Shown here: piece after piece, positions 1 to 64,000 of the stretch
How the letters are laid out: each line of letters opens with the position of its first letter
How positions within the stretch are numbered: position 1 is the first letter of the stretch
NCBI GenBank assembly: GCA_949130485.1
Contig: OX422192.1
Location: forward strand, 778,218 to 842,217
Direction: 5' to 3'
DNA: 64,000 nt
Origin: Agelas oroides
Lineage: Eukaryota; Porifera; Demospongiae; Agelasida; Agelasidae
Program-made: the position numbers and the translations under genes
Notes under the pieces: generated by a model
Told to the model about the DNA's origin: nothing
Database searches by the model: none
The model's input: the letters and a program-made list of their open reading frames with translations, nothing else

Positions 1-199
1 AGCCATTGTGGCTATTATCTAAAGCCTTAGATTGCAGTGGGTTATCACCAGATAGCTACACAAGTTATTCATGATTATGAATATCATCTCAGGTACTACC
101 AGGTACTCTACTATCTATGATGATCTTACACATGTAGCAAAATTCAAATTCAAATTCTGTGACCTTGCAGAACCAAAGTTAGTACCTGGCTGCTGAGTT

Positions 200-236
200 T
201 CTGAGTGTCTACTGTCCACAGAGTGACAAAACAAAG
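200..236 (+). other. putative non-coding 5' exon end of TRAF copy A
   Basis: The segment ending ACAAAG before GTGAGT (donor at 237) is conserved before all five TRAF copies at the same relative place. The matching acceptor is the CAG directly before the start codon at 588. No ATG lies in the exon piece, so it would be 5' untranslated. Its 5' end (transcription start) cannot be seen. Confidence 0.5.
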
Positions 237-302
237 GTGAGTTTACTGCTGGACATTAATGCCAATAATGGAACAAGAATGTTGATGAGAAAAAGACGTT
301 GA

Positions 303-374
303 GATCCAGCCAGGATTTGAACCTGAGTCTTCTGAATTCCGGTCAGATGCTCTTACCAACTGAGCCACTGGAGC
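303..374 (-). repeat. tRNA-like (tRNA-derived) sequence, copy 1
   Basis: Read on the minus strand this folds as a near-complete cloverleaf. The acceptor arms GCTCCAG and CTGGATC pair at 6 of 7 positions. There is a GCTC/GAGC D-stem with AGTTGGTAA loop, a TCTGA/TCAGA anticodon stem, and a T-arm with loop TTCAAAT. The anticodon loop has C instead of U33, so a working tRNA is doubtful and a tRNA-derived SINE or tRNA pseudogene is likelier. It lies in the putative 5' UTR intron of TRAF copy A. Confidence 0.6.
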
Positions 375-587
375 TCTGCCACTGGAGCAGAGGATAGGGG
401 GCATTTATCCATAGGCACAGTTCAATTCCCATGCTGGATCCCTGGTACTAGATGTAGGCATTGACTCTGCATAGAAAGTACCAAAGTATTGTTTGCTGCA
501 ACCAGTAGACTAGCAGCAGCCACTTTGCATTATTGCCATCCTTGTACAGTTGTGTTACAACATAGCTACATGTTGTCTCTGTGACAG

Positions 588-1380
588 ATGGCTTCAACTG
601 GTCAAATGACTGGTGGATATGACTGCAATTTTGTGGAGATACCACCAGACAAGCTGATCTGTCAGATCTGCCTTCTGGTATCCGCTACCCCACACCAAGT
701 GACATGCTGTGGGAGGGTCTACTGCAAAGACTGCCTGAATGAACACAAGAGACACTCCAGGGCTTGCCCAAACTGCCGAAAAAGAGGTCGTAACTTCCCT
801 GACACCAGAGGTGAGTGAGACAGTCAGTCTCGTAGCTTACTAGCTACAAATTCCTCCTGGATTTCTTCCCCTAGGTGAACAAGAAGTCAAGTCACTTAAG
901 GTCATGTGCAGCAACTGTGGAAATGGGTGTCGCTGGGTGGGAGAGTTACGATCCCTGGACAACCATCTCATAACATGTGCATATGCACTCCTCAGCTGCC
1001 CAAATGAGTGCATGGAGAACAACGAGGAAGTGAAGTTATTACATTATAAGCTAGCCCACCACCTCCAAACGTGTGCCAATCGCCAGCACCTGTGTCCCCA
1101 CTGCAAGGCCACTGGAAGATACCGTGACATAACCACCACTCATCTTGGCATATGTCCAAGGGTCAAAGTCCCCTGTCCCAACAGTGAGTGTTGGGCCTCA
1201 GTACCTCGCTGTGATCTTTCAAAGCATCGATCAACGTGTCAGTTTGAGGCAGTGCCATGCAAATATGCAGAAATTGGCTGTAAAGAAGTGTCGCTTCGCA
1301 AAGATTTAAAACAACACGAGAATGATGTAATCCTTCATCTTCACCTTGCAATAGAGACTGTCAATGAACAAACTATGTAA
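588..1380 (+). CDS. TRAF-like protein, copy A, lacking MATH domain
   Basis: Two exons, 588-810 and 875-1380, join in phase 1 (GT at 811, AG at 873-874). The product has an N-terminal RING-type finger (Cys pairs around residues 24-62) followed by several TRAF-type zinc fingers rich in Cys and His. It then ends after ETVNEQTM at a TAA. Copies B, D and E continue here into a short coiled coil and a MATH domain, so about 175 residues are missing. A RING plus zinc-finger protein without MATH could still act as a decoy or ubiquitin ligase fragment, but this is inference; decay after a recombination at 1370 is equally possible. Sequence up to 1369 is identical to copy D. The start codon follows the splice acceptor directly. 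Confidence 0.75.
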
Positions 1381-2100
1381 GACAAAAAGGCAAGCAGGTA
1401 GGTAGATAGGGCTCCCAGAGGATACAATCAACTTGGTGATATTCCCAGTATCTGAAGGATGATTACCACACAAGTTGATGGCAATAATTTCATGAGCTAC
1501 TGTAAGAGACATTGTGTAGCTATGTGCTCTAAATTGTGAGTATTACTAGTGTGTGGATGATGATTTTGAATTTGGCTCAAGCCCAATCAAGGATTTCTGT
1601 TCCTCTGGCAGTGTGTTTCTGTTCATTCGAGGAAACAATGTCTGCCATGGTCCTTCAAAAGAGAGTTTTCCTTCACACACAAAGGTTGCTGAACTGGCAG
1701 ATAAAAACCATTATAAATACACAAATACATTTCCACAAGAGTGTGGCAAACAGGAGGGTGGTGGATGGTGTGGGAAGTGTAGATCAATTACCATCACATT
1801 AAGGCACAATCTGCTATGATTGCCCAACACCTTAGCACGAGGTACATAATCGTTTGGGAGGTCTCAGTCACTTGACGTTTTCAGGAAAGCAGAGCTGCCA
1901 AACCCTCTCCTGCCCCTCAGCAAACGTTGCCCAGCAGCTGGAGCCTGGCTTGCACCAGTGCCATAACCATGGGACTCTCCAAGGATATCACAAGTACACT
2001 GATAGAAGGCTAATGACCCAGGCAATTATGTCACCTTCCCTGGCAGGTGGAATATTTTACTTAGTCCAAACCTAATCTCCATGAAATCCCTGTAAACCAG
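1380..2100 (+). pseudogene. decayed MATH-domain 3' end of a TRAF gene
   Basis: From about 1630 to 1800 the DNA can be aligned by eye to the MATH-coding part of copies B, D and E: a ccatgg(t/c)ccttca block, the lead to a CTGGCAGAT-like block, catttccacaagag, and ggagggtggtggat. Reading frames are broken by indels. The 3' flank (1440-1620) resembles the flank downstream of copy D (9960-10130). It is the relic of a sixth TRAF unit or of the lost end of copy A. Confidence 0.6.
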
Positions 2101-2560
2101 GCACTATGGCCATTCTCTTCCACAGTAGGCCATCACAGATAGCTATACTGTTAGTTATTCATGATTCACATGAACATCAGTAACTAACACACAAACATAG
2201 CTTACACATGAATTAACTCTTTATGGTAAACACTCCACGATTAATGCTTTTAGACATTCATTTTTTTTTTGTATGTTTTCCTTTTTTTGTGGAATTCCCT
2301 TCCTTTAAGCATAGCCAGTGTTCGCTACTTCTTATGATTCTTAACTTGAATTGCACTCATATATTTTTTTAAGTATAGTCGATAAATTAATTATTTGTAT
2401 CTAGCAGCACTTTACTCATTTTGTCTGGTATGTTTGTGTAGGGAAGTACTCCAAATAGGATTACTTATGTATAATCATGAATAAAATGATATTACAGTAC
2501 ATTCCAATATTAACAAAAGTGTCCTCCCCCATTTTTATGTTACATACAGAAGCAAAGTTA
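2101..2560. other. AT-rich spacer between TRAF copies A and B
   Basis: No open frame or RNA gene is evident. The stretch is AT-rich with T-runs near 2260-2290. An AATAAA lies near 2479 but is too far from copy A to assign with confidence. Confidence 0.5.
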
Positions 2561-2565
2561 GTAGC

Positions 2566-2609
2566 TCATTTTCTGAGTGTGTCAATTGCCACAGTGTGAC
2601 ACAGCACAA
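2566..2609 (+). other. putative non-coding 5' exon end of TRAF copy B
   Basis: Homologous to the segment before copy A. It ends CACAA before GTAAGT (donor at 2610). The acceptor is TGTAACAG directly before the ATG at 2683, giving a 73-nt intron. Copy B lacks the tRNA-like insertion present in the same intron of copies A, C and D. Confidence 0.5.
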
Positions 2610-2682
2610 GTAAGTTTACTGCCTGACATGAATGTATTGTCATCATTGCATACACAGTGTAGTTCTTGTTTGTCTGTAACAG

Positions 2683-4006
2683 ATGGCTTCCAATGTTCCC
2701 GGGTATGACTGCAAGTTCGTGGGCACACCACCAGACAAACTGGTGTGTCAGATCTGCCTTCTTGTGGCCCACACCCCACACCAAGTGATGTGTTGTGGAA
2801 AGGTCTACTGCAAAGCCTGTCTGGATGAACACAAGAAACATTCTTACACTTGCCCAAACTGCAGGGAAAGAGGACAGGACTTTGCTGACACCAGAGGTGA
2901 GTTAACTTCAGACAGGTCAAAACATGCGATATAACTTCCTACTGTATTTCTTCCTTTTAGGTGAGCAGGAAATCAAGTCACTTAAAGTCAAATGCAACAA
3001 CAGTGAGAACGGGTGTGGCTGGGTGGGGGAGTTGCAGTCCCTGAACGACCATCTCACCACATGTGAGTACACTCTTCTTCACTGCCAAAATGAGTGTACA
3101 AAGGAAGAGAGACTCTTGCGCTGTGATTTAGATGATCATCTCAAGGACAAGTGTCCCAATCGCCAGTACCAGTGTCCCTACTGCAAGGACACTGGAAGAT
3201 ACTGTGATATAACAACCACTCATCTTGATACATGTCCAAAGGTCAAAATCCCCTGCCTTAATAGTGAGTGCAAGGCCTTAGTGCTCCGCTGTGACCTTGC
3301 AGATCATCAATCCAAATGTCCATTTGAGAAGGTACCATGCAAGTATGCAGGAATTGGTTGTAAGGAAGAGCCACTTCGCAAAGATTTACTGCAACATGAG
3401 GATGATGACACATTCCACCTCCGCCTTGCAGTAGAGACTATCAACAAACAGCAGAAGGAAATCAATGATTTGCAGGAGACGAAAGCAGACAAAGAAGAGC
3501 AGAAAGTAAATATCATAGCTGGTCATGGTGATCCATGTGTATTCAATATGACAAAGTTCAACCGACACAAGTCCTCCACACAAGCATGGTACAGTCCTCC
3601 ATTCTACACCAACCCTGGAGGTTACAAGATGTGTATCATGGTTTATGCCAATGGGTGTGGTGATGCTGCAGACACTCATGTGTCAGTGTTTCCCTGCCTG
3701 ATGCGAGGGAAGAATGATGACAACCTGCCATGGCCCTTCAGAGAAGAGGTCACCATCACACTGCTCAACCAACTGGCAGATGAGAACCACCATACCAGTA
3801 TAGTCTCATTTCCACCAGACCATGAGGCAAGCAGAAGGGTAGTGAGAGGTGAGAGGGCTCCCACGGGATATGGATGGTCTAAATTCATCTCCCATAGTCA
3901 ACTTGATTATGATGCAGCACAGTATCTAAAAAGGGACTGTCTCTACTTTCGAATTGAAGTGAAGGCCCCCGAACCAGTGAAGCCCTGGCTAACTTGCACT
4001 GTTTAA
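2683..4006 (+). CDS. TRAF-like RING/zinc-finger/MATH protein, copy B
   Basis: Exons 2683-2896 and 2961-4006 join in phase 1 to give 419 residues. The RING-type finger spans about residues 22-60 (CQIC, CCGKVYCKAC, CPNC). TRAF-type zinc fingers run to about residue 240. A short helical, coiled-coil-prone stretch (INKQQKEINDLQETK) precedes the C-terminal MATH domain, about residues 265-419, with conserved WYSPPFYTNPGGYKMC and WPF motifs. TRAF proteins are cytoplasmic adaptors: MATH trimers bind receptors or adaptors while RING and fingers recruit ubiquitin machinery. The usual RING histidine is Lys here (residue 40), so ligase activity is uncertain. No lesions are seen, making this probably the best intact member of the cluster. 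Confidence 0.88.
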
Positions 4007-4499
4007 AAGTTGCCACATGAGATCGCCACAAATTGACCTACTAGATTGCACAGACCTAGATCGAAGTAATACTTAGTTGTTTTGTTTTTGTTATTTATGT
4101 GTGTACAAATTCAGCTATGACTCAAAAGGTTGCTATTACTATTCCTTCGTAATACCATATACAGGGGCTAGTTATCAATCACAGTTTAATTAAAGTTGCC
4201 ACACGAGACTATGACAGACCTAAGTATTGCATTACCTGTTGTGTTGCTGCTAGATGACTCAAGAGGTTGCTGTTGGCTAATTGTAGAGGAGTTGTAATGT
4301 ATAAATATCACCATAGTACAAAGCTACACTGAAAAATATCACAAGTTTGTTGACATCTGCCCAGGGCAACAAATGAGTGATTGATATTTTTCCAGTACAG
4401 TTTGGTACCACAGTGATAATAATATACAAACCTCTGATTTCATTGCATGTTCAGATGTAGCGTGTGATTTGTAGCACCTAATCCAAATTCTCACAAGAC

Positions 4500-4760
4500 T
4501 TGCAGTACAATTTTTTTTTAGAAGCTGCACTTAAAATGCTTCTCCATTCACTTCCGTACATTTTTTATCTAGCTACCCTCCTGCTTGCCTCTCTGTTTCA
4601 GTTTGCAATACTGATACTATTGTTTATCATACATCTGACTCAAGACAATATTACATTCATTTCCCATAATCATAATCGACTTGACAATGCAGACCAGAAT
4701 TATCAGTATGTGAAAGATGACTGCCTCTACTTTCAGATTAAGTACAAGCTGCCGAAATAA
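4500..4760 (+). pseudogene. relic of MATH-domain C-terminus
   Basis: The 3' half (about 4680-4760) encodes NADQNYQYVKDDCLYFQIKY, closely matching the end of the MATH domain in copies C and E. Upstream similarity is lost in an AT-rich run. The 3' flank then resembles the flanks after copies A and D (a gtgtgtagat(t)att(t)gga block near 4975). It marks another dead TRAF unit between B and C. Confidence 0.7.
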
Positions 4761-5374
4761 CAAAGTCCTGGCTGACCTAGTCTCAAACCCAGGGCTCGAG
4801 ACTATGATTGACCATGCACCGTTTAAAGTCACTATACATGGGACCACCACAGACCTAACAAGATCATCAATATAGGAACACATAACTTGAATTCAGGAGC
4901 TAGGTAATACAAAGTTAATAATGTAAGACATATTATTATGCATGTTCTCTGAACTGTGAGTCAGGGTTTTTCTAGTGTGTAGATTATTTGGAGTTGGCTC
5001 TATAGCTCAACCGGTGCATGCTTTCTGTCAATGTGTTCCCAACAGTTAAAGAAGATGATGAGAGTCTACCACCAGTAGAGAGGCTAATGACCTGGGTGTT
5101 TGTCACCTTCCTTGCCTGATAGGTGGAATTAAATCCAAACCAAATCTCCACAATAATGCCCCTGCAGGCCTGGCATTGTGACCGTTCTCTTCCTACTATT
5201 ATCTAAAGCCTTAGATTGCAGTGGGTTATCACCAGATAGCTACCATTAGTTATTCATGGTTATGAATATCACCACAGATACTACCAGGTAGCTACTCTAC
5301 TATCTATAATAATCTTACAAGTGTAGCAAATTTAGATTTTGTGACCTTGCAGAACCAAAGTTAGTACATGGCTG

Positions 5375-5418
5375 CTGAGTTTCTGAGTATCTACTATCCA
5401 CAGAGTGACAAAACAAAG
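5375..5418 (+). other. putative non-coding 5' exon end of TRAF copy C
   Basis: Conserved ACAAAG before GTAAGT (donor at 5419), as in copies A and D. The acceptor is the TGACAG before the ATG at 5757. Confidence 0.45.
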
Positions 5419-5483
5419 GTAAGTTTACTGCTGGACATCAATGGAACAAGAATGTTGATGAGAAAAAGAAAAATAGACATTGA

Positions 5484-5555
5484 GATCCAGCCAGGATTTG
5501 AACCTGGGTCTTCTGAATTCTGGTCAGATGCTCTTACCAACTGAGCCACTGGAGC
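5484..5555 (-). repeat. tRNA-like (tRNA-derived) sequence, copy 2
   Basis: Same 72-nt cloverleaf-capable sequence as at 303-374. The T-stem here is a perfect CCAGG/CCTGG. It differs by a few bases in the anticodon loop, and U33 is again C. It sits at the same intron position, so it entered before the A/C/D copies separated. Confidence 0.6.
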
Positions 5556-5756
5556 TCTGACATTGGAGCAGAGGATAGATGGCCATAGACACAGTTCAAT
5601 TCCCAGGCTGGATCTCTGGTAGACATTGACTCTGCACAGTAAGTACTGTTCGCTGCAACCAGTAGACTTGGTATTAGCAACAGCCATTTTCTATGTGTTG
5701 CCATCCTTGTACAGTTGTGTTACAACATAGCTAGCTACATGTTGTCTCTGTGACAG

Positions 5757-7129
5757 ATGGCTTCCATTGCTTGAACAACTGGTGGATATGACTGCAATTT
5801 TGTGGAGACGCCACCAGACAAGCTGATCTGTCAGATCTGCCTTCTTGTATCCGCTACCCCACACCAAGTGACATGCTGTGGGATGGTCTACTGCAAAGCC
5901 TGCCTGGATGAACACAAGAAACGCTCCAGCACTTGCCCAAATTGCAGGAAAAGAGGACAGCACTTCCCTGACACCAGAGGTAAGTGAACTTCAGACAATT
6001 CTTAATCCATGAAACAACATACTGCTTAACATAACTTCCTGCTGTTTGTTCTTCTTCCGAGGTAAGTGAACTTCAGATGGCAATACATGCTGCATAACCC
6101 TCCTCTATTTCTTCCCGAATAGCTGAGCAGGAAATCAAGTCACTTAAGGTCAAATGCAGCAACAGGGAGAATGGGTGTGACAAGGAAGGGGAGTTGCGAT
6201 CCCTGAACGACCACCTCACCACATGTGGATACGCCCTCCTTCGCTGCCCAAACAAGTGTATGGACAAAAAGATATTACGCCGTGACCTAGACCAGCACCT
6301 CAAGGACAAGTGTCCAAATCGCCAGTACCAGTGTCCCCACTGTAGGACCACTGGAAGATACTGTGATATAACAACCACTCATCTTTACACGTGTCCAAAG
6401 GTGGATATTCACTGCCCTAATACTGACTGCAAGGCCTCAGTGACTCGGTGTAATCTTTCCAATCATCGATCAACATGTCAGTTTGAGAAGGTACCATGCA
6501 AATATGTGGGAATTGGTTGTAGAAAAGAGCTACTGCGCAAAGACTTAGAACAACATGAGAATGATGCAATCCTCCACCTCCACCTTGCCATAGAGACTGT
6601 CAACAAACAGCAGGAGGAGATGAAAATAATGTGTGACACTATCACAGCTGGTCAAGCTGGTCCATGTGTACTCAAAATGCCCAAGTTCAACCAGCACATA
6701 ACATCTAAATGAGCATGGTACAGTCCTCCATTCTACACTCACCTGGGAGGGTATAAGATGTGTGTCAGGGTTGATGCCAATGGGTATGGTGAAGGTGCAG
6801 GCACTCATGTCTCAGTGTTTGCTTTCCTCATTAAAGGGAGAAATGATGACAACTTGCCGTGGCCCTTCACAGGAAAGGTCACCTTCATGCTCCTCAACCA
6901 GCTGACAGATGAGAACCACCACAGACGTTCAGTTTCATTTCCACAAGACGACAGGAGGGTAGTGGGTGGTGGGAGAGCATACACTGGGCATGGACAGTAT
7001 AAATTCATTTCTCAGTATCAACTTGCTCATGATGCAGACCAGAATCACCAATATCTGAAGAATGACTGCCTCTACTTTAAAATCAAAGTACACGTCACCA
7101 AAGCAATGAAGCTGACATGCACAGTTTAA
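5757..7129 (+). pseudogene. TRAF-like gene, copy C, with two in-frame TGA codons
   Basis: Exons 5757-5979 and 6123-7129 align with copies B, D and E over the whole RING, zinc-finger and MATH length. Codon 6 of exon 1 is TGA (ATGGCTTCCATTGCTTGA), and a second TGA at 6710-6712 falls where the others have CAA in the start of the MATH domain. No other frameshift is visible and splice sites are kept, so loss of function is recent. Exon 1 and its 5' flank resemble copies A/D. The intron and most of exon 2 are almost the same as copy E, including replacement of the RWVGE segment by DKEGE. Copy C is therefore a mosaic, best explained by gene conversion. Confidence 0.85.
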
Positions 7130-7283
7130 GGTTAACATTGCCCCATGAGGTTGCCACAGACCTGACTAAATTGTAACTGATAAAAGCATATTGTATGGCT
7201 AGCTATTACACTACTGCATGTATACAAACTCAACGGATGACAACAGATTACTATTAGTATTACTTGACCATACCATATAGAGT

Positions 7284-7385
7284 TAGCCTCGTTCCCAGGC
7301 CTCCCCCGGTTTTACCTTCCGCTCCTGTGTATTATTGTGAACGCAAACGGAAGGTAAAAATGGGGGAGGCCTGGGAACGAGGCTA
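7284..7385. mobile_element. 102-bp inverted-repeat element (TAGCC family) with 9-bp target repeat
   Basis: Ends TAGCCTCGTTCCCAGGC and its complement flank a nearly full hairpin. The direct repeat ATATAGAGT lies on both sides (7275-7283 and 7386-7394). The interior (grttttaccttccg type arms) differs from most other family members. Confidence 0.85.
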
Positions 7386-7579
7386 ATATAGAGTAGCTTG
7401 TGGTGATAAAGGTAGTGTTGCATACTGTGTAAGGCAGAGAAACAAGCTGGAGGATAGATAATGATGGAGCTCCCAGAGGATACGTACAGATGCATGGTCC
7501 ACATTTAATCAAAATGATGATGCAGCACAAAATTAGCAGGATGACTGTATCTAAAGTAAAGTAGCTATATAGCCTCAAA

Positions 7580-7697
7580 TAAGCCTCATTCCTAGGTCTC
7601 TCCTTTTTTACCTTTCGTTTGCATTCACTTCCACTCGGACCACTCCCATGTATTATTGTGAACAGGTAAAAGCGGGGAAGGCCTGGGAACAAAGTTA
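7580..7697. mobile_element. degenerate TAGCC-family inverted-repeat element
   Basis: Begins aagcctcattcctagg and ends ggcctgggaacaaagtta. Its interior resembles the element at 7284-7385 (ttttacctttcg arm, tgtattattgtgaac). No clear direct repeat remains. Confidence 0.55.
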
Positions 7698-8246
7698 TGC
7701 TAAAATAGCAAAGCCATGCATGGCTGCCGTGCACTGTTTAAAGTCACCACATGAGACCACCACAGACCTAACTAGATCAAACATGCACATAACTTGATGG
7801 CAATAATTTTAGGAGCTAGATTGAAAGTAGCTACTGTAAGAGACATTAAGTACGTGCTTTGACTTGTGAGCCAGTATATTAGTATGTTACAGCAGACAAT
7901 TATTTGGAACTACACTCAAGCTCAATTTTTTTTTTTCCGGACAATGTGCTTGAAAGGAAGATGATGAGAATCTGCCACTGGTAGAGAGGATAAGTGGAAT
8001 AAGTAATCCAATCCAAATCTCCATGGAGAAGAAGCCTCCTGTAGGCCAGCCATTGTGGCTATTATCTAAAGCCTTAGATTGCAGTGGGTTATCACCAGAT
8101 AGCTACACAAGTTATTCATGATTATGAATATCATCTCAGGTACTACCAGGTACTCTACTATCTATGATGATCTTACACATGTAGCAAAATTCAAATTCAA
8201 ATTCTGTGACCTTGCAGAACCAAAGTTAGTACCTGGCTGCTGAGTT

Positions 8247-8283
8247 TCTGAGTGTCTACTGTCCACAGAGTGACAAAACAAAG
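8247..8283 (+). other. putative non-coding 5' exon end of TRAF copy D
   Basis: Identical to 200-236. The donor GTGAGT starts at 8284, and the intron would end at the CAG before the ATG at 8635. Confidence 0.5.
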
Positions 8284-8349
8284 GTGAGTTTACTGCTGGA
8301 CATTAATGCCAATAATGGAACAAGAATGTTGATGAGAAAAAGACGTTGA

Positions 8350-8421
8350 GATCCAGCCAGGATTTGAACCTGAGTCTTCTGAATTCCGGTCAGATGCTCT
8401 TACCAACTGAGCCACTGGAGC
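8350..8421 (-). repeat. tRNA-like (tRNA-derived) sequence, copy 3
   Basis: Identical to 303-374, as part of the duplicated block. Confidence 0.6.
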
Positions 8422-8634
8422 TCTGCCACTGGAGCAGAGGATAGGGGGCATTTATCCATAGGCACAGTTCAATTCCCATGCTGGATCCCTGGTACTAGAT
8501 GTAGGCATTGACTCTGCATAGAAAGTACCAAAGTATTGTTTGCTGCAACCAGTAGACTAGCAGCAGCCACTTTGCATTATTGCCATCCTTGTACAGTTGT
8601 GTTACAACATAGCTACATGTTGTCTCTGTGACAG

Positions 8635-9949
8635 ATGGCTTCAACTGGTCAAATGACTGGTGGATATGACTGCAATTTTGTGGAGATACCACCAGACAAG
8701 CTGATCTGTCAGATCTGCCTTCTGGTATCCGCTACCCCACACCAAGTGACATGCTGTGGGAGGGTCTACTGCAAAGACTGCCTGAATGAACACAAGAGAC
8801 ACTCCAGGGCTTGCCCAAACTGCCGAAAAAGAGGTCGTAACTTCCCTGACACCAGAGGTGAGTGAGACAGTCAGTCTCGTAGCTTACTAGCTACAAATTC
8901 CTCCTGGATTTCTTCCCCTAGGTGAACAAGAAGTCAAGTCACTTAAGGTCATGTGCAGCAACTGTGGAAATGGGTGTCGCTGGGTGGGAGAGTTACGATC
9001 CCTGGACAACCATCTCATAACATGTGCATATGCACTCCTCAGCTGCCCAAATGAGTGCATGGAGAACAACGAGGAAGTGAAGTTATTACATTATAAGCTA
9101 GCCCACCACCTCCAAACGTGTGCCAATCGCCAGCACCTGTGTCCCCACTGCAAGGCCACTGGAAGATACCGTGACATAACCACCACTCATCTTGGCATAT
9201 GTCCAAGGGTCAAAGTCCCCTGTCCCAACAGTGAGTGTTGGGCCTCAGTACCTCGCTGTGATCTTTCAAAGCATCGATCAACGTGTCAGTTTGAGGCAGT
9301 GCCATGCAAATATGCAGAAATTGGCTGTAAAGAAGTGTCGCTTCGCAAAGATTTAAAACAACACGAGAATGATGTAATCCTTCATCTTCACCTTGCAATA
9401 GAGACTGTCAATGAACAGCAGAAGAAGATGAAGGTAATGGATGAAAAGGTAGTATCCAGTCAAGCTGGGCCACGTGTCTTTAAATTCCCAAAGTACTACC
9501 AACACAAAACATCCTCACAAGAATGGTACAGTCCTCCATTCTACACCAGCCCTGGAGGTTACAAGATGTGTATCAGGGTCGATGCTGATGGGTTTGGTGA
9601 AGGTGCAGGTACTCATGTCTCCGTGTACACTTGCCTTGTGCAAGGAAGGAATGATGACAGCCTGCCATGGCCCTTCACAGGAGAGGTGACCATCACCCTG
9701 CTCAACCAACTGGAAGATGAGAACCACCACACACGTACAATCTCATTTCCACAATACAATGTCGCAAGCATGAGGGTAGTGGATGATGACCGAGGGAGTG
9801 CAATCGGACATAGCAAATTCATTTCCAAAGATAAACTCGATTATGATGCAGCAAAGTATTGCCAGTACCTGAAAGACGATTGTCTCTGTTTTCAAATTGA
9901 AGTAGAAGCTGCTGAACCGGTGAAGCCCTGGCTGACATGCACCATTTAA
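8635..9949 (+). CDS. TRAF-like RING/zinc-finger/MATH protein, copy D
   Basis: Exons 8635-8857 and 8922-9949 join in phase 1 to give 416 residues. The order is RING-type finger (CQIC ... CCGRVYCKDC ... CPNC), TRAF zinc fingers, a short helix (NEQQKKMKVMDEKVVSSQ) and a MATH domain with EWYSPPFYTSPGGYKMC and LPWPF motifs. The RING His position is Arg. It is the full-length counterpart of copy A, whose first 1,369 window bases are identical to it. The expected role is cytoplasmic TRAF adaptor function in receptor or stress signalling; the partner receptors are unknown. Confidence 0.88.
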
Positions 9950-10059
9950 AGTCATGGTGTCACCACAGACCTAAGTAGATCATCACACACCTTATGGCGA
10001 TAATTTTAGGAGCTAGGTTTAAAGTAGTCACTGTAAAATACATTATGTATGTGCTTTGA

Positions 10060-10470
10060 CTTGTGAGTTTTATAGTGTGTGGATGATGATTTGGAATTTG
10101 GTTCAAGCTCAATCAGGGCTTTCTGTTTCTCTGCCAATGTGTTACTGATCATGTGAGAGAAAAAGAAAACAGGCTCAAGTAAAAAATCTCTGCCGTGGTC
10201 CTTCAAAGGAGAGTTTTCCTTCACACACAAAGGTGGGATAAGGACCATTACACATATGCAAATTCATTTCCGCAAGAGTGTGGAAAACAGGAGGGTGGTG
10301 GATAGTGAGGGAGGTGTAAGTAGATCAAATACCATCAAGGAGGCTAATGAGTTATGTCACCTTCCCAGCAGGTGGAATATTTTACTTAATCCAAGGCCTA
10401 ATCTCAAGTCGATCTCTGTAAACCAGGCACTGTGGCCATTCTCTTCCTACATAAAGCAGTATAAGCCATC
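10060..10470 (+). pseudogene. decayed MATH-domain relic downstream of copy D
   Basis: A ccgtggtccttcaaaggaga block, aatTCATTTCCgcaagag and ggagggtggtggatagtg echo the MATH exon of the intact copies with indels. The whole stretch parallels 1550-2080. Thus both A and D are followed by the same dead unit, so the relic predates the split of A and D. Confidence 0.6.
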
Positions 10471-10599
10471 CCTATTCATGATTCATGGCAATATATGATC
10501 ATGAATATCAGTAACTAACACACATCGTTGCTTACAACATTCAAAGTATGTGTCCTCCCCCATATTTTACGTCACATACAGAACCAAAGTTAGTAGCTA

Positions 10600-10643
10600 G
10601 TCATTTTCTGAGTGTCTATCGCCCACAGAGTGACACAGCACAA
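10600..10643 (+). other. putative non-coding 5' exon end of TRAF copy E
   Basis: Homologous to the leader before copy B, ending CACAA before GTAAGT (donor at 10644). The intron is only 84 nt and lacks the tRNA-like insert. The acceptor TAACAG abuts the ATG at 10728. Confidence 0.5.
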
Positions 10644-10727
10644 GTAAGTTTACTACCAGACATGTATCTATTGCCATCATTGCCTTTACAATGTAGTTGC
10701 TGTTTCATTCTGAAGTCTCTGTAACAG

Positions 10728-12115
10728 ATGGCTTCCAATGCTTCCAACACTGGCGGGTATGACTGCAAGTTTGTGGAGACACCACCAGACAAACTGGTCT
10801 GTCAGATCTGCCTTCTTGTATCCGGTACCCCGCACCAAATGACATGCTGTGGGAGGGTCTACTGCAAAGTCTGCCTGGATGAACACAAGAAACGCTCCAC
10901 TATTTGCCCAAACTGCAGGAAAAGAGGACACCACTTCCCTGACACCAGAGGTGAGTGAACTTCAGACAATTCTTAATCCATGAAACAACATACTGCTTAA
11001 CATAACTTCCTGTTGTCTGTTCTTCTTCCGAGGTAAGTGAACTTCAGATGGCAATACATGCTGCATAACCCTCCTCTATTTCTTCCCGAATAGCTGAGCA
11101 GGAAATCAAGTCACTTAAGGTCAAATGCAGCAACAGGGAAAATGGGTGTGACAAGGAAGGGGAGTTGCGATCCCTGAACGACCACCTCACCACATGTGGA
11201 TATGCCCTCCTTCGCTGCCCAAACAAGTGTATGGACAAAAATATATTACGCCGTGACTTAGACCACCATCTCAAGAACAAGTGTCCCAATCGCCAATACC
11301 AGTGTCCCCACTGTAGGACCACTGGAAGATACTGTGATATAACCACCACTCATCTTGACACATGTCCAAAGATGGAAATCTCCTGCCCTAATAGTGATTG
11401 CAAGGTCTTAGTGGCTCGCTGTGAGCTTGCAGATCACCGATCAAAATGTCAGTACGAGGCAGTGTCATGTAAATATAAAGGAATTGGTTGTACCAAAGAG
11501 CCACTTCGTAAAGATTTACAGCAACATCAGGATGATGAAACATTTCACCTCCATCTTGCGATAGAGACTGTCAACAAACTGCAGGAGGAGATGAAAGTAA
11601 TGGCTGACAATGTTGTAGCTGGTCGAGCTGGTCCATGCGTATTCAATATGACAAAGTTCAACCAACACAAATCCTCCAAACAAGAATGGCGCAGTCTTCC
11701 ATTCTATACCCACCTGGGAGGGTACAAGATGTGTATCAAGGTGTATACCAATGGGTTTGGTGATGGTACAGGTACTTATGTCTCAGTGGGTGCCTATCTG
11801 ATGCAAGGGAGGAATGATGATAATCTGTCATGGCCCTTCACAGGAGAGGTCGCCTTCACACTGCTCAACCAACTAGCAGATGAGAATCACCACACACGTA
11901 CAGTCTCATTTCCACAAAATGGTGCGGTAAGCAGGAGGGTAGTGGATGGTGAGATGGCTCCCACAGGATATGGATGGTCTAAATTCATCTCCCATGATCA
12001 GCTTGATCACAATGCAGACCAGAATTGCCAGTACCTGAAGGATGACTGCCTCCACTTTAGAATTAAAGTGCACGCTGCCAAACCAACAAAACCCTGGCTA
12101 ACATCCACTGTTTAA
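10728..12115 (+). CDS. TRAF-like RING/zinc-finger/MATH protein, copy E
   Basis: Exons 10728-10950 and 11094-12115 join in phase 1 to give 414 residues. The RING-type finger has CQIC, CCGRVYCKVC and CPNC. TRAF zinc fingers follow, then a helix (NKLQEEMKVMADNVVAG) and an intact MATH domain. Near the first TRAF finger the conserved Trp segment is replaced by CDKEGE, shared only with copy C. The 143-nt intron contains an internal repeat of GAGGTAAGTGAACTTCAGA, so a second potential donor lies about 85 nt after the first; the same arrangement exists in copy C. Expected to be a cytoplasmic signalling adaptor. Confidence 0.88.
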
Positions 12116-12768
12116 AGCTGCCACACAAGACTTCTAGCCAAATTGTAACTGATTGTAATAAGTGATAATAACATGTGCAGTGATACTTACCTGTTGTGTT
12201 ATGGTTATGTGTGATATAAAACAAATTGCCACCATCATCAAATACCTTAACGTGGCACGGGAGGTCTCAGACCTCAAAACCAATCCCAGTGCAGATCACT
12301 TCTAGTATTAGCCTCGTTCCCAGGCTTCCCCACTCCAGAACACAAATAAGCCACAGAGCTTGTATCTTTTCTTGCGTGAGCATGACATAATCAATAAAAG
12401 GACCAGAGTTTTAGAACAGAAAGATGATGTTTTCAACCAACTATGCGTTCAACGCTCAGTGTGTATGATATTCACCCCCTTGATAGCTAGATATGTGTAG
12501 TAAGTTGCCTGCTACCTTTGCTCTTTCTGATGCTCTATCTCCCAGGCCTTCCCCGCGTTTTCTGCATAAAAATCTGGAGGCAGGAACAGTCTGGTTCCCA
12601 TACACTTGGTTTTGGGAATGAGAGTGCACATCTGCCTTGAACTCAAAAGCAGCGACTTTGTCACCGCCTCTACCTCACCCAGACTTTCCAGCGGATCGCC
12701 TTCAAACTGTCGCAGAGCGTCCCACAACCTTCGCCACTCACTCCTTCCCGGCCATCACTATAGTCCAG
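12116..12768. other. spacer with conserved antisense open frame
   Basis: No sense gene is seen. On the minus strand about 12620-12740 encodes LWDALRQFEGDPLESLGE and a following EAVTKSLLL. The same peptide with changes recurs on the minus strand at about 17450-17540, again a few hundred bases upstream of an HSD17B12-like gene. It may be a divergent upstream exon or just duplicated promoter DNA. A half TAGCC end lies near 12308. Confidence 0.4.
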
Positions 12769-12907
12769 TAGCCTCGTTCCCAGGCCGTTCCCGCCTCCAG
12801 TTTTTGATCGCTTGCAGTATACTGCAAGCGATCAAAAACTGGAGGCGGGAACGGCCTACTGCAAGCGATCAAAAACTGGAGGCGGGAACGGCCTGGGAAC
12901 GAGGCTA
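12769..12907. mobile_element. TAGCC-family element with internally duplicated arm
   Basis: Ends TAGCCTCGTTCCCAGGC and its complement enclose a hairpin whose right arm (the tgcaagcgatcaaaaactgg region) is present twice in tandem. Flanks are ATAGTCCAG (12760-12768) and ATAGTCCGG (12908-12916), a 9-bp target repeat with one change. Confidence 0.8.
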
Positions 12908-12929
12908 ATAGTCCGGCCATCTATTATGT

Positions 12930-13011
12930 TCGGATCCAGTTCCTATTCTGCAACCATGCGTTCCTATTCCATTCTGCAAGTTGGGGAAGGGGCGTGGTTT
13001 GCGAGCTAGCT
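12930..13011 (+). promoter_or_regulatory. putative core promoter of gene F
   Basis: The run ttcctattctgcaaccatgcgttcctattccattctgcaag followed by GGGGCGTGG, about 18 bases before the ATG, is conserved before gene G (17,589-17,662). GGGGCGTGG resembles an Sp/KLF box. No TATA box is evident. Conservation may only reflect the recent duplication. Confidence 0.4.
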
Positions 13012-16000
13012 ATGTCTCTGAATACAATCACTGAAGCAGTATGGGAACTGCTGTCCCCAGAGCAATGGAGGGTCGTGAGGTGTGCTATATACATTAATAG
13101 CTAAAAGAGGTACAGAGGAACAAAATTAGTAAATTGTGTTCCAACTGTTGGACATTTTTAGCATAGTATCCCAGGTATATAATCTCACAAGCCAGACCCA
13201 AGCCTCACATTCAGTATCACACAAGGGGAAGGAAGGGTATGGCGATGCTTGGTAGTGCTCTTCACTGGGATTGGCTTGAAACACTACCTTCCCCCCCTTC
13301 CACAACACCCATCCACACATATGCACTTCTGTTCATAGAAATGTAGCAGCCATTTTTGGTGCTGGCATTCTACTGAAGTGGATGCTGAAGCAGCTGTGGC
13401 AGTTGTCGGGCGGGTTCTGTGCCTTCTTCCTTGCTCCATGGGGCATCTCACGAATCAACCTCAAGAAATATGGACCATGGGCAGGTGGGTAGGCCAGTTC
13501 CCATGTTTTCATTCCACTGCTGGTCTGATTCCCATGTTTCCATTCCACCTCTCATTCTAGTGGTGACGGGAGCATCTGAGGGTATAGGAAGGGGCTATGC
13601 ACTGGAGGTAAGTATGACATCGCTGTGTGTTGCTGTGTCGTCAGTTACACACATGGTTTGAGGGTGGCTTCATTTCCAGCTGGCCAGACGAGGGCTGAAT
13701 GTGGTCATCATGAGTCGCTCTCAGGACAAACTGCAGAAAGTGGCCGACGAGATTAGTGAGTTGGTTATGTCTTTGTATCCTCACACTTCCTCCCCCTGCT
13801 CTCCTTACTTTTTCTCACTCACCCTCTTCCCCTCTTCCTACTCTCTTGCCTCCCACCTCTCTACTTTTCTCACATTCTCATCCCCTTCCCTCACTCCTTC
13901 ACACCCTTCTCACTCCCCCCTCCCCCCCTTTCCTCAGAGGAGAATTATGGTTGTGAAGTTCGTATCATTCCAGTTGACTTCTCTGAAGGTCATGAGCTCT
14001 ACCCTCATATAGCCGAGGAGCTCCAGGACCTAGACATTGGGGTTCTTGGTAAGGTAGCATCTTTTATTTAGCAACTCTCAGCCGTTGGCCCTGCTGTGAG
14101 GCTTGACTCACTCTGTGTGTGTGTGACTGTTACTTTAGTAAACAACGTCGGATATAATGTGGGTCCAGACTACTTTCTTGAAATACCAGAAGAGGTGAGT
14201 TGTGAGGAATAGTGATTATGCATATTTTAACATGTGCCAACTCTTGTTTCCATAGCGACACTACAAGATTGTTCAGATCAACTGTCACCCTATAGTACAG
14301 GTAAGGTGTTTGCAGTGTGGTGAGAGCATCAAGTGTAGTTCTCAAAATGTTTTCCTCCCCCAATCTACCTCATTTCATCCTCCTCCTCCCCCCCCCCCCA
14401 TTCTTCCCCATTTCATCTGCTCCTCACTCTCCTCACTCTTCCTTGCTTCTTCCCTTCTTCCTTCAGATGACCCACATGCTACTGCCAAAGATGGTAGAAA
14501 AGTGAGCACTATAGTTTCACACTTACTTGTCTCCAACCCCAACTCAATTCTCCAATACTCCTGGTCACCAGACCTCAATTTGCTTTGTACTACACGAGTC
14601 TCATGCCCAGACCCCACCCCCGAAAAGCGGGAAGAGGGTCTGGTGTTCTGAACGACTTTTCTTGTCACATGGGGCGGGGTAAAATGGCATAAAGAATGTA
14701 ATTATTGCATTCTGCATGCAGCATGCAAGATGGAAGAGTAAATGATACCAAGCTGTGCCGTTTGTATGATCACTCTGCCAGTGTCCAAACAGCGTCGCTC
14801 CCTCCATCCAGCTCCCTCTAACAAAACAGTTACCTTGCTAATGTTAGTATTAGTCCGGAAATAGAGCTTGCGAATGGCTCAGTGTGGAAGGCATGCTTTT
14901 CAAGGCTACGACCTACCTTGCTACAGCCGAGAACATAACAAATGAGCTGTGAGAGCAGTTTCCTAACTAGATCTCGTCCTCGATTGCCTACGTCATCGCA
15001 TATAACTATGCGTTCTGCAATCTGATTCGAGCTCTCGGATCGGGGAGCTACCCACCCCATGTGACAAGAAAAGTAACTCAGAACACCAGACCCTCTCTCT
15101 CACATGTGCGGGGAGGGTCAGGGGACGAGACTAGTACTACACTGGTGGATTAAAGGCAAGGTGCTGAGTTGATTGCAAACCACAAGGAATACTTACAAGT
15201 ACCAATTAGTGTACAATCTGTAAGTTCCAATTAAGGCAGTTAGAAGGCAGTGAAGCCATGTTTAGTACAAGCTATAGCATGGAGTACAGTACGCCATATG
15301 TAGGGATGACCCCGAAAAAAATGGCGGCCACATTAAAAGTGCACAAATGACATGCTCGAAATGTCTGCATTAGATTAGTCAACGGCTTCCATGAGCCATA
15401 TCAGGCATTATCGAGTGCTTCCATGGGCAACAGGACCGTTAACTTTGCTGGAAAGCATCGCTGAAGTACCAGACCGGCGAGTCGCACAAGATGTAGGGAT
15501 GGTGTGAAAGTGTTGTGGTGTCATTCCCATCTTGTTTGGCTGGTTTTTGAGGGTTAATTCCATCCCTACATGCACTTGTTTTCATTCAGAAAACTTTTTT
15601 GTGACTTTAGGTATACTACATGCAGGCTAGCGGTTACAGGATATACACTTGACAGTTATTCAATTAGAAGCCTCAGCTGAGCCTTGGCTTCCTGGTGTAT
15701 ATCCTGTAACCACCGCTAGCATAGTAGTTTAGCTATTACATATTCTCCCTCACACCTACACACCTAGGGGTCATGGGGTGGTGGTGAACATCTCCTCTGC
15801 TGCAGCCGACCATCCTTACATGTTCCTAAGCAGCTATTCTGCTACCAAGGTAGTATGGTGACACAAAATGTCTTTTAATTAAAAGGAGTTTAGACATTTA
15901 TTGCTTGAAATTATCACTGGTAAATATGAGCTGTCCTCATTTCAGAGGTTAATTATTGAGGTGATCAATTTGGGACACTTTAGAATGTCCTGAATGAATG

Positions 16001-16655
16001 TCCTCATGTCAGGTGTTTGGGGGTTCACTGTATTTAAAAATATATAAATTTTAGTTATTAGGACAAGCGATTGAAATTTATCATCCTCTCTCTCTCAGAG
16101 TTTTGACAGCCGTTTCTCGGACATCCTGCGTAAAGAGTATAACTCAAAGGGAATCATTGCACAGGTACAAGTGTGTGTCTGAATTGCATTTAGCATCTCG
16201 CTTAGTCTCTTCTTCCCTCCTCTCTCCCTTGTTCTTCTCTCCCTCCATCCCTCCCCTTTCCCTCCTTCCTCCTTCCCAGGATGTCAGGCCATGGTTTGTT
16301 GCCACGGCGATGAGTGGTATTCGAAGGGCCTCAAGGTTCGCTCCGGATCCTGTCACCTATGCCCGTGCTGCTGTTGCTACCATTGGTATCCAACATACCA
16401 CATATGGTTACTTCTACCATGCACTGCAGGTGGGGATCTCTGTTGCCATGGTTACAGATATCTCAGTCTTTTCAGTGGTTACATGTGACATACAACTAGG
16501 TACACACACATGTATACACACATATGCCCCCCCCCTCCCCCTTCCCCCCCACTTATGCTACACACACACAGGCCTATGTATTGGGTCTGGTTCCAGGTTG
16601 GCTGCTTGACTTATTAGTGACATGGGTGGTCCAGCTGCAAAAGAGGGGTACCTGA
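13012..16655 (+). CDS. HSD17B12: HSD17B12-like very-long-chain 3-ketoacyl-CoA reductase, gene F
   Basis: Twelve exons join in phase: 13012-13079, 13339-13484, 13561-13607, 13680-13755, 13938-14048, 14139-14194, 14256-14300, 14467-14501, 15768-15849, 16099-16164, 16280-16429, 16572-16655 (321 residues). The product has an N-terminal hydrophobic ER-anchor region, the [13 protein letters not shown] motif, NNVG, the ISS serine and catalytic YSATK, all typical of HSD17B12, which reduces 3-ketoacyl-CoA in fatty acid elongation. The last exon stops early at a TGA. A different frame just after carries YLKKKAKQ, the lysine-rich tail seen in the paralogues, so a 2-nt insertion has removed the probable KxKxx ER-retrieval signal. 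Intron 8 holds two foldback insertions. Confidence 0.88.
14596..15133. mobile_element. 538-bp inverted-repeat element in intron 8 of gene F
   Basis: Arms of roughly 80 bases (gggtctggtgttctgaacg and ttttcttgtcacatgggg against their complements) enclose a unique centre. Ends are GAGTCTC and GAGACTA, matching the TAGTCTC type with one changed base. GTACTACAC repeats on both sides (14587-14595 and 15134-15142), a 9-bp target duplication. The interior has no open frame of note. Confidence 0.85.
15614..15727. mobile_element. 114-bp foldback element in intron 8 of gene F
   Basis: Inverted arms of about 34 bases: tactacatgcaggctagcgg with gttacaggatatacac, against their complement ending gctagcatagta. 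Target repeats are not clear. Confidence 0.65.
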
Positions 16656-17060
16656 AGAAGAAGGCAAAGCAGACCTTTTGAAGTTGGAAAAGCAGACACA
16701 CATGCAATCTTTGTTGTTTGGCATGAGCAAATTTTAAGATCAATATTTATGCAGTCTCTCCACCATTGGAGATAAGTGGTTAGCCTCATTCCCCGGCCGC
16801 TGCGTGAGGATAAGAGTTAACATTTTAACCAACACTGTCGTGAAGAGAATATTCTTAGCTTGCAACAGTTGCAGACGGTGTTGGCTTAATTATTTCCAGT
16901 TTGTGCTTGTTAACCTCTCCATCCCGTATAGCTACATTTGAGTCAAAATAGGGAAAGGGGCATTTAGTCAACTATACTGAGTTTGGTACCTTACCTGCTA
17001 ATTAGAATTTGTGTGGAGCAAACCTGTATACAGCATCAGTTGGATGATTATGATAGAGCT
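16656..17060. other. spacer between genes F and G
   Basis: Holds the out-of-frame ancestral tail of gene F, a half TAGCC end near 16782, and otherwise unremarkable sequence. No gene seen. Confidence 0.5.
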
Positions 17061-17176
17061 TAGCCTCATTTCCAGGCTCCCCCCCCCCCCGATCCTTCCA
17101 CTCCAGAATGCAAATATCACTATCTACCTATCACCATGTTTGCATTCTAGAGTAGGGGAACCTGGAAACAAGGCTA
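17061..17176. mobile_element. TAGCC-family inverted-repeat element
   Basis: Begins TAGCCTCATTTCCAGGCTC and ends GAACCTGGAAACAAGGCTA. The hairpin interior (ccactccagaatgcaaat) is unlike the other members. No exact direct repeat; flanks atagagct and atagagcc are similar but out of register. Confidence 0.65.
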
Positions 17177-17216
17177 GCATAGAGCCATGGATAATAGAGC
17201 CATTCAAGTGTTCTCA

Positions 17217-17349
17217 TAGCCTCGTTCCCAGGCTCTTGTGCGGGGGAGGAGGAAAGAGAGCCTGGTACACACTATTCGTGCATGCGCCAAGTTCCCTTGG
17301 TAACCTGCATTCTAGTCTGCCCAAGCACGAGAGCCTGGGAACGAGGCTA
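17217..17349. mobile_element. TAGCC-family element with 9-bp target repeat
   Basis: TAGCCTCGTTCCCAGGCTC and its complement at the ends. GTGTTCTCA is repeated at 17208-17216 and 17350-17358. Only the terminal 20-25 bases pair; the centre is unique. Confidence 0.85.
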
Positions 17350-17582
17350 GTGTTCTCAATGAGACATGCTATCATGCCTATGACTTGTGTCTCATTGCTG
17401 ATTGAACTGGTCAGGTTCCCAGTCATCTGGTTTGAGCGCGGTCTTGAGCCCAGGAGTAGAGACTTTGCCACCGCCTCAGCCTCACCCAGACTTGCTATAG
17501 GATCGCCTTCAAGCTGTTGTAGAGCGTCCCACAACACTCGAACCTCCGCCACTCGCTCCTTCCCGCCATCTAATACACGTTG

Positions 17583-17662
17583 AGATTCAGTTCCTATTCT
17601 GCAACTGTGCGTTCCTATTCCATTCTGCAAGTTGGAGAAGGGGCGTGGTTTGCGAGCTAGCT
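17583..17662 (+). promoter_or_regulatory. putative core promoter of gene G
   Basis: Closely matches 12930-13011, including two ttcctattc blocks and GGGGCGTGG shortly before the ATG. Its minus strand upstream (17450-17570) carries the same antisense open frame as the gene F promoter region. Confidence 0.4.
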
Positions 17663-20513
17663 ATGTCTCTGGATGCCATCACTGATGCAGTAAGAGAGCT
17701 GCTGTCGCCAGAGCAGTGGAGGATTGTGAGGTGTGCTACATTAATTGGTCTACACCTCACAGAGGTGCAGAGGAGCATTGTAAATTGTGTTCAGCTGTTG
17801 GACAAGTAATAGTGTCCTTTAAATGTGTCCTAGAGGTGCTTTGCATGCCAGAACTAATACATATGCACTTCTGTTCATAGAAATGTAGCAGCCATTTTTG
17901 GTGCTGGTGTTCTACTGAAGTGGATGCTGAAGCAGATGTGGCAGTTGTCGGGCGGGTTCTGTGCCTTCTTCCTTGCTCCGTGGGGCATCTCACGAATCAA
18001 CCTCAAGAAATATGGACCATGGGCAGGTGGGCAGGCCAGTTCCCATGTTTTCATTCCACTTGAGTCTGATTTCCATGTTTCCATTCCACCTCTCCCATTC
18101 CAGTGGTGACGGGAGCGTCTGAAGGTATAGGAAGGGGCTATGCACTGGAGGTAAGTATGACATCATTGTGTGTTGCTGTGTCGTCAGTTACACACATGAT
18201 TTGAGGGTTGCTTCATTTCCAGCTGGCCAGGCGAGGGCTGAATGTGGTCATCATGAGTCGCTCTCAGGACAAACTACAGAAAGTGGCCGATGAGATCAGT
18301 GAGTTGGCTGTGTCTTAGTCTTCTCACACTTTCTCATTCTTCATCACCCCCTCCCTCACTCTTTCACTTCCCTCCTCCCTCACCTCTCACTTCCCTCCCT
18401 CCCTCACTGTCTCACTTCCCTCCCCCCTCACTCTTCTTCCCTCCCTTTCTCCACTCTTTCCTCTCCCTTCTCCCTGACTCATTTACCTCTCCAGAGGAGA
18501 ACTATGGTTGTGAAGTCCGTATCATTGCAGTTGACTTCTCTGATGGTCATGAGATCTACCCTCGTATAGCTGAGGAGCTCCAGGACCTTGACATTGGCAT
18601 TTTAAGTCAGTTACTTCATTCTTGTTATCCACATAAAGTACATTCATTGTAGCTTCCCCCCACCATTAGGCCTTGATGGATTATTCTTTTTTTTTTACCC
18701 TATTATTCTATTCTTGTATTCTCAAAATTCTTACCTATTATTCTTCTCATACTACCTAATTATTCTTTTCATCATGCCTATCATTCCCAGTCTAAATACA
18801 ATACATCATGCACCAAATAGAGTCTCTTTATATAGATAGCCCCACTCAATAACAAAAACTGTACAAATACTCATTTTAAATAATGCCTACTACATTACTA
18901 CATGTGATTGGAGTGGAAATGCGCATGTGCACTAGCCTCATCCCAGGCTTCAATGTTTCATTGGTGGCAGCTGCCAAATGATGCCTGTGGACGAGGCTAC
19001 ATGTACGCCTAGACTCAACGCCAATTGCTGTTAGGTGTAGCCTACAAAACTAGGACCTATTATTCCTTTTTTATTAGAATTTTTTACCTATTATTCTCAA
19101 ATAATTCTCGATTCCTTTTGTTGCCCATTATTCTCAAAATTATGCTAGCATAATCCATCAAGGCCTACCCACCATACACATATCATACATGCACGCACAC
19201 ACACACGCACACACACACATACACACACGCACGCACACACACACGCACGCACACACACACACACACACACACATACACACGCACACACACACACATACAC
19301 GCACACACACACACAGTCAACAACGTTGGTCTTAGTTACGAATATCCTGAATATTTTCTTCAAGTCACTGAAATGGTAGGATGTCTGTAGCCTCATTCCC
19401 AGGCCACTTTTACATTGCTAACAGTATGGAATCAAAAAATGATAGTGGAAATGCCTGGGAACAGGACTAAGAAATCTCCTGAATACTGTATGTTTCCATG
19501 GTATGTTTCTTTTGTCTTATCCTCGTACCCAGCGGTGTCGCAACGTAGTGGAACTGAACTGCCAGGCCACAGTACAGGTTAGAGTTTCATTTTCAACTTT
19601 CGTACACACACTGGTTTGTGTGTCAGGCAGCGCATGTGTTTTGCTTTTTACAGATGACTCACATGCTCCTGCCTCGGATGTTGGACAGGTGAGACAGTGC
19701 TACATGACCTACACCTCTCCCCTCCACACATACACCTTCCCCCTCACACACACCATACCCTCCCCTTCCACACACACTATACAGAAAAGGTGGTATTATT
19801 GTAAACTTGTCCACCGTTAGTGCTCTTGGTCCTTGTGCTCTGCTGGCGGTGTACACTGCATCCAAGGTACATGGAGTCACTCTTTCCTCTCCTCCACACA
19901 CACCCTCCTCCCTCCACACCCACACCCACACACACACATACCTCCTAAACTACACACACTCCCCCTCCACATACACACATACTCTCGTGCCTGATATTGA
20001 CAGCTAGTGACTTGTACGTAACATATTTCAACCCAAGCAGATAGCCTCGTTCCCATGCCTCCCCCGTTTATCTTTCGTCTGCATTCACAATAATACACAG
20101 GAGCAGAAGAATGGTGAAAGTGGGGAAGGCTTAAAAACGAGGCTAGGAAGATACATGAACGCAATCAAGTAGAATTCAGACCTTGGTCATATTTCAGTTT
20201 TTAATAAGAAGTACTCTCCATACACATATGAACAACCACTCTAGCCTCATTCCCAGGCTGTATCTCCTGCCACATGGCCATGAGGCTGTCATTACCCAAG
20301 CTGTCAATCCAGTTTATGTGTAACCTTTGACCTTTACTTGCTTTGCCAGATCTTTGTGAACTATTTTTCTGATAGCTTGCGAAGTGAATACGGTTCTAGA
20401 GGAATCATTGTGCAGGTAAGTGTCCACAATGGATTATTTGAACTGAAATATTTGCACTATTACAAACTTCTTTTTCCCTCTCATACCACATGCCTCTGTA
20501 CACGTGCACGCAT

Positions 20514-20587
<74 letters not shown>

Positions 20588-21415
20588 GACTGTAATGCCA
20601 GGTCTTGTTGCCACAGCAATGAGCAATGTTCGTAGAGTGACGTACTCCGCACCCAGTCCAGAGACATACGCCCGCTCTGCTGTAGCAACCATTGGCATTC
20701 AACATACCACATTTGGATACTGGATACACGCTGTACAGGTCAGTCCAGTACACAGTCAAGTCCGATGGGGACGATGACATCACAACACGAGGATAAACAA
20801 TAAACCCACAACTGACATGAATATGTAGGTAACAAAGAGCGGGAGAGGAGAATCTGTTTTGTACATGTGCACGTTCTTCTGAACAAGTGGTACTGTTTTT
20901 GGTTTGCAAACACTCCAGCCTCCAACGGACATTATAACCCCCCTCCATCTACCAACCTGCTAGCAGTGTTGTTTTAGTTATACTACAACTATTACTAAAA
21001 CTTCAAACTATAACTTAGCTGTTGTTGCATGCTGGCAATTAAAACTAACAACTACTGCATGAAAAATGTTTTCTAATTATAAACTAATGTGTGGTACTTA
21101 TATACTAACAACACACGTGACTGGTTTGCTATATGGCTTAATATTTCTGTAGTAATTAAATAAATAAACTAAATAATTAACTAACAATTAAGTAAGCAGG
21201 AAGGATTGAGTATGAGACCAAACCATCCTCAGCCTCCTCCACCCATCCCTATTGCTCCTCCCTCCTCCATCCTCCCACACGCGCACACCTTCCTGCAGTG
21301 TTATTTTCTGGGGTTGCTACCTCACAGTGTGTACATTTGCTTAGCAGAGAAGAGGATGCAGAAAGCACGACTGAAGCTGCTCAAAAGAAGAGCCATGGCC
21401 AGCAAACACCAATGA
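17663..21415 (+). CDS. HSD17B12: HSD17B12-like very-long-chain 3-ketoacyl-CoA reductase, gene G
   Basis: Twelve exons keep phase: 17663-17730, 17881-18026, 18104-18150, 18223-18298, 18495-18605, 19317-19375, 19533-19577, 19654-19688, 19785-19866, 20350-20415, 20589-20738, 21299-21415 (333 residues). It has the N-terminal hydrophobic anchor, [21 protein letters not shown] (very like vertebrate HSD17B12), a serine in NLSTVSA and catalytic YTASK. The first four exons are nearly the same as gene F while exons 6-12 are clearly divergent, pointing to conversion of the 5' half. The acceptors of exons 6 and 11 lie directly against long (CA)n tracts, and the donor after exon 5 is a weak GTCAGT. The basic C-terminus ends SKHQ, not the KxKxx type of genes I and J. 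Confidence 0.88.
18667..19167. mobile_element. 501-bp hAT-like non-autonomous element, intron 5 of gene G
   Basis: Inverted ends TAGGCCTTGATGGATTAT match 25655-26120. CCCACCAT is repeated at 18659-18666 and 19168-19175, an exact 8-bp target duplication typical of hAT transposons. AT-rich interior with repeated tattatt motifs and a nested TAGCC-type hairpin near 18935-18995. No transposase. Confidence 0.85.
19180..19316. repeat. (CA)n tract abutting exon 6 of gene G
   Basis: About 135 bases of interrupted CA repeats (with CG and TA variants) run straight into the AG of the exon 6 splice acceptor, replacing a normal polypyrimidine tract. Confidence 0.9.
19388..19469. mobile_element. TAGCC-family inverted-repeat element
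   Basis: Starts TAGCCTCATTCCCAGGC and ends GCCTGGGAACAGGACTA, in intron 6 of gene G. No direct repeat found. Confidence 0.65.
20042..20145. mobile_element. TAGCC-family inverted-repeat element
   Basis: Starts TAGCCTCGTTCCCATGCC and ends AAGGCTTAAAAACGAGGCTA. Its interior (tctttcgtctgcattcac) is related to the 7284-7385 and 7580-7697 subfamily. A worn copy is in the paralogous intron of pseudogene N near 59170-59250. Confidence 0.65.
20515..20586. repeat. (CA)n microsatellite before exon 11 of gene G
   Basis: About 36 CA units end in CACAAG, which serves as the exon 11 acceptor. In pseudogene N the matching region, including exon 11, has been deleted. Confidence 0.9.
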
Positions 21416-21560
21416 GGAAAAAAGAGAGGAGAGCAACTGGATTACAAGCATAATTTTATAGGTAATCTCGTTTGCTTCAATCACATTGGTGTTGTTCCCA
21501 GACCATTTCATCCAGTATGTACAGTGGAATACCATTTTAAGGACACTCCTGGATATTAAG

Positions 21561-21625
21561 TAGCCTCATTCCCAGTCCATGCCTGGCTTCCAGGAAACTG
21601 GGTATTGGCCTGGGAATGAGGCTAT
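21561..21625. mobile_element. TAGCC-family inverted-repeat element
   Basis: TAGCCTCATTCCCAG at the left and CCTGGGAATGAGGCTA at the right, 65 bases. The same insertion is present after pseudogene N at 60469-60524, so it predates that duplication. Confidence 0.7.
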
Positions 21626-21975
21626 AAACTATGGCACCAGGACAAGTGAATGAAAAACACTGACCCAAGTATTCATCAGTGTTGTTTTAGTTAATTAAAA
21701 CAAAATTGCATTTTTTTAGTGTGAAATTAAAACTGTCTCAGTTCAATACTGAAAACTATAGCTAAACTTCCAGGGAGCAAAGGACGTATTTTGATACCAG
21801 GACAGGACAAAGAAGAGCATTTGACCCAACTTCATATAAGTGTAATATTCTCCCTAAGGGCATCTTTTAAAGTGCTGAAAATGATGTGCATTGGTTTGGT
21901 AGTCCAACATCTCATGAATGAAATTACATTTTAGTTAGCTACCTCTCCAGTACTATGGTTTTCAGTGATCATAGT

Positions 21976-22025
<50 letters not shown>

Positions 22026-22630
22026 ATGTGTGTGCAGTTCATGTTCCTGGTGCATTCATTCGTTGGTGCCACCCCTTTGCCCTGGCTGGAGTTCCAAGCT
22101 CTGTGCAGACCTGCCCAGGTTCTAAATTCATCCCAATTACATGTACACTGATATACAACAGATTTGATTGTTTGTCTGGAGATGTTGTTATGGTAACATA
22201 ACACTCCCTAAATGGGGATGGTAATGCAGGCATTGCAGTGAATACAGTGTAACCAATGAATATTCTGGTTTGATGGTAGTCATGGCAATCATGGGTTGTT
22301 AACTGCCTGTGAAGGAAATACTGGCAGAGATAACAGGGGTCATGAAGGTCATCAAATACCTGCTTGTAATGTACAGGTGGAACACACAGGAGGTAGATCA
22401 TAAACATGGAATAGACTCATACACGAGACATCACAATTGGGGATAACAGTAGCACCCACCACATTACACTCATGAAATGCACTTAAGCTCAGCTCCAAAT
22501 AGCTTGGAAAACGGAAACTAAACTAGTATACCAAAGTTAATTCAAAGTAAAAACTAACTACAACTACACTGAAAGTGTAAACCCTATATATTAAACAACA
22601 CTAACTAAGTAGTAGAGAAGCAAAACTGTA
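21626..22630. other. spacer between convergent genes G and H
   Basis: Contains AT-rich aactaaaact-type sequence, a (TG)n tract at about 21980-22025 and a stretch (22180-22440) repeated after pseudogene N at about 60690-61200. No gene seen. Confidence 0.6.
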
Positions 22631-25586
22631 TCAACATGTACAGTACTCTCCTTGAAGTTTTCTTGCAAGCTGTTCCTCTCCTAGGAATTCTACAGCTTCA
22701 ATGATGGCAGACCAGGTGGGGAGAGGATCCACTCTCTTCAGCCACTCATCTAGCATTCCAATAAGGCACTCGCGTGGGTCACTCTGGTGTTCAGTAGCGA
22801 TGGTGTTCAGGGTGGCCATGGGGAGGCGGAGGTAGATCCCAATGTGCTTCCACTTGTCTGCCACTTTGTGGTAGAGGGCCTTCATCACGTCTGTCATATC
22901 TGGTATGGGAGCTGTTAGCATATAGGAAGGAAGCAGGGTATGAGGTCTAGCTAGCAGAGTCAACTACTCGGTGTTAGGATGCCACAGTTACATACCCTGG
23001 CTGTATTCCACCGATGTATCACTGGATGTTGATGTTAAATGATGCCTTGCTGCATGAGAACAATAGATCACTACATTATTAGAAAGAACAAACATGTTCA
23101 TAATAAGGAACCAAGTACCTGCATCATAGCCAAGCACAATGTGAAAGAAATCGGAAGGTTTCTTGGCACCCATGAGTGTCACTTTATGACTGAGTCGTGA
23201 TGGCCTGCCCTGCCCAGTCCACTCTGCTACTAGCTGGCAGGAGGGAATTCCTCGGCCGGGTGTGAAACTGTCCACTTGCTCCTTTGTGATCTGTACGAAT
23301 TAATGCTACTTACTGTTAACAGTAAGTCTAATCACAATTAAGCTTTAGACCAGTATGATGAGAATGACACTTCCTTACCCCAGGGTGACGCAGTGGAACA
23401 ATTCTCCATCCACCATAGATAATCGCTTCCTCAGATGGAAGTCGCAGTAAAATGCAATCTGATTCGAACTCAACTTGCATATCTGCTTCAAAAATGGCTC
23501 CCTTGTCAGAGTACTTTTGTTCAACAACCTGTAGAAATACTCAGCAAGTGACAGTAATGAATAAAGAGGATGGTGACTTGGAACTTACTGTAGCATGTGC
23601 TTCTAGGTCCTTGGTGACAACAAAGTGAATATCTATTCGATTCACCCCCTTCCTTAGGTAGTAGAGCCTTGCATGATATAGAACTCCTGGCACCAGCATC
23701 TTATAGATTAGTGACCATATGGAGAAGTGAGTGAGCTGCACACACCCATAGGCACTCTTGGTGGAAAACACTCCTCCCTCCTTAGCCTCAAATTCATATG
23801 GGAGGTATTTTTGGGAGCACTTTGCATGGACAAAGCTCAGCTTTGGGGTGTGAGCAAGCTTCACACAATGCTGGATTTCAAGTGTGAGGAGCCGGTTGAA
23901 CTTGTCCCGAGGCTCACTATCTATCCAGTAGACTGCGCTCACGAGGGAGGTGTTCTCAGGGAGTGCAAACTGGCCAGATAAGCCCACCTTCATGAGGAGC
24001 TTACACTCCTCCAAGCCAGCTGGCAAGGCCCCCTTGGGAATGTGAAGCTTCAGCCCATAGCCTTTCCAGTTGAAGGTCTGAGCTTGGTTAGTGATCAGGA
24101 CACTGGTCTCTGCAATGACATCCACCCCTTTCAGGTAGTCTTGCATGAAACAGTGAAAAAAAAATTATGATTTAGACGGAAGACAACTGCATGATGGTAG
24201 TACAGCATTCATTGTTCTTTTGTGTATGGGATATACATATCTTATTATTCAAAGCATTTCTGTATACACCCCCCTCAGTTCTACAAGATCCAAAATCATA
24301 AATGCATCCTACAAATTATACCAGTGATCTCCAAAGATGTCTCTTGCAATTGTTGGATGTCAGGAAGTCCATTTGGGGACGAGGTTACTGTGGAAATGAA
24401 TGAGAGATGTAACGTGTCATCTATCAAAGAAAATTGAACCATACTAGAGCTACGACTAATAATTAACTTATGGATTAACTGGTCAATATAAATTACTGGG
24501 AAAATTGAGATTCAGTTGGAAATTGTGAGTATGCTAGTGAGCACTATTTGGGGAACAAACTGTGTAATCTCGCAGAGTCAGACCATGTGAAAGTCTGCTT
24601 GTGAAACTGGGAACTGTGTGGTCTTGTTGATGAATATGTAGTTACTATGTAGGTACTTTCCTGAAACATTTACCTCCAAAATTTGCTCTAAATGGACAGA
24701 GTAAGAGCCCAGACTCAGTTTCTCCTCCCACCACCAGCAACTCTCCTGTGGGGAGGACTACAGTGCAAGTCGAATGACAGGCTACAGGCAAGTCCCCCAC
24801 ATGCGCCCATGAGTCGGTGCTGGAGGAGTAAGCATGGATGGCTGAGCCAAGAGGTTTCCCTCCCCCCACAGTGATCAGCTGGTCTCTGAGCATTGCAGTA
24901 GCTGACAACTCAAGAGGTGCATCAGGTAGCTTCTTCCACACTGATGTCTGTCCATCCCCCTCTGAGGTGGCTATCAGGGACTCCAGCGAGGTTTGGTAGA
25001 CATCACTGCCCTGTCTGATTCCACCAGCTAGATACCAGCTCTCCTCATGGAGAGTGGATTTCATCCACCAACATGCTCTGGGAAGAGAGTGGACCTTTTT
25101 CCACTGGTGGCCATCATACATCTCCACTTCATCCAGAGGGCAGGTATAACTATCACACCCCCCAGCCACAATAAGGTGGTCACCCACACTCACAGCAGAT
25201 GCTTTATAACGTTTTGTTGTCATGGGAGGGAAGGGTTGAGTCCAGTTATGTTGCTCATCCAAAACCCACAGCTGGTTAGCGCTAGTAGCCTCCCTAGTAT
25301 TTGGATCCCTACCTCCAACCAGCACCAGCTTGGAGTGGTAGGTGGTGAGGGCGTACCACTCAGTGGGTGTGTGTATTATGTCCCATGAATCCTCAGTGAA
25401 GTCGTAGATGAGGAGTCTGGATGGTGGTGAGGGGTTCATGCTTCCACCTCCAATGTAGACCTTGTTCTCCAGCACAACTGCTTGGGCATTTTTAACCCTC
25501 ACTGGCATCTTTTGACGTTCTCTCCATTCCGTAAGGGGAGAGAGGAGGTTTGGCTGAGACTGGAGGGATGGTATATTTGGTGACAT
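22631..25586 (-). CDS. Kelch-ZU5-UPA-Death domain protein, gene H
   Basis: Seven exons on the minus strand keep phase: 25586-24674, 24387-24322, 24139-23589, 23528-23379, 23290-23119, 23049-22996, 22911-22631 (728 residues). About residues 30-304 form six Kelch blades with GG motifs (YIGGG, LVGGRD, VAGGCD, LAGGIR, TVGGGK, VVGGET). A short linker leads to a ZU5 domain from about residue 328, then a UPA-like segment to about 620, and a C-terminal Death domain (about 640-728). ZU5-UPA-Death is the core of UNC5, PIDD and ankyrins, proteins that signal through Death-domain assembly. A Kelch head on that core is unusual. No transmembrane segment is seen, so a cytoplasmic scaffold is inferred. The ATG at 25586 is the first available, but exons further upstream cannot be excluded. 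Confidence 0.85.
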
Positions 25587-25654
25587 AATTAATTTGTAGC
25601 AGCTGCTATTGTCAATGGGCTATTTCATGACAAACTGGCAGGTGGGTATATGGT

Positions 25655-26120
25655 TAGGCCTTGATAGATTATGCTCAAGCCCCTGCCTATTATTCTATTC
25701 TCTGATTCCCAAAATTTTGACCCATTATGCTTTACAATTCACCTATTATGCTTTTTGATTCACCTATTATGCTTCTCATTTCGCTACAGAAATTTTATAT
25801 ACCACAGTTGAAAACATGAACAGACAACTTAAAACATGAGTCATATAGCAAAAAAAAATTGAAATTTCAATGTCATAATATTATTACGCAACCTTAATTT
25901 CTGTAGTTATACTGTAACATGTCAATGTAGTCTTCTAGGGCCTGGCTGTTGTAATAAAACAGTACTACAGGTACTGAGAGTGAGAGTCCATCATTCAAGA
26001 AATCAGCCTATTATGCCTGGATCATCATGAAAATCAGTCTATTATGCCAGCATAATTCTTGATGCTCAAGAGCATCTATTATGCTCAAAATTATGCCAGC
26101 ATAATATCTATCAAGGCCTA
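25655..26120. mobile_element. 466-bp hAT-like non-autonomous element
   Basis: Inverted ends TAGGCCTTGATAGATTATGC. TATATGGT is repeated exactly at 25647-25654 and 26121-26128 (8 bp). Same family as 18667-19167. AT-rich, with several cctattatgct motifs inside, and non-coding. Confidence 0.88.
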
Positions 26121-26128
26121 TATATGGT

Positions 26129-27349
26129 ATCACCAACCTTTCACTGCCACTAGTAGATGGGCACTAGTTTACACCCAAATCCCCATGGTGTAGGAACAGT
26201 AATTTAATACTGCATGTTACCCGATGATGTAAGACAAGATCAGACAGCACCTGGAAAAAGTGAGTTCTTCCACCAGGAAAGATGTCAGTGCCCGAGACAG
26301 AAGACCTGTCTCACTTTCGCTACTGCTCATAATTTTCCACCTACTAAAATGTTATTTTGCCAAGACCAAACCAGGATATATAAAGTGCCTCTCCAATGAA
26401 GACACACCCAAGACTATTTTAGGCCACTATTTGTTGCATATTGATAGTTTCTCATCCCCCGCCCGCATGCTTTTTTGGGACTCGCTTCGCTGGCCATTAT
26501 TATATTTTATCGATCTCGCGCTCTGTACGCTTGTCGATGCTGATGATTTACAGTTGATTTACTACCCAGCGAACTGCAACACAGCTAAAAGATGTCTCTA
26601 AATATCATAAAATATCAGAGCGCTTACCCTCAGATGTCACTTCTTTCACAGGGAGCGTGGCCTCGCGAGTCCAGGAGCCGAACTTTTTTGTGGTTGGCGA
26701 ATAATGGTAATGGCCACCCGCCCCGCACGAACCAGTTTTCTTCAGTGTACGTGCATAAATGACAGCAATCACACCTGCCTTTGGTATGCCTTGTTGCAGA
26801 CTTCCGACTCCAAAGCATCTGGCTGGCCATGCAAGAAGTATTGAAAGTCTGAGCACAGGTTTGCCTGGCTGTAGACATCAGTAGCTACTGCTCTAATTAG
26901 AAGGTGCCTCTCTAAACAGGACACCCCAAGAGTCTGAAGTCATTTTATTTCTCTGAGCAAGGTGCCCTTGCGGATCTGTTTTAGAGGTGCTTTAATTAAT
27001 ACCAAACTAAACGGAGTTATATAGCAAGGGGGACAATCATGCTGAGAATACTAGAACCACGTTACGAGTTCCGTATGCAAAAAAATAACGAACATACATG
27101 CAGCTATAGCTAGCTGCTAGACGATACCTGGGGTGGTCGATCCATGCGATCGAGAGTTTATCGAATTTGAAATCTCCTAATATACTCCTGGCTACGATTG
27201 TCTTTCTGTTTTTCCGGAAAGTGCAGCCAGGGATAATACGTGTAACACGTCGGCCCGGACGATCAATAACGAAGTGGAATATTGCAATCTGATTGGTCAG
27301 CCTGAAGCGTTACATACATCTGTGTTTTCGCTTGTATTTTGTGCAGGAA
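26129..27349. other. spacer upstream of gene H
   Basis: No convincing gene. A minus-strand open frame at about 26605-26856 ends at a possible donor (GAG before GTAAGC) and could be an upstream exon, but no domain is recognisable. The block at 27050-27200 (acgatacctggggtggtcga) is repeated at 28860-28978. Confidence 0.4.
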
Positions 27350-27924
27350 TAAGTAGATGCTGGTATTATGAGTCAGAGGGTATTATGCCAAATAATGGGT
27401 TCATATGTAACTTTCACTCCTAAAATTCCCAAACTCGACGTCCATTTAGAGTACATGCAGGTGCCATTATCTAGCAACTTTCCCATCAGAATGTCTTTAC
27501 TTTGTAGTATTTTTCCAGGTTTGATGATTTTAGGGATCCCAAATTATGAACCCTGAACAGTGTATGTTAACATTAATACCATCATAGAATGGAAGGTGCT
27601 CTAGTGAAGAAAAATTACTATCAGCACAAAGAGAGGTTATAAAATGCTAGGATACAGTTTGAACTCCAACTGAAAATGTTTCAATCAACAAAGCACCTGG
27701 TGACTCATAATACCAGCAGTCGACTCATAATACATACAAGAGTGATTTTCATAGGCTCTTACTTTTAGAAGCACTGCCTAGGGGGGAAAATACGAATTTT
27801 ATTTTATAAGTGCAGGTACATTCTCAGGAGAAATGTTTCAAACCTTTAGATGGGACTGAAAAAATACATTACACTAACGAGTAGTATTCAGTTTAGCTGT
27901 CTCATAATACCAGCATCTACCTTA
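27350..27924. mobile_element. inverted-repeat element (TAAG(G)TAGATGCTGG ends)
   Basis: TAAGTAGATGCTGGTATTAT at the left is complementary to ATAATACCAGCATCTACCTTA at the right, with one extra base. A further ctcataataccagca copy lies inside at 27712. No target repeat was found, and no coding content is recognised. Confidence 0.55.
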
Positions 27925-28978
27925 TATAGCTACAGCTCCTCAGTTTCTTCGTATATAGCTATACAACCTACATTTACTATTCATACAGTGGCGGTCACTA
28001 GGTACAAAAATGGTCACTCTTCAGTATGCAACTGTAACATCCATGCAGGGTACATGTTTCACAATTTTACATGTCTATTATTCGAAGTCAAAATGTTACA
28101 ATTGAGGTGATCGCTGTCTTGCCTTCTTTAGGTACCTCAATCTGTTTTACTGTCTGCACAATTTTCTGTGTTATGACTAATGTCAATGTTATGCCCCACA
28201 TCCCCAGTACTGGCTATGGTGGGGGAAGGTGAGGGTTTATAATTAAACATCAATTGCCCAATATATATATGGGGCATCCAATCAAACCTCCTTGCAGAAG
28301 GTAAGGGAATACTGGGGAATTTGACACATACCAGCTTAACTAAGCAGTAAGAAGTCTTCAGAGGTAATCAAATTCCGGCAGCCTCTTTCAGTTAAATGTC
28401 CCTCATTTACCCGTACAGGGGTGTACAGGGGGTAGTGGGGCGATAGGCGTTGTTGAAGCTGCAATACTGTCTATACATTGTATAGGATCATTCCAGCATT
28501 CATCTTATGTGTGCTAGCTGCGATACATTTTCTCCATAGACGATCAACAGATAGTTTGAAGTGACTTTCACAATAAAATGACATAACCTCTCATAAAAAA
28601 TGTGTATTTATTAGGCAAAAAATGTACATCGTAGCTAGTTGCAAACAAGGTAACTTGCCGTCCGCATCATTGGGTTCTAGCACATATGACTCAAGGTTAC
28701 TTCACCTTGTCTGGTGTTGCCATTCCTTTACTTGCATACATGAAGACACTATAGTTACATCCCCTGTGGAGCGGGAGGGGATTGCAGAAATACCGAAATC
28801 TCGAGTTCCGAGGGGAGGGTGTTCCTCGATTCGCAGGCCAGGGTTGTATTAACCCACCAACTATAACCTTACTAAAGTAACGAACGTACATAGACACTAG
28901 ACAATACCTGGGGTGGTCGATCCATGGCGAGGATTTATCAAAATTTGCAATCGCTTGGTATTCCTAGCTTGCGACGGT
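27925..28978. other. spacer, no gene seen
   Basis: AT-rich with (TA)n near 28261. Its last 120 bases repeat 27050-27200. An open frame at 28622-28852 has no recognisable domain. Confidence 0.4.
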
Positions 28979-29440
28979 TTTTTTTTTTTTTTTTTTTTTT
29001 TTTTATATATAAAACTTTATGCAAAAGGCAATGGATGCACAAAATAGCCATATGCTAATAAGGAGTGCACCCTGTTAAAGGGGGACAACACAAAAACGAA
29101 CACAGCACTACAAATAAGACAAAAGGACCAGGAGCAGTGAGCTATAAGTATATTATGTACAGGATTATAAAGAACTATAATTAACAATGTTACTCTTAAA
29201 ATGCTGCAGAGGTAAGTTAACAACAGACTCAGGAAGCAAGTTCCACGCATGAACAGTATGTGGCACAAACGAGTGTAAATATGCGTTGGTACCAGCAAAT
29301 GGTTGTTGGAGCAGTAGTTGCCTGTTTGTACGCTGACTGTGATTTGGCCTTGTGGTTGTGCGGTCACCGCCCGCATGATCATACTTTTGTTTTGTACGTG
29401 CATGCATAGCGCATGCAGGAAGTGGATGCAGGCAACCAAT
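28979..29440 (-). mobile_element. 5'-truncated non-LTR retrotransposon (LINE) 3' end
   Basis: On the minus strand, 29407-29165 encodes a peptide ending in YLHSFVPHTVHAWNLLPESV and a short tail. This is the (S/T)xxPxTxxxWNxLP signature of the C-terminus of many LINE reverse transcriptase ORFs. A run of about 26 T (28979-29004, poly-A on the element strand) marks its 3' end. Only the end of the ORF remains, as is usual for truncated LINE insertions. It interrupted a duplicated intergenic block. Confidence 0.75.
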
Positions 29441-29454
29441 CAGCTTTCTCCTAT

Positions 29455-29880
29455 AGCAAATAGCGTACTATGTGACAATTTGAAGCCAATTGTTGTTGGC
29501 TTTAGAGACACATTTCACTCCAAAACAACATAATCATTCTTCAGTGGATCTGCCACTCTGGGCAGTACAGCTCATGTTGAGTTGAGCACTGTTAGTAGTT
29601 TATTGTTGTCAGAAGTTCTCTGAGAAGCTGATGAAGTTGACTGCTTCAAGTTTATTTCTGTTTGGCTTTAGTCTCGAGGTACGTGCCTCTCAGATCCAGG
29701 AGCCATTTCCACAGCATCCAATCAAGTAGCCATCAATCACAGCAAACTCTGTACTATGTGACAATTTGAAGCCATTGACTTTAGAGACACATTTCACTCC
29801 AAAATTGACCAAAACAACATAATTATTCTTCAGTGGATCTTCTCATACAGATAGCCACTCTGGGCAATACAGCTCATCTC
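29455..29880. repeat. tandem duplication in spacer
   Basis: tactatgtgacaatttgaag through gccactctgggca at about 29465-29565 recurs at 29748-29868 with indels. Between them lies a copy of an HSD17B12 last exon. Confidence 0.65.
29652..29730 (-). pseudogene. orphan copy of HSD17B12 terminal exon
   Basis: Minus strand encodes LLDWMLWKWLLDLRGTYLET then KAKQK and TAA, an open and well-preserved version of the last exon of genes I and J. No acceptor equivalent is visible at its start. It lies about 360 bases beyond the terminal exon of gene I, so it is a duplicated exon relic or, less likely, an alternative end. Confidence 0.7.
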
Positions 29881-30086
29881 AAAACCTTGACAATGGTTAC
29901 CGTTGAACATTAATATTGAATTACAAGTAAAAGGTGGTATAATGTAAGGGGGTCCTACATTGAAAATGAAACCACATGCAAGAAAATCCAGAACCTAAAT
30001 GCAGTGTGCACTTTATACAAAATGAGTTGTGTTGCTTGTGAATTACTGCATGCTGTCAAAACCTCTTTAATTAATGGTGAAGCTGT

Positions 30087-30203
30087 CTATTTCTGTTTGG
30101 CTTTGTTCTTGAGGTAAGTGTCTCTTGCGTCCAAGAGGGATTTCCACAGCATCAAGTCAAGTAGCCAAACTGGAAATAGACGTAGCAGATAACCCTGTGT
30201 GTG

Positions 30204-30235
<32 letters not shown>

Positions 30236-33200
30236 AGTATCTAGAATTGAGAGAGGAGGCTCGAAACAGAGGGTACAGAGCAGAGATTATGACGATTGAG
30301 GTTGGGAGTCGAGGTGTTGTCTCAGTAAAGGGTTTTAAATCCCTTTTAGAGGCTCCCACACCCGTTAGCAAGCGTGAGTTCCGAACCTTCCTGATTACAC
30401 TTGCCCGAACAGCCATTCTAGAGTCACACAAGATATGGTGTACTAGGAACTGGAGAGACCAGCAGTAATCAGTCTATATGTTTATCTGTTTGTATGAGCA
30501 GTCAATGTATCATGTCAGTTATTTGTTATGTCCTCACTTATGTAATAGCCTTGACCTTACAATCATCTGTGCTGTGTCTTAGTGGGACACATGACCTTAC
30601 AATCATCTGTGCTGTGTCTTAGTGGGGCACATTGTATAACAGTGTATAGGTTTATCAAGGCTCCCTTCTGTTTGTAAACATGGCATGTGCTCAAATATGA
30701 AGGTTTTATTCCGAGAGAGAGAGAGAGAGAGAGAGTGAGTGTGTGTGTGTGAATGTGATGTGTGTTGATGTGTGTGGTATAATGTTCACAAGTAATTGAA
30801 ACATTCTAACTACATGCAGTGCACTAGACGAACACACAACTTCTAAAGATCTCTAACCATGGCAACAGAGATCCCCACCTGCAGTGCATGGTAGAAGTAA
30901 CCATATGTGGTGTGTTGGATACCAATGGTAGCAACAGCGGCACGAGCATAGGTGACGGGATCCGGAATGAGCCTTGAACTGCTTATTCCAGTTGCTGCAC
31001 GGATCATTGCAGTAGCAACCATAAATGGCTTAACATCCTGGAAAGATGGGACAGGGGTAAGAGGAGAGGAGAGGAGGTGAGAGGAGAGGAGGTGCATGGG
31101 AGGAGAGGAGGTGGGAGGAGAGGTGGTGGGAGGAGGAGGTGAGAGGAGAAGAGGTGGGAGGAGAGGAGGTGGGAGGAGAGGTGGTAGGAGGAGAGGAGGT
31201 GAGAGGAGAGGAGGTGGGAGGAGAGGAGGTGGGAGGAGAGGAAGTGGGAGGAGAGGAGGTGAGAGGAGAGGAGGTGGGAGGAGGAGGTGAGAGGAGAGGA
31301 GGTGGGAGGAGAGGAGGTGAGAGGAGAGGAGGTGGGAGGAGAGGAGGTGAGGAGAGGTGAGAGGAGAGGAGGTGAGAGGAGAGGAGAGGAGGTGAGAGGA
31401 GAGGAGAGGAGGTGAGAGGAGAGGAGGTGAGAGGAGAGGAGGTGGGAGGAGAGGAGAGGAGGTGAGAGGAGAGGAAGTGGGGAGAGGAGGTGAGAGGAGA
31501 GGAGGTGAGAGGAAAGGAGGTGGGAGGAGAAGAGAGGAGGTGAGAGGAGAGGAGGTGAGAGGAGAGGAAGTGGGAGGAGAGGAGAGGCGGTGGGAGGAGA
31601 GGAGGTGAGAGGAGAGGAGGTGAGAGGAGAGGAAGTGGGAGGAGAGGAGGTGGGTATGAAGATAATAGGGAGCATGACCGTGTACAAGACGACACTGCTG
31701 TTTAAAGTTTTTACACACACATTATACCTGTACAATAATTCCCTTTGAGCTGTACTCCTTACGCAAAGCATCAGAGAAATGGGTTTCAAAACTCTGCAGG
31801 ATGGAGGATGAAGAAATGATGGTAATTACACAACTGATTTCTTGTACCTCATACCAGACTCGTGTGCTATTTCATAGCAACCAGATGTCCTTACAACAGT
31901 GGAACCCCTCTACAGTGGACACCATCAGGAGTGAACAATTTATAGCGAGGTGTCCCTAACTCAGTGGCTTCCGGTATATTTTCAGTAGGCGTGGTACTGC
32001 GTAATTGGACTGTTGAGTGCAACATGGCTACATTTTCAGAGTCTTCCCTTGCTGTTATGCTGGTGGGGAAGGCTAAGCAGAGGCTAGTACTATGGGTACC
32101 AGTGCTAATGTTAAGTTGCTAACTTCAGCACGGCAGTGGACAATCTTGTGGAAAAGGTCGATGAGTGTCAACTAAATTGGGGTCGTTAAATATGATCTGC
32201 ATCTGTTGGGAGTGCAAAAAGTGTTCGTTATATATATACAGAGTGGTGGGGTGTTTGCTAGCTCCGGCTTTACTGTACTAATAAGTGACGGAAAGCTGGG
32301 CGGGGCCTGGGAACGAGGCTAGGCTGCTTAAGTATTGAAGTGAATGGAAGGACAGTCCGGACTTTGGAAGTGTCCATTAGATGTCTGCTATTGTGGGGTA
32401 TCCACTAGAGTTCAACTGAAGTCCACACAACAACTTGGTCAGAAAAGGTCTAGGAACTTTGTATGGAGTTACTACTCGCTAGGAAACATCAATCTTGCAT
32501 GAGGGCATACCTTGGTGGCACTGTAGACGCTGTTCAGTTGCAGAGGATGGTCCGACACGCCAGAGGAGATATTTACAATCACCCCACATCTCCTGAACGT
32601 AGGTAATGTGGGATGGGAGGGAGAGAGGATGGTATACAGTATGTAAAACAAAAGAAAGTGATCAAAAGCCTGGAGGCAGGGAAGGCCTGGGAACCAGGCT
32701 AAGTCTGATATGGAGGGGGGGTGGGGGAGTGTGTGTGAAGGTTCTAAGCTAGTGAGTATGGAGGACAAGCAACAGAGATCAAGAAAGAAACCGCTCACTT
32801 CACGACCATCTTTGGCAGCAACATACGGGTCATCTGTGAGAGGTGGAGGGGGGATGGAGGGGAGGAGGGAGGAGATGGGGTGGGGAGGTGGAGGGGGGAG
32901 GAATCACAGTGGGTATAGCATTATCATGTATGATTGTTTGCTCTCACTACACACACCTCACCTGTACGACTGTGTGACAGTTGATTTGAACAGTTTTGTA
33001 GTGCAACTATGGAAACAAACACTATATTACAGCCACTAAGATATGAAGTGAGTTGTATAATGCAGTTTGTTGACAAACTAGCGCACGACTTACCTCTTCC
33101 GGCACTTCACCAAAGTACTCTGGATACTCATGGATATAGCCGACATTGTTTACTAAAAACACAAACAACATGTGGGATGACTCCAGCCACAGAGCAGGGA

Positions 33201-34170
33201 CAAGGGCTTGAAGAAGGAGTTATTAGCCTTACCAAGAACCCCAATGTCGAGATCCTGGAGCTCCTCAGCTATACGAGGGTAGATCTCTGGACCCTCAGAG
33301 AAATCAACTGGAATGACGTGAACTTCACGATTGTGCTTCTCCTCTGGGGGAGGGGAGTAAGGAGAGTGAGAGAGGGGTGAGAGGGGTGTGTTGGAGTGAG
33401 GAGGAAAGGAGAGGAGGGGACAAGGGAGGAGGAGGTGAGGGATACAAAGATGCAGCTGTTGACAGCCAACTCACTGATCTCGTCGGCCACTTTCTGCAGT
33501 TTGTCCTGAGAGCGACTCATGATGACCACATTCAGCCCTCGTCTGGCCAACTGGAAATGAAGCGACCCTCAAACCATGAGTGTAACTGACGACTCAGCAA
33601 CACATAGTGATGTCATACTTACCTCCAGTGCATAGCCCCTTCCTATACCCTCAGACGCTCCCGTCACCACTGGAATGAGAGGTGGAATGGAAACATGGGA
33701 ATCAGACCATCAGTGGAATGAAAACATGGGAACTGGGCTGCCCACCTGCCCATGGTCCATATTTCTTGAGGTTGATTCGTGAGATGCCCCACGGAGCAAG
33801 GAAGAAGGCACAGAACCCACCTGACAACTGCCACATGTGCTTCAGCATCCACTTCAGTAGAACACCAGCACCAAAAATTGCTGCTACATTTCTAAGCACG
33901 TGTGTGTGTGTGTGTGGGGGGGGGGGGGTGGGGGGGTGGGGGGGTGGGGAGAAGCAGTGTACCACATGCACTACAGCAATATTTCTGCAAAGGAGGAAAT
34001 TATGAGAGGAGGCGATCTGTCATCAGACTTGCTAATCTTGTTCCCCCTCACACAATCATGTGGAGTAGCTAGCTCCAAAATGTTGCTACGGTTACTTTAC
34101 GAGCTGCTTGCCTGTAGAAGCAGAACTGCTCCGAGTAAAACAGGTTCATCAGCTGACTGAAGAGCGCCAT
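30087..34170 (-). CDS. HSD17B12: HSD17B12-like very-long-chain 3-ketoacyl-CoA reductase, gene I
   Basis: Twelve minus-strand exons keep phase: 34170-34112, 33891-33746, 33669-33623, 33550-33475, 33343-33233, 33152-33094, 33006-32962, 32833-32799, 32592-32511, 31793-31728, 31037-30879, 30194-30087 (330 residues). N-terminal anchor helix, [17 protein letters not shown] and catalytic YSATK are all present. The C-terminus KNKAKQK fits a KxKxx ER-retrieval signal. Exon 1 ends TACAG before GCAAGC, a GC-AG intron. Intron 10 holds a long purine-rich repeat and intron 11 a retroelement fragment. It is divergent from gene J and shares a short spacer with it. No lesion seen. Confidence 0.88.
30230..30470 (+). 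mobile_element. retroelement ORF C-terminal fragment in intron 11 of gene I
   Basis: Plus-strand frame reads KYLELREEARNRGYRAEIMT then IEVGSRGVVS, and later ILESHKIWCTRNW before the stop. I recall this as the style of the tail of reverse-transcriptase polyproteins in invertebrate genomes. Downstream, a 39-40-bp sequence (ccttacaatcatctgtgctg) is tandemly duplicated at 30554-30632, as is common in LINE 3' tails. The paralogous intron of pseudogene M (55052-55273) lacks it, so insertion followed duplication. Confidence 0.55.
31055..31650. repeat. purine-rich GGAGAGGAGGTGA repeat, intron 10 of gene I
   Basis: About 600 bases built of ggagaggaggtgagag-type units, almost all purine on the plus strand and pyrimidine on the sense strand of gene I. 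It ends just upstream of the exon 11 acceptor. Pseudogene M has the same tract at 55441-55626, only about 185 bases long. Confidence 0.92.
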
Positions 34171-34361
34171 GATGAGAGATCGAGTTTGCACTTGGTATAA
34201 CGACGCCAAATCACATCGCTCGCCCCACCCTGGGTAGCAGACTCTTCTGCAAGGGTCTACACTAATCGTGGGTGGGACGAGCAAATTACCCTAGTCTCGC
34301 CAGCCACACCCTTCCGCAAAGGGCGAGACTAATTAGCCGCATTGGAGTGGAGCGATCAATC
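34171..34361. promoter_or_regulatory. divergent promoter region between genes I and J
   Basis: Only 191 bases separate the start codons of two head-to-head HSD17B12-like genes with nearly the same first exon. The spacer contains imperfect inverted sequences (a gatcgag/gatcaat context before each ATG, and tagtctcgcc...gggcgagacta at 34295-34332). No TATA box is seen. Bidirectional transcription is inferred. Confidence 0.5.
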
Positions 34362-37300
34362 ATGGCGCTCTTCAGTCAGCTGGTGGATCTGTTTTACTCC
34401 GAGCAGTTCTGCTTTTACAGGCAAGCAGCTTGTGGTGAATAGTCTCACGGAGTTTGGGGGCTTCTTGGAGTGTATAATTTTTATGCAACAGGACTGACAA
34501 ATGTACTGGTCTGATATAGTCGGGTGTAACCCGACCTTCGCGCGAAAAACGGAAGGTCGGGTGCCAGCCCTATACCCGGATTTGTTCTGAACTGTTATGT
34601 AATAGTTATGAATACTGGTATATGTTATGTAATTTGCGCATAGTGCATGCACGTGGCGGTTGAAATACTGCAATCTGATTGGACTGCAATATTTTTGCAG
34701 CAGAACAAATCCGGGTATAGGGCTGGCACCCGACCTTCCGTTTTTCGCGAAGGTCGGGTTACACCCGACTAGGTCTGATTCCCATGACAGATCTCCTTCT
34801 CTCACTCCCTCCTCTGCAGGAACGCTGCTGCAGTGGTGGGTATAGTGCTTGTGCTCAGGCTGTTGCTGAAGCACATGTGCCAGTTGTTGGGTGGGTTCTG
34901 TGCCTTCTTCCTGGCTCCATGGGGCATCTCACGAATCAACCTCAAGAAGTATGGACCATGGGCAGGTGGGCAGGCCAGTTCCCATGTTTTCATTCCACTG
35001 CTGGTCTAGTTCCCATGTTTCCATTCCACCTCTCATTCCAGTGGTGACGGGAGCATCTGAGGGTATAGGAAGGGGCTATGCACTGGAGGTAAGTATGACA
35101 TCACTGTGTGTTGCTGTGTCGTCAGTTACACACATGATTTGAGGGTTGCTTCATTTCCAGCTGGCCAGGCGAGGGCTGAATGTGGTCATCATGAGTCGTT
35201 CTCAGGACAAACTGCAGAAAGTGGCCGACGAGATCAGTGAGTTGGCTGTCAACAGCTGCAGTTTGTATCCCTCACACTCCATCACCCTCCCACCTTTTTT
35301 CTGCTTCACTTACCTCACACACTCTTCCCCCCACTCCTCACCCCCACTCCCCCACCCCCCTCCAGAAGAGAAGTATGGCCGTGAAGTCCGTATCATTCTA
35401 GCCGACTTCTCTGAGGGTCCAGAGCTCTACCCTCATATAGCTGAGGAGCTCCACGATCTCGACATTGGGGTTCTTGGTAAGGTACCATCTTTTACACAGT
35501 AATGTTTGTGTACTAGCTCCCTTCTCAAACCTTTGCTGCGTGGCTGGACTCATTCTCCACATGTTTGTCTGTTTAGTGAACAATGTCGGCTATTACCAAG
35601 GCTATGCAGGATACTTTGGTGAAGTTTTGGAAGAGGTGAGTTGTGAACTAAGATTTTGTCAACAAATTTATGCAGCTTACTGGTGACTGGTATGGCTTTC
35701 TGTTCAGGTGCACTACAAAACTGTCCAGATCAACTGCCACCCAGTGGTACAGGTGAGAGCAACAGTCATGATACACTATACTATATAGTACTTACCCATT
35801 TTCTCCTCCCCCTCTTCATTCTCTGTCCTCCTCCCTCTTCCTCCTTCCTCCTCTCTATTCCCTCCTTCCTCTTCCCTCTGTCCTCCCTCTTTCCTCCTTC
35901 CTCCCTCTTTCCTCCTTCCTCCCTCTTTCCTCCCTCTTTCCTCCTTCCTCCCTCTTCCCTCCTCCCACTTTCTTCTGTCCTTCCTCTTCCCTCCGTCCTC
36001 CCTCTTCCCTCCTTCCTCTTCCCTCCTCCCACTTTCCTTCCTCCCTCTCTCCCTCCCTCCCTCCTCTGTCCTCCCTCCTCCCTCCTCCCAGATGACTCGT
36101 ATGCTACTGCCAAAGATGGTCACTAAGTGAGCACTTGTTTCTTACCCCCACTCACCAGCTTATAGTTAACTTTCATACCCTCACACATCTTCAATCCTCT
36201 CCCACCCATATGTATTCTGACCTAGCCTCATTCCCAGGCCTGTCCTGTGTCCCGGTTTCGGTCACTTCTCTTTTGCACACACTGTAAACTGTCATAACAT
36301 CAGACAGGGGAGGAACAAGGCTTTTCAGACCACTTTGTCTTGCTTACACCTTCCCCTCCCTCCTCATCCCACATATACCCACACATAGGAGACGTGGGGT
36401 GATTGTAAACATCTCCTCTGGTGCAGCTGATCGTCCCCTATCACTGCTCACAGTCTATAGTGCCACCAAGGTATGCCCTCATGCATGGGGCAGCTGCTTT
36501 CACAAGAGATAGGCGGCATGTTTTCTAGCAACTCCCAACACATTAATGGTGATGTTCTGCAAGAGCGAGAAAGGAATCTATACAAAAAGATATCCGGGAT
36601 CCAGCTGGGACTCAAACCCAAGACCTTCTGAATACTAGTTAGATGCTCTTACCACTCAGCCACTTGGACCCCTGGCAGAGGAGCAGAAGACGAGCTACAT
36701 AGGCAGCATTGCCTAGAGGATTTCAGGGATTTTTTCTCTGAGCACCCATGAGCGCCCTACTGTTGTTTTCAGTAATCAAGCTTCTAAATCTCCAAGGAGT
36801 TTCAACGTCCACCAGGAAATTAGGGACCTTAGTTTGTGACGGAATAGCACAAAGAGCTAGTCTAGAAACAAGGCGGGCTAAGATGAAGTGGCATGCAGTC
36901 CCCCAACTGTGGTAATGAAACAAGGCGGGCTAAGATGAAGTGGCATGCAGTCCCCCAACTGTGGTAATGAAACAAGGCGGGCTAAGATGAAGTGGCATGC
37001 AGTCCCCCAACTGTGGTAATGAAACAAGGCTGGCTAAGATGAAGTGGCATACAGTCTCCCAACTGTGGTAATGAAACAAGGCGGGCTAAGATGAAGTGGC
37101 ATGCAGTCTCCCAACTGTGGTAATGAAACAAGGCGGGCTAAGATGAAGTGGCATGCAGTCCCCCAACTGTGGTAATGAAACAAGGCGGGCTAAGATGAAG
37201 TGGCATGCAGTCCCCCAACTGTGGTAATGAAACAAGGCGGGCTAAGATGAAGTGGCATGCAGTCTCCCAACTGTGGTAATGAAACAAGGCGGGCTAAGAT

Positions 37301-39115
37301 GAAGTGGCATGCAGTCTCCCAACTGTGGTAATGAAACAAGGCGGGCTAAGATGAAGTGGCATGCAGTCCCCCAACTGTGGTAATGAAACAAGGCGGGCTA
37401 AGATGAAGTGGCATGCAGTCCCCCAACTGTAGTAATGAAACAAGGCGGGCTAAGATGAAGTGGCATGCAGTCCCCCAACTGTGGTAATGAAACAAGGCGG
37501 GCTAAGATGAAGTGGCATGCAGTCCCCCAACTGTGGTAATGAAACAAGGCTGGCTAAGATGAAGTGGCATGCAGTCCCCCAACTGTGGTAATGAAACAAG
37601 GCGGGCTAAGATGAAGTTGCATGCAGTCCCCCAACTGTGGTAATGAAACAAGGCGGGCTAAGATGAAGTTGCATGCAGTCCCCCAACTGTGGTAATGAAA
37701 CAAGGCGGGTTAAGATGAAGTGGCATGCAGTCCCCCAACTGTGGTAATGAAACAAGGCGGGCTAAGATGAAGTGGCATGCAGTCTCCCAACTGTGGTAAT
37801 GAAACAAGGCTGGCTAAGATGAAGTGGCATGCAGTCCCCCAACTGTGGTAATGAAACAAGGCGGGCTAAGATGAAGTGGCATGCAGTCTCCCAACTGTGG
37901 TAATGAAACAAGGCGGGCTAAGATGAAGTGGCATGCAGTCCCCCAACTGTGGTAATGAAACAAGGCGGGTTAAGATGAAGTGGCATGCAGTCCCCCAACT
38001 GTGGTAATGAAACAAGGCTGGCTAAGATGAAGTGGCATGCAGTCCCCCAACTGTGGTAATGAAACAAGGCGGGCTAAGATGAAGTGGCATGCAGTCCCCC
38101 AACTGTGGTAATGAAACAAGGCGGGTTAAGATGAAGTGGCATGCAGTCCCCCAACTGTGGTAATGAAACAAGGCGGGTTAAGATGAAGTGGCATGCAGTC
38201 CCCCAACTGTGGTAATGAAACAAGGCGGGCTAAGATGAAGTGGCATGCAGTCCCCCAACTGTGGTAATGAAACAAGGCGGGCTAAGATGAAGTGGCATGC
38301 AGTCCCCCAACTGTGGTAATGAAACAAGGCGGGCTAAGATGAAGTTGCATGCAGTCCCCCAACTGTGGTAATGAAACAAGGCGGGTTAAGATGAAGTGGC
38401 ATGCAGTCCCCCAACTGTGGTAATGAAACAAGGCGGGCTAAGATGAAGTTGCATGCAGTCCCCCAACTGTGGTAATGAAACAAGGCGGGTTAAGATGAAG
38501 TGGCATGCAGTCCCCCAACTGTGGTAATGAAACAAGGCGGGCTAAGATGAAGTGGCATGCAGTCCCCCAACTGTGGTAATGAAACAAGGCGGGCTAAGAT
38601 GAAGTGGCATGCAGTCCCCCAACTGTGGTAATGAAACAAGGCGGGTTAAGATGAAGTTGCATGCAGTCCCCCAACTGTGGTAATGAAACAAGGCGGGTTA
38701 AGATGAAGTGGCATGCAGTCCCCCAACTGTGGTAATGAAACAAGGCGGGCTAAGATGAAGTGGCATGCAGTCCCCCAACTGTGGTAATGAAACAAGGCGG
38801 GCTAAGATGAAGTGGCATGCAGTCCCCCAACTGTGGTAATGAAACAAGGCTGGCTAAGATGAAGTGGCATGCAGTCCCCCAACTGTGGTAATGAAACAAG
38901 GCGGGCTAAGATAAAGTTGCATACAGTCCCCCAACTGTGGTAATGGCTCCAAATTCTAGTTATATATTGTGTTCAACTCTCAGTGTATAGCTATGAAAAT
39001 GTCCTTCTGTCATTTCTTCATCCTTCCTCCTGCAGAAGTTTGACAGCCATTTCTCAGACGCTTTGCGGAAAGAGTACAGCTCAAAGGGAATTATTGTGCA
39101 GGTACATGTGTGTGG

Positions 39116-39194
<79 letters not shown>

Positions 39195-39210
39195 GTGTGT
39201 GTGTGTGGGT

Positions 39211-39257
<47 letters not shown>

Positions 39258-40558
39258 TGTGTGTGAATCATTGTACAGGTATAAGAATTTGAACATTGAT
39301 ATCTTCTCACTAACTGACCTGCTCCTCTTTACCTTGCTACTCAATACCTCTCACCCACCGTGCATCCCACCTCTCACCCCTCTCACCCCCATCCTTACCA
39401 TCCCACCTCCCTCCCCTCTCATCCCCATCCTACCACCGTGCATCCCACCTCCCTCCCCTCTCACCCCCATCCTTACCATCCCACCTCCCTCCCCTCTCAC
39501 CTCCCTCCCCTCGTATCCCTGTCCCACCCACCCTCTTACCCCCATCCTTACCACCCCACCTCCCTCTCCTCTCACCCCCATCCTTACCACCCCACCTCCT
39601 CCCCTCTCACCCCAATCTTATCTTCCCAGGATGTTAAGCCACTTATGGTTGCTACTGCAATGTCCCGTTCTTCAATTTCATTGAGTGGTTTGTCAGAAAA
39701 TTCTCGTTTCATTGCGGACCCCATCACCTATGCTCGTGCCGCTGTTGCCACCATTGGTATCCAACATACCACATATGGTTACTTCTACCATGCACTGCAG
39801 GTGGGGATCTCTGTTACCATGGTTACAGAATCTTCAGACAACAACTTTCATTGTGTGTGTGTGTTCATAGTACACTATAGATGGGATGTTCTTTCAAACC
39901 CCTGGACAAGCTTTCCATCACTTGTAAAGTGGGAGAGCTAGGGCCTGGTATCTTTCCTCAGAAAATGAAAAAATTAAACAGCAAATTTTCAGACTAAACA
40001 GCCAGCCTTTCACGTGTTGTTCAACTAACTACACACTTTGTGTGTATGACAGTTGTCCCTGCTAGCTAGATACATAGATTACCTTCACTCTTCTCGCCGT
40101 TCTGAGCTCCACTTAGCCTTGTTCCCAGGCCCAGTTTAGGCCCAGTTCAGGCCCGTTCGAAATATCGGAACCTTTCAAACGGGCCTGGGACCGAGGCTAA
40201 GCTCCACTCCACTTACAATTATTAAAACTACTGTCCTATATACGTATGTATTCTGACATCACTCACATGAGAAACAATACCACACTCCTTCCTGCTTCAC
40301 TGAGCTGCAAGTGACAGAAAGCTGGTGGAACGAGGCTATAGGGGTGTTTATCAGTTCAGTGTTTACCACACACACCACTCTCCCACACACTCTCCCACAC
40401 ACACCACTCTCCCACACACTCCCCCTCACACTCCTCCTCCTCACACACAGATGTATCTGGCAAGACTGTTTCCAGTGTGGCTACTTGATTGGATACTATG
40501 GAAATCAAACCTGAGTGTAAGAGATGCTTACCTCAAGACCAAAGCCAAGCAGAAATAA
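34362..40558 (+). CDS. HSD17B12: HSD17B12-like very-long-chain 3-ketoacyl-CoA reductase, gene J
   Basis: Twelve exons keep phase: 34362-34420, 34820-34965, 35042-35088, 35161-35236, 35366-35476, 35577-35635, 35708-35752, 36092-36126, 36389-36470, 39036-39101, 39630-39800, 40451-40558 (334 residues). It has the anchor helix (AAAVVGIVLVLRLLLKH), [22 protein letters not shown] and a KAKQK C-terminus. Exon 11 carries a small in-frame insertion (SSISLSGLSENS) compared with genes F and I. Intron 1 is GC-AG as in gene I and contains a MITE. Intron 9 is 2.56 kb because of a minisatellite. No lesion seen. Confidence 0.88.
34517..34771. mobile_element. 255-bp MITE in intron 1 of gene J
   Basis: Long inverted arms (about 70 bases): TAGTCGGGTGTAACCCGACC at the left and its complement at the right, continuing through ccagccctatacccggattt. 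Flanks GGTCTGATA (34508-34516) and GGTCTGATT (34772-34780) form a 9-bp target repeat with one mismatch. Central AT-rich spacer without coding capacity. Confidence 0.88.
35790..36091. repeat. pyrimidine (CTTCCTCC)n tract in intron 7 of gene J
   Basis: About 280 bases of nearly pure C/T on the sense strand end at the exon 8 acceptor. It acts as a very long polypyrimidine tract. Similar but shorter tracts precede exon 8 in the other copies. Confidence 0.85.
36598..36670 (-). repeat. tRNA-like (tRNA-derived) sequence in intron 9 of gene J
   Basis: Minus strand shows GTGGCTGAGTGGTAAGAGCA (D arm), TCTAACTAGTATTCAGA (anticodon arm, AGT anticodon position with U33) and GGGTTTGAGTCCC (T arm), with acceptor pairing GGTCCAA to CTGGATC partly kept. 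Related to 303-374. Probably a SINE head or tRNA pseudogene. Confidence 0.5.
36865..38944. repeat. 52-bp minisatellite, 40 copies, intron 9 of gene J
   Basis: The unit begins gaaacaaggcgggctaagat and ends with cccccaactgtggtaat. First and last unit starts (36865, 38893) are 2,028 bases apart, exactly 39 periods, so 40 units stand with no net length change. Variation is confined to a few sites: ggcggg/ggctgg, gggcta/gggtta, gtggca/gttgca and cccc/ctcc. Confidence 0.95.
39110..39265. repeat. (TG)n microsatellite, intron 10 of gene J
   Basis: About 150 bases of TG repeats with few interruptions begin shortly after the exon 10 donor. Confidence 0.92.
40114..40199. mobile_element. 86-bp TAGCC-family element with 9-bp target repeat
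   Basis: TAGCCTTGTTCCCAGGCCC and its complement at the ends. AGCTCCACT is repeated at 40105-40113 and 40200-40208. Within intron 11 of gene J. Confidence 0.87.
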
Positions 40559-40829
40559 TCAGCTTGCAGCTTCAACAATTTCTCAGGAAATTTTTGACAA
40601 CAGTAACTTACTTTGTTTTATACACACTGTGATTAGATTTAGGATTTTTGCATTTGTAATGTAAATACCAGGACCATAGCCTTGTTCTCCTTCCCCATTG
40701 CATTCTTCTGTTGTGTTTACAATAATACTGACGATTTCAAATTTGTTGTCATACCAAGGTTCATCAATGTCGCCCAGCATGGAGCACGATTGCAATATTA
40801 ATAGCGCATGCGCGCTAGACTTTTAGCTA
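40559..40829. other. 3' flank of gene J
   Basis: Contains the 3' untranslated region and spacer. No gene seen. Confidence 0.4.
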
Positions 40830-40970
40830 TTTGCTAATTTGGAGAAGAAGAGGGCGGGGCTCTATTAGTCGTCCAGCTACTTTTTTGAACTTCAGATCGT
40901 AAGCGGGGCTTGACTGTGTGTAAGAACTGTCAAACAATTTTGCATGTCAGCACAAATCATGGATCAACAG
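40830..40970 (+). promoter_or_regulatory. putative promoter/5' exon region of gene K
   Basis: gaagagGGCGGGGCTctattagtcgt and the following gtaagaactgtcaaac match 49500-49630 before gene L (agggcggagcttttactagtcgt, gtaagaaaactgtcaaac). The conserved GC box and shared 5' segment far upstream of both start codons suggest a non-coding first exon or promoter. In K an ATGGATCAACAG then GTATGT (40959-40976) could be a first exon, but no matching acceptor is clear. Confidence 0.4.
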
Positions 40971-41269
40971 GTATGTGTTTCTTGTGCAGGATACAAATAT
41001 ATTTTCCGTTCTGAAGCCACTGTACATGTGATGCGTGTTCTCTTTTCAGCTGCTCTCCTCGTGTGTTACGTGTGTATCAAAGCGCCATTCAAAGGCACTG
41101 AACTCCTTTGCATGCACACGAGGTTGCCAGCTGTCTCAACACAGTAGTTGTAGATCGGAATAAGTACGTTGCAGTCTATCTACTGGTACCGGGAGGTCAT
41201 TTAATACCATTATTATGTTATTAGCTATACAAATCGAACTTCCTATCTCCTTTCTACAAATTAGTTTTT

Positions 41270-41560
41270 TTAGTTAACAATAACTAAATACCCTTTGGTG
41301 TGGCCTTGGAACTTTTAGTTAATCAAACTAAAATTATCCAGCAAACTGGAGAGTGTAACTAAACTAAACTAAAAGATCCAATTTGACTCCAGAACTATAC
41401 CTAAATGAAAACTACCATATTTCCACTGGTAACTACAACTAAATACCTTTTAGTAAGGGTGTTGGAGTTTTATAATTGAAATTATAACTGGAGATTCAAA
41501 CTAAACTAAGCCAAAATTATTTTCAGAATCTAAAAACTAACTACAACTAAACTAAAAGAG
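41270..41560. repeat. aactaaaact-type AT-rich repeat
   Basis: Irregular repetition of (a)actaaa(c/a)t motifs, related to the larger element at 51341-52036 and to patches near 20955, 21690 and 22560. Confidence 0.6.
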
Positions 41561-42272
41561 TAAGCTCTTTACTACAGCAACACTACTACAAATGCCGCTT
41601 TTGGAATTGTAGAAAAAATGATGCAGGTGGCTAATAAGAAATTAAGCAATAGAAAAATTGAAGAAAGTGTAAAAACATAATTATGGACTGTTTGCACTGT
41701 AAAACATGTCAACTCTCTTGGCTTCTGCATAAATGAAAATAATGTTCTATGTTCTATATGTAAGTTCTCTGCTACCAACTTGAAAACTTTTGTTGATGTC
41801 AACTTTACTGGCGTTTTGACTGAATGCATCAGTCGTCATCTTTCGCCCTAATGACGACTGAAAGCATTCAGCTAAAAAAGTGTTTTCCGATTTCAAGTTG
41901 GTAACAGCGACCTTCTTTTCAATTTAGCATTGTCCACGTCCACTCAAGGTTCCTGCAAAACTTACATTTATTTTGTAATTGCATGTCCCCCATACAGACA
42001 AGGGGTGGAACTTGGTTATATTCATAATTATGCTATTGGATGAACTCTAGGAATATTCATTTACTGTGGATTAAACACTGGGCATATTCATGTATTGTTA
42101 CGTAAGTATTCATGCTGTATTAGAACACACAAATGTAGCCATATTGTTGCTAAGAATGGGAGGTGGTATGCACAGCCCAAGGCCCTGCAACTGAATTGAC
42201 CCATAATCTGGAAGCCAGCATGTCATTTTACTCTTCCACTAGGTACCACCTGATTAGTCATAATTTGATGCA
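41561..42272. other. spacer before gene K coding start
   Basis: Contains a short hairpin at about 41829-41866 (cagtcgtcat...atgacgactg). No gene seen. Confidence 0.4.
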
Positions 42273-45200
42273 ATGGCTGCAATTATAGTAGAGGAGCTGT
42301 TGAAGGAAACAGAAATACATCCTGAAAAACTCAATGCGTCCATCAGTGATGATCACCTTCGTGCAATAGCTATTTTCCTGACCGCATGGCGAAAAGTTGC
42401 AACATACTTAGGCCTCAGTGAAAATGACCTGGGTGATATTGAACAAGAAGGCAAAGATGAGCAAGACAAGAGGCTAAAAGCACTACAGATATGGAAGGGC
42501 AAATTTGGTTTTAAAGCAACCTACAAGAAGCTGGTAGAAGTTCTGTTACAACTAGCGAAGGCAGATATTGCCGAGAAAGTACTTCTCCTTCTGAAAGGTA
42601 TGATATATACATCTAATTGTGTGCATGTCTTTGTGTGATATGAGTTGTAAGACATCAATGTGCGAATTGCGAAAAGAATTTTAAAGGTTTACATTCACAC
42701 CCCAAGGTGCTCCAGAACTTAGTTACCATGCTACAGGACTTGGGAGCTTCTTGGGTTATATCTAGCTTTGGGTGTAGTGTGTGTATGTTCCCAGTCATAG
42801 ATCACTTGAAATTGCAGAACAAAGCAATGTTACTTTTGGTACAAATTCTACAAACTGGCATATTGCATTGAGTATTTCTCATGCCAGTGAGTGCAGTTGT
42901 AAAGCTTGTGCTCCATGAACTCTCAGACTCACAGAGAGCAGAGAAAGAAGCTATAGATGTTCAACTGCAGGAGAAGAATGCTGAAATTGAGAAGCTGAAG
43001 GGAGAGTTGCAAGCACTGATGGTACATAATTTGTAGCTACATGTAGTATGCGAGTTAGAAAATGGATATTCCGAAAAGACAATGACTCCACCCATCCATG
43101 CTCTACATGGTTGTCAGGGGGACAAAGGAAGGCTGCAGGCAGAGGTGGAGGCTAAGGATGCCGAGATTGACAGACAGCAGAGGGAAATAGAAACACTGAA
43201 GGTACGCCATTCTCTGCCATGTATGAAGACATGCATAATGATCACACCCATACGTGCTCTGGTTGTTAGGAGGACAAAGGAAGGCTGCATGCAGGCGGAG
43301 GTGGAGGCTAAGGATGGTCAAATTCAGCAACAAGGCACAGAACTGGAAGAGGGGGTCATTCAACTCAACAGACAACAGAGAGAGCTACAGACACTGAGAG
43401 TAAGGAATGGATATTCTACTGTTCAAATCAGTAATGACTCCATCCATGTTAGGAGGACAGAGGAAGGCTGCAGGCAGAGGTGGAGGCTAAGAACGCTGAA
43501 ATTGTCAAGCAGCAAAGAGAGATCCAGACATTGAGAGTAAGGAAGTGAATATTCTACTATATGGAAAGGTATTGACTCAATCCATGCACCCTCTGGTTAT
43601 TAGGAGGACAGAGGAAGGCTCCAAGCGAAGGTGGAGACTAGACCAGGGGCGGAATTAGTACTGGAGGAGAAGAATGCTGAAATCAAGAGGCAGCAGAGAG
43701 AGCTACAAACACTGAGGGTATGTAATACCATGTGTATCAAATGTCCTGACCCATTGTAAAACGTTAGTGTTTTTATTTGCGTAAACTTTTGGCTTCTGTA
43801 CTTCTGTATTGAGTAGTAACTCTCTTGTCTTGCATGTCTAGAACCAAAACACAACCAAGGACAGGAGACTGGCTGCAGTGCAGTCTCAACTTCAACAACT
43901 GCAAGTGAGTTTGACCTCTGTAGATTCATGATCACAAGTCATAAAACCAACTGACTACGTATTACACATTGTAACAATTGTCACAACTCACGCAATACTT
44001 GTTTTGATTTTATATTGCAGGCAGAGATGGATGCTAAGAGTGCCAAGTTTAAGCAACAACTCAGAGAAAGAGATGCTGAAATCAACATACTGCAGAAAGA
44101 ACTGAGAGTAAGAGTCTAGACAATATTCTTTGAGTTTTTAAATACTGCGTTTCTATCCACACAGGATCAAGCTACTTCTAGAGACGAGTGTGTAGCTGCA
44201 ATGCAGCCTCCTTCCAAGAAGCCAAAGGTGAACTGCCCTTTGATTTGCTAACATGAGTGCATGTGTAAATTTATCATTAACCTTAACTCGAGAACACTCT
44301 TGGAATTTGTTTCAGGAGCTGCTAAGAATTCTAATTTAAGTTTGTGGGATGTGCTTGTCTTTATCATTTAATTGGCTTGCGCATATTAGGCAAGCATAAA
44401 ATTGAGCACTAGTATAATGAATGTTACAAGTAATAGTTATATCCCTCCCTGGGGGGTGGTCGTTTTACACATTTGTGTCGGGCATAGCCCGACACAAATG
44501 TGCAAGACCACACCCCAGGGAGGGATATAACTATTATATAACCTGTTACCTAGGCAACATCACTGTAAAAGAGAGATATGGGCAACATTCTTATATGTTG
44601 CCTAGGTAACAGGTTATATTTTTGATTATATATGTGAATGCGATACTGGTAAACAGCAAAATTTTATCATGATTGCATGTGAAACAAAATGGGGGGTGCA
44701 TATGACTCATGCTGTGATTCCTCTGTTTCAGCTACACTCCCCTAGTGAGCTGAGACTGACCTGTAGGAGACTGCCAGACATGCTAGAAACAGTGGAGAAC
44801 CCAACTTCAGTAACAGTGGACACAGTTCTTTATATGACATGCAAATATTCAAGTCATGTCATACACAGATATGACCCACAAACACAACAGTGGACCAGAC
44901 TACCGGAATATCAACACTGGAGCTTTACAATGACTGAAGTCAACCACCAGCTCACACTGGTTGGTGGTCATGTTTGGTCCACTTCCTCCACTAGGACAAC
45001 AACAGCAACAGATGCAGTAGTTGTGTACTCTACCTCTCAGGGGTGGACACAACCCTACCCTCCAATGAACACAGCTCGTATCTACCCAGCTGTATCCACT
45101 TACCACCACCATCTGGTGGTGGCAGGTGGGTGTGATGCTCATGGAGCTGAACTAGCTACAGTGGAAATCCTCGACACATCGACCTCCCACAGCCCGTGGC

Positions 45201-45641
45201 TCTCAATCACATCAATGTCTCTCCCTGTGAGCTGCTGTCAAATGTTATCTGCCATTATACATGATACGTTGTACCTACTAGGTGGCTCACTGGGCAAGCA
45301 AGTACTCAGTGTGTCCCTCCCAGCTCTTACACAAACAGAACAAGCCACCCGCACAGTGGTGCACACTCCCTGACACTCCACTAGAGGACTTTGCAGCTAT
45401 CACCGTCCATGGATCACTACTAGCAGTGGGAGGAAGGCGCAGCTACAGAGAACATAGCTCAGCCATCCACGTCTACGACCAGGAGAAGAACGTGTGGACC
45501 AAGTTTGGAGACATACCTACTGCACGATCATCTTGTGCCTGCTGTTTGTTACCAGGTGGGAAGATCCTTATTGCTGGAGGAAACGATCGCAATGGCTCAA
45601 CTAAGCGAATGGACATGGCAGTTGTTACTGTATGGGACTAA
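42273..45641 (+). CDS. Death domain-coiled coil-Kelch protein, gene K (frameshifted)
   Basis: Proposed exons: 42273-42597, 42888-43021, 43118-43201, 43295-43399, 43453-43536, 43604-43717, 43842-43904, 44021-44107, 44165-44227, 44732-45641. Exon 1 encodes an N-terminal Death-type domain (AWRKVATYLGLSENDLGDIE). The small phase-0 exons encode repeated coiled-coil segments (RLQAEVEAKDAEIDRQQREI style). The last exon encodes Kelch blades similar to gene L. A one-base insertion at about 45337-45341 shifts the frame and stops at 45373, removing the last two blades; the frame resumes after it. Exon 4 has a 4-bp insertion near its usual acceptor but a replacement acceptor restores phase. It is either a recent pseudogene or carries a sequence error. 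Confidence 0.75.
44431..44536. mobile_element. foldback hairpin element in last intron of gene K
   Basis: taatagttatatccctccct pairs with its complement agggagggatataactatta. The arms continue through acatttgtgtcgggc with only a few mismatches and a 3-base centre (ata) at about 44485. No direct repeat identified. Confidence 0.75.
44535..44620. mobile_element. second foldback hairpin, adjacent
   Basis: ataacctgttacctaggcaa is complementary to ttgcctaggtaacaggttat, separated by about 35 bases. It directly abuts the previous hairpin. Confidence 0.7.
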
Positions 45642-46890
45642 CTGCGTGATATCACCAGGGACGAGTTATGTATGCACATACACACAATGTTGAGTTTCCT
45701 AATTAAGTACATGTTACTCGTGCTTATTGTGAGGTTGTGTATTCATAATTTATCCCTCTATGCATGTATTAGCCTCATTCTCAGTTCACATACTTTTTGT
45801 ATGTGGTCTGTTTTTTGTAATACCATACTACTGTAATTATCATGAGTAGGCTTATTCAAATGATATGAACTACAGAAGTATACTTTACCCTACTTTGTGT
45901 TTAACAAAACAAGGAGCACTTTATATATGAACACATGAAATAAAAATGTAGTCTTAGTCGCACTTGCATTTGTATTTTTTTGTTAAATTGTTGTTTTATG
46001 AAACAAGACTAAGGTCTGAGTTCTACTTGGTGCATTCACATTTTTTGCTGCACTATTTGTGCAAGAGGAATATTGGTGCTACCAGTATGTCTGCCTTGTG
46101 TGCACTCTTGATCTTGTCATATATGCAACATCCTGCACCCAACTGCAAGAACATGAAGAAGCTTTTGTAACGAAAATTTTGTTGGTTTGGTATTGCCATC
46201 TAATTATATACAATATAGTAAACAGCTAAAAATATTCTACGTACATCTAATCGGTCACCATTGGTGAGAAAATATACCAGCCCTCACTGCTTCCTTTTCA
46301 GAACAGAAAGTCACAGCCTAGGAAACCTGTCTACTGTGAGTCGTATTACAATCATGAGCCTCTGTTTCATTATTGTTGTCCAGTTAAGCTCAAAACTTGC
46401 TGATTGAGCTTGCGCTCTCAAAAGACACTAGGTTTAAGAATCAGAGTATAGTTACAAGCCAGGAATTCATCAACATCTGAGGACACTGTCAGCTAAAAAA
46501 CAACACAGTCACTGATACTAAACTGTATCAGTGTGCTAAAAACTTCATATGCTAACACACACTAGAATAAAAAAACATTACTTGCTCATGCTAACCCTTC
46601 CCATTTGAAATTTAGTGGGGGTAGGAAGGATGGGTCCTCCAGTTTGACTAGCATCATGCTGTGATCAGATGCTGGGCTAAGTGGGGTGGCACCCACTGTC
46701 TCACCCAAGTCTATAACCGGCACCCAGAGAATATAGACTGTGAGTGGAGCTGTCATGCCTCACTGGGTGTGGTGACAGCAAACCCAGCACCGTGGGCAAT
46801 TCTAGAGTGTGAATCAGGTAACAGGTGATGCAAGCATATACACTAACATTCCACTAACATCCCACGGAGTCTATTAAATATAGTAGATGG
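45642..46890. other. 3' flank of gene K and spacer
   Basis: AATAAA at 45939 is a likely polyadenylation signal for gene K. The rest is AT-rich with no recognisable gene. Confidence 0.45.
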
Positions 46891-47650
46891 GATGTTAGCC
46901 TCACTCCTATAGGCCGTTGCAGTACATATTCAGAACAGCCAGCACTTTTCACATAGTGCTTGTGTGACAGTTGCCCCTTGCTAGCAGGATATGAGGTAAG
47001 CTATCTGGAATTGTTCTTCCTGCTGTTCTGAGCCCAACTGTGCCCATACACAATACAACCATACACGATCTTAATCACCATCCTGCATGATGTCACACAC
47101 ATGAGAAAAGATACCAGGCTCTCTCCTGCTTTACCATACTGCCGCAAGCGACAGAAAGCTGCTTAGGGGCCTCAGAATGCATTTCATGTCCCACTCTCAC
47201 ACAAATGCACACATTCCCCTCACATGCACACTCTCAGAGTCACACTGCACACACTCCTCCTCACACACATGCTCTCATGCTGCACACATTCCCCCTCACG
47301 TGCACACTCTCAGAGTCTGAGTCACAATGCATACACTCCCCCTCACACACATGCACATGCACTCTCATGCTGCATACACTCCCCCTCACACACATGCACA
47401 CTCTCACACTGCACACACTCCCCCTCACACACATACACACTCACACTGCACACACTCCCCCTCACACACATACACACTCTCACACTGCACACATTCCCCC
47501 TCACACATGGGTTTATCTGGCAAGTCTATTCTGGTGTGGCTACTTGATTGGATATTGTGGAAATCACTCTTGAGTGCAAGAGATGCTACCTCAAGACTGC
47601 CAAGCAGGAATGGATGAACTCTCAGCTGGCAGCCATTCACCAATTTCTCA
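46891..47650 (+). pseudogene. duplicated HSD17B12 intron 11 and terminal exon fragment
   Basis: The block parallels 39,995-40,600 of gene J. At 47,540-47,590 it encodes VWLLDWILWKSLLSARDA, then loses frame by one base (gctacctc for gcttacctc). The acceptor is mutated (cacatgg for cacag). The rest of the gene is absent, so this is a dead, transposed 3' end. The preceding intron part is filled with (CA)-rich cactccccctcacac repeats. Confidence 0.75.
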
Positions 47651-47812
47651 GTGACAACAATAATTGTTCTTAATGCCTTTTCATTTGCAGTGTAATACAA
47701 TCATGTAGAGTGTAAGATAGTCTCGTTCTCAGACCGCATTTTTCGCGCCCGCCGGCGAAAAGTGTAAGACTAGGAACCTACCCTACATGTATATAGGGTC
47801 CCGGGCCTGACC

Positions 47813-49462
47813 TAGTCTGGTCTAATGCCTATACCTGACCTGTGTATCCTGGAATGTGTAATAAGTGGTTACTAGGACTACGCATGCGCATGATGCCTCG
47901 CGCCGCTCCAAGCGCCATGCGCGGATGGGGCGCGCGGCGCAGGTGTCAGGCGTTGCTCGTTTAGTATAGTGGAGTCCAAAGAACAACGGTAACGTGAAGA
48001 GTGAGCCTAAATACCTGGCTTGTGAAGAATCTCCAGTACGTGCTTTCTACTTTTGAACTCTTTCTTGTTCTTCTGTCGCTCTCTTGGCTTTCTACGGTGG
48101 GCTGACTTCTTTGCTTTTTTGTTTTGTCTCAGCCGGAGTCAGCAGCCGTCGGCTGCGTTCAGCACTCGTTTATGCACTTCGCTCCGCAAATACGTACGTT
48201 GCGAAGGGCCAGTCGCGCTGTTCTCCCCGTCCTCCGTCGGCAAGAAATGTCGTCCTGGCTTCGTCGTGTAATGTACGTATCCGATATCCTGCCTGGGCGT
48301 GAGCGCAAATTGACATTCCGAGCGTGACCTCAAATTGACATTCCTAAGCGTGACCGACACGTACGTACGCACGTACATTGCGAGAATAGATCCCTCATTC
48401 AGAGCCTCGCGCTAATGCGCTCGGCAATTACTAGGAGTACGCATGCGTATGATGCCTCGCGCCGCTTCAAGCGCCATGCGCGGATGGGGCGCGCGGCGCA
48501 GGTGTCAGGGGTTGCTCGTTTAGTATAGTGGGAGCCCAAAGAACAGTACAACGTGAAGAGTGAGCCTAAATACCTGGCTTGTGAAGAATCTCCAGTACGT
48601 GCTTTCTACTGTTGAACTCTATCTTGTTCTCTTCTTGCTCTACTGTGGACTGACCTCTTTGTTTTTTTTCTTTGTCAGAGTCGCTAGCCGTCGGCTGCGT
48701 TCAGTACTCGCTTCTGCACTTGACTCAGCCAAATACGTACGTTGCGAAGGCCCAGCCGCGCTGTCCTCCCGTCCTCCGTCGCCAAAAACGTCGTCCCAAC
48801 GTCGTCGTGTAATGCACGTGGTATCTGATATCCTGCCTGGGCGTGACCTCAAATTGACATTCCTAAGCGGTACCGCAAATTGACATTCCTAAGCGTGACC
48901 GACACGTACGTACGTACATACGTACGCACGTACATACGTACGCACGTACATTGCGAGAATAGATCCCTCATTCAGAGCCTCGCGATAATGCGCTCGGCAA
49001 TCAGCTTTATGAATGTCATTGTAATGCGGGAATCGATGTACAGCCCTTCTGCCTGCGTCTGAAACGCTATTGACAAGCAGTACGATATCTTGGCCTTGTC
49101 AGTAGTCAATACTGGCGGTAAACTCCCAGGGTTGACCTTATCAAACGGATGGGGAAGGAGCCAAGCGGAGACACTTCCCTTAGCCCTTCGGAAGAACAGC
49201 GATGCCATCACGCTCTTGCAGGAAGGTAGTTTGCTAACTTTAGCTGTTCTTCTTTCAAGCTATGGTAGCCTAAAGTCGCTAGTAAGCAGCCTTTGCGCTT
49301 TGATTCAAAGCTATGACGTTATCATCCGGATGTTCTTATTACATTCCCGTGACGTTCTGCGATCTGATTGGAGCTGCAATATATTTGCAGTGGGGACAGG
49401 TCAGGTATAGGCATTAGACCAGACCCTCGCGCTGCGCGCTTGGGTCTAGCTTCGCCAGACTA
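47813..49462. mobile_element. 1.65-kb inverted-repeat element with 9-bp target repeat
   Basis: Starts TAGTCTGGTCTAATGCCTAT and ends with the partly interrupted complement (ataggcattagaccaga ... CCAGACTA). GGCCTGACC is repeated at 47804-47812 and 49463-49471. The centre is CpG-rich, unlike the surrounding AT-rich DNA. It consists largely of two direct repeats of about 540 bases (see separate entry). It lacks a recognisable transposase. Confidence 0.85.
47876..48990. repeat. two ~540-bp direct repeats inside the 1.65-kb element
   Basis: acgcatgcgcatgatgcctc at 47880 recurs at 48435 (one base changed), followed in both by ggcgcgcggcgcaggtgtca, tacctggcttgtgaagaatc, an agccgtcggctgcgttcag block and an acgtacgtacg-rich end. 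Both copies contain overlapping open frames (48053-48271, 48560-48883) with a shared SRRLRS(A/V)L peptide, but indels between copies break frame and no domain is recognised. Confidence 0.8.
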
Positions 49463-49796
49463 GGCCTGACCTTTGTTACTCGTTAATTTCGAGATGAAGT
49501 CATTGAAGAGGGCGGAGCTTTTACTAGTCGTGCGGCAGTGGGCCAGTGGGAGTGTCGAGTGCTTGGGCTCCTGATCGTTACTGACTGTACTGGAGGATAG
49601 ATCGAGCGTAAGAAAACTGTCAAACGAGTGTGTATGTTAGATCTAACATGAAAACCTTCTGCACGCGGAGGGAAAACAGTCTGGGCACGAAACTAATAGT
49701 GTTGTTATACACACGCACTGCCTTTGACTGACATACACTACAGTCTGAATAATAGCTTACTTTACTGTATGTATGCATACACGAGAAGAGCATTGA
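49463..49796. promoter_or_regulatory. putative promoter/5' region of gene L
   Basis: gaagagggcggagcttttac and the following segment match the region 1.4 kb before gene K. Presumably promoter or a non-coding first exon. Confidence 0.35.
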
Positions 49797-50162
49797 CATC
49801 CAGCCAGGATTCAAACCTAGTCTCGCAAGCCACACCCTTCGCAGAAAGGAAGGGTCTGGTCACACTGCAGCTGACGAGTTGTCGCCGTGAAATGCAATTA
49901 TCAAACAGCGGTTAGATAATAAAATCATAGACTAGCCTATAATATCTGTGATAAAATGCTGACATCTGCTAAACACATGACATAATTGCTACTCCATGAC
50001 AACGTATGAAGAGCACGGATCTCATTGGTCACAGCACGTTTCTGCCGTGGCGACAACTTGATGGTTGCAGCTCTTTGAGAAGGGTGTGGCTTGCAAGACT
50101 AGGTTCAAACCTTGGTCTTCTGAATGTCGGTCAGATGCTCTTACCAGCTGAGCCACTGGAGC
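49797..50162 (-). repeat. tRNA-like sequence split by a transposon
   Basis: 49797-49817 (acceptor and T-arm part) and 50104-50162 (T loop to acceptor) together make the same tRNA-like unit as 303-374. It is interrupted in the T loop by the 286-bp element at 49818-50103. Confidence 0.65.
49818..50103. mobile_element. 286-bp TAGTCTCG element inserted into a tRNA-like sequence
   Basis: Begins TAGTCTCGCAAGCCACACCC and ends GGGTGTGGCTTGCAAGACTA followed by GG. TTCAAACC is repeated at 49810-49817 and 50104-50111. The target repeat is thus 8 bases with two extra bases on the right. Non-coding. Confidence 0.8.
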
Positions 50163-50204
50163 TCTGACATTGGAGCAGAGGATAGATGGCATGTTTTTAC
50201 AGGC

Positions 50205-50290
50205 AGTTCCAGTGGCTCGGTTGGTAAGAGCATGTGACTGGCATTCTGAAGCCTCAGGTTTTGAGTTCTTGAGTTTGTGCTGGGATCTAA
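50205..50290 (+). repeat. degenerate tRNA-like sequence on the plus strand
   Basis: agttccagtggctcggttggtaagagcatgtgactggcattctgaagcct resembles the first two arms of the minus-strand tRNA-like unit just to its left, so the two lie in inverted orientation. The T arm is decayed. Confidence 0.5.
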
Positions 50291-50497
50291 GTGTTCTCAT
50301 TCCTTACATATAACTTGACAAATAAAACATTTTTCAAAAATTATACGTACGTTCTTGCAACAACTTTGTTTCTTTCCATATACGGTATACCTTACAGACT
50401 GTATTATGTTACACAACTCAAGTGTCACATGACTCTGGATGTCAGCACATGCATCACTCTACTCTTCCACTAGAGTCTAACTAGTGTATTACAGGCA

Positions 50498-53400
50498 ATG
50501 GCTGCAATTACACTGGAGGATCTGTTGGAGGAAGTCGGTATACATCCTGAGAAACTCAATGCGTCCATCAGTGATGATCACCTTCGTGCAATAGCTATTT
50601 TCCTGACTTCATGGCGAAATGTTGCAACATACTTAGAGCTCAGTGAAAATGACCTGGATGATGTTGAACAAGAAGGCAAAGATGAGCAAGATAAGAGGCT
50701 AAAAGCACTTCAGAAATGGAAGGGCAAATGGTGCTTTAGAGCAACCTACAAGAAGCTGGTAGAAGTTCTGTTACAACTAGCAAAGGCAGATATTGCCGAG
50801 AAAGTATGTCACCTTCTGAAAGGTAAGTCTAAACCACACTCCAAGATGCCCAAAACTAAGATAACTTGCATCTCGTGATGTAACTACGTATAGCTTTGTG
50901 TATGGTGTATGTGTATGTTCATACATCACCTGAAAGTCCAGAACAAAGCCATGTTGGTATATAGTAGTATTGCACAAACGTATTCAGATCCTTTTTTGTG
51001 CACCATGGCCAGGAACCACAGACTCTCACAGGGTAGCGACAGAGGCTCGACTGCAGGAGAAGGATGCTGAAATTGAGAGACTGCAGCAAGAATTAAAATC
51101 ACAGAGGGTATATAGCTTCTAGTTCATGCACTGATATTAGCACTGAAAGTGTGACTATTGTATACATTGTAATAGCTACTTACACTCACTGTAGATAGAG
51201 ATGGTTACCCAACTTCAGCAGAAGGATGCGCGACAAGGCACAGAAGTCCAAGAGAGGACTCTTCAACTCAACAGACAACAGCGAGAACTGCAAACACTGA
51301 GAGTAAGGAAATAGATGTTCTACTGTAGGAAAGATTATTAATAGTGTTGTTTTAGTTAACTAAAACTAAAACTAAAATATATTTTAGTAACAGGTTAGCA
51401 CTTTTAGTAATTGAACTAAAACTAAAACTAAAACTTGCTTCTGAGATGCAAAATAACTAAAACTAAAACTAAAAATTGCTTCTGAGATGCAAAATAACTA
51501 TAACTAAAACTAAATATTGTTCCAAGACATGAAAGTGGATGTCATTCTGGGAACGACGCACAACAGTATTTAGTATATGCAGAAAAACCTGTTTTAGATC
51601 CAAGATATTCTTGTTCTCCTACAAATAACTATAATCAAAACTAAAACTAAGTCTAAAGTGCCCAACTAAAACTAAAACTAAAACTTGCTTCTGAGATGCA
51701 AAATAACTAAAACTAAAACTAAAACTAAAACTAGTCTCATGGATGAAAACAACTAAAACTAAAACTAGTCTCATGGATGAAAACAACTAAAACTAAAACT
51801 AGTCTCATGGATGAAAACAACTAAAACTAAAACTAGTCTCATGGATGAAAACAACTAAAACTAAAACTAGTCTCATGGATGAAAGCAACTAAAACTAAAA
51901 CTAGTCTCATGGATGAAAACAACTAAAACTAAAACTAGTCTCATGGATGAAAACAACTAAAACTAAAACTAGTCTCATGGATGAAAACAACTAAAACTAA
52001 AACTAAAATAGAAAACCAGTAACTAAAACAACACTAGAAAGATAGTGACACCCCCATGCATGCTCTGGCTGTTAGGAGGACAGAGCAGAGTAAGTACATT
52101 ATTGGAACATGTATTTTGAGTTGTTAATGCATTTCCATGTATACAGACCTCCAGAGATGAGAATGTAGCTGCAATACAGTCTCCATCTAAGAAGCCAAAG
52201 GTGAATTGACCTTTGACCTAATGTACTGTATGAGTTTTGATAAACCATCAATTTATCTACATGCCAAACTCTGCACAGACTTACAGTAATTAGTTTGGCT
52301 CTACAAAGTTTCAGGGAATTTCACATTTTTGACCTTGCATTTGTAAGGTAGCCTTGTTCCCAGGCTCTCCCCACGCGCGAACGAGACTGCAAGCGACGGA
52401 AAGCTGGGTGGGGCCTGGGAACAAGGCTATTGTAAGGTGTGTCTTTTGTCATTTTGGGTTACACTAACAATTGCAGCAACTGCTGCTATTCACTAGCCTC
52501 GTTCCCAATCTCTGTTGTGCGGCATTAGCAATACACTGACTAACTGCTTGTAGGGATATGGCACAATGTTCATTACTGTGGTTCCTCTGTTTCAGCTATG
52601 CTCCCCTAGTGAGCTGAGACTGACGTGCAGGAGGCTGCCAGATATGCCAATAGCACTGTGCAACCCATATTCAGTAACAGTAGACACATTTGTTTATATG
52701 ACACACAGCGGATATGACAATTCTGTCATACACAAATATGACTCACAAACACAACAGTGGTCTAAACTACCAGAATATCTATATTGGGGCTTCACTATGA
52801 CTGAACTCAACAACCAGCTTGTGCTAGTTGGTGGTCAGGATAAACCCACTCGAGATAAGTACACCCTTAATGCGCCTAGGACAAGAGATGCTGTAGCTGT
52901 GTACTCTACATCACAGAGGAGCTGGGAACAACCCTACCCTCCAATGAACACACCTCGTCAGCAACCAGCTGTATCCACTTACCACCACCATCTGGTGGTG
53001 GCAGGTGGGTGGGATGGTGGTGACCTAGCTACAGTAGAAATCCTCAACACATCTGTCAGCCATAGTCAGTGGCTCTCCATCACAACAATGTCACTCCCCA
53101 TGAACTGCAGTCAAATGTCATCTGCCATTGTACATGATATGTTGTACCTTCTAGGTGGCACACTGTGGAAGCAAGTACTCAGTGTGTCCCTCCCAGCTCT
53201 TACACAAACTGACAAGCCACCTACACAGTGGCGCACACTCCCCGACGCCCCGCTGGAGTACTGTACGGCCATCGCTGTCCATGGATCTCTGTTGGCAGTG
53301 GGAGGAAAAAGCCTAGGTTGCCAACATAGCTCAGCCATCCACGTCTACGACCAGGAGAAGAACGTGTGGACCAAGTTTGGAGACTTACCTACTGCACGAT

Positions 53401-53516
53401 CATCCTGTGCCTGTTGTCTGTTACCAAGTGGGGAGATCCTTGTTGCTGGAGGACAAGACCATAATGGCCAGTGGACTACGCGAATGGACATGGCAGCTGT
53501 TACTGTGTGGAACTAA
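50498..53516 (+). CDS. Death domain-coiled coil-Kelch protein, gene L
   Basis: Exons 50498-50822, 51013-51107, 51195-51302, 52147-52200 and 52596-53516 join in phase to give 500 residues. Residues 1-108 are a Death-type domain (SWRNVATYLELSENDLDDVE). About 109-175 form a coiled coil (LQEKDAEIERLQQELKSQR style), far shorter than in gene K. A Ser/Lys linker (SPSKKPK) follows, then about 305 residues of Kelch blades with GG motifs (LVGGQD, VAGGWD, LLGGTL, AVGGKS, VAGGQD). The Death domain implies homotypic signalling contacts and Kelch a protein-binding platform; no BTB or BACK domain is present, so it is not a KLHL-type ubiquitin adaptor. A decayed coiled-coil exon is visible near 52076. The long third intron holds an AT-rich element. 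Confidence 0.85.
51341..52036. mobile_element. AT-rich element with tgttgttttagtt ends and internal tandem repeat
   Basis: agtgttgttttagttaact at the left mirrors agtaactaaaacaacact at the right. The interior is mostly aactaaaact repeats plus about eight tandem copies of a 34-bp unit (aactaaaactaaaactagtc + tcatggatgaaaac) at 51725-51995. It fills intron 3 of gene L. Confidence 0.75.
52349..52429. mobile_element. 81-bp TAGCC-family element
   Basis: TAGCCTTGTTCCCAGGC and complement at the ends. TTGTAAGG repeats at 52341-52348 and 52430-52437. Interior (gactgcaagcgacggaaagc) is shared with 59837-59928. Confidence 0.85.
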
Positions 53517-54691
53517 TTATACTGTGTGGTTATGGCCTTGTCCTTGGCCATGTGCTTGGATTTTGCGACACATCATGTTCATTGAATCAAGTTATGCACA
53601 TACATATACACCTTATGTCCAGTCATGTCTTCTAAAATAATATACTTGCTTATTGTAAGGTTGTGCATCCATCATACTCATTATCAGACCATAATAATAT
53701 CATGACTTTGTAGTTTTCATAAAGAGAGTGAAGTTCAAATTTAATGCATGCATCCATCTGTGTTATATTAACTATCCTGCAGTATGCATATATGGCAATA
53801 CCATGTAGATAATTTGGGCACACTAATGTTAGGCTTCACCCTCAACAGGAATACATGGCACTGCATGGGAATCCAGGTTAAGGTTGGGCGTGTGAATAGG
53901 ATATCAATTCCGGTGTTGTTTCCAGTGCCACATGTACATATTCCAACTGATCCAGTTCGACAAGGATCAAGCAATGTACGTATGAATATATCTGTTGCAC
54001 TGTTGAAGATATTGTCTATAATATGAACAAGACGTGGACTTTTGTGTTGGGACCTCTGTTGTAATATCACAAATTGCTGTACCACTCGATCCCTCCCTAG
54101 CTAGCTGCTTTTTTGTTCCACAGAGGTGCAGGGGCATGTGCATGTACGTAGCCTTGAGCTCATTCCCAGGCCATCCACATTCGATCTTTGTAAGTGGCCT
54201 GATGCATGTGTCCATCTAAGTTATGTGGTGCAGTCTAACAATTGTTCTGCAGTTATCATGAGTGAGCATAAATGTTAGTATTAAGCATTACCATGCAGTA
54301 GCCATGACCACATTTTGTGCTATAAGTAATCTTTACCCTACCTAGCTCGAGTTCAACAACAAGCACTTTACATTACGCTGTAGTCTCATCCCCAGTCCCC
54401 ACACACACACATGCATCATGGGATGGGCATGAGACTAATAATGCTGCTGCACTCACAAAATGTAGATTGTAATGAACAAGAGTGCTTTGCCATAATTGTC
54501 CCAAGACTTCCAGTATAACATCACAATTAAATTGCCAGTCAAGAAATGTAGCAGGTAGCTACCTTGTAAGACTCTGATTGTTATAAAACCTTGGGAACTG
54601 TTTACATTCCACCATTCCATATTCCATTCCAATGATTAGAGACACCCCAAAAGAGAGAAGAGTTACAACTTTTCAAATTTTGCACGAGAAC
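53517..54691. other. 3' flank of gene L and spacer
   Basis: No gene recognised. A half TAGCC-type end lies near 54150. Confidence 0.4.
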
Positions 54692-54753
54692 TAGTCTTGT
54701 TCCGCCCAACTTTCCGTCGCTGGCAGTATGGGGAGAGCCTGGGGACAAGGCTA
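54692..54753. mobile_element. degenerate TAG(T)C/TAGCC-type hairpin
   Basis: tagtcttgttccgcccaac at the left, ggagagcctggggacaaggcta at the right, with the gacggaaag-type interior on the opposite strand. No target repeat. Confidence 0.5.
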
Positions 54754-54943
54754 CATTGGAACAGCGTCCGCTAACAAACATTTTCTAATGGCAGTCAGTG
54801 ACTGCAGTGTGCTTCAAAAAGTGTTGCATGCAAAAAAATAAAAATAAAAAATAGCAAAAGCAATCAAAAACAAAACTCAAATAGGATTACTTGTGTTCAT
54901 GTGTTTACAGTTAAACTTCCAACCATTCCAGTTGAGAGGTGAT

Positions 54944-57839
54944 CTAGCTCTGCTTCGCCTTCTTCTTCAGGTACCTCTTCTTCGCAGCTAGTAAGAGCTT
55001 CCATGTTATAGCGTTGAATAGCTAATCTGGAATCAGGCAAGCTATATAGCCCTATGTGTGTGTGTGTGTGTGTGGGGGGGGGGGGGAGAGGGGGCAAATG
55101 TAGTGTGTGAGAGTGTGTATGTAGTGTATGAGGGATGTGCATGTGTGTAGGGTCCGTTTATGAGCGTATAGTACTATAGATATATATATACAAAAATGTA
55201 GTTACATGTATATGTAATGTGTAACCAATCAAAAGACTGAAAGATCTGTAACCATGGAAACAGAGATCCCCACCTGCAGTGCATGGTAGAAGTAACCATA
55301 TGTGGTATGTTGGATACCAATGGTAGCAACAGCAGCACGAGTATAGGTGACGGGATCCGGAGCGAACCTTGAACTGCTTATTCCAGTTGCTGCACGGATC
55401 ATTGCAGTAGCAACCATAAATGGCTTAACATCCTGGAAAGATGGGACAGGGGTGAGCAGAGAGGAGGTGGGAGGAGAGGAGGTGAGAGGAGAGGAGGTGA
55501 GGAGGTGAGAAGAGAGGAGGTGGGAGGAGAGGAGGTGGGAGGAGAGGAGGTGGGAGGAGAGGAGGTGGGAGGAGAGGTGGTGGGAGTGAGGAGGTGAGAA
55601 GAGAGGAGGTGGGAGGAGAGGAGGTGGGTATGAAGATAATAGGGAGCATGACCGTGTACAAGAAGACACTGCTGTTTAAAGTCTTCACTGTGCTTACACA
55701 CACACACCTGTACAATGATTCCCTTTGAGCTGTACTCCTTACGCAGAGCATCAGAGAAATGGGTTTCAAAACTCTGCAGGAGGGAGGATGAAGAAATGAT
55801 GGTAATTACACAACTGAATTGGAGATTTCTTGTACCTCATACCAGACTTGTGTGCTATTGCATAGCAACCAGATGTCCTTACACTTCTTACACTACAGTG
55901 GAACCCCTCTACGGTGGACACCATCAGGAGTGAACAATTTATAGCGAGGTGTCCCTAACTCAGTGGCTTCCGGTATATTTTCAGTAGGCGTGGTACTGCG
56001 TAATTGGACTGTTGAGCGCAACATGGCTACATTTTCAGAGTCTTCCCTTGCTGTTATGCTGGTGGGGAAGGCTAAGCAGAGGCTAGTACTATGGGTACCA
56101 GTGCTAATGTCAAGTTGCTAACTTCAGCACGGCAGTGCATGGACAATCTTGCTGAAAAGGTCGATGAGTGTCAACTAAATCGGGGTTAAATATGATCTGC
56201 ATCTGTTGGGGTGCAAAAAGTTATATATACAGAGCGGTGGGGTGTTTGCTAGCTCTTTAGGGGTTGCTTAAGTATTGAAGGACAGTCCGGATTTTTGGAA
56301 GTGTCCATTAGATGTCTGCTATTGTGGGGTGCCTACTAGAGTTCAACTGAAGCCCATACAACAACTTGGTTAGAAAAGGTCTAGGAACTTTATATCGAGT
56401 TACTACTCGCTAGGAAACATCAATCTTGCATGAGGGCATACTTTGGTGGAGTTACTACTCGCTAGGAAACGTCAATCTTGCATGAGGGGATCACCTTGGT
56501 AGCACTGTAGACGCTGTTCAGTTGCAGAGGATGGTCTGACACGCCGGAGGAGATATTTACAATCACCCCACATCTCCTGAACGTAGGTAATGTGGGATGG
56601 GAGGGAGAGAGGATGGTACACAGTATGTAAAACAAAAGAAAGTGATCAAAAGCCTGGAGGCAGGGAAGGCCTGGGAACCAGGCTAAGTCTGATATGGAGG
56701 AGGAATGGGGGAGTGTGTGTGTGAAGGTTCTAAGCTAGTGAGTATGGAGGACAAGCAACAGAGATCAAGAAAGAAACCGCTCACTTCACGACCATCTTTG
56801 GCAGCAACATACGGGTCATCTGTAAGAGGGAGGGGGGGAGGGATGGAGGGGAGGAGGGAGGAGATGGGGTGAGGAGGTGGAGGGGGGAGGAATCACAGTG
56901 GGTATAGCATTATCATGTATGATTGTTTGCTCACACTACACACACCTCATCTGTACTACTGTGTGGCAGTTGATCTGAACAGTCTTGTTGTGCAACTATG
57001 GAAACAAACACTACAAGCCATATTACAGCCACTAAAATATGAAGTGAGTTCCATAATGCAGTTTGTTGACAAACTGGTGCACAACTTACCTCTTCCGGCA
57101 CTTCACCAAAGTACACTGGATACTCGTGGATATAGCCGACATTGTTTACTAAAAACACAAACATGTGGGATGAGTCCAGCTACACAGCAGGGACAAGGGC
57201 TTGAGGAAGGTGTTATTAGCCTTACCAAGAACTCCAATGTCAAGATCCTGGAGCTCCTCAGCTATACGAGGGTAGATCTCTTGACCATCAGAGAAGTCAA
57301 CTGGAATGATGCAAACTTCACGATTGTGCTTCTCCTCTGGAGGAAGGGAGTGAGGGGAGTGAGAGAGGGGTGAGAGAGGGGTGAGAGAGGTGACAGGGTC
57401 GTGTGGGAGGAAAGGAGAGAAGACAAAGATGCAGCTGCTGACAGCCAACTCACTGATCTCGTCGGCCACTTTCTGTAGTTTGTCTTGAGAGCGACTCATG
57501 ATGACCACATTCAGCCCTCGTCTGGCCAGCTGGAAATGAAGTAACCCTCAAATCATGTGTGTAACTGACGACACAGTAACACACAGTGATGTCATACTTA
57601 CCTCCAGTGCATAGCCCCTTCCTATACCCTCAGACGCTCCCGTCACCACTGGAATGAGAGGTGAAATGGAAACATGGGAATCGGACCAGCAGTGAAATGA
57701 AAACATGGGAACTGACCTACCCACCTGCCCATGGTCCATATTTCTTGAGGTTGATTCGTGAGATGCCCCACGGAGTGAGTAAATGTGCTTCACCAACAGT
57801 CTGAGCACAAGCACTATACCCACCACTGCAGCAGCGTTC
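54944..57839 (-). pseudogene. HSD17B12: HSD17B12-like pseudogene M
   Basis: Minus-strand exons 2-12 are recognisable: 57839-57725, 57648-57602, 57529-57454, 57336-57226, 57148-57090, 56995-56951, 56819-56785, 56576-56495, 55773-55708, 55432-55274, 55051-54944. Four lesions are visible: exon 1 is missing, exon 2 has a 31-bp net deletion that shifts the frame, the exon 7 donor is AT instead of GT, and the last exon has TAG where gene F has TGG. Introns match gene I closely (32,300-34,000), but the start of exon 2 (NAAAVVGIVLVLRLL) is like gene J, so this is a mosaic. The tail still reads RYLKKKAKQS. Confidence 0.88.
56398..56500. repeat. ~55-bp tandem duplication at exon 9 donor of pseudogene M
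   Basis: gttactactcgctaggaaac and the following 30 bases occur twice; the first copy still carries a relic of the exon 9 edge (catactttggtgg). Gene I has a single copy. Confidence 0.75.
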
Positions 57840-59348
57840 CTGCAGAGGAGGGAGTGAGAGGAGGCGATCTGTCATGGGAATCTGTCATCATCAGACCTGT
57901 ACATTTGTCAGTTATTTATTTCTTGTTATCCATGCATTCATTGCAGCTGTCCTCCCCCCCTCCCCCCTCCCACCACACACACACACACACACACACACAG
58001 TCAACAATGTTGGTCTTAGTTATGAGTATCCTGAATATTTCCTCCAAGTCAATGAAATGGTATGATGTACACAGTGATTGCTATGGTTACCTAGGCAATG
58101 CAGGTTGCTTAGCATCAAAATCTTGAAATGGCTAGCACATCAACTGTTGCTATCATAACCAAATAACAAGAATGATCGTGATTGTGCGCTCTTGTTTGGG
58201 CACACTCTTATTGGCTATTTCGCTTCATGTATTATTGGGAATGTAAACTGAAGAGAATGGGCACCTGAGAATGAGGCTGCAGTGTTGCTAGGAAGTATGT
58301 TGAGCTAAACAGGATTGTTGTTCATAGTAGGGGTTCCACTGTATGGATGAGGAGCTCCAGGACCTTGACATTGGAATTGAAAACAAGACTGCAGTGTTGC
58401 TATGAACAATGATCCCAGTGGGATCATTGTTCATAGCAACAAACATTCAATTTACCTTGCTCAGCTGAACATGTACAGGAAACTTACATACCTTAATGTT
58501 ACTTTTAATTGCGCATACTGTTTTTAACAGAAACCAACATTAATTCAACACATCATTATTGGAAGTGAAATCTCCCTTATTTACCTGAACACTGTACGTT
58601 TCCATGGTATGTTTCTTTTGTCTTATCCTCGTACCCAGTGGTGTCGCAACGTAGTGGAACTGAACTGCCAAGCCACCGTACAGGTTAGAGTTTCATCTTC
58701 AACTTTTCATACACACTTTGGTTTGTGCGTCAGGCAGCGCATGTGTTTTGCTCTCATGGTATTTTCACAGATGACTCATATGCTTCTGCCTCGGATGTTG
58801 GACAGGTGAGACAGTGCTGCACCATCTCCTCCACACATACACACTGCACCTTCCCCTCCATGCGTACCATACCCTCTCCCCACACACATTACACCCTCCC
58901 CTTCCACACACACTACACAGAAAAAGTGGTATTATTGTAAACTTGTCTACCATTGGCGCTCTTGGTCCTTGCGCTCTGCTGGCGGTGTACACTGCATCCA
59001 AGGTACATGGAGTCACTCTATCCCCTCCTCCACACACACCCTTCTCCCTCCACACCCACACCCACACACACACACATCTCATAAACTACACACACACACC
59101 CTCCATATACACCCATACTCTTGTGCGTAATATTGAAAGCTAGTGACTTGTACATAACATCTTTCTTCGTTTATCTTCCGCTTGCATTCACAATAATACG
59201 CGGGAGCGGAAGAGTGGCAAAAATGGTGGAGGCCTGGAAACAAGGCTAGGGAGATACGTGAACACAATCAAGTAGAATTCAGTCATGTTTCAGCAAACAA
59301 GTTTTCGATAAGAAGTACTCTCCATATACATATGAACAACCACTACTC

Positions 59349-59399
59349 TAGCCTCATTCCCAGACCATGTGTCCTACCACATGGTCTGGGAATGAGGCT
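59349..59399. mobile_element. 51-bp TAGCC-family hairpin
   Basis: TAGCCTCATTCCCAGACCAT pairs with ATGGTCTGGGAATGAGGCT around a short centre. Gene G has a partial counterpart at 20242. Confidence 0.7.
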
Positions 59400-59836
59400 G
59401 TTGCTACCCAAGCTCTCAATCCATTGTACAGTACATGTCTAACCTTTGACCTTTACTTGCTTTGCCAGATCTTTGTGAACTATTTTTCTGACAGTTTGCG
59501 AAGTGAATATGGTTCTAGAGGAATCATTGTGCAGGTAAGTGTCCATGATGAATAATGAAAATGTTTGTTACAAACTTCACTAACTTGTCTTTCCCACCAC
59601 CTCTGTGGCTCTGCACACACAGTCCGATGGGGACGATGACATCACAATACAATAAACACAAAAGTGACACAACATCCAGGAAGACAAAGAGGGGGAGTAT
59701 CCGGCTGAGGGAAGTGTTTTGCGTTCTTAGTTCAGAACAAGTGTTTTTGATTTGCAAACACTGCAGCCTCAGACAGACATTATCCAAGACCCTTCTAAAT
59801 AATTCCCCTCCATCATCTACCAACCTACTAGCAATG

Positions 59837-59928
59837 TAGCCTCGTTCCCAGACTCTCCCCACGCGTGAACGACCGCTTTTCCGTACTGCAAGCGACGGAA
59901 AGCTGGGCGGGGCCTGGGAACGAGGCTA
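59837..59928. mobile_element. 92-bp TAGCC-family element with 9-bp target repeat
   Basis: TAGCCTCGTTCCCAGACTC and complement at the ends. CTAGCAATG repeats at 59828-59836 and 59929-59937. Gene G lacks it at the paralogous site (about 20,960), which reads ctagcagtgttgttttag uninterrupted. This is a clean empty site. Confidence 0.9.
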
Positions 59929-60468
59929 CTAGCAATGTTGTTTTAGTTATACTATAACTATTACTATATAAAAATATAACTTAGCTGTTTTTGCATGCAA
60001 CTAACAACTAACTATTGACTAAAGCACAGTCATGTGATTATGTAATAAACAACACACACACACGATTTGCTTAATATTTCTGTAGTAATAATGATAATAA
60101 AGTAAGCAGGAAGGATCGAGTATCCCCAGCCTCCTCCACCCATCCCTGTTGCTCCTCCCCCTCCATCCTCCCACACACGCACACCTGCAGGGTTGTTTTC
60201 TGGGGTTGCTACCTCACAGTGTATATGCTCACTTGGCAGGGAAGAATATGCAGAAAGTACGACTGAAGCTGCTCAAACGAAGAGCCATGGCCAGCAAACA
60301 GCAGTGAGGAAAAGAGAGAGGAGGGCAACTATATTGGCTTGCAAGCTGAACTTGTATATCCATTCACTTGTGATCTCGTTTTCTTCAATCACATTAGTCT
60401 TGTTCCCAGACCATTTCATCCAACATGTACAGTGGAACCCCATTTAAAGGACACTCCTGAATATTAAG

Positions 60469-60524
60469 TAGCCTCATTCCCAGGCCATTCCAGGAAACTG
60501 GGTATTGACCTGGGAATGAGGTTA
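60469..60524. mobile_element. TAGCC-family element, paralogue of 21561-21625
   Basis: TAGCCTCATTCCCAGGCC to GACCTGGGAATGAGGTTA. Same flank (ggatattaag / gaatattaag) as the copy after gene G. Confidence 0.7.
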
Positions 60525-60554
60525 TAAACTCTAACATCTCATGAATGGAATTAC

Positions 60555-60555
<1 letters not shown>

Positions 60556-60652
<97 letters not shown>
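60556..60652. repeat. (TG)n microsatellite
   Basis: About 48 uninterrupted TG units. The paralogous tract after gene G (21980-22025) is half as long. Confidence 0.95.
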
Positions 60653-60653
<1 letters not shown>

Positions 60654-61348
60654 CTGGCTGGCTGGAGCTCCAAGCTCTATGCAGACCTGCTTAGGTCATT
60701 CCAATTACATAATTATGCATTGATATACTACAGATCTAGATTTGATTGTTGATGTTGCTATGGTAACCCAACACTCCCTATATGGATAGTAATTGAAGTG
60801 AATACAGTGTAATATTCTGGTTTGATGGTAGTCATGGCAATCATGGGTTACTGACCTCCTGTGAAGGAAGTACTGGGTTATGAAGGTCATCAAATTCCTG
60901 CTTGTAATATAGGTTCTAAATTCATATACATAGATTTGATTGTTTGTCTGGAGATGTTGTTATGGTAACCTAACACTCCCTAAATGGGGATGGTAATGAA
61001 TACAGTGTAACCAATGAATATGATGATAATCATGGCAATCATGGGTTGTTCACTGCCTGTGAAGGAAATACCGGCAGAGATAACAGGAGTCATGAAGGTC
61101 ATCAAATACCTGCTTGTACAGGTGGAACACACAGGAGGTAGATCATAAACATGGAATGGACTCATACATGAGACATCACAATTGGGAAGCAGTAGCACCC
61201 ACCACATTACACACATGTAAAGCTGAAACTATAGCTAAAATCTGTAACAGTGGGAAATGAAAATTAAACTAGTACACCAAAGTGAAAACTAACTACAACT
61301 AAACCAAAGGCATAACTAAACAACAAGTAGTAGAGAATCAAAATTGTA
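60653..61348. other. spacer between N and O with internal duplication
   Basis: Parallels 22,040-22,620. A piece (gattgttt(gtctgga)gatgtt to aacactccctaaatgg) occurs twice, at about 60735-60790 and 60945-60995. No gene seen. Confidence 0.55.
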
Positions 61349-64000
61349 TCAGCATGTTTGCTTACAGTACTTTTCTTGGAGTTCTTTTCCAAGCTGCTTC
61401 TCCCCTAGAAATTCTACAGCCTCAATGATAGCAGACCAGGTGGGGAGAGGATCTACTGTCTTCAGCCAGATATTCAGCATTTTAATAAGGCACTGGTGGG
61501 GGTCATTCGGGTGCTCAGTAGCAATAGTGCTCAGGGTGGCTGAGGGGAGGTCAAGATGGATACCAATAGGCTCCCACTTGTCTGCCACTTTGTGGTAGAG
61601 GGCTTTCATCAAGTCTTTAATGTTTGGTATAGGAGCTGTTATGCACATAGAAAGGAAGGACAGAGTACCAAAATTAGGGTATGAGGTCTAGCTAGCAGAG
61701 AGTGGTTATTATGGCAAATAACTACTTGGTGTTAGGATGCCTCAGTTACATACCCTGGCTGTATTCTACTGATGTATCACTGGATGTTGATGTTAAATGA
61801 TGTCTTGCTGCATGAGAACAATAGATCACTACATTATTAGAAGAAAAAACATGTTCATAATAAGGAACCAAGTACCTGCATCATAGCCATGCACAATGCG
61901 AAAGAAATTGGAAGGTTCCTTGGCACCCTTAAGTGTCACTTTATAACTGAGTCGTGATGGTCTGCCCTGCCCAGTCCACTCTGCTACTAGCTGGCAGGAG
62001 GGAATCCCTCGGCCGGGTGTGAAATTGTCCACTTGCTTCTTAGTGATCTGTAAGAATTAATACTTGCCACTGCAAAAAATACTTGGTTAAGATAACCTCA
62101 CAGAGTGGTTACTCCAGTTTCAGGGTTCATTGAACTGGTGAGTATATACTATGAAGAGAACATTATAAACACCATCCAGCTCCCTCAAAATTCCATCAAG
62201 CTTCATTGAATAGCTTGTCTGCTAGCTAATGCACATGCATACCACTTTTTATGATTCATCTGCTCGCTATTATCTGGTTCATTAACTATCCATCATCCCC
62301 CTCACAGTTTCCATCAAGTAGCTAGCACAGACAAGTACTCTTTGCTCCTTTGCTTGCGTAATGGAATTGTGAGGGGATTGATGAATGGTAAATTCTCTTC
62401 ATACGTATATAGTACTCACCAACCCTGAAACTGGAGTAACCACTCAGAGGTTATTTTAACTGAGTAGTTTTTCAGTGTGTCATTAGACTTAAATGTTAAC
62501 AGAGTCAGTAAGTCTAATCACAATTCAGCTTTAGACCAGCGTAAGGAGAATGACACTTCCTTACCCCGGGGTGACACAGTGCAACAATTCTCCATCCACC
62601 ATCGATAATCTCTTCCTCCGAAGGCAATTGCAGTGAGATGCAATCTGTTTCAAACTCAACTGGCAGTTCTGCTTCAAAAGTGGCTTCCTTGGCAGAGTAC
62701 ATTCGTTCAACGACCTGTACAAATACTCGAATATTCAGCAAGTGACAGTAATGAATAAAGAGGATGGTGACTTGGAACTTACTGTGGCATGTGTTTCGAG
62801 GTCCTTGGTGATGACAAAGTGAATATCTATTCGATTCACCCCCTTCCTTAGGTAGTAGAGCCTTGCATGATATAGAACTCCTGGCACCAGCATCTTATAG
62901 ATTAGTGACCATATGGAGAAGTGAGTGAGCTGCACACATCCATAGCCACTCTCAGTAGAAAACACTCCTTCCTCCTTAGCCTCCTCAAATTCATAAGGGA
63001 GGTATTTTTGGGAGCACTTTGCATGGACAAAGCTCAGCTTTGAGGTAAGAGCAAGGTCCACACAATGCTGGATTTCAACTGTGAGGAGCTGGGTGAACCT
63101 ACGTCGAGGCTCACTGTCTATCCAGTAGACTGCACTCACGAGGGAGGTGTTCTCAGGGAGTTCAAACTGGCCAGATAAGCCCACCTTCATGAGGAGCTTA
63201 CACTCCTCCAGGCCAGCTGGCAGGGCTCCCTGAGGGATGTGGAGCTTCAGCCCATAGCCTTTCCAGTTGAAGGTCTGGGCCTCGTTAGTGATCAGGACAC
63301 TGGTCTCTGCAATGACATCCACCCCTTTCAGGTAATCTGGAAACAGTAAAATAAGTGATGATGATGATGGTGGAAGACAACTGTATGACAGTGGTACAGC
63401 ATTTATTGCAGTTTTTGTATGGGATATACATAGCTTATTATTCAAAGCATTTCTGTATATACCCCCCTTAGTTCTACAAGATTCAAATCATATATCCATC
63501 CTAACACCATACAAATTATACCAGTGATCTCCAAAGCCGCCTCCTGTTGGCTGTCAGGAAGTTCAGTTGGGGATGAAGGTACTGTGGAAATAAATGAAGA
63601 ATGTAGTGCAAGCTATAACATGCTATAAATAGTGCGCAACCGAATTCTATTTTAGCAAGGTACTTGTCCTGAACAACTTACCTCCAACATTTGCTCTGAA
63701 TGGACAATGTAATAGCCCAGACTCACTTTCTCCTCCCACCACCAACAGTTCTCCCGTGGGGAGGACTACAGTGCAAGTGGAATGACAGGCAACAGGCAAG
63801 TCTCCCACATGCATCCATGAGTTGGTGTTAGGGGAGTAAGCATGAAGGGCTGAGTCAAGGGGGCTCCCTCCCCCCACAGTCATCAGCTGGTCTCTAAACA
63901 TGACAGTAGCAAATCGTTTGACAGGTGCATCAGGTAACTTCTTCCACACCGATGTCTGCCCATCTCTCTCTGAGGTAACCATCAGGGACTCCAGGGAGGT
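61349..64000 (-). CDS. Kelch-ZU5-UPA-Death domain protein, gene O (5' part beyond window)
   Basis: Minus-strand exons, in phase: beyond 64000 to 63682, 63581-63522, 63336-62783, 62714-62565, 62047-61876, 61807-61754, 61635-61349. The visible part has the last Kelch blades (VGGGSP, VVGGES), a linker, ZU5 (from DYLKGVDVIAETSVLITN), UPA-like region and a C-terminal Death domain. Every exon boundary and phase equals gene H, and small indels between the two are multiples of three (for example 60 versus 66 bases in the linker exon), which argues that both are under coding constraint. The intron at 62048-62564 holds a foldback element absent from gene H. The start and first blades lie outside the window. 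Confidence 0.87.
62087..62459. mobile_element. ~370-bp foldback element in an intron of gene O
   Basis: taagataacctcacagagtggttactcc... at the left is complementary over about 60 bases to the right end (ggagtaaccactcagaggtt, attttaa). The equivalent intron of gene H (23291-23378) is only 88 bases and uninterrupted. No clear target repeat. Confidence 0.8.

Follow-up and report, generated by a model that had tools for sequence, protein, structure and literature searches.

Short elements with shared TAGYC termini and 9-bp target duplications in a sponge genome: probable non-autonomous MITE/foldback-type DNA transposons

Introduction

A 64,000-nucleotide stretch of the Agelas oroides genome (hereafter the window) carries short sequences that begin with TAGYC, end with GRCTA and enclose middles that differ from one to the next. 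What are these elements, what moves them, and how do differing interiors come to lie behind the same tips? We conclude with good confidence that they are non-autonomous cut-and-paste DNA transposons of the MITE/foldback type, with shared termini of about 17 bp and a 9-bp target duplication, which would be served by a transposase in trans and would gain their interiors by template switching or deletion.

Results

Elements in the window

All eight elements that a first-pass annotation had proposed are present with inverted TAGYC/GRCTA ends at the positions listed in Table 1. Their flanking 9-mers are identical in six (7284, 14596, 17217, 40114, 47813 and 59837) and agree at eight of nine positions in two (12769 and 34517), and the changed first base noted for one element is the G with which 14596 starts. 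Read from the sequence, 12769..12907 consists of its first 51 bases followed by their own reverse complement, and also includes a 37-bp tandem copy. The flanks of 52349..52429 have TTGTAAGG (8 bp) in common and no clean 9-bp repeat. No open frame of 150 aa or more lies wholly inside any window element, and the short elements are too small to encode a protein. TRAF/MATH and Kelch families were also noted, which would fit an invertebrate and perhaps a sponge.

Table 1. Elements and parts of elements in the window (TSD, target duplication, with the number of matching positions out of nine)
Feature	Positions	Strand	Remarks
102-bp element	7284..7385	.	TSD ATATAGAGT, 9/9
Unpaired TAGCC terminus, then cassette and inner arm TATCTTTTCTTGCGTGAGCATGACATAAT	12309..12325	+	
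139-bp element	12769..12907	.	TSD ATAGTCCAG/ATAGTCCGG, 8/9
538-bp TAGTC-class element, long arms	14596..15133	.	TSD GTACTACAC, 9/9
Left hairpin cassette of element 14596, flanked by CCAGAC and GTCTGG	14613..14637	+	
Right hairpin cassette of element 14596	15092..15116	-	
133-bp element, left terminal module (inner copy GCCTGGTA)	17217..17349	.	TSD GTGTTCTCA, 9/9
255-bp element, variant TAGTCGGGTG class, same tip/cassette/inner-arm layout	34517..34771	.	TSD 8/9
86-bp element	40114..40199	.	TSD AGCTCCACT, 9/9
1,650-bp element	47813..49462	.	TSD GGCCTGACC, 9/9
Other high-copy repeat within the 1,650-bp element	47869..49001 (boundaries approximate)	.	two direct copies, 86% alike
81-bp element	52349..52429	.	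left/right cassette types as in 59837..59928
57-bp TAGTC-class element	54381..54437	.	flanks 7/9
92-bp element	59837..59928	.	left cassette type TCTCCCCACGCG, right CCCGCCCAGCTTTCC; TSD CTAGCAATG, 9/9

Abundance of the tips and length of the target duplication

The TAGYC 17-mer, at up to one mismatch, is found in 39,497 copies in the 259-Mb genome, against one copy of the reversed control; a second tip pattern, which partly overlaps the first, gives 14,956 ends genome-wide. Within the window, 31 + 24 ends lie at up to four mismatches from the 17-mer, and one shuffle of one strand gave 0. Flanks were compared in 264 kb, made up of the window and twenty 10-kb stretches, for TAGYC/GRCTA pairs 30-3000 bp apart. 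Exact flank matches among these 1,916 pairs were of 9 bp in 12 cases, of 8 bp in two and of 10 bp in one, while three offset controls gave none of 7 bp or more. Half of the 12 pairs with 9 bp lie outside the window, five are among those of the first-pass annotation, and one (25928-28179) has poor tips. A scan that imposed no tip motif recovered 11 pairs whose ends are alike and whose 9-bp repeat is exact; eight of them start with TAGC or TAGT, and a single tandem repeat in L019 accounts for the other three.

On contig 1 we followed the 39 exact 17-mer sites among the 100 matches listed. For eighteen, a closing end lies no more than 185 bp away and the 9-bp repeat has up to two mismatches (11 exact); one of these, L044, was closed by a looser tip rule only, so that 17 stand under the rule applied to the control, for which the figure is 0.115, and the sites are partly non-independent (L067, L068 and L074 have common flanks and L039 repeats L008). 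With these sites included, 56 short elements were closed in all the sequence examined, and the repeat had at most one mismatch in 28 of them (control, 0.44), none in 17, and more than one in the other 28. Among 43 elements selected for their 9-bp repeat, both strands pooled, position 1 of the target site is G at a frequency of 0.44; the repeat is exact in 26 and extends to a tenth base in none of these. A target-site bias taken from raw flanks was dropped because the L028 minisatellite dominates them. A prediction test was made once: the left-end flank of a contig 1 site was turned into an 18-base right-end pattern, which had a single exact match in the genome, closing a 636-bp element, and 14 places at up to one mismatch. 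A stretch of contig 1 at first seemed to lack TAGCC tips, but 100% matches that include the tip lie inside it (C1:2200873 and C1:1529812).

A modular end with a variable hairpin cassette

In part of the longer members the end is modular, with a tip (TAGYCTCGTNCCCAGRC), an inner arm and, between the two, a variable hairpin cassette bounded by CCAGRC and GYCTGG. GYCTGG lies 20-83 bases in from 33 of 108 unclosed termini, a few of these being decayed short elements, versus 4.4% of random stretches; the strict word is absent from the other 75, including 12 repeat units of a single L028 minisatellite. Against base shuffles that kept the basal stem, the cassettes fold with a mean z of -2.03, and 14 of 29 are below -2.

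We compared the two arms of nine long elements, two of which could not be parsed (L014 1778, L018 975, L031 4852, L006, L007 and L002 were left out). In six of the seven parsed elements the cassettes are less alike between arms than the tips and the inner arms, with tip/cassette/inner identities of 1.00/0.58/0.78 in L072 and 0.94/0.40/0.82 in L003. The contrast is modest in 14596 (tip 0.76, cassette 0.68, inner 50 bases 0.80), and 34517-34771 is the exception, with cassettes that are alike (0.91). Cassette identity lies slightly above the 95% shuffle limit in four of the six contrasting elements (14596, L013, L072 and L003), whose cassettes may therefore be diverged homologues, and within the shuffles in L010 and L014 only. 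Cassettes and inner arms can also be discordant between termini: among 12 hand-picked TAGCC termini, L010:3484 and L072:640 are 0.93 identical in the cassette and 0.68 in the inner arm, and L006:2083 and L004:1864 are 0.53 and 0.88, respectively. The TAGTC-class cassettes have CCACCCTCTCAC-like words in common.

Recent movement is suggested by near-identical end copies, as identity is 98-100% among the best 40 of 634 candidates for the L072 end and 99-100% among the best 40 of 1,579 for the L049 end. That the arms of an element are kept alike is not a general rule, since the L049 arms differ by 9-15% and its best copies by about 1%. Judged as foldback elements, the ends have self-complementary cassettes but are short and without tandem repeats.

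Interiors of short and long elements

The 28 short elements with a good duplication measure 46-139 bp, and the shortest with an exact one is 51 bp long. Grouped at 0.72 identity, the interiors of 55 distinct short elements give 38 clusters, of which 29 have a single member; clusters that join different sites include L057 with L006 1501, 7284 with L069 and L015 2332-2429, and 59837 with L056. Two short elements, L054 and L052, are near-perfect palindromes. Counting both arms per element, 37 of the 65 arms of short elements have a counterpart at 0.75 or higher among the long-element cassettes (1.4 when shuffled), and 28 have none. The first description of the centres as unrelated holds in part, as cassette families recur among them.

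The 1,650-bp element has no visible cassette in its left arm and one in its right arm (about 49425-49445), and its interior is mostly another high-copy repeat. A right-arm query gave 44 matches, the best 18 of which (window copy included) are at 94-100%. Pairing left- and right-arm matches revealed no long coding version of this family; the left-arm query matched another repeat. No captured host gene fragment was noticed on inspection of the eight window interiors.

Search for the transposase

MULE domains have at least 119 matches in the genome, and we inspected ten loci of about seven kinds (L029, L030, L031 with its flank L035, L032, L033, L034, L036, L037, L038 and L058). We saw no gene enclosed by a TAGYC pair with a 9-bp repeat at any of the ten, which is weak evidence because the true ends are undefined in L032, L033, L034 and L058 and at the left end of L031/L036. 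One multi-copy MULE family has GGGATTCGC ends and a 10-bp direct repeat, and close to the ends of one FLYWCH-MULE family lie 15-bp CCCARAATGTCTAAT units and no TAGYC tips. Two apparent associations were set aside: the MULE at C1:17525298 is unlinked to a tip 3.3 kb away that had been chosen for its nearness to it, as the 636-bp element of that tip ends before the MULE, and a TAGTC end near the L031/L036 MULE is part of a nested 371-bp element. KDZ domains have 34 matches. In these searches for MULE and KDZ domains nothing connected a KDZ, Merlin or P locus with TAGYC ends, nor was a transposase of another superfamily found between them, which the first-pass annotation had named as evidence against its reading. 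Of that reading, one inverted-repeat transposon system with 9-bp duplications throughout the genome is supported. The Mutator-like assignment is no more than compatible with the data: a duplication of 9 bp falls in the range of 8-11 bp reported for MULEs (PMC6446971), and the MULE search that was proposed returned domains in number and none within TAGYC ends at the ten loci.

Discussion

In the explanation that we favor, the tips would be recognized by a transposase that acts in trans, most likely belongs to the Mutator (MULE) superfamily and cuts the target with a 9-base stagger; a mover of this type is likely, although no transposase turned up between the ends. New interiors would form during post-excision repair or during replication, through template switches or deletions between the GYCTGG/CCAGRC repeats. 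One type of switch would swap a cassette between elements, and the other would fuse one end at its inner GYCTGG with the opposite end at its outer GYCTGG, giving a tiny element of tips and cassette material which, as it keeps both tips, could move again. Template switching is read from the products only, and plain deletion between GYCTGG repeats would give identical short products.

The same MITEs may have a mover from another superfamily with 8-9 bp duplications, as KDZ, Merlin and P have, or from an undescribed one, a less likely possibility. The absence of a TAGYC pair around the gene at the ten MULE loci, the existence of KDZ domains and the unlikeness of the tips to the GGGATTCGC tips of a MULE family in the same genome all speak for it; that the MULE and KDZ searches connected no KDZ, Merlin or P locus with the ends speaks against it, as does the nine-base duplication, called common for MULE-domain transposases (PMC3169594). 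We find it very unlikely that fixed ends took up unrelated host DNA in the manner of Pack-MULEs. The many interior clusters and singletons and the 28 unmatched arms would suit such capture, but the 37 arms that match long-element cassettes and the repeat that fills most of the 1.65-kb interior do not, and the five Rfam matches in the window, all tRNA-like, lie outside the eight elements. The variable captured cargo first envisaged is accordingly less supported.

As to the cassettes, exchange may be absent altogether, the ends being old diverged subfamilies in which the sequence drifts but selection keeps the hairpins, either for their role in a transcribed RNA or as a site for the transposase. 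Pairing is indeed kept across differing sequences, TAGTC-class cassettes have words in common and four of six contrasting pairs are slightly above shuffles; however, the discordant cassette and inner-arm identities fit exchange better, as do the two differing cassettes of the recently amplified L072, and we hold the no-exchange account to be rather unlikely. A similarly tentative place is given to a further idea, that the ends are built for exchange: the terminal hairpin, set in its six-base inverted repeat, would be replaced as a unit during repair or transposition copying, so that structure is kept, sequence turns over and transposons of 50-100 bp are steadily born, and an as yet unassigned transposase could act on the tips.

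Returning to our favored explanation, a single genome with recent copies may tell how very short transposons arise, and it offers a possible reason for differing middles behind the same tips. That a transposon of some 50 bp has both tips and a perfect duplication limits the minimal sequence that a eukaryotic transposase may need, and the many parallel products make template switching versus simple deletion testable.

Comparison with known systems

Literature searches on the tip words and their complements, and on the smallest MITE, gave no relevant match, and the accessible parts of the sponge and MITE literature hold no description of TAGYC ends. MITEs are short, tip-bounded and of high copy number, with a fixed duplication length, and in general form a few large families. 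The TAGYC elements resemble them in having terminal inverted repeats and a target duplication of fixed length, in being short and of high copy number, and in having similar interiors at independent sites with different duplications; they differ in being very short (46-139 bp) and in having many small interior families on one tip. The 9 bp also lies within the 8-10 bp of the Phantom subclass of Mutator (PMC6446971), for which subterminal and foldback-like ends are on record (PMC3169594), whereas the one FLYWCH-MULE family seen in this genome has its CCCARAATGTCTAAT units in place of TAGYC tips. Tm1, a Mutator/Foldback family of root-knot nematodes, is, in the available part of its description, similar in its mostly 9-bp duplications, multi-motif composite ends, varied interiors and MITE-like members as the largest class; Tm1 alone has repeated motifs of about 14 bp in its ends and a member that encodes a Phantom-type MULE (PMC3169594). 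The TAGYC elements have instead a 17-bp tip and one hairpin cassette as the variable unit, reach down to about 50 bp and have no coding member among those found. Finally, the chimeric copies of Galileo, a P-type element with long ends, offer a parallel in that end-segment exchange was proposed as a source of subfamilies, according to the part of that study available (PMC3573991); in the TAGYC elements the exchanged unit would be a hairpin of 16-50 bp in a much shorter end.

The inverted-repeat elements and their abundance

The TAGYC...GRCTA elements form a real, large and recently active system that is MITE- or foldback-like. All eight inverted-repeat elements of the first-pass annotation were found in the window at the coordinates it gives, six flanked by perfect 9-bp repeats and two by repeats with one mismatch. 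Their 17-mer tip matched the window at 31 forward and 24 reverse sites (up to four mismatches), and a single shuffle of the window, searched on one strand at this tolerance, gave none. Throughout the genome (259 Mb, 141 contigs) the tip matched 39,497 times at up to one mismatch, against one match of the reversed pattern, and a second tip pattern, TAGTCTCGTNCCCAGAC, 14,956 times against five in its control, the two counts partly overlapping. From the window count against the shuffle and the genome count against the reversed pattern, the tip ends cannot be due to chance.

Two families moved recently: for the 185-base end of L049, a locus from elsewhere in the genome, the best 40 of 1,579 candidates were 99-100% identical, and for the end of the long element L072 the best 40 of 634 were 98-100% identical. 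In the L049 family the distance between paired arms is nearly constant, giving elements about 397 bp long. The 28 short elements whose duplication has no more than one mismatch span 46-139 bp. The shortest with a perfect duplication has 51 bp (L045), and a 56-bp element (L054) is a perfect palindrome; elements of 46 bp (L028) and 53 bp (L014, with GT-rich flanks) have duplications with one mismatch. Longer members range from 255 to 833 bp, the window adding one of 1,650 bp.

Tip sequence has also turned into minisatellites, with period 24 at L028 1851-2227 and as ten copies at 59-bp spacing at C1:3270065-3270612 (contig 1). Exact forward TAGCC sites, among the matches listed, left gaps on C1 at 1.22-3.08 Mb and 4.33-6.00 Mb; since end-family matches place TAGCC tips inside the first gap, this gap is at least partly an effect of which matches were listed. 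Within C1:5434784-5614113, tip and MULE positions recur shifted by about 133.1 kb, a sign of a large segmental duplication, and C9:1302500-1305846 is a tandem array of three L072-type ends in the same orientation, spaced exactly 1,581 bp apart. The window also holds Kelch genes beyond its TRAF/MATH family, and the three best of its five tRNA-like matches, possibly tRNA-derived repeats, lie about 0.5-0.6 kb before TRAF gene copies.

Features of the window
Feature	Position	Strand	Remark
Element	7284-7385		
Element	12769-12907		51 bases of an L007-like end, then the same bases reverse-complemented; one additional 37-bp copy
Element	14596-15133		
Element	17217-17349		
Element	34517-34771		
Element	40114-40199		
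Element	47813-49462		
Other high-copy repeat	~47869-49001		Inside the 1.65-kb element; two direct copies 86% alike
Element	59837-59928		
TAGTC-end pair	25928-28179		2,252 bp; exact 9-bp repeat ATGTCAATG; tips agree in ~5-7 bases
Tandem gene family	844-12115		TRAF zinc finger and MATH domains (from one copy)
TRAF/MATH copy	844-1380		Shorter than the next
TRAF/MATH copy	8891-9949		
tRNA-like match	302-374	minus	
tRNA-like match	5483-5555	minus	
tRNA-like match	8349-8421	minus	
tRNA-like match	36598-36669	minus	
tRNA-like match	50099-50155	minus	

The nine-base target duplication

Among 1,916 TAGYC/GRCTA pairs in 264 kb, exact flank matches numbered twelve at nine bases, two at eight and one at ten, and offset controls gave none at seven or more. 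Five of the twelve belonged to the eight window elements and six lay outside the window; the last, the poorly tipped TAGTC-end pair of the table, is either chance or a distant class. A scan that did not use the tip motif reported 11 pairs whose ends are alike and whose 9-bp repeats are exact; eight of them start with TAGC or TAGT and three all come from one tandem repeat. On contig 1, 18 of 39 exact tip sites (part of 100 listed; a choice that favours young copies and includes some duplicates, L067, L068 and L074 sharing flanks) have their opposite end within 185 bp and a 9-bp repeat at up to two mismatches, 11 of these repeats being exact; by the control's rule 17 pass, against a control average of 0.115. 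Of the short elements closing in all sequence examined (n = 56, these contig 1 sites included), the duplication was perfect in 17 and one base off in 11, together 28 where 0.44 were expected. The repeat is exact in 26 of 43 elements collected for having it, and in none of the 26 does it extend beyond nine. The clearest test was a prediction made once: a pattern made of the nine bases that precede a left end at C1:17521986 plus the tip consensus had a single exact match in the genome, which closed a 636-bp element.

Modular ends and hairpin cassettes

Read from both sides, the longer members share an end plan: the tip TAGYCTCGTNCCCAGRC, a cassette mostly of 16-50 bases, GYCTGG (the complement of CCAGRC within the tip) and an inner arm. 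The 202 termini fall into three groups: 94 meet an opposite tip within 160 bp, 33, including a few decayed short elements, carry GYCTGG at 20-83 bases (4.4% in random stretches), and 75 show neither feature, 12 of these being units of the L028 minisatellite. Both TCACGTGA and TGACGT occur in six of the 33 inner arms.

Of nine long elements taken for arm comparison, seven were parsable, and in six of these the cassettes were less alike between arms than the outer tip and inner arm. L072 has identical tips, with 78% identity between its inner arms and 58% between its cassettes, only a little over the shuffled 95% limit of 56%. As cassette identity lay slightly above this limit in four of the six contrasting elements and within it in two (L010, L014), some of this contrast may reflect fast divergence. 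Element 34517-34771 is the one exception, with cassettes 0.91 alike. In 47813-49462 a cassette was seen in the right arm and none in the left; 39 of 40 scored matches of its left-arm query omit the tip, which marks about 47869-49001 as a different high-copy repeat. In 12 hand-picked TAGCC termini, one cassette occurred with different inner arms and one inner arm with different cassettes. Although their sequences differ, cassettes folded better than their own shuffles in which the basal stem was retained (mean z -2.03, 14 of 29 below -2; simple base shuffles, DNA parameters). The cassettes behave like replaceable hairpins.

The first-pass annotation had described fixed tips around unrelated centres. 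The end plan of the longer members is finer than that. Judged by their first 24 bases, 37 of 65 short-element arms resemble a cassette of the long elements at an identity of at least 75% (1.4 in shuffles), and 28 do not reach this level. By eye, 59837-59928, 52349-52429, L056 and L060 combine the two end cassette types of L072, joined at differing points, and L022 1863-1964 combines them in the opposite order. With these matches, combinations and the build of 12769-12907, much of the interior variety looks internal to the transposon family.

Beside the observed parts of the system (tips, duplication, sizes, discordant cassettes and, in part of the members, modular ends), we infer cut-and-paste movement in trans. 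Both the replacement of cassettes and the birth of short elements would proceed by template switching or by deletion between the repeated GYCTGG and CCAGRC words.

The putative transposase and comparison with known elements

Domain searches of the genome gave at least 119 MULE, 58 FLYWCH (some adjoining MULE domains) and 34 KDZ matches. Ten MULE loci of about seven kinds were examined (L029/L030, L031/L036, L032, L033, L034, L037/L038 and L058), all except L058 being compared among themselves. In these ten, several with undefined true element ends, no TAGYC pair with a 9-bp repeat was seen around the MULE gene. The L030 MULE element has ends GGGATTCGC and a 10-bp direct repeat, and the FLYWCH-MULE family carries 15-bp units near its ends. 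At L037 2554-3557 and L038 2400-4079 a FLYWCH and MULE gene lies near inverted arrays of the 15-bp unit CCCARAATGTCTAAT, resembling a Phantom/foldback element.

Our best guess for the mover is a Mutator-type transposase, judging by the duplication length and the precedent of Tm1, which has composite ends, duplications mostly of 9 bp and a Phantom-type MULE (PMC3169594). A small hairpin-framed exchange unit with such small products was not found in the literature searched, as far as the parts consulted extend. The principle of exchange itself is not new, as the exchange of end segments between copies was already proposed for Galileo (PMC3573991).
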